The notes under the pieces were generated by a model. The model was not told the origin of the DNA. It ran no database searches and worked only from the letters and a program-made list of their open reading frames with translations. A program made the translations under genes and the position numbers. 64,000 bases of DNA from Cenococcum geophilum 1.58 (lineage: Eukaryota > Ascomycota > Dothideomycetes > Gloniales > Gloniaceae): the NCBI GenBank assembly GCA_001692895.1, contig KV748207.1, positions 1,178,001 to 1,242,000 on the forward strand. The letters run 5' to 3'. Below, one piece after another: positions 1-64,000 of the stretch (within the stretch, counting starts at the first letter, position 1; every line of letters starts with the position of its first letter).

Positions 1-1293
1 TACTCTAGGGTTTTAAAGTTAATATCTATAGCATTAAGGTGCTTAGGCTAAGAAAATATCTTAATAGAGACTTATAGGGTTATTATATTATATTAAAAAG
101 CGGGCTTTAGTATTAGGCGTAGTATATTATTATACTATTTATTAATAATGTCTATATAGGCGTTAAGGGCTCTTAGTAGGTCTATGCCTATTAAGGAAGT
201 TTTTAGTTTAGGGCTTAGAGATTTAATAAGGCTATTAATTAGTATGGAGTTATTCTAGCCTATTTCCCTTATATAGCGGTTAAATTTAGAGAAGTATACT
301 AGAAAACCTTTCTTTTTTTAAGTTATATGGTTTATCTTCCTTTAAGCAGTGGCTTAGCGGTTTAGGTTATTATATATAGCTTTAAGAAGTGTAATTAGGT
401 TTTATACTAAGTTTAGTTAAAGAGGTTTAATAAGGTTAGCTATCTTTTCTCCTAGTTAACTTAGGGCGTAGTAGAGTTAGTTAGCTTTAGTTAGGTAGCG
501 GTTAGTATTACTAGTTAACTTATTTCTAAGCTAGCTTAAAAATAACTAAAGCTCTTATTATTTATTAATAAATACTAGGGGGTCTAGTAGTTTTTTTAAG
601 ATTGTTATAGTATAGTGGTTAGTTTAGGGTAAATAACTACTACTAGTTTAGGGCTTGCGTTCCGTATATAGGCCTTTAGGGATAGCGTTTAGTCTTAGGG
701 CCCTAGTGTAGGTATCTTAAGAATGCGGATTTCTTCTTAGAGGGCTTTAATTAATTATTAGTGTTAGACCTTTTATTCTATAAGGGCGTTTATAAAGAAC
801 GTCTATAAACCTACTATCTGCTCTTTAAGTATAGTAAGTATATTAGCTACTATTATAGGAGCTTTAGGTACGTTCTATATTTTAATAATAGTATAGGTAG
901 TTAATATAATATAGTATTACAAAGTAAGTATAAGCGACGATAATATATAACGAGGTAGATATTATTAAGCTATATATATAAACTATATAAACTATATAAT
1001 AAGGTTAAAACGTTAAGTAAAAAAAGAAGGTAAGAAAATAGAAAGAAAGGGTATATATTATTAGCTTAGTTGCTTAATTAATATATATATAGAGTAGAAT
1101 AGGATTTAGGTAGTAGTCCTAGCAAAACTTAATAGGATTTAGTAAAACTTAGCGGAATATAGTAGAATACAGCAGCTTACCATTAGATTGCTATAGATTG
1201 CTATTAAATTACTATCTTGTATTTAATCTCTAGTTATTAAGTTAGTAGAAATAAGTAGACGTATATAAGGTATTATGGATATATCCTATAATA
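1..1293 (-). mobile_element. Inverted, window-truncated copy of Gypsy-A (5' LTR plus start of gag)
   Basis: This stretch is the reverse complement of the start of the Gypsy-A element at 2082-3410. Bases 1-55 match the complement of about 3345-3410, and bases 880-925 match the complement of about 2452-2500. It holds the element's 5' LTR (925-1293) and the leading part of gag, and runs off the left window edge. Its outer LTR end abuts LINE-A sequence at 1294. RIP differences against the other copy are mostly C/T and G/A. The two copies face away from each other across an 0.8-kb LINE spacer. Confidence 0.8.
925..1293 (-). repeat. LTR of the inverted Gypsy-A copy
   Basis: A 369-bp segment that is the complement of the Gypsy-A 5' LTR (2082-2451, 370 bp). 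The inner end reads TAAGTATAAGC in plus orientation and the outer end CCTATAATA, matching the RIP-mutated TGTTATAAG start of the other copies. Confidence 0.75.
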
Positions 1294-2081
1294 TACCGTA
1301 AATACCTAGCATATAGGAAAGAGATAGATAGGATTTTTATATAATAGTGTTATAAATAAAGAACTTTAGATCCTTTAAGCGAATATAAAAAGTATAGGGA
1401 AGCGTAGTATGCGCTATATAATAATTAAGCGCTAATAGACTTCCATTTTATTCTAGGCTAAAAGCCTTACTTCTTTTTTTTTTAAAATAGGGAAGTAGTA
1501 CTAGCTAGCTTAAATCCCTAGTAAATAAGGGTCGTCCTAATAGGCAGAAGGTAGCAGTATCCCTTAGTTAGCTTATATATCTAGGCATTTAGAGAGCTGG
1601 CAGCTATATAACTATAGGTAGATTTAGTAGATATTATAGCAGTAGTGGCGTACATCGGCTAAAGGAGACTTATAATTATATTAGTATTTATTCTAAATAG
1701 ATATTTAAAGAAAACTAAGAAAGAAAACCTAGAGGAGCTCTCTAGTAGGCTAGAGATAATTAATAGTTTAATTTAGAGTAAACTATTGCGCGACCTATAT
1801 ACTAAGGCAGTAATTATAGGCAACTTTAAATAGCACAATCCGCTATAAGGAGGAAGTTATATTAATACTATATTAACGCAGGAAGAATGCGCTCTAATTT
1901 TTAACTATATAGCGAACTAGTTACTCTAGAGCCTACTTCTAGTAGAAGTGTTTATATTTAAAAGTAATATAGGGCAAATATTAACAATTAATCTTACACT
2001 TACAACCCTAGACCTAGTAAGTAAACTAGTAAAGTACGCTATTTAAGAGTATAAGTATAAGTTAGACTAGAGCTATCTATA
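1294..2081 (+). pseudogene. LINE-A fragment 1: apurinic-type endonuclease domain (RIPed)
   Basis: Plus-strand translation across stops (read as Gln or Trp) gives a Tad-clade LINE endonuclease. About 1810-1860 reads NFKxHNPLxGG, corresponding to the DFNRHNPLWGG motif of exonuclease-endonuclease-phosphatase LINE endonucleases. This is followed by a TQEECALI-like segment and, at about 1990-2076, TLDLVSK...YKxxLDxSYL, near the terminal S-D-H motif. The frame breaks at 2081, exactly where Gypsy-A was inserted. The first 180 bp (1294-1480) are coding-like but I could not place them. The matching RT part is probably 14106-16640. Inactive. Confidence 0.65.
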
Positions 2082-2451
2082 TATTATAAGACACCCCTAT
2101 AACACCTTATATACGTCTACCTGTTTCCACTAACTTAGCAACTAAAGACCGACTACAAGACCGCAATTTACCACAATCTATAGCAATCTAACGGTAATCT
2201 GCTGTATTCTGCTATATTCTACTAAGTTTTATTAAGTTCTACTAAATCCTATTAAGTTCTGCTAGGACTACTACCTAAATCTTATTCTACTCTATATATA
2301 TATTAACTAAGTAACTAAGTCCATAATATATACCCTTTCTTCCTATTTTTTTTACCTTCTTTCCTTATATAATGTCTTAACCTTCTTATATAGTTTATGT
2401 ATATAGCTTAATAATATCTACCTTACTATATATTATTGCGACTTATACTTA
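2082..2451 (+). repeat. Gypsy-A 5' LTR (370 bp)
   Basis: Matches 7775-8113 along its length with mainly C/T and G/A differences. It carries an extra copy of an AGTTCTACTAA-type short repeat around 2220-2260 that is missing from the 3' LTR, which explains the 30-bp length difference. It is preceded by CTATA at 2077-2081. Confidence 0.85.
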
Positions 2452-4750
2452 CTCCGTAATACTATGTTGCGTTAACTACCTATACTACTATTAATATACA
2501 GAATAAATCTAAAACTTTTATAACGGCCGCTAGCATTATATCCGCACTTTAAGAATAATTAGTAGGGATATAGAAGTCTTTTATAGACGCCCTTATATAA
2601 AACTAAGCTATTTTTAATTAATAATAAGCTAAATAAGAAGCATAACACTGGTAATTAATTAAGGACCTTTAAGAAGAAATCCGTACCCTTAAGATGCCTA
2701 CGCTAGAACCTTAAGACTAAACGCTATCTTTAGAGATAAATACGTGGAACGTAAGCCCTAAACCCATAATAGTCTCTTACCCTAAACTAACTACTATACC
2801 ATAATAATCTAAATAACTATTAAATCCCTTAGTATTTACTAATAAATAATAAGAGCTCTAATTATTTCTAAGCTAGCTAAAAAATAAGCTAACTAGTAAC
2901 ACTAACTGCTACCTAACTAAAGCTAACTAACTTTGTTACGCCCTAAGTTAACTAAAAAGAGAGGTAGCTAACCTTATTAAACCTTTTTAGCCAAACTTAG
3001 TATAAAGCCTAGTTGTACTTCTTAAAGCTATATATAGTAACCTAAACCGCTAAGCTATTGCTTAGAGAAAAATAAACTATATAGCTTAAAGAACAAAGAG
3101 TTTCCTAGTATACTTCTTTAAATTTAACCATTATATAAAGAAAACTGGCTAAAACGACTCTGCACTAGTTAACAGCCTTATTAAATCCCTAAGCCCTAAA
3201 CTAAAAACCTCCCTAATAGGCGTAGACCTACTAGGAGCCCTTAATGCCTACGTAAACGTTATTAATAAACGGTATAATAATATACTACGCCTAATACCAA
3301 AACACGCTCCTTAATATAATATAATAGCCCCATAAATGTCTACTAAGTTATCTTAGCTTAAGCACCCTAATACTATAGATATTAACACTAGGACCCTAGG
3401 ATACGCCCTACTAGGGTCCTCTAAATAAGAATAACGTATTAAGCTAAGCCTCTACTTTAAATATAGAAGTAACTCCTACCTCTTTAATTACTACTCTATC
3501 CCTATACCTAAATATAATTTATAAACAGCTAATACTAGTAACTATTTACCGTATTAATCTTCCGGTTACTGTCCCTAATCTTTACCTAGTTCTAGCCCTA
3601 TATCTAATAAGTACCACTTATAAGGGCGAAGCTATAACTAACGTTCTATAGGAACCCCTTCCCGCTTACCACTAAAAGGTATATTTTAGAGTTAAGTTAC
3701 TCTCTAGAACGGCTCTGCCTTAAAATTTTATTAAATGCTTTAGATATTACGAACTCTAACTTTTAGGATTATAGTATAACCGTTAACTATTATCTTTAGC
3801 AGAATAATTAATAGGCTAATACTTAAGTCCTAATTAATATAGGAGCTAGTAGTATAGGATTTATTAATAAGATCTTTATATAAGATAATAGTTTTACCCT
3901 AACCCCCTTTAACCGGCATATTAACGTATTTAGATTTAATAGTAAACGCACGGTCTTAGGCTAAATTACCTATATAGTATACCTAAGACTCTAATACCTA
4001 AACCATAAAGAACTAATTAAACTTTTTGTTACCACCCTAAGTTACTTAGTAATCCTTAGATAACCCTAGATAAAGCTATATAAGGTGACTATTAATTAAA
4101 ATAACCTTAAGCTTTTATTTACTACCTCCTATTATAAACAGAAGTGCCTTATAACTTACTACTTAGACTTAAAACTAAAATCTAAAAAATCTACTAGAAT
4201 CCACTAGTCTAAAATTTCTATAACTATCTACCCCATACCTAAGGAATCTACTAAATTCCACTAACCTAGGAATTCTACTAAATTCTACTAAATTCTACTA
4301 ACGTAAGATTTTTTACTAATGTCTACTTTACGCCTAAGGAATCTACCAGATTTTACTAGTATAAGAATTTCACTAAATTTTACTAATATAAGAATTCTAC
4401 TAACATCTACTAAGGATCCGAAAACTCTACTAAATTCTATAAGTTATTACTAAGTACCGTACCGCCCTAAGCTAAGTAGAAGCTTAAGCTTAATATATAA
4501 AAATACTAGAAGGACTAGTATTTTACTATAAAAAGGATTCTTAAAGAACTTAAACCTAAATTTAATACTAATTCTATACCTAATACTAAACCTAAACCTA
4601 AATAAGAAACTATAGATAATCTAAGCAAGCTTAGCACCCTAGATATCTATATAATTAGAGCTACCCTACTAGCGCGACTCGCTAAGAAACCCGAATATAC
4701 GATCTTCGCTATTACTATAGCTAATATTAAGAAGGCCTTAGTACCGAAGA
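2452..4750 (+). pseudogene. Gypsy-A gag and gag-pol junction (decayed)
   Basis: This is the structural-protein region expected between the 5' LTR and reverse transcriptase. Coding character is weak because of dense stop codons. I could not identify a zinc knuckle or the protease by eye. The first 900 bases have an inverted duplicate at 1-924. A low-complexity stretch at 4185-4445 interrupts the region. The assignment is by position and by homology with the inverted copy, not by a diagnostic motif. Confidence 0.5.
4185..4445 (+). repeat. Degenerate TCTACTAAAT short repeat in Gypsy-A
   Basis: Repeats of the type AATTCTACTAA occur many times over 260 bp, interspersed with CCTAAGGAATC. The same short motif recurs in the LTRs of Gypsy-A (2200-2260) and Gypsy-C (20910-20990), so it looks like an expanded LTR-type oligomer rather than coding sequence. 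Confidence 0.5.
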
Positions 4751-7700
4751 AGTACACCAACCCTGCTACGAAGGTACTAGTAGAGTACTATAACCGCCTA
4801 AAGGTATTTTTATAAAAGGAAGCCGATAAGCTACCGGAATACTAATCGTATAACTATAAGATTATACTTAAAGAAGGAAAGCAGCCTAGATTTGGACCCC
4901 TATACGGGATATCCTAAAACGAACTCTAAGTATTATAAAAGTATTTAGATAAGAACCTAAGTAAAGGATTTATTAAAGCAAGCTTGTCGCCTATAGCCGT
5001 ACCAGTAATCTTTATTAAACCCAGTGGCGGTTTACGCTTTTATATAAACTACTAAGCTCTTAATGCTATTACCGTTAAGAACTAATATCTAATTTTGTTA
5101 ATATAGGAGACACTAAACTAACTAAATAAGGCTCGCTACTATATAACGCTTAATATTATCTCTGTATTTAACCGCCTCTATATAGTAAAAGGAGATAAAT
5201 AGCTTACTGCATTTTGTACTTAGTATAGATTATTTAAATACTTAGTAACGCTATTTGGCCTTATAAATGCTCCGAGCTCGTTTTAACATTATATAAATAA
5301 TACTCTACGTCCCTACCTGGACATCTTCTATACTATATATATTAACAATATCCTAATATATAGTAATAACCTAACTAAATATCGGAAATACGTTAACTTT
5401 ATCCTATAAGCCCTATACGGAGCTAGTTTATAATTAGATATAGATAAATATAAGTTCTATAAAATGGAAGTCCTATACCTTAGACTCCTTATTTCTATAA
5501 ATAGCATAAAAATAGACCTAAAGAAAGTTAAAGTAATTATAAACTAGTAAGAACCTAAGAACGTTAAGGATATAAGAGCCTTTATAGGATTTGCTAATTT
5601 CTACTAACAGTTTATTAATAACTTCTCTGCCCTAGTTTTACCCCTTATTACTTTAACCTAAAAGGATAAAGCTTTTATCTTTAATAAGGAATATAAAAAG
5701 GCCTTCGCTTATTTAAAGGTTATATTTACTACTATACCTATACTTTAACACTTTAACTTAGAATAAATAAGTGTTATAAAAGCTAACTTATTTAATTACG
5801 TTACTAGAGGTATTTTGTCTTAATATAACAAAGAAGGAGTATTACACTCTATAGTATACTTCTTAAAGCAACTAAGCCCTACTAAATATAATTATAAGAT
5901 CTATAATAAAGAATTACTAGCTATTATTAGATGCTTTAAGTAATAGTAACCTAAATTAGAAGGCGCCGGATTTCTAATTAAAGTCCTTAGCGACTATAAG
6001 AACCTATAGTACTTTATAACTATAAAACAGCTAAGCTATTATTAGGCCCGCTAGTTAGAATATCTATTACGCTTCTAATTCTTAATTACGTACCGCCTAG
6101 GCGTTTAAGGTTAAAAGCCTAATACCCTAACCTAACGGTTATAAGATGCGCTAGTATTAGAAAAAGCGCGCTCTTACTAAAATTAAACCCTGCTTTATCC
6201 CGAACTATTTAACCCTCCTATTAAAAACCTTATAGTATACGTTCTTAAAATAACCGATTAATTAATTAAACAGATTATAATTAATAAATATCTAAATAAT
6301 AAGTTTATCTAAGAGATGCTTAAGCTAATATAAGATAGTATTAGACGCTTTAAAAAGATTTCTTTAAGTAAATATAAAGCTTACGGAAACTGCTTATATT
6401 ACTAAAACCGCTTAGTTATACCTAACTATAACGAACTTAAGCTTAAGCTCCTTAAACACGTATATAATTTACCAGTAGCCGGCTACCTAGGCTAAGAAAA
6501 AACCCTAAAACTACTCTAATAAGAGTACTACTAGCTAAATATATATAATATAATACAAATATATATCTCTAGCTGCTATATCTGCTAATAAGCCAAAGCT
6601 TTGCATAAGATGTATAACGGCCTTTTAAAGCCACTACCTGTTCTAGACCGAAGAGAGAAGGATATCTTAATTAACTTTATTATTAATCTCCTTGTAAGTA
6701 AAGGCTGTATAAATATTATAGTAGTTATAAACCAACTATCTAAAATAAGATACTTAATCGCCTGCCCTAATATATTAATACCTATTATTACCTAACTATG
6801 TCTAGATTATATATGGAAACTCTATAGACTCCCTAAAATAATTATCTCTAATAAAAGCGGCTAGTTTATTTCTGTATTTTAGAAAGAACTAACTACCTAA
6901 CTCTATATTAAAGCACTGCTGTCTACTATATATTACCCAGAAATAGACGGTTAAATAAAATGTATAAATATTATAATAGAATAGTACATCCGGATATACA
7001 CGTTATATTTATAAGATAACTAAATTAACTAGCTTATATTTACCGAGTTTACTATAAATAATTCCGTCTTAGAAACTATAAAGGTCTCCCCGTTCATAGC
7101 TAATTACGGCTAGCATTTATAAATAGGTTTTAAACCTTTTAGTAATATTCCTTGCCCTGCTTATTACGCCTTATAAATTATAAAAGTAAATAAATTTGTA
7201 GAGAAGATAGAGGAACTATAACGGTTCCTTACTAATAAAATAATATAGGCCTAATCTGTCTATAAGGCTATAGCGAATAAGAAATAAACCCTAGCACCGG
7301 CCTACTAAATTAATAACTTTATTTAGCTAGATATAAGAAATCTAAACATAAAATAACCTGCTAAGAAACTTAATTAGAAGAATGCTAGCCCTTACAAGGT
7401 TAAGAAGGTTGTTTTCTCTTACGCCTACTAACTAAAGCTCCCTAATACGGTTAAAACCCACCCTATATTCTATACGTTAGTCCTTCGCCCTACTACCCCT
7501 ATATTAGATGCCCTACCTAAACAGATATAGGACCCTCCCCTACTAGTTAAAGTAGATGGTAAGAATAAGTATTTTATTAAAAGAATTAATAATATTAAGT
7601 ATAATAAGCGGAAACGCTAATATATATACCTTACAAAATGGAGAGGCTTTACTAAGCCCTTATAGGAACCTATTAACTCTATAGGACTTATATAAGCCAC

Positions 7701-7760
7701 AGAAGACTTTTATAAACTCTACTTAGAACTACTATAGCCCTACCTCGCAGAAGCTCGAGT
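4750..7760 (+). pseudogene. Gypsy-A pol: RT, RNase H, integrase, chromodomain (RIPed)
   Basis: Read through stops, the plus strand gives the Ty3/Gypsy order. RT is at about 4890-5640: [17 protein letters not shown], and FIGFANFY just after. The catalytic box at about 5335-5370 reads YINNILIYS where YIDDILIYS is expected, so both Asp codons have become Asn. RNase H follows at about 5760-6000, with a KELLAIIRCFK segment. The H2C2/integrase region lies at about 6420-7130; its longest open stretch (6601-6795) contains VVINQLSKIRYLIACPN, the usual VVVDRLSKMRHLIACPD block. A chromodomain at about 7560-7745 reads KWRGFTKPL, then a proline-rich turn and EDFYKLY. Catalytically dead. Confidence 0.85.
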
Positions 7761-7774
7761 TTAAAGGGGGGTAC
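7761..7774 (+). other. Polypurine tract of Gypsy-A
   Basis: TTAAAGGGGGGTAC lies immediately before the TGTTATAAG start of the 3' LTR, the expected site for priming plus-strand DNA synthesis. Confidence 0.8.
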
Positions 7775-8113
7775 TGTTATAAGATACCCCTATAACACCT
7801 TATATACATCTACCTACTTCTACTAACTTAGCAACTAAAGACCGACTATAAGACCGTAATTTGCCGCAATCTATAGTAATCTAACGGCAATCTGCCGCAA
7901 TCTGCTATATTCTACTAAGTTCTGCTAGGACTACTACCTAAATCCTATTCTGCTCCGTGTATATATTAACTAAGCAACTAAGTCTACAATATATACCCTT
8001 TCTTTTTATTTCCCTACCTTTTTTCCTTATATAACGTCTTGACCTCCTTATACAGTTTATATATATAGCTTAATAATATCTACCTTGCTATATATTATCG
8101 CTACTTATACTTA
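7775..8113 (+). repeat. Gypsy-A 3' LTR (339 bp)
   Basis: Begins TGTTATAAGATACC and ends ...TATACTTA, followed by CTATA (8114-8118), identical to the 5-bp flank of the 5' LTR. It retains more C and G than the 5' LTR, so it is less damaged. Confidence 0.85.
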
Positions 8114-8129
8114 CTATAAGGGATATTAT

Positions 8130-8415
8130 TGTGGACACCTTGGGTTGCCCTTAGGATAACCCCCAGACGCCCCTTAGATAGTTACCGGTTACGTACTAGA
8201 GGTACATGCCCGTAGTATATAGTCTCTATAATCCCTAAGGCCTTACCTCCTTAAGGATTTATCTCTCTTACTAATCTATCCTATTCTAATCGTGTCCTTA
8301 TAGCCCCCTATCTATAAAGTCCCCTTATGTTTAAATCCTTCCTACTCCTTTTTAGAAGGGTAGTTGGCTTTAAGAACCAGATTGTTTGTTTATATCTTTT
8401 GTTTATAACTACTAT
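8130..8415 (+). repeat. Probable 5' LTR of Gypsy-B
   Basis: Starts with TGTGGACACC and precedes the gag frame. The right boundary is estimated, because no partner LTR survives in the window for comparison. Confidence 0.45.
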
Positions 8416-8689
8416 CCTCCCTTAAAAATCCTATACTAACCTAAATAGAAACTCTACGGATACCTTATAGAAAGCCGTCGCGTAAAGGTAGAAAGGTCCC
8501 TCTAATAGCGAGAGATTGCAATAATATAACCCTCTGGGTAAGATAGCTAAATGAGCCCTAATACCTAGATGCTCTAGGAGCTTAAAGACTTTTATATACT
8601 TACGGTTACCGCTAAGAAAAACGCAGACACCCTTTATAACGGTTATAATGCTACTAAAAAGCAACCAGAACCCCCCTAGCCCCACCTAA

Positions 8690-10100
8690 GCTAATTAAAA
8701 GATTAAGCGCTAGAGGCGACTCTAAGATCTTCCCCTAAGCTAAAAATGCTAGAGGAATATACTAATACGTTTAACTAGGGAACTAACTGGAACCCTCCGG
8801 GAAGACCACCGGCCTATAATTAGTATAGTAGTAGTATATAGACTGCTTACGAGCCAAGTAGGCCTACCCCTTTAGGTAATCTAAACTAACTACTAACTTA
8901 AGACTTAAGCCTTATAGGGAAATCTATACTAGCTACTAGTACTAATACTACCTCTATAGCTAGAGCTTCCCTAAGGCTAAGGTTAGAAAGTTAAGAGCTC
9001 TAAACCGATATTCTTTAAGATAGATATTAGGAAGCTGCCGTAAGGCTCTTAGAAGCTATATAAGAAGGAGCTATTAATAAATATATTAGAAACCTCTAGG
9101 GGCAGGTCCAGATTTAGCAGAGCTTAATCTAGGCTGGATAAAATCTCTTATAACTTGGTTAAGGCTAAGGGCTTCCTAGGAGCTACCTAATATCTATCTA
9201 AAAAGGTATAGAAGACTTAAAGAGTTATCTACGCTATAAATAGAAAAAGGATATAAACTAACTAGTTAAGGCCTTTAGTAGTTTAGAACTCCGCTATAGA
9301 CCTAACCCCTAGTAGTTGGACGATTGGGTTCGTAAGGTAGATAACTTCTTTAAGATGCTAATAATACGAGATAATACTAAAGAGCGTATACGTTCGATTA
9401 TTAGCAAGATTAAAGACCAATTACTAAACTAGATCGCACTTAATTAGCTTAATAAAGAGTAAATTACTATATGGCTATAGCTGCAAACCTTTCTAAAGAA
9501 ATAGACTTAAGATCCGTATATTGTATAATATAATAATATAGAGCTATTTTGGAATGGGATATAGCTTAACCGCCATAACTTCCGCTAGTTTATAAACTTT
9601 ATGGAAACCTATACTTAATAAATAGATCTAGAGCCCTTTAAAAATAAGGACGGTAGCATCTATAAAAAGGAGAAGATTAGGTTTATCTAGGCTAGAATTA
9701 AGCTAGCAATTTATAACGAAATAAAGCGCGTGGGAGCCCTATTACGGATTACTATATATATGGATTTTAAACGAGCGGTTCTAAACACTAAAGATATAGT
9801 AAGGAACTAGACCTCTTTTAGTAGAAAGCTAAAGGGTTACTAAAAGCGCGGGCACTCTAGTAGTAACGTAAGGCATACCTAACCTTTAAAGAAGCCGTTC
9901 TTAAAGAGAACTTTAGAAGGGTTAAAGTTAGAAACCTTAAATAACGGGAAAGACTTTTAGGGCCAACCTAATACCCGTCTAGTACCTTTATGGGAATACT
10001 CTAAAAAGTTAAGAGAAAACTCTAAAGGCAGATTTTATTAGAAAAATAAGTAAGGTAATAACCGTACTAATAATCTAAAAAAAGAAAAGCCCTAGTTATA
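8690..10100 (+). pseudogene. Gypsy-B gag (decayed)
   Basis: A long plus-strand frame interrupted mostly by TAA/TAG at former Gln or Trp positions. Readable parts include LDDWVRKVDNFFK at about 9315-9355 and FINFMETYTQQIDLEPF (stops read as Gln) near 9590-9640, typical of the retrotransposon Gag capsid helices. From about 9840 the segment is basic and ends in a Lys- and Asn-rich tail. A clear CCHC knuckle is not visible. Confidence 0.6.
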
Positions 10101-10169
10101 GATCTTTTTTAGCTATAACTAGGGCAAGATACGGAAGGAGAGACTCTCTATATTGCTATTAAGCTGGAA

Positions 10170-13100
10170 ATAACACTCTCTATAAGTAAGATGCGTTAGT
10201 TCTAAGCACTATATAATAGCGGCGCCGAAATCAATCTTATACGATATAATTTAGTAAAAGAGTATACTATTATAGGCTTTCTAGATAAGTATCGGATTAA
10301 ACTATATAGTGCCTATAAGCTTATAGTGTTAGTGGCCAATATACATAACCGTATTAAGGTAGTTAGCCCGTAACCCTTCTAGGCGGCTAACTTTATAGGT
10401 TATAACTTTATCCTTAGATACCCTTAGCTTGCAGAAGTAAATCTTAAGATATACTTTAAGACAGGAGCCTTTAAATAGTAGAACGATAAAGGTTTAGAAG
10501 GGTGTATATTACTAATAAGCCTAAAGGACATCCTAGAGAATATAGCCCTAGGCGAAATAGTGTACGCTTTATACCTAAGGGAGTATTAAATCTAACCCCT
10601 ATTTAATAGCAAGATGGGTATAAAGCCTAGTATAGGTAATAACCCCTCTATAACGGAGACCCTATAGGGAACTACTAGATAGGTCGCAGAGGTATTATAG
10701 GGAGGTAGTAATCTTAAGGATCTTATAAGATACTTTAACCATTATAGGTTACTTTGGCTTAAGTAATATACGGAAAGTATACTATAGTATCTTAAGCGCT
10801 GCGTTAAGGATTCCTTACCTTTTACTAGCTACTATATAAAACGGTATAATATACGGTGGCAACTATATACAAGCAACTACTATAGCGCACAACGCTGCCC
10901 GTAAGTATTTTAAGGGAGCTCCGGGACCTACCTAATAATAATATAAAGGATAAACGCGACTTTAATTTATTAAATATTCTAGTAGGCCTAAGGGACTTAC
11001 TAAGGGTATTTTTAGGTAGGAGAGCTAAAGTCCTATCGCAGAACTTAGAGTATAATTATGTAATTAATCTAAAAAAAGGTAAATAACCACCAAACCTTTC
11101 TATTTATAACCTCTCGCGTAAAGAGCTTAAGATCCTATAGGAGTACCTTAATAGGTTATTAAAAAAGGGGTAGATTTGGCCTAATAAGTCACTAGTAGGC
11201 GCGCCAATCCTCTTCGTTCTAAAACTAGATAGAACTATAAGGCTATATATAGACTATCGCGGTCTTAATAAGATTACAATTAAGAACCGTTACCTACTAC
11301 TATTAATTAGTAAAATGCTAGATAAACTATTTAGGGTAAAGATATTTATAAAGCTGGATTTATAAGACGCCTATTATAGGCTCTGTATTAAAGAAGGGGA
11401 CGAGTAAAAAACTACTTTTAAGACCCAATACGGCCACTTTAAGTATTTAGTAATACCTTTTAGGTTAGCTAATACGCCTACAATATTTTAATTGTATATT
11501 TATAGAGGACTAGTTAACCGTATATACGTCGTCTATTTAGATAATATCTTAATCTACTTAGAAGATAAGGATTAATATAAGTAACACGTCTACAAAGTGC
11601 TAGAACACTTAGATAATTAGGGCCTCTATACTAAGGCGTTAAAGTATATCTTTAATACTAAGTAGGTTAAGTTCCTAGGTTATATCGTGACGTCTATAGG
11701 AGTAGTTATAGACCTAGTACGGGTATAGATAATTTAGGAGTAGCCGGAGCTAGAGAGCTACTAGGATATTTAAGTGTTTTTAGGCTTTGCTAATTTCTAT
11801 AGGCGCTTTATCTATAACTACTTAGACGTTACCTAATACCTATTTAATTATATTACGGAAGCTTCCTAAAACCCAACCTAAGGAGTAAAAAGCTTAAAGG
11901 CGGTAAGGAAGAAAACTAAGAAGGGACTAACTAAATAGTATAAACTATGGTTATAGCCCAGAAAGGTTTAAAAGGCCTTTTAGGAACTTCGCGTAAAGTT
12001 TATAGAAGCTTTATTACTGCGGTATTTTAACCTAGATTAGCTATTAATGATAATTACTAATATATTAAATTTTGCCCTTATTAGTATCTTATTATAACCT
12101 AATAGGTATTTAGACACTACCTAGCTTTACTAAAGACTAGTAGTATTCTATAGCAGAAAATTCTAGGGGCCTAAAGTTAGGTATTATACCTATAATAAGG
12201 AACTGCTAGCTATAGTTAACTGCTTTAAATAGTGGCGATATTACCTTAAGCACGCGAGCCATACCACTTATATACTCTTAGATTATTATAATCTACGCTA
12301 CTTTATAACTATAAAGGAGCTTATACTTTAATAAGCTAGATAGGCAAAGGAGCTTATATAATTTAATTTTAAGATTAAATATAAGCTAGGGGAAAACAAC
12401 CCTACTAATAAACTGTTATAACGGCTAGACTATACTAAAAGCTTTAAAACGGGAGAAGGAAAATAGATAATAAATATCTTACTCCCTATATTATAGAACA
12501 AGCTCTAGGTATAGGATACTTAAGTACCTATAGCTTTATATATTAAGTCTTAGGCGGTATAAGCCCTATTAGTTTTTACTAATATTCTAGCTAGTACTTA
12601 GTCCGTTGCTAATAAGGGTCTAAATATACCTAAATAGGACGTCCCTAATATATTCTCGGAACCTAGTAATATACTATCCCTAATTGCTAAGCTATCCCCT
12701 TAAACTAATAGTAAAGCTATAAAGTAATTAGAACTTAGAGCCCTATAATAACTAAAGGACTTTAACCTTATAGCGGCCTTCTTAATATATACGCATTAAA
12801 AAGTTATAAGATCTATAGTACCATCTAGTCTTATACTTGGAGTAGTATAGGATAAAATAGCTTTTACCTAGGAACTATCCGAAAGGTTAACGGATTTTAT
12901 CCGTAAGGTATAACAGAGGGATATTTCTTATACTATTCTTAACGCGGAAGTAGACTAGAAACGTAATAAAAAAAGCTACTAGGCGCTACTATTAGGAACT
13001 AGACCCAATAGGCCTACTATATAAAGGTAGTAAGGTTTAGGTACTATAAGAAGCAAATCTATAATAGAAGATTCTTATAAAGAATTACAATAATCCTTTA

Positions 13101-14105
13101 GGCGGCTACTATAGTTAAGCAAAGACAGTAGAATTACTTTAGCGTAAATACTATTGGCTAAGGCTTAATTAGGAAGTAAAGGAGTATATTAGCTATTATA
13201 AGAAGTGTTAAGTATATAAAATCCGTAGGCACAAGCTATAGGGTTTACTTAAATTAGTTCCCCCTACTAGTAAGCTATAGCAATATTACGCTATAGACTT
13301 TATTACGGATCTCCCGCTATTTAAAGATGGCTAAGGATAATTATATAATTTAGTCCTTATTTTTATTAATAAGTTTTTAAAGTATGTCTAATACCTTCCT
13401 ATTAATAAGACGATTAACGTATAAGCACTAGCCAACCTAATTAAGGAGAAATGCTTTCTTAAAGTAGATTAGCTGTACTCTATTATTACTAATAGGGGCA
13501 GCGTTTTTATAAGCTAGTACTGGTCGGACCTATACTTCCATTTAAAGATAAACCACCACTATAGTATAGCTTTCCATCTATAAATAGACGGGTAAATAAA
13601 ACGCCAGAACTAGGAACTAGAGTCTTACCTATAGATATATTTGAACTACCAGTAAGGTAACTAGTATAAGGTACTTCTGTATGCGGAGTATACTTATAAT
13701 TCTAAGTAATATATATTATATAAGTATGCACTAATTTAGATTACCTATAGCGTTTAACTATTTGGGTTTAATAGTATACCTAATAATTACTAGCTAAGGC
13801 CGTATAATTAGTTATAGGATCTTACCGGGAAGTTTAAGGATATCTACTAGAGAGTATAAGGATACCTTTAGGAATGGGAGGAGTAATAGAAGTATACGAA
13901 GTAGAGCCTATAAGATGCCTAAGAGTAGTAGAGACTTTAGTATAACCGCAAGCACTAGGATAAGCATTTTAGAGTAGGCGATAAGGTTCTATTACGTTTA
14001 ACAAATATTAAGACCTATTAACTATTAAAGAAGCTTAATATAAGATACCTAGGTCCCTTCTAAGTTAAGGAACGAATTAGTAAGCTAGCCTATCGTCTCT
14101 AGCTA
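10170..14105 (+). pseudogene. Gypsy-B pol: protease, RT, RNase H, integrase (RIPed, 3'-truncated)
   Basis: Aspartic protease remnant at about 10200-10580. RT is at about 11090-11800: NLSRKELKILQEYL, then IRLYIDYRGLNKITIKNRY, then the catalytic box VVYLDNILIY at about 11528-11560, where the second Asp has become Asn, then FLGFANFYRRFI at about 11780-11815. RNase H lies at about 11960-12420 (DxxYNKELLAIVNCFKxWRYY). The integrase core lies at about 13290-13790 (IDFITDLPLFKDG, then LVLIFINKFLKYV). The last recognisable part is GPFxVKERISKLAYRL at about 14050-14100. Chromodomain and 3' LTR are absent. Confidence 0.8.
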
Positions 14106-16640
14106 CCCCTATTTATGGCCTATGTATATCTTTACCAAATTACTTAAGATAGGAAGGGTACTATATAAATAAAAGGTAGTACAGATTATACTACTATAGA
14201 AGCTAAAGTAGGGGGACTATACGGTAGTAAATAACTATAGGCCAATCTCCCTCCTTCTAATGCTAGGAAAAGCACTTAAATCGCTAGTAGCGGAGAGAAT
14301 AGTATACTTAGTAGAGGAATATAGCCTACTACCTAAGATATACTTTAGAGCTAGGAAGCAAGGGTTAATAATATATACGCTATTATATCTCTATAAGGAC
14401 GTATTTAGAGCGTAAAGAGAGAAAAAGAAACTATTTCTAGTATTATTTAATATTAAGGGTACGTATAATAATATAGCTATAGAGCTAGAAATTAGGAGAT
14501 TACGGTTGTAATAAATACCTTAGACGATTATATAATAGGTATAGGACTTTTATATAAACTATTAAGCCTATATATTAGAGGTATAGGCGCTCCTATAAGT
14601 AGGTCTTTTATAAGGATTAGCACTAGCCCTAATACTCTTTCTATTCTTTAACGTGGATCTTATATAAAGCGTACCTAGAAATAGCAGCTCTATAGCCTTT
14701 ATCGATAACTACTTAGTATAGGTTATAGGCCCTACAGCGGAGGAAAATACGCAGATTATCTAGGGCGAGATTATATTAATGCTTAAAAAATAGAAGAGAA
14801 CTAGTAGAGCTTAATTTAAAGCAAAGAAAACGTTATTTATCTACCTTATTAGATATAAAGAAGTAGGTGGAAATACTACTACGCCGCTCTAATTTAAAGG
14901 AAAAGAAATCCCCCTAATATAGGATATTAAAATCCTTATGGTAATTCTTAATAAGGAGCTAAGGTTTAAGGTATACCTAGTAGATAAGGCAGGCAAAGCT
15001 ACTAAGGTAATACTAGTATTACATAGATTAAAGGGACTGTAGTTTAAAAGCGTTAAGCAGCTAGCTGAAAGCTCGGTCCTACTAGTAATAGACTACGCGT
15101 TACTAATATAATACCCGCTTATAATATAAAAGTTAATATAGCTCCTTTAATAGGCGTAAAAAATTATAATATAAGCTATTATTAAGGGGTTCTATACCGT
15201 TACTTTGTTAATAGTAGAGGTAGAAGCTAGCTTACTCCCTCTTAAGTAAAGGCTGCGCAACTAGGTTATTACGTTTTAAGTATTAATCTATAAACTAGGC
15301 AAATTATATCTTTATTAAATAATTTAAAGATAGAGGCTCTATAGACGGCACTAGTTACCACTTTAGAGGATAGTAGAGATATATAAGGATATCTAGGTAA
15401 ATAGGGTGCTAGAGGTTAAACTATATATATACCCGCCGTAAGTAGCTAGGCCTAATATAGTGATATATAAGGACGAAGAATATGCTTAAGCTATTATTAA
15501 AGACTATAAGCTAGAGTAGGTTAATATATACATTAATATATTAATGCGCAATAGTAGGGTAGGAGTTAGCGTGTATACTATACTATTTAAAGCAACGGTT
15601 TTAGAAATAGTGACGAGCTTTAATTAAGCTAATGCCTACTTTATAAAGCTTTTAATAATTAGTAAGGCAGCTAACTAGCTATAGGACCTTACGTACACAG
15701 CTATTAACTAAGTAGGTTTTCTAATACCTCCCTTTAGTATAAGAATATTCTCTAACTTATAATTAGCTCTGCTATTAGTATAGAGCTAGAGGGCTAAAGC
15801 CTACTAGGAAATAGTTATGGAGATCTTAAAGAAGCTTTAACTAAACAATATTACACTATATTAGATTTTAGGCTACTTAGAATTTATAGGAAATAAAAAG
15901 GCTAATAAGCTTACTAAAACAGTAATAAAACTAAAGAGCGAGGGGCTACTATAAAGAGATGGCCTTCTATAGTACCTTATAATGTAAGCTTTAAAAAGAA
16001 CTATAATAATAATAGGACTGCTTTTAGCGGGAAGATCTAATATAGGCAAGTTTATAAAGAAAATTAACGTAATACTCTACTTTAAAAAGGCTATAAGATT
16101 ATACTAACAACTAATTTGCTTTAAAGCTACTATTTTTACATAGCTATAGAGGAGTAAGTTATTTCTAAAGGAATATCTCTATAAAATTAATATATTAGAG
16201 ACGGCGTTATATAATAATAGGTTTATAGAATTAATATAGTACTTCCTCTTCTTTTATAGGAGGTAGGTATAATAGATAATTAAACTAAAAGAGTAGTATA
16301 GAGATTAATTTAGGGATCTATTATATGTACTAGGAGGCTACTTACGCATATAAGAAGGAGGCAGGAATATTAACAGCCTAATTAAATGCTGGAAGCCAGA
16401 TATTAGCGTAGTTAAAGCTTTAATTAAATTTATAAAGGAGACTAGACGTTTATACCTAAGTATATAAAATATAGAAAGTATAGAAGCTAATATTAATAAG
16501 TAAAGACTTTTAAGAATTCCTTTTTTAATTATCTAACTAAATATACCGCAAGCCTCCTCTATACGCGCCTCTACTAATACGTTGCTAATTAAGAAGCGCA
16601 TAACGCTATAATAGCTCTATAGATATAAGGCGTTAAAAAT
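14106..16640 (+). pseudogene. LINE-A fragment 2: Tad-type reverse transcriptase and RNase H (RIPed)
   Basis: Starts abruptly next to Gypsy-B. Near 14210-14260 the plus strand reads GDYTVVNNYRPISLL, the conserved LINE RT block before motif 1, followed by LVEEYSLLPKIYF and, near 14440, LFNIKGTYNN (for FDLKGAFNGV). The catalytic block near 14690 reads SSIAFIDNYLV (FVDD changed to FIDN). An RNase H-like segment lies at about 15460-15900, ending in GNKKANKLTKT, the usual GNExADxLAK. A Cys/His-poor C-terminal LINE domain follows to about 16500. No poly(A) or target duplication was identified; the 3' boundary is approximate. Confidence 0.75.
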
Positions 16641-17586
16641 TACTTATTTAGGCTTATATCTACACTCTAACTTTCTTCTAATAGTAATACATCACTTTTC
16701 TTTATTTCCTTAGTTAAGTATAGTGTTAGGTAATAGATATATAGTTTTTATAGTTGGCTTCTAAACTAGAGCAAGCATATTAATAGTAGGAAGTATTTAG
16801 TTAGCGCTTTATAACGGCCTATACCCTAAATAGTGCATGGCTATAATAGAATATACATATATATATACATACATATATACGTATTTCCATTTAATATCGG
16901 CGATAAAATCTATATACGGCTAGTAGAAGGCTTGATCGACTCGCGATTTCAGACGGATGCGCCAGGGCGGTGGAAATATATATTGGTCAAACACTCCTTA
17001 GTAGTGATCGACACCTGGCCGACAATATGCGATGGTAACCGTACCTCGGTCGACACTACCTAAACAAGCTGCTATTCGAGCGCTTCGATTTTCATACCCG
17101 ACTTAGACCAAGGGCCTGTAAACAATACAGTTTTACCAAGTTCGTCTTTTAATCTCCTATTGCCGCTAAGTGAAATCACATCGAAGGATCAAGAAGTGGA
17201 GGAATTTGGAATTGAGATGAACCAGCACATATGGAGAATATTAGTGTGAAAACTCCGCCGCCCTTTGATTTTAACACGGCTAATTATAATAGTGCCTCGA
17301 CACGCCAAGAACCTCTGAGCAACAAGACAACACCTGAGCATAAACGCCAGGGGCAGGCAAGTGCCCGGATTTATTGCAACTACACATCCTACACAAAATC
17401 TTTCTCTCGAAAGCCCAATCTCATCAACGTGTCAGGATTTCTGTGTCTGCATTGTGAGTAGTAGAATATGAACAAACGATATCCTATCTAAAAGCAGCAT
17501 AAGCCGAAGAATGACTCATTAAAATCCAGGCTATTATTGCTATATACGAAGTCTTACCGCTCGTCTGGGTATTCCTGCGTCCAGCA
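16641..17586. other. Gene-free stretch and RIP boundary, with a TA-rich microsatellite
   Basis: 16641-16846 is AT-rich sequence of LINE or unknown origin. 16847-16882 is an imperfect ATACATATAT run. From about 16890 CA and TG become frequent, marking the edge of a non-RIPed island. I see no convincing gene in 16890-17586; it is the 3' flank of the minus-strand gene that ends at 17587. Two 76-codon open stretches here lack a recognisable domain or codon signature. Confidence 0.5.
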
Positions 17587-18465
17587 TTAATGGCAAAGTA
17601 ATCGATCTAACGCACGCGAGGAACCGCTTCCCCCTGAACCATTATTATCACCATCTGCACCGCCATCCACCTCGTAGTTTTCACTTCCTTCCATCATTTT
17701 TCGTAGAAGTTCCCTCTCTCGCCGTTCCGGAAACAGGTCTTCCCTATCGCGACTGGCTGAGCACTCGCATAATGTGAATGAGCCCTGATAGAGTGCTTCC
17801 CGAATCTTGCGTTGGTGTTTTATAAAATGTGCCGTCCCAGTACGCATTCCCGATAGCGAGTCTAGGTGGTACTGTCGATGCTCATATCTCAAGTGTTCAG
17901 CAAAGGACCGATCCTGAATAGTCGAATTGTAGCCATAGAGATATACGATCTGGCATGCAATATGGCCCCAGAGCATGGATTGATCTAAGGAAGTATCGAG
18001 TAAACTATCGATCAAAGCATCGAGGAATTCTGGAAGATCGGGAAAAAGGCCTAGATTGCTAGGCCTGTGCTTGGCTTCTGAGAAGGTGAAATTCCAATCA
18101 TTAGCCGGAAGAAGAACCGTTTCAGTTGCTCTTGGTGGATCCTGACTCGGCGGTGGAGGGATAGATGTCTTTTGAGGAGGTTGGTATGGTTTCGTCTTGA
18201 ACGTAGGAGGCACTAGACGGCGCTGCTGAGTGTCAACAACCGCGGTACCAACCTTGGCCGGTGCTGCTGTGAGTAGAGTCCATCCACACTGTGCAAGAAC
18301 CTCAGTGGCTTGGTCGATATCCGGTACAATAAGGTAGAGCTCAAAAGTCTCAGTGGGGACTCCGTAGTACACCAAGACGTCTTCGAACCAGATGGAGCAA
18401 GGAATGCTGTTTTTATGCAGCAGAATGCATGGCTGATATCTCGGCTGGAAAATGATGTCGGCCAT
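17587..18465 (-). CDS. Hypothetical protein, 292 aa, unnamed fungal family
   Basis: Single-exon frame with normal codon use, ATG at 18465 and TAA at 17587-17589. The protein starts with MADIIFQPRYQPCILLHKNS and continues with a hydrophobic beta/alpha segment (about residues 25-65: DVLVYYGVP, then ELYLIVPDIDQA). A Pro-rich linker follows (about 85-115). A helical region (about 125-250) contains LPEFLDALIDSLLD, WGHIACQIVYLYGY and LRYEHRQYHLDSLSGM. The C-terminus is Asp, Gly and Ser-rich (about 268-284). It has no signal peptide or membrane span. From memory it resembles a family of uncharacterised proteins repeated in Sordariomycete and Eurotiomycete genomes; I cannot assign a function. It is the only intact host-type gene in the window, and its 5' flank holds a MITE. 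Confidence 0.75.
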   Translation of the reverse strand: MADIIFQPRYQPCILLHKNSIPCSIWFEDVLVYYGVPTETFELYLIVPDIDQATEVLAQCGWTLLTAAPAKVGTAVVDTQQRRLVPPTFKTKPYQPPQKTSIPPPPSQDPPRATETVLLPANDWNFTFSEAKHRPSNLGLFPDLPEFLDALIDSLLDTSLDQSMLWGHIACQIVYLYGYNSTIQDRSFAEHLRYEHRQYHLDSLSGMRTGTAHFIKHQRKIREALYQGSFTLCECSASRDREDLFPERRERELLRKMMEGSENYEVDGGADGDNNGSGGSGSSRALDRLLCH

Positions 18466-18666
18466 TGAAACCTTAGAGACAGATGCTCGCCGAATAAGAT
18501 GTTAAAAGGTTAGTTGATACAGGTAGTGGTTGAGGCAGACATGTCATGGTCGCTGCGATCGGGATCTGCCACGTTTACCTTAGCTGGATTTTGATTGGAG
18601 CGGATATTCCTTCGGCCCGTCAGCAAGCTAACTAACATCCACCGAAATCACGTCTGATTATCTCAG
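18466..18666 (-). promoter_or_regulatory. Putative 5' flank of the 292-aa gene
   Basis: About 200 bp of mixed-composition, non-RIPed DNA between the start codon and the MITE at 18667. I saw no TATA box or other element I could defend. It is listed only because any core promoter of the gene should lie here or within the MITE. Confidence 0.3.
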
Positions 18667-18811
18667 TAAGCGACTCAGACGGCAAGGGCAGAACTTAAGG
18701 CGCACTCAGTAACACTAAAATATCACTAGTCTCCGCCCAAGAAAGCGCCACTTTTTTTTAACCAATCAGCTATCTACCGACCTTAAGTTTACCCTGCCGT
18801 CTGAGGGCCTA
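18667..18811. mobile_element. MITE-1 copy 1, TA-flanked, about 145 bp
   Basis: Imperfect terminal inverted repeats: the left end reads TAAGCGACTCAGACGGCAAG and the complement of the right end TAGGCCCTCAGACGGCAG. Each begins with TA, suggesting a Tc1/mariner-type TA duplication. CTTAAGG and its complement extend the symmetry inward (18693-18700 and 18780-18787). The copy is not RIPed. A diverged copy lies at 62850-63002. No coding capacity. Confidence 0.65.
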
Positions 18812-19337
18812 TAGTGCGGAACTCTATGGTGCTCAACTTCAATTTTCGCAATTTTGTATAAGAGACACTCTCTCCTATATATTTAACTCCCTAACAATAC
18901 CTTTTTAACCTAATAAGCTGATAAGTTAAATTAGACTAGTGCCCTCTATAAATTAATTAGATTTTTATTAAATTATAAAGCTGTTAACTAGGTAAGATTT
19001 AGGTAGATTTTATAACGTTTTTGCGACAAAATCGCGCCTAGGCGAGGCTCTAGTAATATAGCGTCAAAATCACCTTTTTCACCGCCGTATCTCGACCTTT
19101 TTATAACGTCTAGTTATTATAAAAATACTACGAGGTGGGAGCTCTTTAGCTTCTCTATCTATTGCATTAAATAACAACGTTGTGGCTATATTATATAAAA
19201 TATTAGATATGGGCAGTTAGTTACATTTTATCCAAAATACGCCAAAATTACCTTTTTTACTGCCGTACCTTGACCCTTTTATAACATCTAGTTATTATAA
19301 AAATACTATAAGGTAGGAGCTCTTTAGCTTCTCTATC
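18812..19337. repeat. AT-rich flank with 178-bp-period tandem duplication
   Basis: 18812-19060 is AT-rich with no gene. 19061-19160 and 19240-19338 are diverged direct repeats (CGYCAAAATYACC ... AGCTTCTCTATCT), spaced 178 bp. The sequence following the first unit (ATTGCATTAAATAACAACG) reappears as TATTATATTAAATAATAACG at 62538, on the other side of the Copia element. Copia therefore landed in the second repeat unit. RIPed, non-coding. Confidence 0.65.
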
Positions 19338-19507
19338 TGTCGGTATACTCGCATTATTAACGTGCACGAATATTACTTGTAGTGGTACGTATGCGGTGTT
19401 AAAGTTGGTAGTTATTCTTGTCTAGAAATAGGGGTTTGCTCCAAGGTCAGATTAGCTAGCCTCGCTTTATAGTCTCATAACCACGTCACATAACTAACAT
19501 TCCGACA
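19338..19507 (-). repeat. Copia 3' LTR (170 bp)
   Basis: Begins TGTCGGTATACTCGC and ends ATTCCGACA on the plus strand; the left flank is CTATC. It matches 62363-62532 over its full 170 bp with few, mostly transition differences. Confidence 0.85.
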
Positions 19508-19899
19508 CTAGAGCAACTCTAAAAAGAAGGCTAATCTATACTCTAAAGCCAAGTCTATTTCTAGACTATTTGTAGCATATACGCAATAGTTTCCACGCTC
19601 CTCTTATAGGTCCGTAATTATATAACTAGTATTACGGCTTATATTAATGCCTCTAAGCCAAAGCTTATAGAATACTATATTACGGAGATATTAAGCTAAG
19701 GAAAAGAAGAAGAAGAATTATTAAGGGTAGCAGGTTAATATGTCGCGAGGGCTGCCAAGGCACTAGTGGTAAGCGAGCCAATAGCGATTTTCTATCCCGG
19801 GGATAGAAAATCCTAATTGGCTAGTTAAATTCAGGGTCCGCAGAATATAGTAGGTGGCGCGCCCCAGCACCATCACAACCCGTAAACTACCCCTTATTA
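19508..19899 (-). other. Copia 3' non-coding end, containing a 45-bp palindrome
   Basis: Lies between the 3' LTR and the RNase H block. I see no protein motif. About 19530-19575 is loosely complementary to part of the LTR (19425-19465), which may be chance or an old rearrangement. The palindrome 19777-19821 is listed separately. Confidence 0.4.
19777..19821. repeat. 45-bp palindrome, copy 1
   Basis: A perfect inverted repeat GATTTTCTATCCC-G-GGGATAGAAAATC (19786-19812) inside a wider GCCAAT...ATTGGC frame. A near-identical 45-mer lies at 29908-29952 in Gypsy-C, an unrelated element. Confidence 0.8.
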
Positions 19900-20836
19900 C
19901 TCCTTACGCTCCACCTAACCTACAGCCTATATATTAACTTGGTTCGTATTAATAAGTCGCTATAGTGCGATATAAGGCTTCCCCTTAGTTATCGCGTCCG
20001 CAGGGTTAGCTTTACCATTAATCTATTTAACCTCTATAATCTGCTAACGTTCGTAAGCTTATCGTAGGCATATTATATTAATTATTAATTACTTCTCTTA
20101 TATAGTTCTGAGTCGTATAAGACAGTTATATAGCGACTTAGAATTAGTGTAAAGTATAAGCGGGAGGTTAATCTATAGGACCTTATCTACCGTAGACTTA
20201 ATGGCGACGGCGATATTAAAGCCATAAGCCATTCCGTAGAGTTTAGAAGCTAGAACGCTTCTAGTAACTCTTTTATACTTAATTAAGCTCTAATAGATAA
20301 CATTAACCTTCTTAGTTGCGTTAGCTAGTATAATAACATAGCTAATTTGCGAAGAGAGGTCCTTATTATTACTAGTAAAGGAAGTGTTTATAAAGACTAA
20401 GAGCTATAGGGTCTTAGCCTCTAATTTAATAAACTTAAGACCTTTATATAAGTTCTAAATCTACTAGCTTAGGCACTTATTTAACTCCTTCGTGTCTACC
20501 TCTTTAGAATTAATTACCTAGGTAGTAAAGGATAAGTTAAATAAAGCCTTTAGCTAACAGACTAAGGCGATATAGGCTCCTCTAGCGCGTTAAGCGATAT
20601 ACTAGTCCTTTAGCGTAAGTAGGCTACGCGTAACTCCATTAGAGCTAGTACTATCTACTAGTATAGTATTAACCACATTAAGGTTTTTATACTGGCGCTT
20701 TTGCGTTAGCATAATACTCCTATCTTATATTAATTAAATAAGTCCTCTATTAAACTTAATTAATATATTTACGGTTAGTTATTCTCGCTTCTTAGCCATA
20801 AACTTAGCCTTATATAGTTCGCTTTATTTAGCCTCT
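19900..20836 (-). pseudogene. Copia pol, C-terminal part: end of RT and RNase H (RIPed)
   Basis: On the minus strand, bases about 20240-19975 read LYGMAYGFNIAVAIKSTVDK, then NLPLILYTNSKSLYNCL (expected LYTDSKSLYDCL), then NPADAITKGKP. This is the RNase H block of fungal Ty1/Copia elements, with D to N changes at catalytic positions. At the right edge (20836 leftward) the frame reads EAKxSELYKAKFMAKKRE and continues from the segment that ends at 30424, showing that Gypsy-C split one open frame. Confidence 0.85.
20832..20836. repeat. Gypsy-C target-site duplication, left copy
   Basis: CCTCT directly before the 5' LTR, identical to 30419-30423 directly after the 3' LTR. Confidence 0.9.
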
Positions 20837-21180
20837 TATAATAGGACTAGCCTAGTTATAGTAGGAACGTCTTAGTAAAACACTTAATAGATAAATTTTA
20901 ATACTTTGTTTAAATTCTGCCGAATTTTACTAGCTTAATTAACTTCTGCCAAGTTCTGCCAGATCTATTAAATTCTACTAAAGTCCGTTAAAGACCGTGT
21001 GCGTATATACGCACGTATTGACCACTAAGCCCCTAACTATTTAATTATATAATTCTCTCGTTATTCCTTTCTCTTCTTTATATAATGTCTTATTCTTAGC
21101 AAGAGCTATATACCCTTAGATTTAGATAGAATTTATATTATTTCTTTAAATCTTCCCTAAAGTCTCTTCGCGCCCTTATA
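20837..21180 (+). repeat. Gypsy-C 5' LTR (344 bp)
   Basis: Aligns without gaps to 30075-30418. It starts TATAATAGGACTAG (RIPed TG start) and ends CCCTTATA, where the partner ends CCTTTACA, so the canonical CA end has mutated to TA here. Confidence 0.9.
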
Positions 21181-21189
21181 TTATATTAC

Positions 21190-21459
21190 GTTAAAATAAC
21201 TACTATTAAAATAGTAAATGAACTTAAACCTACCGCGTTAACTATAAGCGTTATAGCCCTAGTTAGGGAACAGTTAACTATAATGCAACAGTCCTTTATA
21301 GATGCTTTAGCCTAACAGCAAGCGACATTAAAAGGTTAGCACTAGTAATTAATAGGAGCAATCCGTAAAGAACTCTATAACCTTAAAGTACTTATATTAA
21401 AAACCCTAACAGCAATACCTATAAATAATAATAAATTCAATTTACCGCCTGTCCCAGTC
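21190..21459 (+). pseudogene. Gypsy-C gag N-terminal remnant
   Basis: Open for most of its length. Readable pieces include MQQSFIDALA and IRKELYNLKVLILKTLTAIP, ending at NNNKFNLPPVP. It is cut off by LINE-B. The composition resembles a helical Gag start, but there is no diagnostic motif. Confidence 0.5.
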
Positions 21460-21679
21460 CCCCTAGTGGGTCCATACAGGCTAATACCTTCTATAGGAAA
21501 AACTCTACTTAGAGAAAACCCGTTCGCGGGCCGCGCTAGAAAGACAACAGCATTCCGATGTCGGAGCGCCAGCTACTCGCCTTCTACCTATCTAAGAGTC
21601 TATATAATAAGCCAACTAACCGCGCTTCGCGGACGATCTTACTCTACCCCTTCTTCCCTTATTTTTTTTGCCCTTATTT

Positions 21680-24600
21680 TTTTACCAGTCTTCTAAGCTT
21701 TAGAAAGGCTAATATCCACTTATATCCTTTATATCTATTACCTTTATAGCCTAGAACTAGGTTAAGGCGCCTAACTATACTAGCCATTTTACAGCCGCTT
21801 AAGCGCTCCTTTTATTACTTAAAACTTCTTAAAGGCGTTTAGAGTTGTATTTTACTATAAAGTCCGCCCTTTAGTAGTATAGGCACTAAAATAGTATATA
21901 GTGGACTGTCTACCTAATCTAGCTATATTCGCACCGCGGGAGAATTGCTAGTACTCCAATAGATATAAGCCATATATTAAGCCCTATTACCTCTATACGA
22001 AGAAGAAATAGTGCTATAGCCTCTGCTTTTGTTAGGTCTTTATATAGTGGGATTATAGGACTCCCCTAAAGGGTCCTCCACGTAGTTTCTATACGGTCTT
22101 TAGCTTTTACTTACCACCGTCAGCGCCATTCTAGGTCTACCCATTTCGCGATAAGGGTAGTTACCCGCTAGCGGTGCTAGTAACCTTCTATACGGTAGCG
22201 GCGCTCCGTCTACGCTCCGCCGGCGTTCTACTAGCTATACCTACGGGGGTTTATTACAGCTTTCCGCTTTATACAATCCTTCTAGTATATAAGGAAGCCC
22301 TATATCTTATTCTTACGGTCCCTTATACGGTCTCTAAGCGCTTTTAATAGTGCTAATAGCCGTCTTATTTTTCGCTAGCGCTTTACTAGTATATTCTAGA
22401 TACCGTCAAGTGCCTCTACTAATTCTTTTTCTACCCTATTAAGAGCTATTTTGGCGGCTCTTTAGAGGGCTGTCGTTTTAATATAGAGCTAAATTAGGGG
22501 AATGGCCGCTTCTTTCTCTATTACAGCTATTGGTGTTCGCTGGTATACGCCTATAACCCTATAGAGGCACTTATTCTAGATCTTCTATAGCGGTTTAATT
22601 AAGCTTTTAGCTAGCGTTCCGCCGTCGTCCCGAACTTCCCACACTTGGGCTCTATACAGTATCGCTAGTTAGACGGTGGCCGTGTATAGGAGGCGCGAGC
22701 GGCGTATTAAGGGGCCCTATATGGACGTAGTAATCCTTAATATTACTTTAAAGGCTACTAAGCCCTTACTTGCGGCCTTCTTAACCTATTCTTTCTACTA
22801 GAGCTTAGGGTCCACCTAAATCCCTAGGACTTGCATACTGGTTTTCTAGGGAGCTGTCTCGCAGCCAGCAATACGTACGGTAGACGCAAGGTCTACAGTA
22901 GCGTGGCGCTGTTGTCTTATAAAGTGCATAAGCTAGTACTTTTTAGGGGCGAACGCCGCGCCGTGTCGGTTTGCCTATGCGGCGTAGCAGTTATAAGCGG
23001 CCTCCAATTATTGGCAGTTCTCTACTACGGTATCCCCCTAAGTAATAAGGTTCGTATTGTTTACAAAGCTAAACCCTAGTGTACCGCTGTTAGGGCTCTA
23101 GAATTCCTCTAATAGCTCTAATATAAAAAAGAGGAATAGAATTGGCAATAAGGGAGACCCCTAGGGGATGCCTGTCTGCGTCTGGATTTAATTGCTCTTA
23201 TAACCTATAAACTTAATATAGGTCTTACGTGCTATTAAGAAGCTTTATATATAGTCTATAAGCTACTTTAGAAAGCCTTTTCTTTTTAAGATATATAGAA
23301 GCCTTTTATAGGAAATATTGTTAAATGCCCCTACTAAGTCTAGGCTTAGCATTAACACCACGCATCTATAACGCGTTCGCCACGCTATCTATATATAAGA
23401 GTTAAGCAGTCCTACCGCTGATAATGTGGATTGCTTTCGCCTTGCTCCTATCTAGTTCTAAGGGAGTAGCCTATATTCTTCCGCTGCCTCTAATATAATA
23501 TTAGCTACATGCTTCTCTAGGACTTTTGCTAGCGTATTTTTAAGAGTAATTAGTCTATAGCTGCCTAGGAGAGAGTAGTCTTTCTTTCCCTCTTTACGTA
23601 AAACCACAGTTATAGATTCTTTAAGGCTTTTTGATATTATTCCGTTGGCAAAGTAATAGCTAGCTACTTCTGCTAAGTCTTTTATAATAACTAGGGCAAC
23701 CACTTTAAGAACCTTATTTGGTATACTGTCTAGCCCTAGGGCTTTTTTATTTAGAAGGCTTATAATTAGCTTACTAATTTCCTCTATTAAAATAATAGGG
23801 CTAATATTAAGCGTCCTTTGTTCCATTATTGCCTCTATCTTAGTATCTCTAGCTATAAAAATATCCGCTTTTATAGTGTTATTATTTATTAAGGGGTCTT
23901 TAATGGACCTCCTAAGGTCTAGTAAATGGGGGTCCGCCTTTACTACGCTTACTTTTCTACTCCATTTTAATAAGATCTAGAGTCCTTTATTATGTGGTTT
24001 TAACTAGTCCTTAGTAAGTTTATAGATAAAGCGCCTTTAGTTATCTTAACTAACTTTCCTAGTCTCTTTCTGGAGCTAGTTGCTTAGTACTAAGTATCTT
24101 TAGAGGTCCTAGGGGTTATTATAGGCCTAGTACTATTGTTGCGCCTAGTAGGCGCTAGCGTGGAGCTATATAGCGTATAGCGACTATTCTTAACGGGCTT
24201 GCTAGCTAGGCCGTACTTATAGGTAATATTTTCTAAGTGCTTACTTAATCCCTTCTTAGAGGGCATAGAGTGGGTTTTTAGACGTAGCCTAGTTAAGCTG
24301 CTAGATACTTTAGAGGAGGCCTTATAAGTCTAGCTTCTTAAGGGTAAGGCGCTAGCGTTCTGCTAGTAAATAGCCAGCGTTATTAATTTAGATGCGGATA
24401 GGTATATGGTTTTTTATAAGGGCCTATTCTTTAACTATACTATAGAAGTTAACTTATCTGTATAGATCTGGTAATATAAACGTAAGGTCAATTACACTCT
24501 CCTATTATCCTCTTTTCTATATAGGCTCTCTTTTTAGTGTCGTAAGTATAAGACCTCTAGCATCTATTTTAGCCAGGAGGCATTCCGCCTACTCTTCGCT

Positions 24601-25115
24601 GGCTATATATACTCCGCCCTATATTAGGTAGTGGACGTTAAAGTTACCTAGAAGTATAACTTCTCCCTTAGCTTCCTTAATAGCTATTTTAACCTTAGGC
24701 CATACCCTAATCTAGGGGCTACCTCCGTATAGGTTATATACGTTAATAATTATAACCTCTAGCCCCTTTAGGCGTAGCTAGAGAGCTATAGTAAATAGGC
24801 CGTACTGTCTACGTTTCTAATACGCGGTATTAATATTCTGGCTAATTATAAAGCAGACCTTTATTATAGGGAGGGCGTTATATATAAGTGTAAATCCCCT
24901 AGGGCAGTATATTAATTTAGTATACTTATTATATACCGGCTCTTAGACTGCAAGGACCTAGTAGTCCGCTAGCGTAACGCTGTTAAAAAAGGGGCGATAT
25001 ACCCCTTAGTTTGCATTTCCGTAATTATACTAGATAATTATATACCTACTTATTTAGAGTGGGTATAGGCTCGTCTATATCTATATCTTATTCCTTATCA
25101 TTTTTGCTAGTTACT
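21680..25115 (-). pseudogene. LINE-B ORF2: endonuclease, reverse transcriptase, C-terminal domain
   Basis: Minus strand. Endonuclease at about 25000-24560: VLAVxEPVYNKYTKL, then VIIINVYNLYGG, then EVILLGNFNVHYLIxGG (expected LLGDFNLHHPLWGG). RT: the open piece 23826-23458 contains ALGLDSIPNKVLK, then LKESITVVLRKEGKKDYS, then SYRLITLKNTLAKVLE, the conserved pre-catalytic LINE RT blocks. The C-terminal part at about 22100-21950 reads TTWRTLxGSPIIPLYKDLTKAEA and LFLLRIEVIGLNIWL, typical of fungal Tad elements. Stops are RIP-type. Confidence 0.8.
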
Positions 25116-25119
25116 ATTA

Positions 25120-26650
25120 TTACTTAGTTGGCGCGAAGCTAGAGCCTTACTTACAATCTATCTCTACTTACTATTTTAATAAAGGATGGTTTACCTAGTC
25201 CCCGTTTAAGTGGTTGTTCTTAAATCCCTAGGTAGGATAGTTCTTAACCTCTCTTTTTATTAGTAATAATTATAAAGTTACCTGGTATTAGAGGTTAGTA
25301 TAGTATTACTTCTATAGCTTCTTATATACGGAGCGATTGCGTTAAAAGGGCCATTCTTTTTATTTAGATGCCCTTAAGGTAGCTCTAGAAGGTCCTATAC
25401 TCCTTTTTTTGCTATACCTTATAGGCTTTACCGCAGTTAATATAGGATACTCTCTCCTTAGGGTAATCTGTTGTGCTATGTAGTCCTATATATTGCCTAT
25501 ATTTTATTTACTTTCCATATACGCTTTATATATATCCCTACTAGTTATAGCAATAATATTACTTTATAATTAGGCTATTCTTAAATAGCCTAGTCTTAAA
25601 TAGCTGGGATTTAATAACTATCCCGCTTTTTATAATCTTTTATTAAATTGCCTAAGTTAGGACGCTAATTATAAGTGTTTTTTTAGTTTTCTTGGGTTCT
25701 CTCTAGGCGCTGCTAGGGTTTACCTAGCATTTCGCCTACGCTTTAGGGTTATATAGCTATCAGATCTAGTTAAGAGCAACCCTAGGCATAAGGCGTTTTA
25801 TAGCTTTATAAATGGATTAGATTAATTCTAAATTATCTATATTTCTTTTGCTATTAATTAAGGTCTTAAGCGGGACCCTAGGTACTTCTAGGAGGTAGTC
25901 TTTCCTTAGTATCTTAAGTCCTAGCGCGTCCGGTCCGTTTAGGATTTAGTTCTTTATTATTTAGAAGGGAATATAGACGTCTACATCCCCACTGTTAAGG
26001 GTGCGTATAGCGTATATACTTAGTATTAACCTCTAGATGGTCTTAAGGAGCTCCCTTAGTTTGTAGCCCTAGGGCTCCTTAAGCCTAACATGTATGGTTA
26101 CTCTCTATAGTGCCGCGACTGTGTTTACTATATAGGCCGCCTGCGCGGCAACTACTGCCTAGGTCTAGCCCTGTACTAGGGGAACTTTTAGACCTAGGGG
26201 TCCTTCTTTACGCGTTTCCTTTTAAATTTCCTTAATGCTAGCTTTAATCCAATTAAGCTAGGCCTTAGTCTCCCTTTCCTAGGTTGTTTAGGGGGCTAGA
26301 CGCGTTAAGAGGGCTTTAACGTGTTATATAACCTCTTAAACAGCGGTAAATATCTAGTATTGTGGAGTTTCTTCCTCCTCTTTTATAAGATCGTTTTTAA
26401 TTTGTCTAAGTATTTCCTTTAGTTTTTGCCATTGCTAGTTAGGCTAGCAGCTATTCTTTTCGCGTTATTACCCACCTAGTTCATAGTTCAGCTCCCTTGC
26501 GTTGCGATTCTTGCGACTTTAGCAGGAAGCTTATGCCCCGCCGTCGTCCCCCATGCCTTATAGATGGGGGCGACGTGGTTTTATGGGGTCTCTTAGTATA
26601 GGGAGTAGGGTTCTGATATCAGATCGTTTTATTAAGTCGTTTTTGGGCTA
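25120..26650 (-). pseudogene. LINE-B ORF1 (Gag-like) with zinc-knuckle remnant
   Basis: Upstream of the endonuclease on the minus strand. At about 25480-25390 the translation reads YPKERVSYINCGKAYKV, resembling the CCHC knuckles that end ORF1 of Tad-clade LINEs (here with Cys to Tyr changes). The N-terminal half is poorly conserved and broken by many stops. Confidence 0.55.
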
Positions 26651-29600
26651 GTTTCGCTACTGTTGCGGCTTTATAGAGCTATCCCTAAAGAATATTATAA
26701 TCTCATTAATACGTTTAAGAAATAATTTGTAAACTAACTACCCCTATATTAAGATAAGTATAATTTTAAGATAGAACTTAAACCTAGTATAACGCTAAAG
26801 TTCGGCCCGTTATACGGTATATTATAAGAAGAGCTGCTTATAATATAATAATACCTTAAAGAACACCTAAAGAAAGGATTTATTCGCCCTAGTTAATTAC
26901 TATTTACCTTACCTATACTATTTATTAAGAAACCTAGAGGAGGCTTAAGGTTCTATATTAATTATTAAGCCCTAAATATAATTATAATTTAAAACCAATA
27001 TCTAATTCCTTTGCTTTAAGAAACGCTTAATTACTTAGTAAAAGTATGATACTTTACGAAGCTTAATATAGTCGCTACCTTTAATTAAATCCGTGTTTGT
27101 AAAGGAGATAAGAAGTATATAGCCTTCCGTATATAATAGGGACTTTTTAAATACCTAGTAATGCTATTTAGTATAAAAAACGGTCTAAATATGTTTTAAT
27201 AATACGTTAACGATACGCTTCGCGAATTCCTTAATATATTTGTTACCGCGTATATTAATAATATCTTAATCTATTTATCTTTACTTTCTAAGCATTAGAA
27301 GTACGTCTAAATAGTCCTTAAACGCCTACGAGACGCGGGCTTATAATATAATATTAAGAAATACAAGTTCCACGCGTCTAAAGTTATATACTTAAGCCTA
27401 ATTATATCCCGTAACGGAATTAAAATAAACCCTAAGAAAATCGCTATAATAGTAAACTAGGAAAGTCCTAGTAGTATATAAGACATCTAAGGATTTCTAT
27501 TATTAATTTATTAATTACTTCTTAAAAATTGTTTAGCTATTAGTAAACTTAATAAGAAAGAATATAAGATTTAAATAAACTACTAAATGCGAACAAGCTT
27601 TTAACGACCTAAAATATTATTTTACAACTACTTTAATTCTTACCCACTTTAATCCGGACCTTAAATATATTATTAAAATAGACTCGTCTAATTATATACT
27701 AGGAGAAGTGTTATCATAATATAATAAAAACGGCGAGCTATACCTAGTAGCCTTTTTTTCCCTAAAAACTTACCTCTACTAAATTAAACTATAAGATTTA
27801 TAATAAGGAACTACTTACAATTATTAGATATTTTAAACAATAGCGTTTAGAACTTAAAGGATTGTTGTTTTTAATACGCGTATTAACGGACTATAAAAAC
27901 CTATAGTACTTTATAACTATAAAGCAATTAATATAACGCCAAATTTGTTAGGCCGAATACCTCTTATAATTTGACTTTAAGATTATATACCGACCTAGTA
28001 AACTTAATTAGAAGCCTAAATTTTTAATATAATAATTATAGAACTTATTTACTAACGCCTCTAATAAACGGATTATAAATTAATTATAAATTCTACCCCC
28101 CCCCTAAATACTTTAAGAAACTACGGCCTATATTCTTAGACACGGAGCTTAATAGGAATAAATTAGAAATTAATAAGTGGGGCATAAAAATTAATAAATT
28201 AATAGAGCACGAATATAAAAATAACCCCTAAATAGTAGATATAATAAAAGTAATTTAAACAGGGAAACGGCAATATAAGGATATTATACTTGCCAAATAC
28301 GAAATCCGTAATAATTGGTTGTACTATTAATAGAAAATAGTAATACTAAATTCCGAACCCTTATAATTTAAGATACTTAAATTTATATATAATTTCCCTA
28401 TAGTAGGGCATCCTAGCCGTATAAAGACCTATAAGATTATCTAATAAGTATATTACTGGCCTATAATATATAACTATATACGAAAATACGTTTAAGCATA
28501 TAGAATATACGTATGTGAGAAGACCTCTTATAAAGAAGTAAGGAGTACTTTAACTATTGCTAATTCTAATATAAAGATAGCGAGATATTTTAATCGACTT
28601 TATAGTTAACCTGCCTAATAGTAATGGGTTTATAAATATTATAGTAGTTATTAACCGTCTTATAAAAATGCAATATATAATTTCTATGGACTTAATTAAT
28701 ACAATATTAGTAGCTGAATATTTTATTAAATACGTCTTTAAGCTATATAGACTTCCTAATTTAATAATATCTAACTACAGAAGCCAGTTCGTTTTAGACT
28801 TCTAGTAAGCCCTATATAAATAATTAAGTATATAAATATAACTTTTAACTGTATTTTATCTGGAGATAGATGGTTAAACTAAAATTATAAACGTGATTAT
28901 AAAATAATACTTATAAATATACTACTCCTACCTACAAGACGACTGGGAAAAGTAGCTACCTTTAGCTAAGTTTACTGCGAATAATATAAGAAATAAATTA
29001 ATAGGCGTAACGCCGTTCTACGCAACCTACGGATAAAACCCTTAACTTAAATTTAAACTATAACCTAAAACCAATACAACAGGACCTACGATTAAGAGGA
29101 TTTAACTAATTAATGCGTATAACTTCGCTAATTAAATAAAGCAGTTAACGGAACTATTATAAAGTAAATTAGCGTATGCTTAAACGGTATAGGAATAGTA
29201 TATAAATAAAGGATAAGCTCCCGCGTGGGACTTTAAGAAAGGTAATATAGTTTACCTAAATATATAAAACCTAAAGACTTAANNACCNTTAAAGAAACTN
29301 NANTNGAAGTTTANNGGCCTATACTAAATTAAAAAGAGACTAAGCCTATATACTTATAAGCTTAAACTACTAACTAAGATAAAAATACATCTAACGTTTT
29401 ATATAAGCTTATTATAACCTTTAAAGGGTAAACCCATAACTTACGAAGTGCCGCCGCTACCTCCTATAATTGTTAATAACGGTAACAGTTTTTACTTTAT
29501 TAACTTAATTAACAATATACAATAGAAGATATAATTTAAACAATTTAAACTTTTTATTAAGTGGGAAGGATATAAAATATAAACTTAGGAAACCTATAAT

Positions 29601-29813
29601 TAGATTAAAACCAACGCGCCTTCCCTAGTAAAAGAATTCCATAAAGACTATCCTTCGCGGCCTACTCTAGCTAGATGGATATAATATAAAGGTAAATAAC
29701 TACTACCCAACATAAATATACGAAACACAATAGCAGGAAGCTTAAAATTAAAAAGAACTTAAAATACGTTATAACGTTTATAATATAATTACGTAACACG
29801 TAAGATGTTAAAG

Positions 29814-29836
29814 AACTTTAACCGCCGGTTAAAGTT
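29814..29836. repeat. 23-bp hairpin in the Gypsy-C 3' region
   Basis: AACTTTAACC-GCC-GGTTAAAGTT is a perfect 10-bp stem with a 3-base loop. It lies about 90 bp upstream of the larger palindrome at 29908. Confidence 0.7.
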
Positions 29837-29907
29837 GTTTAATTAGTTAGATCTGCCTTGCTAAGACCTACTATAAAGATATTAGTTCTGCTTACCGCCT
29901 TAACTAA

Positions 29908-29952
29908 GCTAATAGCAATTTTCTATCCCGGGGATGGAAAATCCTAATTGGC
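29908..29952. repeat. 45-bp palindrome, copy 2
   Basis: Near-identical to 19777-19821: TTTTCTATCCCGGGGATGGA core, with the same ATCCTAATTGGC right shoulder. Differences are G/A and C/T, as expected from RIP. Confidence 0.8.
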
Positions 29953-30060
29953 CCATTTAACAATAGAATTAGTAAAACTCTATACCGCTACCTAACGCAA
30001 CTATATAAACATAATAAGTAATAAGTCTTAACTAAATTGAATTATTTTAAACCTTTGGCT

Positions 30061-30074
30061 AAAAGGGGGGGTAC
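30061..30074 (+). other. Polypurine tract of Gypsy-C
   Basis: AAAAGGGGGGGTAC directly precedes the 3' LTR start at 30075. Gypsy-A has almost the same sequence at this position, suggesting related families. Confidence 0.85.
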
Positions 30075-30418
30075 TATAACGGGACTAGCCCAGTTATAGT
30101 AGGAACGTCTTAATAAAACACTTAATAGATAAATTCCGATACTTTGTCCAAATTCTACTAAATTCTGCTAGCTTAATTAACTTCTACCAAGTTCTGCCAG
30201 ATCTATTAAATTTTACTAAAGTCTGTTAAAGACCGCGTGTGTATATACGCACGCATTAACCACCAAGCCCCTAACTATTTAATTATATAATTCTCTCGTT
30301 ATTCCTTTCTCTTCTTTACGTAACGTCTTGTTCTTAGCGAGAGCTATATACCCTTAGATTTAGATAGAATTTATATTATTTCTTTAAATCTTCCCCAAAG
30401 TCTCTTCGCGCCTTTACA
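30075..30418 (+). repeat. Gypsy-C 3' LTR (344 bp)
   Basis: Starts TATAACGGGACTAG, ends CCTTTACA, and is followed by CCTCT (30419-30423), the duplicate of 20832-20836. Confidence 0.9.
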
Positions 30419-30423
30419 CCTCT

Positions 30424-33400
30424 ATAAAGGTATTATCTGCAAGGAACAGCGTATTATTAGTCTATAGGCCGACAATTCCAAAAGGTTTGTTGCTATAAAG
30501 TAAGCAAGGGTCGTACGTGGATTGGTCTATTTGTAGCTAATTAACGTAGTATAAATGGTAGGTCTTAAACTAGTAGTTTTTAGCTTTAGGTACTTTATAA
30601 AGTGGCTTTATAACCTTTAGAATAGAGTCCTTATTAATTCCTAATCATTTATTTAGCTTATATAGTGGTTATATATAGAACTCGCGTTTTAGGTTCGTAG
30701 TAGACTAGATATAGGCTTATAAGATATCTTAGAGGTAAAGTTATATCTACGGTAGCATAGCAGTAATATAGAGAATTAGCCGCTGGCTAACTTGTTAAAT
30801 TATTAGTAACTAAGTAAGGACTAGCTCTTTTTCTAAATCATTATAGGCCTATACAATAAGTTATAATTTCTTAAAGGCTTTATCTGTTCCCTTATTCTTA
30901 ATCTTATTAATAAACCGTAAATTAAAGAGTCTAAGCCCCTTTAGTATATTATATAGCTTAATAATCTTAAAGACTCCTTTTTTAAGTAGGCCTATAACCT
31001 CCTTTTGCCGTAAAGCGCTAAACTAGGTATTACCATCGTTCTATAAGTAAATAGTAGTGTTAGCCATATTTACGGTATTATCATCCTGCAAGTAGATAGC
31101 GATATTAGCTATATCTACAATATTACCTATAAGGGCACCTATATCTATTATAGCGTCCGTAACAGCCGTGTCTATAACGGCCGTAAATAATAGGTATTTG
31201 CGGGGGCGACATCTGCCTCACTTTGGCGGTAGCTATAGTTTAGCTTTAGGTAATAATTAAGGTTTAGCTAGTAAAGGTACTAGTTTAGCTAATTTAACAA
31301 ACTCTCGTAGTTTAACTAAGTCTTATAGGTCTAATAGGTAAGATTTTACAACCGTAGAGCGGAAGGTTATAGGCCTATTTAGTAGCTTTACGGTATAGGT
31401 CTTACCGTTAATAGCAAGCAGTATATATAGCCTATCCTAATAACCACTTTAGCTAGTATTGCCTTCTCTCCAGAATAAGATAGGCGAGCTAGGTAGGAGT
31501 CTATAAATAGCGTTAGTTTGTTATCCATTTCGCATATTAAAAGTGTTAGCAATCTATTATTTAGCTTATAGCTTCTAGATTTCCACTATTACTTTCTTAA
31601 TAGCCGCGGCTCGATATATAACTAAAGGTAATAGCGCGTCCAATTTAACCATTTAGGGGTAAGCTCTAAAGACTAGGAGTATAGGGACTAGGCCTTCTGG
31701 GCCAGCTATATTATTAATAGCTTTAAAAGCCATTTATAGGGCTATCTCCTTACTAATTTTAGGGATTTTAGTTATAATGATTTGGTAGGCTCGTCGTAGC
31801 GGACTATAGTAGCGCTCTACCATTCTAATAGAGTTGTGTAATTCGACTAGAACTAGCTTTATAGTTACTCCTATAGTAGCGGCGTAGTGCTTAAACTCCT
31901 TACTAATAAAGTTCTTCTTAGCGTCTATAGTGATTAAGTCTAGTAGTCCTAAATAGCTATTAATCTAGTATATTCGTAGAACGTCCTAAGTATACTTAGC
32001 GCTGATATCTCGTAGCTATCTACTAGTTTAAAATTAAGTTGCTTCGTCGACTACGTATAGTAGAGGGGAGCCGCTAATATACATAATGTCAACAATAATA
32101 TTATAATTAAAATTAACGTCGTCTCGTAAGGTAAAGCGAAATCTACTTAGAAATCTACTAAACTTCTAGCAGTAGTGGCAGAGTCTAGTTAGCTCTTTAA
32201 TAGCAGATCTATTAGTATTATAGCCGTAGCCAGTCTTATTAAAAAGCTTTTATAGTCTATTAACTAACGGGTAACTAAATCGACGGTATAGACGTCGTAG
32301 CTCTACATTAGTTAAGTAGTAAGGGTTTGCCTTAAAAGACTTAACTAAATAGGACTATAAAGAGAAGCTCTATACAAGAAACGGGTAGCCAAATCGTCTA
32401 ACTACTGGCACCTTTTTAGTGCGAGTAATAATGACGTCCTTTAGGTTATCGTATTTAATATAAAGTCTATCTATATCTGCTAAGCAAAGTAGGAAAGAAG
32501 TATCTGCTTTAATAATATGGAATTATACCTTACCTATAGGGCTGTTAACGTCTATAGTTCTAATAGACGTAAAGGCTCTAATTCTAAATTAGATAGTTAC
32601 TTAGCCCTTAGTTAACGTGTTAAGACTTACAGACTTGTCTACGGCCTATAGGGCTTAAAATTGGCCGTAGCCAGCCGTAGACTTACGCGAAGCACCTATA
32701 TCGATTATAATTCCTATAAAGACCGTTAAGGTATATCGTGACGCTATAGTTATGGCCGTATTATAGGCGAATAGGTTAGTCTCTATATAGGGTTCTGTGG
32801 CAGACTCCGTAGTAAGTTCTAAAGCCATAAGCAGATATATATAAGCCTTATTAGCTAGCTCTACGCTTATAAAGGTTGCTTCCTCTATAATAAGTGTTCT
32901 AAAGGTGGTAATATAGGCAGAACTATTATTAGGTTCTCCGGCATCGCTCCTAGAGTCATTAGCGTCTTATATATAGGCTTTAAAGTCTAAATCTTTATCT
33001 TTATCTCTTTCGCAAGCAGCGACGTATTACTTAAAGTAGTTATTAAAGTTACCCTTATTACGGCCCTTAATATTAATAAAGCGTCTCCTATAGTCGTCTC
33101 TAGACCAACTACGCTCCTCTTCTATATATTTCTAAAAACAGCAGTTCTCCTTCTTACAGACGTAATACTTAGCCTTTAGTCTGCTATTAGTTCTATAAGA
33201 GCGATTGCTGCCATAGCGATTAGTATTTTAGTCTTAACTCTAGTCGTTCTAATAGTAGCGTTAATCTATAAAAAAAAAGCTTAGTAAGATAGTCTTATTA
33301 AGGCCTATAAGGGGTGTTCTTTTTCCTATACGATAATAGAGGATTATAGCTTACTAATTAACTAAGAAAGGTCTTCTAAAGGGTTAGAGACAGCGATACG

Positions 33401-33540
33401 GCATACTAGCACTCCCTAGTAAGTAGTAACTAATTTATTTATAAGAATGCGGTTTATACGGAAGTCTAGGTATAGTCTATAACGTTACTTTAGCAGTTTA
33501 TCTATATGTAGTTAGAAGTTCTAATAGATTAACTTATTAG
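30424..33540 (-). pseudogene. Copia gag C-terminus and pol: knuckle, protease, integrase, RT (RIPed)
   Basis: Minus strand, right to left. Gag C-terminal half at about 33510-33310 (HIDKLLK, then DFRINRILINKLV). Zinc knuckle at about 33160-33120 (YYVCKKENCC). Protease near 32690 (IDIGASRKSTAGYG). Integrase at about 32300-31760, including KNFISKEFKHYAATIG and SIRMVERYYSPLRRAYQI. RT at about 30750-30424, with YDPCLLYSNKPFGIVGL, then TNNTLFLAD, where the catalytic TDDT has become TNNT. The frame is cut at 30424 and continues at 20836. It is a textbook fungal Ty1/Copia polyprotein order, inactivated by stops. Confidence 0.88.
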
Positions 33541-33687
33541 CATTAGGATTTTTTTTTTGGCCATGTTATTGCAAGCGAAAATCGGGGTCTGCAAAACCTG
33601 CGTAAGTCGCAATTTTGGCAATTTGCTACAAATACACAACCCTAATTTTCGGCCGCAACAACGTGGCTAAAAAAAAATTTCCTAATG
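33541..33687. mobile_element. 147-bp palindromic-ended MITE that forms the left end of the large element
   Basis: CATTAGG at 33541 is mirrored by CCTAATG at 33681-33687. Just inside, TTTTTTTTTTGGCCATGTT...GCGAAAAT is mirrored by ATTTTCGGCCGCAACAACGT...AAAAAAAAA, giving inverted arms of about 45 bp. The unit therefore has two complete ends of the same type as the right end of the 27-kb element, and looks like a deletion derivative sitting at, or serving as, its left terminus. Confidence 0.7.
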
Positions 33688-33705
33688 CATAGGAAGTGTA
33701 ACCGT

Positions 33706-34600
33706 AGGGGCAGGCTAGTAGACCTCTTTTATTAAATACGAAATTGCCGCATATTAATAGGCATACTCCTAGTTCTTTAAGCGGCAAGTTAGCAGACTTC
33801 TATTATTAAGCATAAAATTGCCGTATATTGCCTAGCATATTGCCCAGTTCCTTAAGCGGCAAGTTAGTATAGTCTAGTTATTAGGCATAAAACTGCCGCA
33901 TATTACCTAGTACATCGCCTAGTTCCTTAAGCCGTAAGCTAGTAAACTTCTATTACTAAGCGCGAAACTACTATATATTACCTAGCATATTGCCTAGTTC
34001 TTTAAGCAGTAAGCTAGCAGACTTCCACTACTAAGCATGAAGTTGCCGTATATTACTAGGCATATTACCTAATTCTTTAAATTATAAGCTAGCAGGCGTC
34101 GCCCATTAGTAGAGTATTTTAATATATTAGCTCGCATATTGCCTGGTTCCTATATCATAAGCTAATAGACTTGTTATATTAATAGAGCACCACAATATAT
34201 CGCCTGGCGCATTACTTAGGTCCTTAAATAGCAAGCTAGCAGTTATCGCTTATTACTAAAGCACTACGATATATCTAGTCGCTTATTGCCCAGTTTCTTA
34301 AATAGCAAGATAATAAACTTCTCTTATTAATACAAGAATTGCGGTATATTACTAATATATTGCCCTATTCTATAAAAAACAACCTAATATACCTTCTATT
34401 AACCGTAAAAATGCAGTATATTACTAAAAAACATTACTTACTCTATTAAAAAAAACCTCTAGTATATACCTTCTATTAGCTATAAGACTGTAGTATATTA
34501 CCTACTATATTACCCAATTCTTAAAATAATAGCCTAGTATACTTCTTCTACCAGATAAGACTTTGCGGCAAATTGCCTAGTATATTACTTAATTCTGCGC
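33706..34600. repeat. 75-bp tandem array A (subterminal)
   Basis: Units begin at about 33781, 33856, 33931 and 34006, exactly 75 bp apart, with the consensus core AAGCGGCAAGCTAGCAGACT, then TATTGCCTAG. About a dozen units are recognisable, decaying in similarity towards 34600. Non-coding. It recurs as array B at 41095-42060. Confidence 0.85.
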
Positions 34601-34619
34601 TAAAATATTAAAAATACCT

Positions 34620-37600
34620 TGCTAGAGTACTTCCACTAGCTACTCCTTTAAACTCCCTAGCTTATTTATATCTACGTCTAGTATCTTATCCACGGCAGTC
34701 TTTTTAAACTTATACTTATTTAGAATTCTAACCTTACTATAGGAAGCCGTGTTATATAAAATATATACTATTATAAGAGGGTTTTTTTAGTTAATTCGGT
34801 AGATGCGGTATATAAACTGTTCCTATTTGCTAAAGGACAGATTAAGCTCTATAAGTATAATAAAGTGTGCCTTATTAAGGGTAATACCCTTTATAATAGC
34901 CTTTAGAGATAATAAAAGAATTTATAGTCCGCTTAGCTGCTTCCATAAGTTATAGATAATATGGTTCTTTTACTTTAGTAATATTCCTCTAGGGAGATAT
35001 ATAACAGCGTTCTCGCTATATTTAGCAACTAAGGCCTAAAATAAGTGTTAACTTAAAGTTCTGGTTAAGTAAGCTGCTATTAAGAGGTAAAAAGATAGAG
35101 TGTTTTATTACTTACTGCTATATATACCGCCCCAATAGTTAGGAAATTAGTGCCAATAATAACCTTGCTATAATACCCCCCGACGTTTTTTAATTATATA
35201 ACTTCTTTATAGATAGCTAAAAGCGCCTTAAACTTTATATTACCGTAAAGAATTTCCTTTTTATTCTTATCTAAGATGCTTTTAATAGGAGATTTAATTA
35301 ATTTTACGTGAAATTTCGCTTATACGTTAATTTTGTCGTTATTTAGCAGATCCTTATTATATTTATCCTTCCATAAAAGTAACCTATGCGTTATTGCTGC
35401 AACATAGTACGTAAAGTAGGTGCTTAAGGAGGTACCGGCTATTTATACTAGTTGGTTCCCCTTAAGAGAACTATCTTCTTTCTATTTAACTATTTTCTAC
35501 TAAAATGCCTCTTCTATTTCTAACGCCATTGCACTTTCTATACCCTATAGCAATTTAATTTCTACAGTTCTATACTTATAGTTTAGGTAGTAAATTTAGA
35601 GCTCGCCTAAAATAACTTTTAATTTTCTTCCGTTAAAGCTAATGGTATTTAAGGTACGGCGAATTTTAAAGTTTATAAGTATTTCTCCGCCAACCTAAAC
35701 CGATTCTTTATATACTATAAACTATAAGACCCCTTTAGGGTTACTCTTTCCTTATTTTAAAAAATAACTCTATAGCTTTACTATTTTTTTTAACTTTAAC
35801 GGACGTGCATTTTTTAAGAATGCTATTATCTTAGGCGCTTGCCTAATTTAAATCTAAAAGGCCACTTATAATAAACTAATATATGTCTATAACACCATTC
35901 TCTATTAAAGTCCCTAATATAGCCTAGATAAAGAATCTAAGGCGTTTTAGTATAGTACTTTTATAGAAATAAAGAAATTGGTTAACTATAGTCTCTTTAT
36001 TCTTCTTATTATAAAACTTATCCTATAAAACCCTACCAAAAAACGTAGTTTTAACTAACTGCTAACCTTTATCCTTTTGCTTACCGTTAGATAAGAAGCG
36101 GTAGACTCTTCTAGTGATTATAAAGTTGTCAATAACACGCTGTTTTAGGTATTTAGATATTATAATTATAATAAATCTTATTGCTAAGGCAGCTAGGGTA
36201 CTAACTAAAGGATTGCTTTTTCTAAGTAGTAGGACACTATTAAAGAACTATAGGTAAGGGGTTTTTGCTTTATCTATAAGAGCCTAATAAGTATTTAAAG
36301 TATTATAGGCGGTTTAGTTTCCCAACGTTCCTATTTTTAGCCACTCGTCTAAAGTCGGCTGCTTTATGCCTAGAGAAATATCCGCTGTTAAATAGTACAT
36401 TACAACTCTTAGCGGTGCCTACGCTTGCGTTATAAGTAGTAAGTCTTTAAATAATAAGATATAATTATCTTTCTAGGCAGTAATAATATGTAGAACTGCA
36501 ATAACTAGGCTAGCACTATACTATTTACGTATTATAGATATAGCGTTGCGATTTACGCATAAGTATAGTAAAGGTACTCTATTCTAGCTAGGATACTTAA
36601 CGCTATTAGCCTAGTAGCCCTCCGGTAGATATTAAGTAGCATTTTTAGCCGCTTAATTAGTAGCTACTTCGTCTAGGTTTATAGTATAGTAGTAGTTAAA
36701 AATAATAGTTAAGTATACGGTTACTGTTTTACTAGTCCCTATACCGTCTATAAAAACCCTATTATTTAGCTCTATACGTTTCTAGTAGAATATCTTAGAT
36801 ATACTATATAGCTAGTATAAGAACGCTCTAAACTCCGGATTTAGACCCTATTTACAGGGAATAAGGACCATGTTATTCCCTAGGAGGGCCCCTTTAGAAA
36901 CCCCCTATAGCTTAGCTAAGCGTTTATACATCTACTGCTCTATTCTCTTAACCTTACCGCCTACTTTTACCATAGCGGCTTTTTAAAATCTAAAAAAAGC
37001 TAACGTTAGTCTAATTTAAGATGTACTCTATATGCTTATATGCCCATACCTTTACTTAATACAATTAGCAGCCTCTACCTTCCTATTAGCTTCGTTTATC
37101 GTATCTTTAAGGGCCTTTTTTTCTAGGTTGTCGTCTTCTATAGAAACCTGTATAGTGTTACTAGCTAGATCGTCTACGGTTATAACTTATAGTTAAGCTA
37201 GTTTAGGATCTAAAGCGGTTGCGCTTTAAAGAGCATTATAATTGTCTTCGTTCTCCTCTATACTATTAGGACCCCCTATAGGCTAAATAGCTAGACCGCC
37301 ACGGCCGTCCTCGGTAGCTTATTGTAATTTACCTTTAGATGCTCTAGCAGGTTACTCCCTTTTATAACTACGTTTCTTCTAACCTAATAAACTTAGAATG
37401 CTGCTATACGCTAATAAGGTTAATGAAGCATTACTCTTACTTTTAGTGTCTTTATTAATAAACTTATTATCTAAGTATTCTAAGTGCTTATAGATCTGCT
37501 TAGACGCAGTCTTCCGCTGTTTCTTATATATAGGCTTGCTGCGTAAAGACTGGCGAATTAGGGTATTAGTAATGCTAGGAGGGTTTATACTCTACTTACG

Positions 37601-38520
37601 CGGTATTTAGTGCAGTATTTCTATAATTAAATACTCAGCTGCAATTATTAGTATATAAATAGCCAGATATTATTAAAAGAACTTATAATTAGTACTCTTA
37701 AGTATAAATTTCACTTTACTTTTATGGTATAGCATACATCGCTAGAATACGGCTTATAATGCCCTTTACTAGGTAATATAAGCCTCCTTATAGGATTTAA
37801 TATCGACCTATATAATTTAATCCTTATCCGAGTTAAACCCTACTAATACTATAACCTTTTAAAATAGCGAAAAACTAATTTCTTTAATTATTAGAGTTTC
37901 TGTATTAGCTTTTATAATATCATAAATCGTACAAAGCTCTATAGTGTTTTAGGTAGTTAAGTTTATTCTTTAAAATTAGAAGGTTATATTTTTAAGTAAA
38001 AGCGGCTTACCTAATAATATAGGGCCTGGTAATTTTAAGATTTGCTTAGAAGTAAATATAGGCACTAGCGTTATTATGGGTTTAAATTTAGTTTAAGTCT
38101 AACTTCTAGGTTCTAACTTATTTTACTGTTTTATAGCATTAGTTCTTTAAGATATTATTAAAGCAATAATGGTATCTTTAGACCAGCTCTCTAAAACACC
38201 TTTTTTCTTAGGTAATTTGCTAAGAACCTTTTAGATAAAGTCGTTGCGTAGTACTTTATCTTTAGCAGTACGAAATATGACTTTATTAAGCCCGGCCTCT
38301 ACTATACTATTTAAGATTATCTTCTTAATTTCCTTAAGGCGACAAGTATTAATTTCCCATCTATTTATAATATCTAAGTCCTTTATAGTAATGCGTGAAA
38401 ATACTAGGATAGGATAAAGGAGAAGTAGAGCGTTACTATATAAGAGCAGAAGAATCTAGTTAATGTTTAGTAAAGGTGCAAGTCTAAAGTAGGTGGGTAA
38501 GATAAACTAATTATAAGAAT
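34620..38520 (-). pseudogene. SNF2-like helicase pseudogene, copy A
   Basis: Minus strand, read through stops. A Walker A-type motif at 36757-36722 reads FIDGIGTSKTVT (for GxGxGKT). The distal helicase end at about 34920-34780 reads IIKGITLNKAHFIILIELNL, then FIYRIYRINxKNP, which fits SNF2 motifs V and VI (GLNL..A..VI..E......QA.DRIHRIGQ). An ILISLKA-type segment precedes it. The upstream region (38500-37000) encodes a long uncharacterised N-terminal part. I did not find a clear DEAH box. Frame breaks are RIP stops plus a few indels. It is better preserved than copy B. The role in the transposon is unknown; the SF2/SNF2 assignment is by motif only. Confidence 0.55.
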
Positions 38521-38969
38521 TAATTAACTAAGCAGATTGCCGCAGTTCTAGGGTATAAGTCACAGCTTAAAGTAGCAATTAGCGGTTAAATTAATTAATT
38601 AACTAATTAATATCGCGTAGAGGTACCGTGCGAGAGTTAGTTAAGGTAGTAGAGGTAAAAAGTTAGGCGAAGTGGATATTAAAGTTAAGTGCTCCCATAG
38701 TAACGCTAGTAGGCAAATTACCGTCATCTAATGCTTATTAATAGTAAGGTAAATTAAGAAGTTCTAGTAAATACGCAGAATGCCGAGTCTAGCGGCATTT
38801 TGCGGTAGATTGCNTTAGGTAGTATAAGTCTTATATAGTTATAATCTTTAGGATTTAAGAACTAAACCAACTTATTAGTTTATTAAACCTTATAAATCCT
38901 GCTAGACTACTAATATAAAAAGGTAATAACTTAGCTAAGTATAGAATTTACGTATTGTTTTTAATTATT
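38521..38969. other. Upstream end of module A; gene-free, with one ambiguous base
   Basis: To about 38680 the sequence parallels 45720-45850 of module B, then the two diverge. A run of TTAATTAATTAACTAATTAA (about 38594-38613) is shared by both copies and may be part of the helicase gene's 5' region. An N occurs at 38813. No protein recognised. Confidence 0.45.
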
Positions 38970-39810
38970 TTTTAATAGGAGACTAGGTAAAGCTAATTAA
39001 GCCTTTACTATAGCCTCCTTTAAGCCCTCTTATACCGCCCTTAATCAATCCTCTATATTAAATAGCCGCTGGTTAAACTGTTTAACTACTTATAGCACTT
39101 AATACACCTTATTTAGCGTATATAGTACGTCCTCCCTTATAACCTTAAGCTGGTCTTTTACTAAAAGCTCTTAAAATATTACCTTTCTTTAATTTATATT
39201 ATGTGCTTCGGTTAGTTGCGAATATAGTTTTATAACCTTGGAGATAATCCTGCTTTATTACTTAGGCGTCCTAGATTAAATTAATAATAGATATATTTTA
39301 AGCCTTCTTAGCTTTTTAAAGTTCCTTAATTTCCGCCTTTAAACTCTTTATTCTAGTAATTAGCGGGTAACGCAGTTTATAAAGTATCCTATCCCTCCTT
39401 TATGCAACTAATTGTCTAACTTATAATATTAAAGAGGTCCCTTTTTGTAGTTTTCTAGTTTCTATAACAGCTATCTCCGCAGCGCTGTTTTTATTTAACT
39501 TAGTTCTCTCTAGACTATATACAGCGGCATTTTTAGCGGTTGGTAGGATAGAATAGGTTAGCGGAGGCTTCTTAATAGGTAGCTAAGCTGTTTTTATAGC
39601 TTTAGCTACCTTACTATTCTTCTCCTACTTAATTAGAAACCCTCTAATCTCCTTTTAGCAACTATCCGCCGCTTTTTTCTTTCGCGGCTTTAGAGCTAGC
39701 TTAGTAGTCCCATCTCTATTCTTTAATAACGCCTTTTTAACGTAGGGATGCTTAGTGCGCTTGGCTGGGGTGGTTATATACCTAGGGTTTTTATTTATCT
39801 GTAATAACCG
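38970..39810 (-). pseudogene. Unrecognised basic, coiled-coil-like protein remnant
   Basis: The minus strand, reading stops as Gln or Trp, gives a continuous frame starting near 39790 (NPRYITTPAKRTKHPYVKK). It contains KLALKPRKKKAA and a Lys- and Glu-rich heptad-like region near 39350 (LKAEIKELQKAKKAQ). It resembles the basic C-terminal tail of a transposase or a DNA-binding protein, but I recognise no family. It sits between the two helicase modules. Confidence 0.35.
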
Positions 39811-40639
39811 ATTAGTGTAAGATATTTATAACTCCTTATTAGCATATATACTATTATAACGTTTACTTTAAAAATAGGTTAAGGGCTAGTATATAGTTAA
39901 GTTAAGGGGAAATTAGTTCTAATACAGAGAGTAGGTAATAGATAGATGGATAGTGTTTAGTAGTAAGATTTAAGAGGGAAGCTTATCCTTATTAATATTA
40001 AGAATGCGTATAAAGCGGATAGGTAGTAGTAATTTAGGGGAAGACTTTAATAAAGGATTATCCTATATAATTGGCAGCTAGTTAATAGAGAAAGGGTAGG
40101 AACCTATAGTTATAATATTATATATTATAACATTTTGCCTAACTTCCTTAAATATATATATAGGTAGTGGCCTTCTATAGCATTTTATCGGCATCGTAAG
40201 TTAACGCGTTTTAGTAAGGCTTACTAATAAAATCACGCTAGCTAGGGTGCCTATAGTATACTAACCTAGGTAGGAGCGCCTAAAGCGCCTAATATAAAAA
40301 GTCTCTTTTACTAGACGAAGGGATATGGAGCTTAAAGCTCCTTACTATTTGGTTATAAATCGCCTCTATATTATAACTATTTAATCTATACGCCTTTTAG
40401 TATTACCCGTTTTATAATTAGTGGCGGCTACTACTATAGCTTATTTAAATCTATAATTAAGTTAATTGTTTAGTAAGGCTCTAGAATAAGGCTCCAGATT
40501 TAACTTTGTATATTAATACGTGATTAACGTTAGTAAGCAATTTGAAAGAGCCCCTCTCTACCACTAAGCCTCTATCGCGACTCCCTACTTTAGTATAGTA
40601 ATAGAGCCTCCTCCTTAACTAACATCCTCTCTGCAATTG
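39811..40639. other. Gene-free AT-rich spacer
   Basis: No repeat, motif or coding signature that I can support. RIP composition throughout. Confidence 0.4.
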
Positions 40640-41080
40640 GCGTTTTCTATATCTTTACCTACCTCCTATATAAACCCCCCGGAAATAAGCTTATCGCGAT
40701 TAAAAAGGTTAAGATAATAATATTATATAAGGCATATAAACGCGACTATAGTATTACGATTAGGGTATATATCTAGAACGAGCCGTATACTAGTATAAAG
40801 AGAATAGCAGTAAAATAAGCGGGTGTTTTAGATTCCATAGCTAATGCGCCCCTTAATAAATACTAAGTTAGTAGCAAAGCTCTAAAAGTTACTAATTAGC
40901 CTTATATTAAGCACAGAGTTACTAGTAATCTATTCTTCCTTAATTGTATTTTAAATTAGGTATAAATCTAGAGCTCCAAAAACTATATTAACTTTATATT
41001 TATCTCCACTCCACTAATTAAATAGTTAGATTTAAAGTCTATATTAATTATAACTCTAGCCAAAAGCTCTAATCTAATAA
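40640..41080 (+). pseudogene. Unrecognised coding-like remnant between the helicase modules
   Basis: One plus-strand frame is unusually continuous once RIP stops are read through: NKLIAIKKVKIIILYKAYKR near 40690, then YSITIRVYI, then later NYINFIFISTPLIKQLDLKS near 40980. The family is not recognised. The frame ends just before array B. Confidence 0.35.
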
Positions 41081-41094
41081 GATTACTGCCTTAA

Positions 41095-42060
41095 AGAGCA
41101 AACCAGCAGACTTTAATTACTAAGCGCGAAATTGCCGTATATTGCCTAGTATACGCCTAGTTTCTTAAGTAGTAAGCTAGCAGACTTCTATTACTAAGTA
41201 AGAAATTGCTGTATATTACCTGGTATATTACCTAGTTCCTTAAGCGGTAAGCTAGCAGACTTCTATTACTAAGCGCGAAATTGCCGCATATTGCCTGGTA
41301 CACCGCCTAGTTCCTTAAGCGGTAAGTTAGTAAACTTCTATTACTAAGCACGAAGTTGCCGTATATTGCTAGGTATATTGCCTAATTCTTTAAATTACAA
41401 GCTAGCAGGTATCGCCTATTAATAGAGTATTCTAATATATTAGCTTATATATTGCCTAGCTCCTATATTATAAGCTAGTAGACTTACTATATTAATAGAG
41501 CACTACAACATATAGCCTAGCGTATTACTTAGGTCTTTAAATAGCAAATAAGTAGGCGCTACTTATTAATAGAGCACTGTAATATACCTAATCGTGTATT
41601 GCCTAGTTCCTACGTCGCAAGCTAATAGGCTCCTCTTATAAGTAAAGTATTCCGAATATTAGCTTGTATATTGCCCGGTTCCCATATTATAAGTTAGCGA
41701 CTTCTTTTATTAATGGAGCACTGTAATATATTACCCGCGTATTACCCGGTTCCTTAAATAGCAAGATAGTATACTTCTCTTATTAATAAAAGAATTGTGG
41801 TATATTGCTAATATATCGCCTAGTTTTATAAAAAATAACTTAGTATATGCCTTCTATTAGCCGTAAAACTACTATACATCGCCGAGTATATTGCTTAATT
41901 CTATAAAAAAAAACAATTTAGTATTTACCTTTTACTAACCATAAGACTGCGGAATACTGCCTACTATATTACCTAATTCTAAAAATAATAGTCTGTTATA
42001 CTTCTTTTACTAAAGAAGAATTTACGGTAAACTACCTAGTATATTGCCCAATTCTGCGCT
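41095..42060. repeat. 75-bp tandem array B
   Basis: The same 75-bp unit and the same order of degenerate variants as array A (for example TTAAATAGCAAGATAG, then TTAATA.AAGAATTG near both ends). The whole array was therefore duplicated together with the adjacent helicase gene rather than expanding independently. Confidence 0.85.
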
Positions 42061-42089
42061 AAAAGGATTAAAAATATATCGCTACTATA

Positions 42090-45000
42090 ATCTATAATAT
42101 TTGCATTAGCTGCTTCTTTAAATTTCCGGGCTTATTTATATCTATATTCTTCTTAAACTTAAGCTTATCTAAAATTCTACTTTTAATACAAAAAGCCGTT
42201 AATAGTAATACCCTCCGTAATAGCCTTTAGAAATAATAAGAGAATTTATAGTCTGTTTAGCTGCTTCTATAAGTTATAGATTATATAGTTTTTTTACTTT
42301 AGTAATATTCCTCTGGGGAGGTATATAACGGCATCCTTACTATATTTAGCAACTAAGGCCTAAAATAAGTATTAGCTTAGAGTTCTAGTTAAGCGTGCTA
42401 CTATTAAGAGGTAAAAAGATAGAGTGTTTTGCTACTTACTAGTATATATACCGCCCTAATAAATAAAAAATTAGTACTAATAAAAAATTTGCTACGATAG
42501 CCTTTAATATATGGTGCTGTTGTAATTTCTTTATAGATAGCTAAAAGCGTCTTAAACTTCGCGTTGTTATAAAGAATTTCCTCCTTATTCTAATCCAAGA
42601 TACTTTTAATGGGATTTTTGACTGCGTTAGTGTAGTATTAAACTAGACGTTTATTTTTTTTGTTATTTAAAAGATCCTTATTAAATCTATCCTTCTATAA
42701 AAGTAACCTAGGTGTTATTACTGTATCACAGCACGTAAAGTAGCTGCTTAAGGAGCTACTGGCCATTTATACTAGTTTTTTCCTAGTAGGAAAACCATCT
42801 TCTCTTATTTAACCATTTTCTGCTAGAATGCCTCTTCTATTTCTAACACTATTACACCTTCTATACTATATAGGAATTTAAGTTCTTTAGTTTTATAATT
42901 ACACTTTATATATTAAATTTAGAGCTAGCCTAGGACAGCTTTTAGTTTTCAGTCATTAAAGTCAATAGTATCCCGGTTACGGCGAATAAGAAAATTCATA
43001 AGAATTAGGCCACTAACCTTAACCGATTCTTTATATATCGTAGACTATAAGGCACTTTTAGGGTTACTCCTTCCCTGCTTTAAAAATTAGGTCTATAGTT
43101 TAGCTATTTTATTAACTTCCGCGGACGTATATTTTCTAAGAATGCTAGGTTAGCTTAAGCGGTTACCCAATCTATATCTTTAAGGGCGCTTATAATAAAC
43201 CAGCACATATCTATAACACCATTCTCTATTACTATACTAGAAATGGCCTAGGCAAAGAATCTTAGGTGTGGTGGTACCACTTTTTTTAAGAATGAAGGAA
43301 TTGGTTAATATAAGTTTCTTAATTTTTTTTATTATAAAACTTATCCTATAAGATTCTGCTAAAGAGCGTAGTTATAATGGTTTATATACTTCTATAGAGG
43401 GCCGTTAGAGAACTATAAGTAGGGCGTTTTCTTTTTACCTATAAGAGTCCAACTATTATTTATTATATTATAATCTAACTAGTCCCCTAAAGTCCCCATT
43501 TAAAGCCGTTTTTAAGGGTTTAGTTGCGCCATTCCTTTAGACACACCTTCTGTCTTATAGTATATTGCAAACCGTAGTAGCGTCTGCTCTTTCATTATAA
43601 GCGTAGAGTCCTTAAATAATAAGATATAATTGTCTCTCTAGCTAGTAATTACACTTAAAATTATAATGACTAGATTTGCACTATACTGTCTTCGCATTAT
43701 AGATATGGCGTTTTGATTTATATATAAGTATAAAAAAGGCATCTTGTCCTAGCTAGGACACTTAGTATCTTTAGCCTAATTATCCTTCTATAGATGCTAA
43801 TTCGCATTCCTAGCCGCTTAATTAGTAGCTACTTTGTCTAGGTTTATAGTATAGTAATAACTAAGGATAATAGTTAAGTACGCGGTTATAATTTTTTTGG
43901 TTCCTATATATTAGCAAAAACCCCACTATTTAGTTACATACGCTCTTAGTAGAATATCTTAGATGCGCTATACAGCTAATATAGAAATAATTTAAACTTT
44001 AGATTTAGACCCTATTTACTAGGAACGGGGACCAGGTTCTTCGCTAAGACGGCCTTTTTAGAAACTCTATATAGCTTAGCCAAATATTTATATATCTATT
44101 GCTCCATTTATTAAACCTTACCTCCTACTTTAGCTATAGCGGCCTCTTAAAATCTAAAAAGAGCTAATATTAGTCTAATTTAAGATGTACTCTATATAAC
44201 TATATACTTATATCTTTACGCAATAGGCATTATAGCCTATATCTCCTTAGCTTAGGTTATATTATCCTTAGGTGCATTTTCACCTAAGGTATCTTAGATT
44301 GTATTAGTTTCTATAATTTTACTAAGGAAAGCTTTTGCGGGTATAGTATTAAATTATTATATAGAGTCTAAGCTGATTAGGGATATAAAGCAGTTTTACT
44401 TTAAGGAGTATTGTGATTATCCTTACCGTGCTCTATATCGTTAGGATTGTCCGTAGGCTAGATAACTAGATTATTGCGGCTGTTTCTAGCAGCTTGCCGC
44501 AGTTTGCCGTAGTTTACCTGTAGATGCCTCTAGTAGGTTACTCCCTTTTATAATTACGTTTCTTTAGACTTAATAGGCTTAGAATGCCGCTGCGTATTAA
44601 TAAGATAGATAAAGCATCGCTCTTATTCTTGCTATCTTTATTAATAAACTTAATATCTAAGTACTTGCGGATCGGCTTAGGCGTAATCTTCTACCGTTTC
44701 TTAAGTGCGGCTTTAGCGCGCGAATACTGTGGGTTAGAGTATCGGCAATTCTAAAAGGGTTTATGCCCTACTTATTTAGTAATTAGTACGGTGCTTTTAT
44801 AATTAAATACTTGGCTGTAATTATTAGTATATAAATAGCTAGATGTTATTAAAGGGACTTATAATCCGTACTCTTAAGTAGAAATTTTACTTTACTCTTA
44901 TTATATAGTATATACCACTAAAATAAGGCTTATAATAGCCCTCGCTAGGTAATATAAACCTCCTTATTAGTGACCACGTTAAGCTAGGTAATTTCATTCT

Positions 45001-45730
45001 TATTTAAGATAAAACCTACTAATACTAAGACCTCTTAAAATAGCGAGAAACTAATTTCTTTAACTATCGGAGTTTCTATATTACCTTTTAAAATTTATAG
45101 ACTATATAAAGCTCTGCAGTGCTTTAGGTAATTAGGTTTATTCTTTAAAACTAAAAGGTTATATTTTTGAGTAAGAACGGCTTATTTAGTAATGTAAAAC
45201 CGTATAATTTGGAGATTGGCTTAGAAGCAAATATATATACCAGCGTTATTATAGGTTTAAATTAGGTTTAACTTCCAACTTTATATTATTTTGCCGTTTA
45301 GTGGCATTAGTCCTCTAGGATAACATAAAAGGAATAATAGCCTATCTAGACTAGCTATTTAAAGCACGTTCCTTCTTAGTTAAGTCACTAAAAATCTTTT
45401 AAATAAACTAATCGCACGGCATTTTATCTTTGGTAGTATAAAACGTAGGTTTTTTAAGCCTAGCCTTTTATATGTTATCCAAGATTATATTTCTTAATTT
45501 CCTTAAGGCGACGAGCATTAATATCTTATCCCTTTATAATATTTAAGTCCTTTATTATAATATATAAAGATACTAAGATAGAATAAAGAAGGAGTGGAGC
45601 GTTGCTATATAAAAGTAGAAGAATCTAATTAGTAATTAGTAAAGGTGCAAGTTTAAAGTAGGTAGGTAAGATAAACCAATTATAAGAGTTAATCTGCTAG
45701 GTAGATTGCCGTAGTTTTAGGGAGTAAGTT
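42090..45730 (-). pseudogene. SNF2-like helicase pseudogene, copy B (internally deleted)
   Basis: Direct duplicate of copy A about 7.4 kb downstream. Two gaps are clear. About 124 bp corresponding to 34751-34874 of copy A are missing at about 42198, which removes the motif VI (RIYRIN) segment. About 190 bp corresponding to roughly 36040-36240 of copy A are missing near 43375. Other differences are mostly RIP transitions. Copy B therefore cannot have encoded a complete helicase and is the more degraded of the two. Confidence 0.6.
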
Positions 45731-45849
45731 ATAGCTTAAAGCAGTAATTAGCGGTTAAACTAATTAATTAACTAATTAATATCGCGTAGAGGCGCCGTAT
45801 AAGAGTTAGTTAAGGTAGTAGAGGTAAAGAGTAAAGTAAAGTGGATAAG

Positions 45850-46397
45850 CCTAAGGTAAATACTCTCGCTAATAGAATGTAATGCGCGCGAGTTAAAGGG
45901 CAATTTGCTATAGCAGATTGCCGCTAAATACGCTTCCTCTAGTTATAGAAAATATTCTTTATAAAACTAGTATAATAGGCGGAGCTAAAAGTATATTAGA
46001 ATATATAATCTAAGAATAAGGGTTAATGCGCCTAGGACGTTTTACCTGTCTAAGATTAATGTTTTGGCTTAATTAAGACCGCTTTAATACACCCTTTTAA
46101 GTAGGGCTCCTAGTGAATAATTAAAACTCTAAATAGTATTAGATTTAAAGCTATAAGGACTAATACTATATACCGCGTATATTCGCAACTATAAAAATAA
46201 TTGTATCCTTAGAGGCTTTAAGCGTTTGTTATATTATATACTTTAAAAATCCTATATTCCGAACTAGTATAATTATTAGTATATTTACTTATAACTCCTT
46301 TGTCTCTAGGTTAACTCTAGCGTCCTAGGTAATATTAAGAAATTTAAGGAAATCTAGAAGACTTGTCCACCCTTCTACTAAGTTAGTTTAAAGTAGA
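45850..46397. other. Gene-free stretch after module B
   Basis: AT-rich. A weak minus-strand coding-like frame exists around 46380-46050 (SEYRIFKVYNITNA), but I recognise nothing in it. It ends at the foldback element. Confidence 0.35.
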
Positions 46398-46926
46398 CTA
46401 TCCGTAGCCTTCGTAGCTGCGCCTCGACCACCCACCTAAAGGGTGGGTGGTAGACATCCAAATCGCCAGGACAGCTCAATCGCCACTATTAAACCCACCA
46501 AAAATTAGAAAATTTACACCTTAATATCTTAACAACCACTAAATAATAAATTCTAATAATTTAGATTTAGGCTTTTATATATACTCTATAGCTTTTTATT
46601 AAAGTTATAAAATAAATTATTTAGTAGTTTTTAAGATAGTAAAATTTGGGGGCTAAAATAAGGTCAAAATAAGGCCAAAATACTATATCTTTAAAACTAC
46701 TAAATAATTTATTTTATAACTTTAATAAAAAGCTATAGAGTATATATAAAAGCCTAAATCTAAATTATTAGAATTTATTATTTAGTGGTTGTTAAGATAT
46801 TAAGGTGTAAATTTTCTAATTTTTAGTGGGTTTAATAGTGGCGATTAAGCTGTCCTGGCGATTTAGATGTCCACCACCTACCCTTCGGGTAGGTGGTCGA
46901 GGCGCAGCTACGAAGGCCACGGATAG
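46398..46926. mobile_element. 529-bp foldback palindrome with arms of about 255 bp
   Basis: CTATCCGTAGCCTTCG at 46398 mirrors CGAAGGCCACGGATAG ending at 46926. Symmetry continues through GCGCCTCGACCACC, a small internal palindrome (CCACC...GGTGG) and a long AT-rich stretch, to a centre near 46660. The arms differ by only a few transitions. It has no coding capacity. It looks like a foldback or long-TIR non-autonomous transposon; no target duplication is evident. Confidence 0.8.
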
Positions 46927-47063
46927 CACCCAAGTTTATATAAATTATAGACCATAGTATATTCTTTAAATCTCGGCATATATAGATTACAAGACCCTAA
47001 ATGTTATATTTGTTAATATGTTTAGGTAAAAGAGATTAATATACATCCTAAGGCTCTGCACAA
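46927..47063. other. Short spacer with the LINE-C1 target duplication
   Basis: Mostly featureless AT-rich DNA of the large element. The last 14 bp (47050-47063, AAGGCTCTGCACAA) are the left target-site duplication of the LINE-C1 insertion. Confidence 0.7.
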
Positions 47064-49160
47064 ACCTTTCACCACACATGCAACCTTACCAAAAGGTAGC
47101 GCCACACTTCAAAACTTACGCATACCCATCTTACCATCAAAAACAATCGATTTTCCAAGTTTCAAGACCTAACTCCTACTGCCTAGCGAGCTAGAGGTGG
47201 ATTTATTTGTCATTTTACCCCCTTATCCCAACAGAAAATTTTCTCTAGGGGTGGTCCTAGCTTGTAAACGAGGCACAGACAGGAACACCAAAACTACTAC
47301 CACTACCACCAATACCAATACCAACACTAATAGGGGCTAGTCTTTCTACTGCCTTTTAGCCTAATCTCCCCAGAAATCTTCTAGTAGGATTAGTAAGGAG
47401 AAAGGGTATAAGGATAGTAAAAACTAGGAAACCCCCCTATAAGATGCCAAAGTCTAATAGGCATAAAAAAAAACCTCCTATAGAAATAAGTGATAATGAG
47501 TCTACGACTACATTCACTTTTTCTGCCCCTTCTCCTTCTCCTGGCCTATTTGGGACAGGAGAAAAAAGAGGACATCCTCAGTCTTCTACTGAAAAGAAAA
47601 CCAAAAACCTGCAAAAAAGACAACAAAATTAATGACTTTTACGGCTGGTATACCTAGTATATCTTTCCCTCCCCTTTCTCCTAAACAACACCTACAAAAG
47701 GCCCTAGAAAGCCTAATACAGGCCTATAAAGGGCTAGAAGAAGAAGAAAAAGAAGAAGAAAAAGAACAAGTCAAACAGCTAGAGGACTATACACGGAGTA
47801 TTCTAGCAGGAGAAAATCCCTTTATGGAAGGAAAAGAAAAGGCAAAAGATATCCTACAAGGATTAGTCGAAGAAGTAAGAGCTCTCCGTAAGGAGGTAGC
47901 TCCTACTAGGAAAACCTACGCAGAGAGACTAAAGAAGAACCTCCCTTCCTCGTCCCCTCTACCCTCCTTACCAATACCATCTCCTACCCTTTCTACTTCT
48001 ACTAGAAATAAGAAAAAGCAGCTACAAGAAAGGAAGCTAGTCCTTATTACAGACAAAAGGACCAACCTCTAGATACTTTCTCTATACGAAACAAAGTCAA
48101 TCAACTATTTGCATCAAAACTGCAAGTAAAAAAGCCAGTTCTAGGGTCTATAGGAAGAACTAAAGAAAACAAAACATCCTTCTTACAATACAGAAGAGTA
48201 TAAATGCCAGATTTCCTAGTCAAATATAAGGAAATATTGGCATAACTGCTTTTACCTTTCAAAGAGAACAAAAACTAGAACCATGGGTTCAAATTATAGC
48301 CCATGGGGTTCCTACCCTACCTTTCTAGGAGAAGGAGGCTCTAAGCTTCTAAAAGAAGAATTGAGACCTTTATCCTATAAGGATACAAGGACTACCTAGA
48401 TGGATCTCATCTAGTGAAAAAAGACACAATCCACAGACCAGATTTGGCTCTATAGTTTTTACTATAGAGACGAAGAAAAAAGACAAGAAATCCTTAAGCA
48501 AAAAGAGATATCAATTGCAGGTACAGCTACTAAGGTAGTAAAATACCTCGAAGTCTCTCCTACTACGCAGTGTACGAGCTGCCAAAATTTGGCCATATAG
48601 GAGACAGGTGCTCTACTAGAGCCTGTAGATACTGTGCAGCTGCACATTTATCTAAAGACCATTCCTGTTCTACCTGTATAATAACAGGCAAACCTTGCCA
48701 GCATACCACCCCTCTTGCATTAATTGTTAAAGAAAAACACTTTGCTAATAGTAAAGACTGCGAGACTCTTAAAGCAGCTAGACTAGTATGTAATGGAGAT
48801 TCTATGGAAGAATAAAACAGATAGGATTCTAGAAGGAGGCAACTCCTACTAGGCTCTTAAAAAGATATTAGAGAGCAAAAGGACAGAAATAATCGCAAAA
48901 GGACAGGGACAGGTGTTAGGATTTCCTATGGTTTTTTCCTACCGTTTCTTATTCCCTAGTAGTTGCAGCACCTTAGTATTTTATTAAGGAGCTATAAACC
49001 CTTAGGGGTTTATAAACTACTAGGACATAGCTACTAGTACATGTTAAGCTGCCTAGAAAGGATTCATGTATATAGAACTATAGCGCCATAGCCTAGAGGC
49101 TGCATGCGCAGTATTGTACGTAGTATAATACAACGGACCTAAAAAAAAAAAAAAAAAAAA
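47064..49160 (+). mobile_element. LINE-C1: recently inserted LINE with internal deletion, 14-bp TSD
   Basis: Bounded by AAGGCTCTGCACAA at 47050-47063 and 49161-49174, and ending in an A tract of about 20 residues before the right duplication. CA/TG-rich, so only lightly RIPed. It keeps the 5' region and ORF1 but lacks the endonuclease and RT. At about 48828 the ORF1 end joins sequence matching the 3' region of LINE-C2 (GGATTCTAGAAGGAGG versus its complement near 57150). About 2.1 kb in total. Confidence 0.88.
47444..48815 (+). pseudogene. LINE-C1 ORF1 (Gag-like, three zinc knuckles), frameshifted
   Basis: ORF1 is broken into pieces. 47444-47632 (62 codons) ends in TAA, and the next frame starts one base later in a TAATG overlap (47632-48072, 146 codons, with a Glu- and Lys-rich helix, EEEEKEEEKEQVKQLE). 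Two later frames resume further on (DTFSIRNKVNQLFASKLQVK near 48065-48125). The end, 48550-48760, carries three knuckles: CTSCQNFGHIGDRC (first part one frame off), CRYCAAAHLSKDHSC, and CINC/KEKHFANSKDC, again split by a shift. It would bind LINE RNA in the ribonucleoprotein. No intact product. Confidence 0.75.
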
Positions 49161-49179
49161 AAGGCTCTGCACAAGGGTA

Positions 49180-49560
49180 CCCTATAGTAGAATTTATAGC
49201 TCCATACCAAAGTCCCAATTTAGCACTAGCCCGGCTAGCTTTCTTACGTATATTTAACTGCGTGCGAGTAAGGAGATATTAGGCTACTTTCTTAGTCCAC
49301 TTAACTAAAGCATTACTAGACTCTAGGATTTAATTAACGATTTTGGCTATAATCTTACTTCGAATAGCGTAATTTATTCGGTCTCAGAAGCGTATAGATA
49401 TTGCATTACTTTCATTTATAATATCCTTAACTACCCCTTTAATCTCGTATAAACGAGTGCTGCTAATACTAAACCTGGATATAATCTACTTATCCTTCCT
49501 AGGAGTTTTACCAGTAGACTTATACTATGCCTCCTCCATAGTATATATACCATTTAATTG
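49180..49560 (-). pseudogene. Unrecognised helical protein remnant upstream of the Plavaka-like transposase
   Basis: One minus-strand frame is continuous apart from RIP stops: ISRFSISSTRLYEIKGVVKD at about 49475-49415, then SNAISIRFxDRINYAIRSKI, ESSNALVKWTKKVA and LLTRTQLNIRKKASRA. It is mostly helical and basic, about 125 residues, and divergently oriented to the transposase. The family is unknown to me. The LINE-C1 insertion lies just beyond its downstream end. Confidence 0.45.
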
Positions 49561-49749
49561 TGTTATTACTATACTAGGTGCGTATAGTATTAGCAAGGGA
49601 CGCAGGATTAAAGGTTTATAAATATTTAGCGGTTATAAATTAATTATAATAGGTACTATAGGATATAATACTGCTTTATATATTATTAGCGCTTAGGATA
49701 ATATACTACTTAGTGTATTTAACTTACAATTTAAAAGAAGTAAGCCGTT

Positions 49750-52700
49750 ATAGTTATTAGGATGGCTAGCAGATCGCCGCAGATTATAGCTATTAAATTA
49801 GTTATATAATACACTGCCCTTTTTAGGTACAAACCCACCTATTTAATCTTAATAACAACGTAAGGAGCCGCATTTATCGCTATTATAATAGGCTTAATAA
49901 ATCGCCAGTGCCCTAAATATAAGCGCACGATTTCTATTATAGGTGGATTAGCGCGACATAAGCTATACTGCAAAGCTATGGGTATAGACTATCTTAACTA
50001 ACAGGATAATATCTATTTTATAATTTAGGCTTAAGCGGATACATATAAAGACGACAAATTTACTATAGAATAATAGGTACACGACCTTATAGCAACTAAC
50101 ACCGCTATTAATAATACTTTACTAACTATTATAGGAAATACTAGCTTAATATTAGCAGAGGAGCTAAGTAATATAGCACCGGTAGAATAACTAACCAGCA
50201 CCAAAACGCACAGTCACGCGGCAATAAGCCTCTCTACCTTAAATATTTATTATACCTAAACTTATTATAAAGTGACTGGCCGCCATATAGGAACCCTACT
50301 TAACTACCCAGAGGGGAACTCTAATTAGCAGTTTGCTATAGATTGCGACTACCCACTAAGGCCTAGCCAGCCAGCAGATAGAATAAACGAAGGTAATAAT
50401 ATATTCTACCCTTTTATAAGCTCTATAGAATAGGCGTAAGTTGCCTAATAGGTACGTAATAGTATATTAGTAAAAGAAATAGACGCGTGGCTATAAGACC
50501 CCTATATTAAAAATATAAGGGACGGATATATATTATACCAAAATGCAAAAAAAGTTAAGACAAAACTATATTCTATTTCTAAAGGTATAAGTAATAAGAG
50601 CTGGCGAATTACAGAACTTAATATATATGGCAAAAACCTAAAGATATACCACCATAATATACTTAGCGTGGTGGCCTTCCTAATTGGTCATTTCCCATTT
50701 AAAGATAATATGGTTTATTCTCCTATTTATTAGTTTAACGTAAAAGGTAATAGAGTATATAATAAGGTATATACGGCCGACCGTTAATAGGAGATCCAAG
50801 ATTAATTACCTGATGGTGTAACAGCTATTATAGTAATACCTAGTAGCGACCAAACTAAGCTAACTACACTATCCGGAAATAAAAAGGCGCATCTAGTTTA
50901 TATTACGATACTTAATATCCTATTAAAGACTTAATATATAGCTAGTAGGCCAGTAATACTTCTTCTAGGTTATATACCTACGGACTTACTAAGTAACCGG
51001 ATAAACAAGCTAGATATATACTATTAAGTAATAAGCATTATATTTAAACGTAAGTATTTACCTTAGCAGTGTATAGGTACTTAAGTTAACATAAAAACTA
51101 GCCCTTAAATACGCTGCTAGGCGCGGCATGTTAATATAATACGCGGATAGGTTTATCCGGCAATGCTATCCTATACTTATTAGGTTTATAGCAGATTATA
51201 AGGAGCAGGTTATATTAATAGGAGTAAAATTAGGGTAATACTATATAATGTGTTATATACCGCCTTATAAACAAGATAACCTACTAAGCACTATATCCGG
51301 CAAATGGCCGCGACGGACACACAAATCAACTATTAAGCAACTTAAACGATAGTAAAACTTATAGCTAGATCGCAGCGACCCTAAGTATATTAGGCCAATT
51401 TAAAATTTTGCCTAGTCCTATTATATAGCGGATATACACGCTATAATGGCCCCTAATTTACTACACTAGCTATATAAAGGCGTTACGGAGCATTTAATAA
51501 GCTGGCTTTAGGCACTACTACTTAATATTAAAAAAGGAAAAGGGAAGGTTCTAATAACTAATTAGAGTAGTATAAAAACCCTATTATCTATTAAGGATAG
51601 GGTAGAACGTCTTTTAACCGCATAATTCACTAATATTAAACCCTTTTAGGGTATAATTAGATAGGATAACTTCGCAAAGTTAAGCTAATAGACTGGAAAG
51701 ATATATAAGTCCCTTCTTCGTCAGATTATACTAGTTATAGCACCGTTACTATATAGGTATAAGGGGGCAATGCTGTTTATTTATGCTATAGTTAACTTTA
51801 TATTATTAGCCGAATATAAATTATATAATAAAGATACAATTAAATATCTTAAAGCTGTATTATATCAAATAGATAAGACTAAGGAGGCGTTCTTACTATA
51901 CTAACCTAACGACAAAAACCCACCTAATTTTAACATACCTAAACTTTATGCAATTTCCTACTATCCGGAGATAATTTGTATATTTGGCGCCCTAATAGGA
52001 ACTACAACAGAGTATGGCGAAAGGGCATATATTCCTTAGAAGAATTTTTATTAAAGATTAAATAAGCGTAAAGAGTATAAAGAGTAAATAATTTATCTTA
52101 ATACGGAATTAATAAACACTATAGTAATATAAGAGATAGAGCTATAGGAAAATATAAGGCTAATACTAGCAGCTAATACTATAGAAGATTTATACATTAT
52201 ATTATTATTAGGCATAGTTAACCTAACAGACGAGCCGTATAGATGGGATTACTGCTAGTTAACTAACTAAATGTTTTCGATATACGGAATAAACCTAAAT
52301 TTATAGCGCAGAGCCTACGAAATTTAGACTAGGCTAGGTATTAATGAATTTGTTATAAAACTAGCTTTATTTATATAGGAATGTTATAAGCGAGTTAATA
52401 GTATATAAGCAACGGATTTAGACGTTAAGCGCTTTAAAAGGGATACAGCCTAGGCACAAGATTTACCTATTAGTATTTATTACTCTATAATATACTATAT
52501 TTAACGCGGTAAAGACTTTTATAATTTTAATTAACTATATAAAGCACGGGCATATTGCAATCCAGTCTAAATATAGACCACTACCCTATGAAGGGACTAA
52601 GTTCTTATACAAGAATATAAGAACGTAATAGATAAAATAAAGGGAACGCGGGCTGCCAGTCTAGAATTGCTAATATCGGTATAGGACTTAAATTATATAG

Positions 52701-53310
52701 GTGAGAATGGTAGATACTAAGTATACCATAGAGCACTTTTTAAGCTATTCCGTCCATGCAATGGAGGTAAGGTAAATCCTTTTAATAGGATAATTAAAGT
52801 AGAACAATTTCCTATAAATATAGCGCAAAATAGACGAAACCTAGACGGCTACCGAATATACGACATTTCCTATATTAAGAGACCTATATAACTAATACCA
52901 ACTTCACTAAATAAAAGAAAAACGTTCTAGATAAACTTATACACAGATTAGGACATATACAATCGATTCTATAATAATAATTTTCTTTAGATTAACAGCA
53001 CACGCGCAGATAAGTTTATAAAGAAATAAAAATCTAAAACTAAGCTTCTAATTAAATCATGGGAGGCCTTAGAACAAAAATAAAAACGGCTAATATAATA
53101 GGGAATCCGGTATATTTAATCCCTAGGAATCTAGGCAAATTGGCTATAAGATAAGGCAAGATAGAAAGAAGTTAAGAAAGCCGTTAGTTAGCTTAAAGGT
53201 AGAGGCGGCGTGTCCAATATATGGGTAAATTAAGTAGTAAAGGGGCTCGTTAGAGTAAGAGGCTGGCTAGCTATATATATTTTTGCGGATTTTATATTAG
53301 CAGAGTAGTA
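49750..53310 (+). pseudogene. Plavaka-like transposase (RIPed)
   Basis: One long plus-strand frame, restored in part by reading TAG/TAA as Trp or Gln. An N-terminal C2H2 finger at about 49900-49975 reads CPKYKRTISIIGGLARHKLYC. Then, in order: PSSDQTKLTTLSGNKKAHLVYIT (about 50845-50910), LLLGYIPTDLLSN (about 50960-51000), YPAMLSYTYQVYSRLQGAG, then APNLLHQLYKGVTEHLISWL (about 51450-51510, stops read as Gln), and NFNIPKLYAISYYPEIICIFG with TEYGERAYI (about 51930-52035). These blocks fit fungal Plavaka transposases, a CACTA-related DDE family that cuts and pastes DNA at terminal inverted repeats. Length, about 1150 codons, is in the family range. Inactivated by stops. Confidence 0.75.
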
Positions 53311-53319
53311 TAATAACCC

Positions 53320-53799
53320 CCCCTCTTCTACCTTTCTCTTCTAATTTACTACACGTTTTTCTTTAATAGGCTTTATTTTTATAATAATCTCTACCTTTAT
53401 AGTCTAAGCTTCTTTTAACTGTTCACAATTAAGTATATTAACTTTATTAACACTTAGGGCTAAATTAATAGCTAATCTTTGTAACCGCCGTTTCTTAACA
53501 TATAGAATAGCCTTATATTGCTCCTCTGTAAAGGCTCTCCTTAAGTTTTAAATATAAAACGACTTTATTAGCTTATCGCCTAAGCTAATACGCTTTAAGG
53601 GAGATTCTAGGTAAAAAAAGGCAGAAATAGCGCGATTAAACTGACTCTATGTCTTAGGTGTATCTATAGGCTAACTAGGTATAAAGGGTAGCTCCGGAGT
53701 ACGTCTTAATAAGGGAGGAGAATAAGGATAGCCATTAAGCACTTACTACTTAGGTGGTGTTAACCTACTAAACTACTAGAAAAGGTTAGCCATATCCAT
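53320..53799 (-). pseudogene. Unrecognised accessory frame downstream of the Plavaka-like transposase
   Basis: Convergent with the transposase. The minus strand from an ATG at 53799 gives MDMANLF, then SRLTPPK, GYPYSPPLLRRTPELPFIPS and FNRAISAFFYLESPLKRISLGDK, then a basic helical tail with KKRRLQRLAINLALSVNK and ending KPIKEKR. About 155 residues, Pro-rich then Lys- and Arg-rich. I recognise no family. The frame is open except at RIP-type stops, which suggests a real former gene. Confidence 0.45.
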
Positions 53800-54084
53800 A
53801 TAAATTAGTTAAATTCTTATATTTTTATAGGCGGTTATAACGCTCTTACCTATAAAGATTAGCTCTAGTACTTACTTATTAGTAGGAATTCTTAATATTA
53901 CGCAGCTAACGGTAAGATAATACGGTAATCTACCATAATTTGCCCTAAGTGGGCTAGTAATAGGTCTAAGCTCCCCAGCAGAACATTAAAATCTCCCCCT
54001 TTACTCCTTTATTTTATTAACTGTATCTATACTAGCAAATATATAATTTAAAAGTGTTATACTTTATCTTTATATCTTTATTAA
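53800..54084. other. Short intergenic region in the large element
   Basis: AT-rich, with no feature I can support, between the minus-strand accessory frame and the plus-strand DUF6532-like remnant. Confidence 0.35.
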
Positions 54085-56540
54085 CTTCTTTAACTTCTTC
54101 TACGTTAGTTATACTAAAGGTTTACTAACCTCTACCATCCTAAAAGAATATAACTACAGCTTCTAAAAAGAATAAGGTATAAACTACCCTCTATATAACT
54201 ACTTAAAATACTAATATATACCTACCACTAAGGTAAAGGTAAAAGAAATAGCACTGCTAGTGTAAGAAGAATTTAGAAACGTATACGCGAACGGCAGTTA
54301 GGCTAAAGTACTATAAATAGTATATGTACGGTAGCATGCAGCTAACTTTAGTAGACGGCTATATATGGCGATAAAGTATCCAGGGATAGTATCCTAAAAC
54401 GTTAGTTAGATATAAATAGCGATTCTAAAGAAGATAGAGGCTTAATGCCCTAGGGAAGAGCGCATTGTTAATAACTCCAGTAGAGTTTAAATAAAGAATC
54501 TCTAGATCTATATATATAGAATTTAACTATAGTATCTATTATATAGACTCTATTCCTTTACACCCGCTTACGCTTTAACAGCGGTTATAAGTCCTAAATC
54601 GCCCTAATAAGCGGCTTTAATGCTACTATCCCTCTACTAAAGAGCTTATCTCTAGTGCTGAAGATAACTCTATAGCCGAGTCGTTTTATATAGCGCCTAT
54701 ACGCAGTAATAAACCGCAGAAGTCTTAATACGGTATATATACAGTTGGAAGATAGTAAGGAATAAAACGTGGTAGTAAACCTAAATTAAAACTTACGGAT
54801 AAACTAATATCAAAAGCTGCTATGCGCTTCTTTTTAATGTTTATAATATTAGGTAAGGCTCCTAAAGGTCTTTCTCTTACGCTATAGCCAAAAGGGAACG
54901 TAAAGACTCTAGAAAAGACAATAGACTTAGTATAGGATAAAGCAGTAGAGTATAATGGGGTTTCTAAAGGTAACGGTTCTAGCAAGGCTATATAAAAACC
55001 ATCGCCATTAATATATCGCATGGCAAGCTACCTCTTATTGCTTCTATATATACTAATATAAAATAGATATATAATAGCATCAGCTAGTTCCGGTCTTACC
55101 TATTAAGACGCATACGAGATTACGTAAAGGCTAAGTACTTATTTAGAAAGCTCTCTAAGTAGGAAACAATTGCTAAAGTAGAAGAGCTACTCTATATAGA
55201 TAACTTTTAATGCTCTAAGATAGTACGCATAGCTATACTACCTTAGCACTCTCCTAACTATTTACAGGGCGAGCAATCCCGCTTTATAGCACCAGTTATT
55301 ATAGTTAATCTCTCCAAGTTATTCTTTAAAGAAAGGTAGCAATTTAGGTTCGGTATAGATACGCAGCACTTTCTACGCCTAATTAGCCCTAGGGCTGTTA
55401 TACTAATTTGTATAATAATCCGCCACGTTATTAATAAATGGAAAAGTGGTAGTTTTACCCAATAAAAGTTTAAAGTAGGTACCAATCTTAATAGTAATTT
55501 ATTCTTTCTCTACCCTCGTTCTAACTACCTAGGCTATACCGTAACTAACTCTAATATTAGCTATATAGGAACGGATAAAGGCTATATAGGCAGATTAGTT
55601 AACAGAGCGCCAAAACCGGATTTTAGGGCTTCTATAACAGGGCGTCTTAAAAAGACATTAAGTAACTATATACAGCAACGACCCTACTATATAAGTAATT
55701 CCAAATCTATTTAAATATAGTCTTAATAATCTTTCTAACCTAGATTTTAACTATAACGCAGGATTTAATAAGCAGCGCTTTAATATACTTTTACTAGTAT
55801 ACAACTATTTATAATAACAGTTCTAGACTAATACTTATATCTAGGTACTTAACGCGTCCCTTTCCTTAAACCTAGATACCTCTCGCCCTTTTGGCACTAT
55901 TACTTAGCCTAATACACCCTATAATATATCGCCTAATTAGACTAACTATAGTACCAATTACTAAGGCGGTAGGCCTAACGATATTAGCGACCCTAATAGC
56001 GGTACGGATAGCGGGACTGATATAAATAAGTGTTATAACGGATATAGTGGAGTTAATATAGATAAAGATGGCGATGCGGATAATAGAATAGATATAGCTC
56101 TAGGTAGAAATATAGATGATTAGAATAGTGTGAGAAAGGGGGGCAACGAATATAATAGAGTGGACATAGGCAATAATGCCGGCGTAAATAGTAGAGAAGA
56201 TATGGATAAGGATAGTGGCGCTAGTAATAATTTCGGAAATAATACCTATAAGCTTATTTTTAAAGGTATAAAATCGCGGAATTGGAAATGTACTATTAAT
56301 ATACTATATCGCTAGAATTACGAACAGTTAATAGCTGCAGTTAAGCTATTTAGAAAGACGCTTAGGGCTAAACCTAATGTAAGTCTTTAGTATACTATTG
56401 GAAAAGAGGTTAAGTCTATACTATTTAATAATAAGGATCTAGATATCTTTAGAACAAGGGTAGAAGAGGGGCTAGGCAAGGCAAATACTTCGTAGTCTGT
56501 AATAGGTTTAGAGGAGTAGCTATTTTATATAGTAGTTATA
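54085..56540 (+). pseudogene. Possible DUF6532-like protein remnant
   Basis: A long plus-strand frame with RIP stops. N-terminal helical part at 54240-54700 (VQEEFRNVYANGS, then FSRRLYMAIKYPGI). The middle part at about 55090-55480 reads IRDYVKAKYLFRKL, then FIAPVIIVNLSKLFFKE, then LISPRAVILICIIIRHVINKW, then GSFTQQKF. This resembles the C-terminal half of DUF6532 proteins (conserved FxxPxI...Fx...P...AL..T....L..W..G). A Gly-, Asn- and Asp-rich linker follows (about 55980-56230), then a final domain (LIFKGIKSRNWKC). The family call is tentative. I recall DUF6532 genes as common near Plavaka or KDZ elements in other fungi, but cannot verify that here. Confidence 0.4.
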
Positions 56541-56570
56541 ATATAAATATATTTTTAAAGGCATATTATA

Positions 56571-56620
56571 GCAATCTATAGCAATCTATAGCAATCTATG
56601 GTAATCTATGGCAATCTATA
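56571..56620. repeat. 10-bp tandem repeat GCAATCTATA
   Basis: Five units of GCAATCTATA (variants GTAATCTATG, GCAATCTATG). Very close copies of this motif also occur singly in the Gypsy-A LTR (CAATCTATAGCAATCTAACGG). Confidence 0.85.
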
Positions 56621-56639
56621 GCAGTATATTATAATTTAT

Positions 56640-56728
56640 ACAGTTCGTACAGTTTGTACAGTTTGTACAGTTCGTACGGTTTATATAGTTCGTACAGTTC
56701 GTACAGTTCGTACAGTTTATACAGTTTA
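56640..56728. repeat. 9-bp tandem repeat CAGTTCGTA
   Basis: About ten units of (A)CAGTTCGT or CAGTTTGTA in direct tandem. With the 10-bp array just upstream it forms a subterminal repeat block near the right end of the large element. Confidence 0.85.
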
Positions 56729-57559
56729 CGCGCTATTTATTTATAGGGTAGTAAAAAGCTAGCATTAGTTTAATAGTTAAGCGTTTTGCTATAATTTACT
56801 CTTTTTTTTTTTTTTTTTTTTATATCCATTGTATTGTACTACGTACAATACTGCGCATGCAGCCTCTAGGCTATGGCGCTATAGTTCTATATACATAAAT
56901 CCTTTCTAGGCAGCTTAATATATACTAGTAGCTATGTCCTAGTAGTTTATAAACCTCTAAACTAGAGGTTTACCGCTCCCTAGTAGATTACTAGGTTACA
57001 ACAACTATTAGGTAGTATTAAAACAGTAGAAAAACGGTAAAAGAAACGGTAAAAGAATCCTAACGCCTGCCCCTGTACTTTTTATAGTTTATTTCTATCC
57101 TTTTGCTCACTGCTGTCTATTTACTAGGAGTTTAGTAGGAGTTACCTCCTTCTAAAGATCCTTCTTCTATTAGCCACTTTCTAGTAGCTATTTTTGTCCT
57201 ACTTAGGAATAGAAAAAGCGCCCTTCTTCCTTTCTCTATACAAAAAAGCTTCTCTAGGGAGAGAGAAGAGCTTAGTTATCTTTGCATTTCTTTTCTTTCT
57301 TCCCAGTATAATCTGCATTCTAGTAATAGGTGCTTAGGAGTCTGTATAGCTCTACAGTCCTTAAAGCATCTACCTTCTTTATCTTTCCCTATTGTCTTAG
57401 AGAAGGATTTAAAGAAGCCTTTTCCTAGTTTTAGTTGAAAAAACGCTGATTATAGCTTTTTAGGATATTTATCCTTAGGGGCTTTAAGAGATAAAGAGTA
57501 GTTTCCTCTAGAGATCCTAGTATAGTATTTTCCTTTATTTTTATTCTGTTGCCAATTAT

Positions 57560-58985
57560 TTTTCCACTATCCTAGTATCTTTTCTCTTGCTGCTCTCCCT
57601 ATGTAGGCTAGGGATGTATAAGAAGATTATATTTTTCTTCTAGAAAGGCCCTTTTTAGCTAGCTTATCTGCTATTTCATTTCCATAAATTCCTAGGTGGC
57701 TAGGAACCCAGTAGAAGTTAATAGAGATACTCTTACTAGCTAGATAAGAGCAGCTTTGCGTAATTTTAAAGACTAGTTCTTATCCCCCTATAAGAGAATT
57801 AAGCTATAATCTTTTAATAGCTGCTTGGCTATCTATAAAGATATAAACCTATTTCTCTTCTAGTCTTTATTGTTTTAGATATTCTAGGGCCCTATAAACT
57901 GCATAAAGTTCTGCGTCTATAATTTCTATATAAGGCCCTAGATTCCAATTTGTTGCGTATTTAATCCTCTTTCTCTCCCCTATTTTACATACGGCCGCTA
58001 TACTTAATTTACTATCTTTAGAGCCGTCTATATAGTATATATCTACTAGGTCCCATTCTAGGGATTCTTATAGATTTTCTACTAGTCTTAAATGTTCTTG
58101 TGCAGCTTCTTCTTTACTACCCCTAGAGATAGAAAAGAATGCAGAAATAGGGGGAGACCACGGTTTTTGCCAATCTAAAGAGATTCTCTCTATTTTCCAA
58201 TTTTGAATTAGTTGTTAAACTCTAGAAGCTAGAGATAGTAGTTGAGTTTTTGGCTGTAGAAGGTGCCTTATAGTAGAGTTTCTAGGGCTAGAGCTAAAAC
58301 TAGAACTAGTTGCTAGTTCCTCCCTATCCTTATCAATCTCTTCTATATAGGCCTTCTTAATTGCGTAGTTTTCTTTAAATTTTAGGATTCTTAATGTATA
58401 GCTATTGCAAAGCTTTTTAAATCTAATTCTAGGAGGAGGAATAGAGGCCTCGATTTCCATAGCTTGGGTAGGAGATCCTCTAAACGCTCCTAAAACTAGT
58501 CTTAGGGCCTCATTTTGTAGAGATTGGTACCTAGCTAGTAGGTAGTCTCTAGATTTACTTTTCCACCAGCATTGTATTCTATAGTCTGCTATAGTAGTAA
58601 CGCAAGCTATATAGAGCTGTCGTAGAGCTTGTAGAGATAGACCTCTTTATATATTGCCTAGTCTTCTAATTAAATAGAAGGCTGTTTTTACTTTAGAGAT
58701 TTTTATTTCTACGTGTTGTTTAAAAGTAAGCTTAGAGTCTAGAAATACCCCTAACCACCTAACTAGGGGTTTAGGGGATATTTCTATATCTCCTAGCTTT
58801 AGCCCTTCTTCTATAGTAGTACGCTTACTATAGAAGTGTATAAGCTCTGTTTTACTAATATCAAAACTAATAGCGGCTTCTTTAGCTCTGGACATTAGCT
58901 CTAGCGCTATTCCCTCTAGCTTTTTACAATTAGATTTAGCTGAGTTCGAATAGGTAGTTATATATTAGCTAGTAATACAGTAGAG
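57560..58985 (-). pseudogene. LINE-C2 ORF2 fragment: end of RT, connector and RNase H
   Basis: Minus strand. It begins inside the RT catalytic region (SxYITTYSNSAKSNCKKLEG at about 58965-58910). The open piece 58895-58647 follows, with FDISKTELIHFYSKR and LVRWLGVFLDSKLTFKQHVE, the RT thumb region. The connector 58460-58215 contains RIRFKKLCNSYTLRIL. RNase H at about 58040-57600 shows YIDGSKDSKLSIAAV, AELYAVYRALEYL, YIFIDSQAAIKRL and FYWVPSHLGIYGNEIADKLA, so the catalytic D, E, D and the terminal D-containing loop are visible. Few stops compared with the older LINEs. Confidence 0.82.
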
Positions 58986-59430
58986 TTCAACATGCCTACT
59001 TATCCAGGCCTCTACCCCAGTTTTCTAGTGCTTTAGTCCTAGTCTATAAGCAGTTGGCTGCCACCACCCATAACACGAGGAATCTCACCAGTTCTTTCGG
59101 ATATCTTATAACGGAATTACCCGAGTACCAGTCCGCCCCCCAGCGGACTATATAAGAGTTTCCTCCTAGAGTTGGTACGCTTTCGCACGGCTTAGGAGCC
59201 TTCTATAGCCTCTAGTTTTACGCTTCTCTTCATTGTTTCCGCCAGCGCGGGCATAAGCTGCCATTTGCAGGGGTCGCAACTCCCGTCTCACGCGCCTACT
59301 GGCGTAATCCTACGAGGGCGTCGTGGCTGCATCCTGCAATATAGCTAGGTACACCTTCTACAGTCGAGGCCCAGCCAAAGCCTCTCCCGCCTGAGTAACT
59401 CCTGTTTGCTCCTTAAGCGTACCTCACCAG

Positions 59431-59493
59431 CGTACTGCCCTAGCGAGCAGTCGTACTGCCCTAGCAAGCAGTCGTACTGCCCTAGCGAGTAGT
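59431..59493. repeat. 21-bp tandem repeat, three units
   Basis: CGTACTGCCCTAGCGAGCAG followed by T, repeated at 59431, 59452 and 59473 with one or two differences. Confidence 0.9.
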
Positions 59494-59900
59494 CCCGTCT
59501 ATTGGTACACCGACACGCGCATCCGTTCTCTCGAGCCACGTAGTAGTCTCTCCGGCCAGGACGTGATCCTGCCTGCCTACCAGGTGCACTAGGGGTCAGA
59601 GCCCAGCTAAGGGGTGAGGTCCCTAGAGCCAGCAGTGGCTACTACGTACTACGCCCCGCGGGCCTTTTAGTTCCCGTTTCGCGTTGCCTGTAAGAGTCTC
59701 CTCATGATAGGCCGACCGTGTCTTGCAGGAGGGACCCATAGATGCTAGGTCCCGCGCCAGGCGACCTGCTCTACCCTCTCCTACTAACCAAGCTTATGTC
59801 CCCCCTTTTTATAAGCTGGCCTGTGTCTCTAACTGTCGAGTCCTCGTCCGACTGGCCTGTGTTTCCTTAGAGCCTCCCCCATATATATATGCGTCAGGTT

Positions 59901-60120
59901 GCGTGCACCACGCCTATTAAGACCCTCCAGTGAGTCACCTGTAGGTCGACCGTAAGTCGAACGCCATGGGGCCGTCGAAGCTGGCCTGTGTTTCCGCTGC
60001 CTAGAGCTTTGCCCGTGTTTCCACCTCGTTGAGCCGTCTGGTCGCCGTCGCGTCGCTGTCGCGTCGCTGTCTTCTAGGTCGCGCGCACCACGCCTATTAA
60101 GACCCTCTTCTGAGTCACCT
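59901..60120. repeat. 40-bp direct repeat pair, 180 bp apart
   Basis: 59901-59940 and 60081-60120 share CACCACGCCTATTAAGACCC followed by TC, two or three variable bases and TGAGTCACCT. Confidence 0.88.
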
Positions 60121-60706
60121 GAGTGTACCGGATACCAGATAGGCCCTCGTAGAGGGGCCTTAACGAGTTCTCTAGGCAGGGCCTTAACAAGTTCTTCGCG
60201 GTGGCCTTGGGGCCTTAACAAGTTTCGTATGAGGTGCCTGCGACGCGTTAACCTTAACAAGTTCTTATAAAAAGAGGTTCCCTACTCCCTCGCCGCGTTC
60301 CTTTGCGATCTCAGAGCTAGTGCAAGCCCAAGGGTGTCCTGTTGTACGCCTAGGTCGCGTCCACGTCGACTGGCTAATAAGGCCAGTTTCGGGCCTGGCT
60401 ACAAGCCAGGTAGTCGTACATCGGGTGGTTTTCGTATCCCAGTTTCCCTTGATAGGCCTCCCTAGGTGGTAGAGCAGGAGCCTTAAGCGGAGGCAGTAAG
60501 GCTCCTGGTGTTGTTGAGGACGATGCTTTGTACGATGCTTCGTACGCGTCGCGGGCTCAACACCACAGAACCGCGCTGCATGCGCTGCGACGGCTCTCTA
60601 CCATCGCCTCTGCACTTGGCCATCGTAAGGAATGAATTCCTGATGATGTTTCCACCCGCGGCGACGTGGACGCGTGCAGTAGGGCTTCGCGGGCTGCTAT
60701 AATTTA

Positions 60707-60785
60707 CTATTAGATATTGTAAACTTGTTATAAAACGCGCGGTTTGCTATTAGATGCTATAAACTTGTTACAAAACGCACGGTTT
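60707..60785. repeat. 40-bp tandem subterminal repeat near the right end of the large element
   Basis: Two adjacent units (60707-60746 and 60747-60785) sharing CTATTAGAT, AAACTTGTTA and AAAACGC.CGGTTT. The complement AAACCG and CGCAA/TTGCGG motifs continue to the terminus. Confidence 0.8.
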
Positions 60786-60819
60786 ATATAATTCGCTAAC
60801 GACTATATCCACCTGCCGC

Positions 60820-60885
60820 AACCGTATAGTTTGCGGCAATTTGCCGCAAACCGCAACAACCAGCCCAAAAAAAAATTGCCTGATG
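60820..60885. repeat. Right terminal inverted repeat of the large element
   Basis: Ends AAAAAAAAATTGCCTGATG; the complement begins CATCAGGCAATTTTTTTTTG, then GGCTGGTTGTTGC, matching the left end CATTAGG...GGCCATGTTATTGC. A GTTTGCGGCAATTTGCCGCAAAC palindrome-like segment lies just inside. The following bases AG (60886-60887) duplicate 33539-33540. Confidence 0.72.
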
Positions 60886-60887
60886 AG

Positions 60888-62362
60888 GGTTCTCATCTAT
60901 AACTCCTTGGAGGGTTATACTGTTTTACTCTATAAGGTTCTTATGGTAGTATTCTAGCCCTTTAAAGAACTGTTATATATAGTTATAGGCTTTAGTAAAA
61001 GGTCTTAACTTAAGGTTACTGTTATAGTAGTGGTCCTAAGCAAGCCCTTTTAGCATACTAGGGAATGCCACTGCGTAGCCTTCTAGTGGTAAGCTAGATC
61101 TTTTATAGATGTTATAGAAGATAATTAACTTAAAGTTAAAGCTATCACTAACTCTATTGTACTTTTAGTCGTTTATATAAATCTTTATAATTATAGCTAC
61201 CTTCTTACTATATTTAGGTCCTTGCCTAGGTCCTTACTCTATACTAGGCACGGCCGGTTTAGGTAGTATATATATATATAGCTGCTACGGTTACTGCGGC
61301 TACTATAGTTACTGCTCTCTTAACTATAGCAATTGGTTAATAAGGGTGTAGATTTAGTCATAGTTGGAGAATTAAGGATTGGGAGGAATAGTAGGGGTAG
61401 CGGGGGTAGTAATCGGAGTGGCTAACAGTGCAGTAATTAGGATAACTGGTGGTGTAGCGGTTAGGATAGCTAGTAGTGCAGCAGTTAGAATAGCTAGTGG
61501 AATTAGTAGAGTAGCTAGTAAGGGACTATAAAAAGGTATTAATGCTAGTAGAGCTATAGCAAGCTTATCTAGGGTCGAATTAAGTTAGTCTTATAAAGCT
61601 ATAGTAATTATTAGCTTAATATCAATAAGGGCTAGACTAATTTCTTCATCTATCCATTTATAAAACTCTTCTTTATTAGCAACGTCCGTTAGCACCTTAC
61701 TAAGGGAGTATCTCTTATCTTACTTAACAATATATACTCCTTTCTTAACTAGGTATTTACAAATTCCCATTTTAGTATTAGATTATACTCGTTTAAAGAT
61801 CTCTAGTATAAAGTCCTTAAAGTCTTCCTAAAATACTGTCCACAATAAATAGTCTATAAGGTTGGATTGTATATATAGGTATATCTTAATCTCTATATAC
61901 TCTATTAGACTGTTATCTATAGCCGTCTCCAAGTTAATTCTATAGCCGTACTTGGCAATTCTCTCCTTTTAATTAATTTCTATATTATTATATCTTTGTA
62001 TATATTATAGTTCGAGGTTAAGGTTTAAGGTAAGGGTATATATATCCTCTACAGCCATTAGGCCTATAAAGTATTCTTAGCAAGATTGCTATTCTCTTAG
62101 TAATCTGTTATATTAGCTATAAGGCTAGTATAAATTCTCTTAAGCTTAAGGGAGGTTATAATCTTCTCTAAGTAAAGATATAATTCTCTAGGTAATTTAA
62201 CGCGTTAGCAGTTAAGCTAATACGTGGTTTTGAGCTTTAAGGGTAATATAGCTTTCTCCTTTAATAAAGTAGGCAGGGCTAGGCGATCCATATACTATTT
62301 CTAGTACGGTTCTTAAGCTCTAGCTTATTACATATTTCCTAATCTATACGTCTACTAATTAG
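60888..62362 (-). pseudogene. Copia gag, N-terminal part (RIPed)
   Basis: Minus strand, from the 5' LTR inward. About 61250-60900 reads YNRVSDSFNFKLIIFYNIY, then FPSMLKGLA, YYNSNL, FTKAYNYI, FFKGLEYYHKN, then NSITLxGVIDENP. This matches the capsid part of fungal Copia Gag. The frame stops at ENP by insertion of the 27-kb element and resumes at 33538 as NK.IY.NF...HIDKLLK. The region nearer the LTR (61300-62362) is repetitive and low in complexity (GGT- and AGTAG-rich around 61390-61520). Confidence 0.82.
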
Positions 62363-62532
62363 TTTCAGTATACTTATATTATTAACGTACACGAATATTA
62401 CTTGTAGTAGTACATATGCGGTGTTAAAGTTGGTAGTTATTCTTGTCTAAAAATAGGGGTTTGCTCCAAGGTCAGATTAGCTAGCCTCGCTTCGTGGTCT
62501 CGTGACCACGTCATATAACTAATATTCCGACA
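62363..62532 (-). repeat. Copia 5' LTR (170 bp)
   Basis: TTTCAGTATACTTAT...ATTCCGACA, co-linear with 19338-19507. It is flanked on the right by CTATC (62533-62537), the duplicate of 19333-19337. Confidence 0.88.
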
Positions 62533-62537
62533 CTATC

Positions 62538-62849
62538 TATTATATTAAATAATAACGTTGTAGCTATATTATATAGGATATTAGATATAGGTAGTCGGTC
62601 GCACTTTATCTAAACTCGTTGCTCTAAATCTTATAAATTAACCTAAAAAAGTTACTTTATATCTTTCTACCTATAATTTTAACAACTTACTTTTATACTA
62701 TAGGGTTTTTATATAAATATTCTTAAAAGGTAGCTTTAGTTATATAATTAATTAGATTTTTAAAAATACGTTATTTAGGATAAAAGTAGGGCAGTAGAAA
62801 AGGTGGGAAAAAGATACTAGTCTCGAGTTAACCTCTATATATTTCGCAC
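62538..62849. other. Host flank right of Copia; no gene
   Basis: The first 75 bp continue the 178-bp tandem repeat seen at 19161-19235. The rest is AT-rich and featureless up to the MITE. Confidence 0.55.
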
Positions 62850-63002
62850 TAAAGGCCCTTAAACGGCAAACAAGACCGCGCTTCTAAGTACAGGGGTTAT
62901 ATAACGCTAGTAGGGGTTTAATAAAGCTAGTAGAGGTTTTATATAAAGCTATACTAGTTAAGTACTAGCGAGATTTATCTCGTTTGCCGCCTAAGTCACT
63001 TA
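62850..63002. mobile_element. MITE-1 copy 2, inverted relative to copy 1
   Basis: The left end TAAAGGCCCTTAAACGGCAAA corresponds to the right end of copy 1 (TAGGCCCTCAGACGGCAG). The complement of the right end, TAAGTGACTTAGGCGGCAAA, corresponds to the left end of copy 1 (TAAGCGACTCAGACGGCAAG). It is bounded by TA on both sides and partly RIPed. Confidence 0.65.
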
Positions 63003-63075
63003 CTAAAATAAACGTCTAAGCTGTTAGCGACTCAGTCAATCGAGGCACGAGCACGGCAAGAGGGACGCGCAAGCC

Positions 63076-63274
63076 TGTACGATTGGTAGTCTATAAACGA
63101 AGATCTAAAGCTAGAGAAAGGAAAGGAGACGGAGGGCGGCGCCGCTCGACGTTATATACGATCCTCTGGTCACGTGACGGCAACTGTCTGGAACTGTCTG
63201 CGACTGTCTGTAACTATCTGCAACTATCTATAACTGTCCGCCATTATCCACCGGTTTCCACCAGTGCCGTAACA
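63076..63274 (-). repeat. Gypsy-D 3' LTR (about 199 bp)
   Basis: On the minus strand it begins TGTTACGGCACTGGTGG directly after the polypurine tract. The far end at TGTACG (plus strand 63076) is estimated, because no partner LTR is in the window. Confidence 0.6.
63181..63240. repeat. 10-bp tandem repeat in the Gypsy-D LTR
   Basis: Six units of AACTGTCTGN in perfect 10-bp register (variants GACTGTCTGT, AACTATCTGC, AACTGTCCGC). Confidence 0.9.
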
Positions 63275-64000
63275 TTACCCCCCCCTCCGAAAAAGCCTGC
63301 CCTTAGGCTTTGTACGTCCGTATTATGTCCGTGGGGTATTCTTGTCTTTATGCTTAATAGGCAGCTTATCGTCTTCGCTATTCTAGTACTCTATTTACTT
63401 ATTAAGGTACTTTAGGGGTCCGGGTTTATTAGGGTAATGATTATAGAATTCCTAAAGCTTATAGGGGCTACCTATAAAGTTCTATATAGGGTACTAAGTG
63501 GGGTCTGGGTTGTACCCTTTCTAACTAATATAATATTTTAACGTTCCCCTTATAAGCTTGCAGGCTAGTATTTCTTTAATTTCCCATTTATTATTGCTAT
63601 TAACTTAGATCGGTAGGGGAGGTTTATTCTTTTGTCTAGGTAATAGGTTGTTTGTAGCTTTCCATAGTTTATCCGGAGAGAAAATAGGGTAAACTTTAAT
63701 TAAATCTAGGAGCTTTACTTTATACGCGTTGCCTATCTTTTTAAGAACCTTATACGGTCCTACTATCTAATAGTCTAGCTTACGGCTAGGTCGTTCCGTT
63801 TTTTAGTTCTTTATTATAACTTAGACCATATCTCCTACGGTAAAGTTAGGCTCTCGCCTATGCTTATTTGCTTACTATTGCATTAATTTCTAAGCCTTTT
63901 TTAGATTTATATAGGCTACTATCTAGGCTTCTTTTAAGCGCTTGGCGTACTACTAGGCTTCCTTATAAGATAGTTTTTTGCGTATAGTTTAGGGTCCTTT
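63275..64000 (-). pseudogene. Gypsy-D pol C-terminus: integrase end and chromodomain
   Basis: Minus strand from 64000: a KRLKEAxIVAYINLKKA helix, EPNFTVGDMVWV, then VGPYKVLKKIGNAYKVKL, VYPIFSPDKL, and the chromodomain at about 63595-63415. That contains EIKEILACKLIRGTLKYYISxKGY, an interrupted NPDPTxYPIxNF, then SPYKLxEFY and PNKPGPLKYL. The three in-frame TAG codons all replace Trp (TGG), a clean RIP signature. The chromodomain would direct integration to heterochromatin marks in the intact element. Confidence 0.85.

Follow-up and report, generated by a model that had tools for sequence, protein, structure and literature searches.

The window, that is, the whole 64,000-nt stretch of DNA analysed here, to whose positions all coordinates refer, belongs to a large, mutation-riddled genome and contains a block of about 27 kb (33541–60885) that interrupts a retroelement gene (Table 1). 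The minus-strand frame of the retroelement runs to D-E-N-P, stops at 60886 and resumes with N-K-L-I from 33538, and the two parts are in frame after one AG is dropped. The original prediction that excision would rejoin the target frame was thus borne out, as was its description of the ends as inverted repeats flanked by AG on both sides. The interrupted frame has stops of its own. The left end reads CATTAGG-A-T10 ... GTTATTGC from 33541 on the plus strand, and the right end reads CATCAGG-CAA-T9 ... GTTGTTGC from 60885 on the minus strand. Taken alone, the leftmost segment resembles a MITE of 147 bp, owing to its inward-facing copy of the terminal inverted repeat (TIR).

Table 1. Features of the interrupting block and its target duplication (window positions).
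Feature	Positions	Strand	Remarks
Left TSD copy	33539..33540	n/a	AG, 2 bp
Left terminus	33541..33687	+	TIR and second, inward-facing TIR copy (33687-33655); recurs with adjoining family sequence at at least 20 places
Subterminal arrays	33709..34546	+	repeats of ~75-77 bp (33709-34080, 34340-34546)
SNF2-helicase-like gene A	34700..38899	-	putative, from relative and motifs; stop-riddled; approximate limits
Further array	41105..41393	+	75-bp repeat
SNF2-like gene B	42197..45847	-	putative; duplicate of A that has diverged (74-78% DNA identity) and is frame-shifted
Nested inverted-repeat (MITE-like) element	46401..46923	n/a	523 bp; missing from C42 copy
Nested LINE-like insert	47064..49160	+	poly-A tail, AAGGCTCTGCACAA duplication; missing from C42 copy
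Plavaka transposase gene	50536..52987	+	stop-riddled; PF18759; tblastn 3e-85 with genomic Plavaka L001
DUF6532 domain of second gene	55058..55477	+	same strand as transposase; PF20149, E 3.4e-12, 47.1 bits (cut-off 24)
Short tandem repeats	56567..56726	n/a	9-10 bp, ahead of right terminus
Nested LINE	56800..60695	-	approximate limits; RNase H domain, poly-T start, GCTATAATTTACT duplication; missing from C42 copy
Right terminus	60703..60885	+	40-bp repeats, then TIR
Right TSD copy	60886..60887	n/a	AG, 2 bp

The target retroelement is repetitive, and elsewhere it is unbroken. All 40 scored paralogous copies, which are a subset of 174 first-look candidates, extend across the junction, their net length being unaltered, and a single AG stands at the junction in the six empty-site sequences fetched (6/6). 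On either flank, the three minus frames gave no Pfam family above cut-off, and the name "Copia gag" first given to this retroelement is only putative. As for the terminal repeats, when 40-mers of the window were paired at random, 3 of 20,000 pairs reached the match score of the true pair (29), which ranked only eighth among 120 pairs of T-tract-anchored window pieces. By itself the TIR match is weak evidence for an element; the reality of the element is settled by outside evidence, namely these 40 uninterrupted sites and 13 end pairs.

A genome search for the same two termini, as the original prediction had proposed, found them bracketing a Plavaka transposase in at least 13 places with differing flanks. 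The counts of left ends, right ends and pairs come from lists of up to 40 scored candidates, in which a partner is missing for 7 of 20 full left ends and for 1 of 14 close right ends. The 2-bp target site duplication (TSD) is identical in 11 of the 13 end pairs, the remaining two differ by one C/T, and agreement over 3 bp of flank occurs in none (0/13). With a chance of 2-bp identity of 0.085 per pair, taken from window dinucleotides, P is about 1e-10 for 11 of 13, a value that would be too small under a preference for TA, which makes up six of the 11 identical TSDs. Moreover, all 13 paired copies contain a Plavaka match in the same orientation, seven contain a DUF6532 match and six contain none; the distance from transposase to right end is about equal in nine copies, the window LINE being discounted.

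Five paired copies measure 20,897–21,078 bp, and the element at C42 is collinear with the window copy at about 89%. As a result, the predicted size of about 21 kb without later LINEs proved right, because C42 is collinear and the window copy gained three later inserts. These later inserts are real, but only one of them is a LINE; the others are a LINE-like piece, with no Pfam domain detected in 47064–49160, and the 523-bp inverted-repeat element. What moves is the entire unit bounded by its two ends, and 2 bp of target sequence are duplicated in the process.

The transposase profile PF18759 scored 77.5 and 69.9 bits (cut-off 26.3) in two pieces lying in differing frames (50596–50997 and 51104–51508), which upholds the predicted remnant of a Plavaka-type DDE transposase. 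A C-x2-C motif is legible in the relative L001 (CIIC) and altered in the window copy. The element had also been predicted to carry cargo; extra genes are indeed present, and we can specify them as at least a pair of SNF2-like genes and a DUF6532 gene. DUF6532 lies 4.17–4.54 kb downstream of Plavaka at 14 loci. At 22 loci the two stand in another arrangement, with DUF6532 about 15.9 kb upstream of Plavaka and on the opposite strand, suggesting a second giant family. A protein search with a DUF6532 frame gave no scored match at E 0.001 among 339 candidates, and the predicted fold, with a mean pLDDT of 36.2, is too poor for use. In a Ganoderma study, DUF6532 and Plavaka stand side by side in a list of domains restricted to parasitic and symbiotic fungi (PMC8955403).

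The assignment of genes A and B as SNF2-helicase-like is indirect and comes through a relative and motifs. Gene A has a P-loop-like stretch near 36.7 kb and a Helicase_C-like end near 34.79–34.97 kb, and its Helicase_C (PF00271) score of 16 bits is under the cut-off of 23.5; gene B gave no helicase match in three minus frames. Relatives adjoining other Plavaka genes reached 26.8 and 29.3 bits for the SNF2-related PF00176 (cut-off 24.9), and the SNF2-like query P0001 matched the SNF2-like relative at C4 at 6e-13, the best of 20 shuffles giving 0.045. Transversion rates between A and B have no clear codon periodicity, and several gaps in their alignment are not multiples of three. Nothing was found in solved-structure searches with P0001 and with the SNF2-like frame of L085, nothing relevant in NCBIfam for three proteins, and nothing in Rfam over the window.

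Stops occur in all 123 scored Plavaka matches of the genome, and with no stop-free copy seen, activity and autonomy are only putative. This, together with a Plavaka gene at the C30 locus that has fewer mutations, would suit a non-autonomous element whose own transposase was already dead and which relied on another Plavaka family for mobilisation in trans. We consider this unlikely, as the Plavaka match is kept in every paired copy and at an even spacing from the right end in nine. In three large blocks, the window and C42 copies differ by 2059 transitions (1207 of them in CpA/TpG context) and 32 transversions, and since these differences are almost pure transitions, the stops can postdate the burst. 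We prefer an element moved by its own transposase, whose copies appear to have arisen in a recent burst and to have been damaged by RIP afterwards, to judge from this mutation pattern.

Two other readings concern the unity of the block. First, each terminus might stem from a small element of its own, with the left 147 bp a complete MITE and the intervening DNA joined by chance. The segment 33541–33687 does have terminal repeats at both its own ends, and short palindromic relatives elsewhere have its first ~86 bp. However, the unit recurs together with the sequence to 34000 at at least 20 places, of which 13 combine it with a Plavaka match and the right end seen in the window. The matching bases flank the outer ends, whereas the stretch immediately within the 147-bp unit hardly varies among the ten loci compared (L009–L017, L019). 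The end pairs contradict this reading, which the original prediction had named as its possible refutation, and we regard it as very improbable. Second, segmental duplication or recombination, rather than transposition, might spread such large, RIP-mutated copies. Against this, the similarity between the window copy and C42 halts at 33542 and 60885, with no common flanks in the about 350 bp compared beyond each C42 end; the 2-bp duplications recur at 11 of 13 places, the flanks differ at all 13, and the target copies are uninterrupted, so that this too is scarcely credible. Starships are giant elements with a tyrosine-recombinase captain, and although the element is large and gene-bearing and its host probably a pezizomycotine, the TIRs, the Plavaka transposase and the lack of any tyrosine-recombinase match in the frames scanned between 34600 and 58200 (minus frames only over 41900–46300) make such an origin practically negligible.

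The prediction of one giant Plavaka-type element is supported by the shared termini, the 2-bp TSD, the empty sites, the collinear 21-kb copy and PF18759 above cut-off, and we hold with high confidence that 33541–60885 represents a single member of a family of ~21-kb cut-and-paste transposons of PlavakaB type, hosted by a RIP-active fungus. According to Kojima 2025, PlavakaB has ends CATCA..TGATG, a TSD of 2 or 3 bp, and C(2)C and H(3-4)H motifs between the second D and the last E (PMC12730594). The ends and TSD here would fit this group: CATCAGG is present at the C80 left end and CCTGATG at the window right end, the other ends being C/T or G/A variants (CATYAGG..CCTRATG), the TSD is 2 bp and the transposase is of the PF18759 type. 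PlavakaA was rejected for its TGT..ACA ends, and KDZ, with a 7–8-bp TSD and a KDZ transposase, because the TSD here is at most 2 bp and no KDZ match occurred in the scanned frames. The Plavaka families described in that account come from Agaricomycotina, and those of two species carry TET/JBP dioxygenases, for which a role in mushroom elements is proposed (PMC12730594), whereas the present family lives in a genome with CpA-type RIP, is 21 kb long and has SNF2-like and DUF6532 genes, with no TET/JBP match in the scanned frames.

The size had been called unusually large for the group. Its 21 kb with extra genes stands, but there is precedent: the "Plavaka giant repeats" of Amoebidium are likewise very large and combine a Plavaka transposase with clustered repeated genes (PMC11244446). 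Those gene clusters reach up to 50 kb, contain many tyrosine recombinase genes and are "usually flanked by" the transposase; exact ends and TSD are defined here and are absent from the Amoebidium description as compared. The enlarged EnSpm/CACTA elements of Chondrus crispus (16–20 kb, 4–5 ORFs; cited in PMC6431247) are also CMC-group elements with extra ORFs, but come from a red alga and have a transposase of a different lineage.

We propose that the DDE transposase would act on the ends and the subterminal repeat arrays and so mobilise the whole 21 kb, and that the DUF6532 and SNF2-like genes may be long-term partner genes of the element rather than host genes caught once. The copies would have spread in the burst and then suffered RIP. 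A further possibility, rather doubtful at present, is a standing trio of transposase, SNF2-type remodeller and DUF6532 in at least two giant Plavaka families of differing gene order, in which the remodeller would be an anti-silencing or target-opening partner, much like the TET/JBP role proposed for mushroom PlavakaB, and DUF6532 a transposition accessory protein. For Plavaka this defines a size class in which the exact ends, the TSD and the empty sites are known, along with at least 13 paired copies. The findings also lead us to ask why a DNA transposon should keep two diverged SNF2-like genes, and they predict that DUF6532, a domain whose function is unknown, is a gene of transposons.

The original prediction placed one transposon between 33541 and 60885, and its ends read as proposed: CATTAGG, a T-tract and GTTATTGC are present on the left, inverted CATCAGG, a T-tract and GTTGTTGC on the right, and AG lies immediately outside both. 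Excision also restores the frame of the interrupted retroelement, whose minus strand reads D-E-N-P to 60886 and N-K-L-I from 33538 with one AG dropped; its label "Copia" was not confirmed by Pfam on the flanks. Among 20,000 pairs of 40-mers drawn at random from the window, 3 scored as high as the terminal repeats, and the true end pair ranks eighth among 120 pairs of T-tract-anchored pieces. The terminal match by itself is not strong support for an element, and evidence from outside the window was therefore needed.

We searched the genome with the right end and with 33541–34000, and scored 40 candidates in each search. Left ends were accepted when the alignment began no later than query base 15 and extended to base 460, and right ends at 88% identity or higher. 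At least 20 full left ends and at least 14 close right ends were found among the matches scored. Both predicted termini recur together, in 13 left/right pairs that each lie on one strand (C32, the window's contig, and contigs C53, C7, C42, C34, C4, C19, C80, C24, C91, C13, C33 and C69). Among the matches scored, seven left and one right end are partnerless, weaker and partial matches having been kept out of the pairing. An identical 2-bp target duplication flanks 11 of the 13 pairs (six TA, two AG, two AA, one GT), the two mismatched ones (TA/CA on C4, TC/TT on C69) each show a C/T difference, and none of the 13 agrees over 3 bp. Judged by the dinucleotides of the window, a pair would agree by chance with a probability of 0.085, giving P of about 1e-10 for at least 11 of 13, a value weakened by a TA preference, if present. 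The copy lengths, which rest on ends placed from matches with a precision of about ten bases, are 20,897, 21,003, 21,003, 21,022, 21,078, 23,439, 27,345 (window), 27,988, 29,216, 37,488, 40,677, 42,541 and 43,298 bp.

All 13 paired copies contain a Plavaka match in the same orientation, at 5.47–6.03 kb from the right end in eight, 12.2–16.9 kb in four and 9.4 kb in the window copy (about 5.5 kb after subtracting the LINE). Seven also have a DUF6532 match: in six it lies 1.5–1.6 kb inside the right end, and in the window copy, with its LINE counted, the distance is 5.4 kb.

The genome that contains the window (162 contigs totalling 177.2 Mb) was searched for the empty target with a 300-base joined flank. 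The junction is spanned without net length change in 40 of 40 scored retroelement copies (the best 40 of 174 first-look candidates), which are paralogues of the retroelement and not alleles of the window site. All six fetched copies carry a single AG (...TTATTAG), directly followed by the right flank.

The termini might instead belong to separate small elements, as 33541–33687 has a second, inward-facing terminal repeat and a MITE-like look. At ten left-end loci (L009–L017 and L019) this arrangement is kept, and because the inner sequence is nearly constant while the outer flanks vary, the unit is part of the larger element. Short palindromic relatives of the left end are present elsewhere in the genome, and the left end may derive from such a unit. 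Many other matches (loci L018 and L020–L038, and the 82–84% class of right ends) are short or palindromic and have only one terminus in common with the giant element; they are likely non-autonomous derivatives or related families.

Features of the window copy and its inserts
Feature	Position	Strand	Remarks
Left 75-bp repeat array	33709–34546		
SNF2-like gene A (protein P0001)	38899–34700	minus	P-loop-like stretch (our reading); Helicase_C-like end
Second 75-bp repeat array	41105–41393		
SNF2-like gene B	42.2–45.8 kb		diverged, frame-shifted duplicate of A, 74–78% identity
Inverted-repeat element	46401–46923		insert, 523 bp; missing from C42
Plavaka transposase	50536–52987		
DUF6532	55058–55477		
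LINE-like piece			insert; poly-A end; between two copies of AAGGCTCTGCACAA
LINE		minus	insert, 3.9 kb; RNase H domain; between two copies of GCTATAATTTACT

The C42 copy aligns to 33542–56803 and 60703–60885, inserts excepted, at about 89% identity, with no similarity in about 350 bp per side outside the two ends. The gaps are later insertions into the window copy. The three largest aligned blocks differ by 2059 transitions, 1207 of them in CpA/TpG context, and 32 transversions; a CpA-type signature of RIP, the mutation process marking this genome, is seen in base composition. This RIP type, together with an ISWI gene of the genome whose best PDB score is to 5jxr, a structure from a filamentous ascomycete, is in keeping with Cenococcum geophilum as the probable host. 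We infer that the two copies were near-identical when RIP acted and, therefore, that the burst was recent, the base-by-base comparison being of this one pair.

With profile PF18759, the predicted Plavaka transposase was recovered at 77.5 and 69.9 bits, each in a different frame, and is alignable with a better preserved genomic Plavaka on C30. The domain there (L001, C30:1712561–1713541; 412-aa open frame, five stops) scores top of 123 Plavaka matches, and the full-length ones that follow it have many more stops. We also compared 76 DUF6532 matches with these 123, merged to 110 loci, within 40 kb. A Plavaka locus lies in range of 52 DUF6532 matches and is absent for 24. DUF6532 is 4.17–4.54 kb downstream on the same strand in 14, 15.5–16.8 kb upstream on the opposite strand in 22 (for example, C19:252058 with C19:268227 and C8:1059032 with C8:1043115), and otherwise spaced in 16. 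We take each peak to be a separate giant family, the DUF6532 gene being common to both. On C46, which has the second, opposite-strand arrangement, a SNF2-type frame separates Plavaka from DUF6532.

The Helicase_C-like end of P0001 scores 16 bits, below the 23.5 cut-off. SNF2-type frames close to Plavaka match P0001 with 6e-13 at C4:5.27 Mb and 8e-10 on C46, against 0.045 in HMMER for the top one among 20 shuffles of C46; by BLAST without composition correction, one shuffle gave 2e-4 versus 7e-13 for C4, and tblastn at E 1 did not recover the link. These relatives exceed the PF00176 cut-off of 24.9 (29.3 and 26.8). The 75-bp array and the SNF2-like gene after it are both duplicated within the element. 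Since A and B differ by transversions at 1–11% of sites, depending on bin and codon position, against 32 over roughly 20 kb for the window–C42 comparison, the duplication of these putative genes predates the last burst. More RIP-mutated SNF2-type matches, many with a 202-aa open frame, occur on C71, C75 (four), C36, C100, C76, C128 and others; by eye, none is near a scored Plavaka match, and they possibly represent another mobile family.

That the element moves as one unit, making a 2-bp duplication, is demonstrated. Elements of this group use a DDE transposase, which cleaves at the two termini and inserts these into a new target. Repeats near the ends are protein-binding sites in other CACTA-like elements, and the left 75-bp arrays and right 40-bp repeats are putative sites of this kind.

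In the Plavaka literature consulted, mostly open-access, neither this element family nor a SNF2 partner is described. Large Plavaka-linked repeats are known in Amoebidium (PMC11244446). Elements of up to ~42 kb, with superfamily not stated there, are included in a TE library from a mushroom (PMC9674265). TET/JBP genes of fungal transposons have been proposed to counter silencing (Kojima, PMC12730594). On a bold reading by analogy, a putative SNF2 remodeller encoded by the element could serve a similar end.
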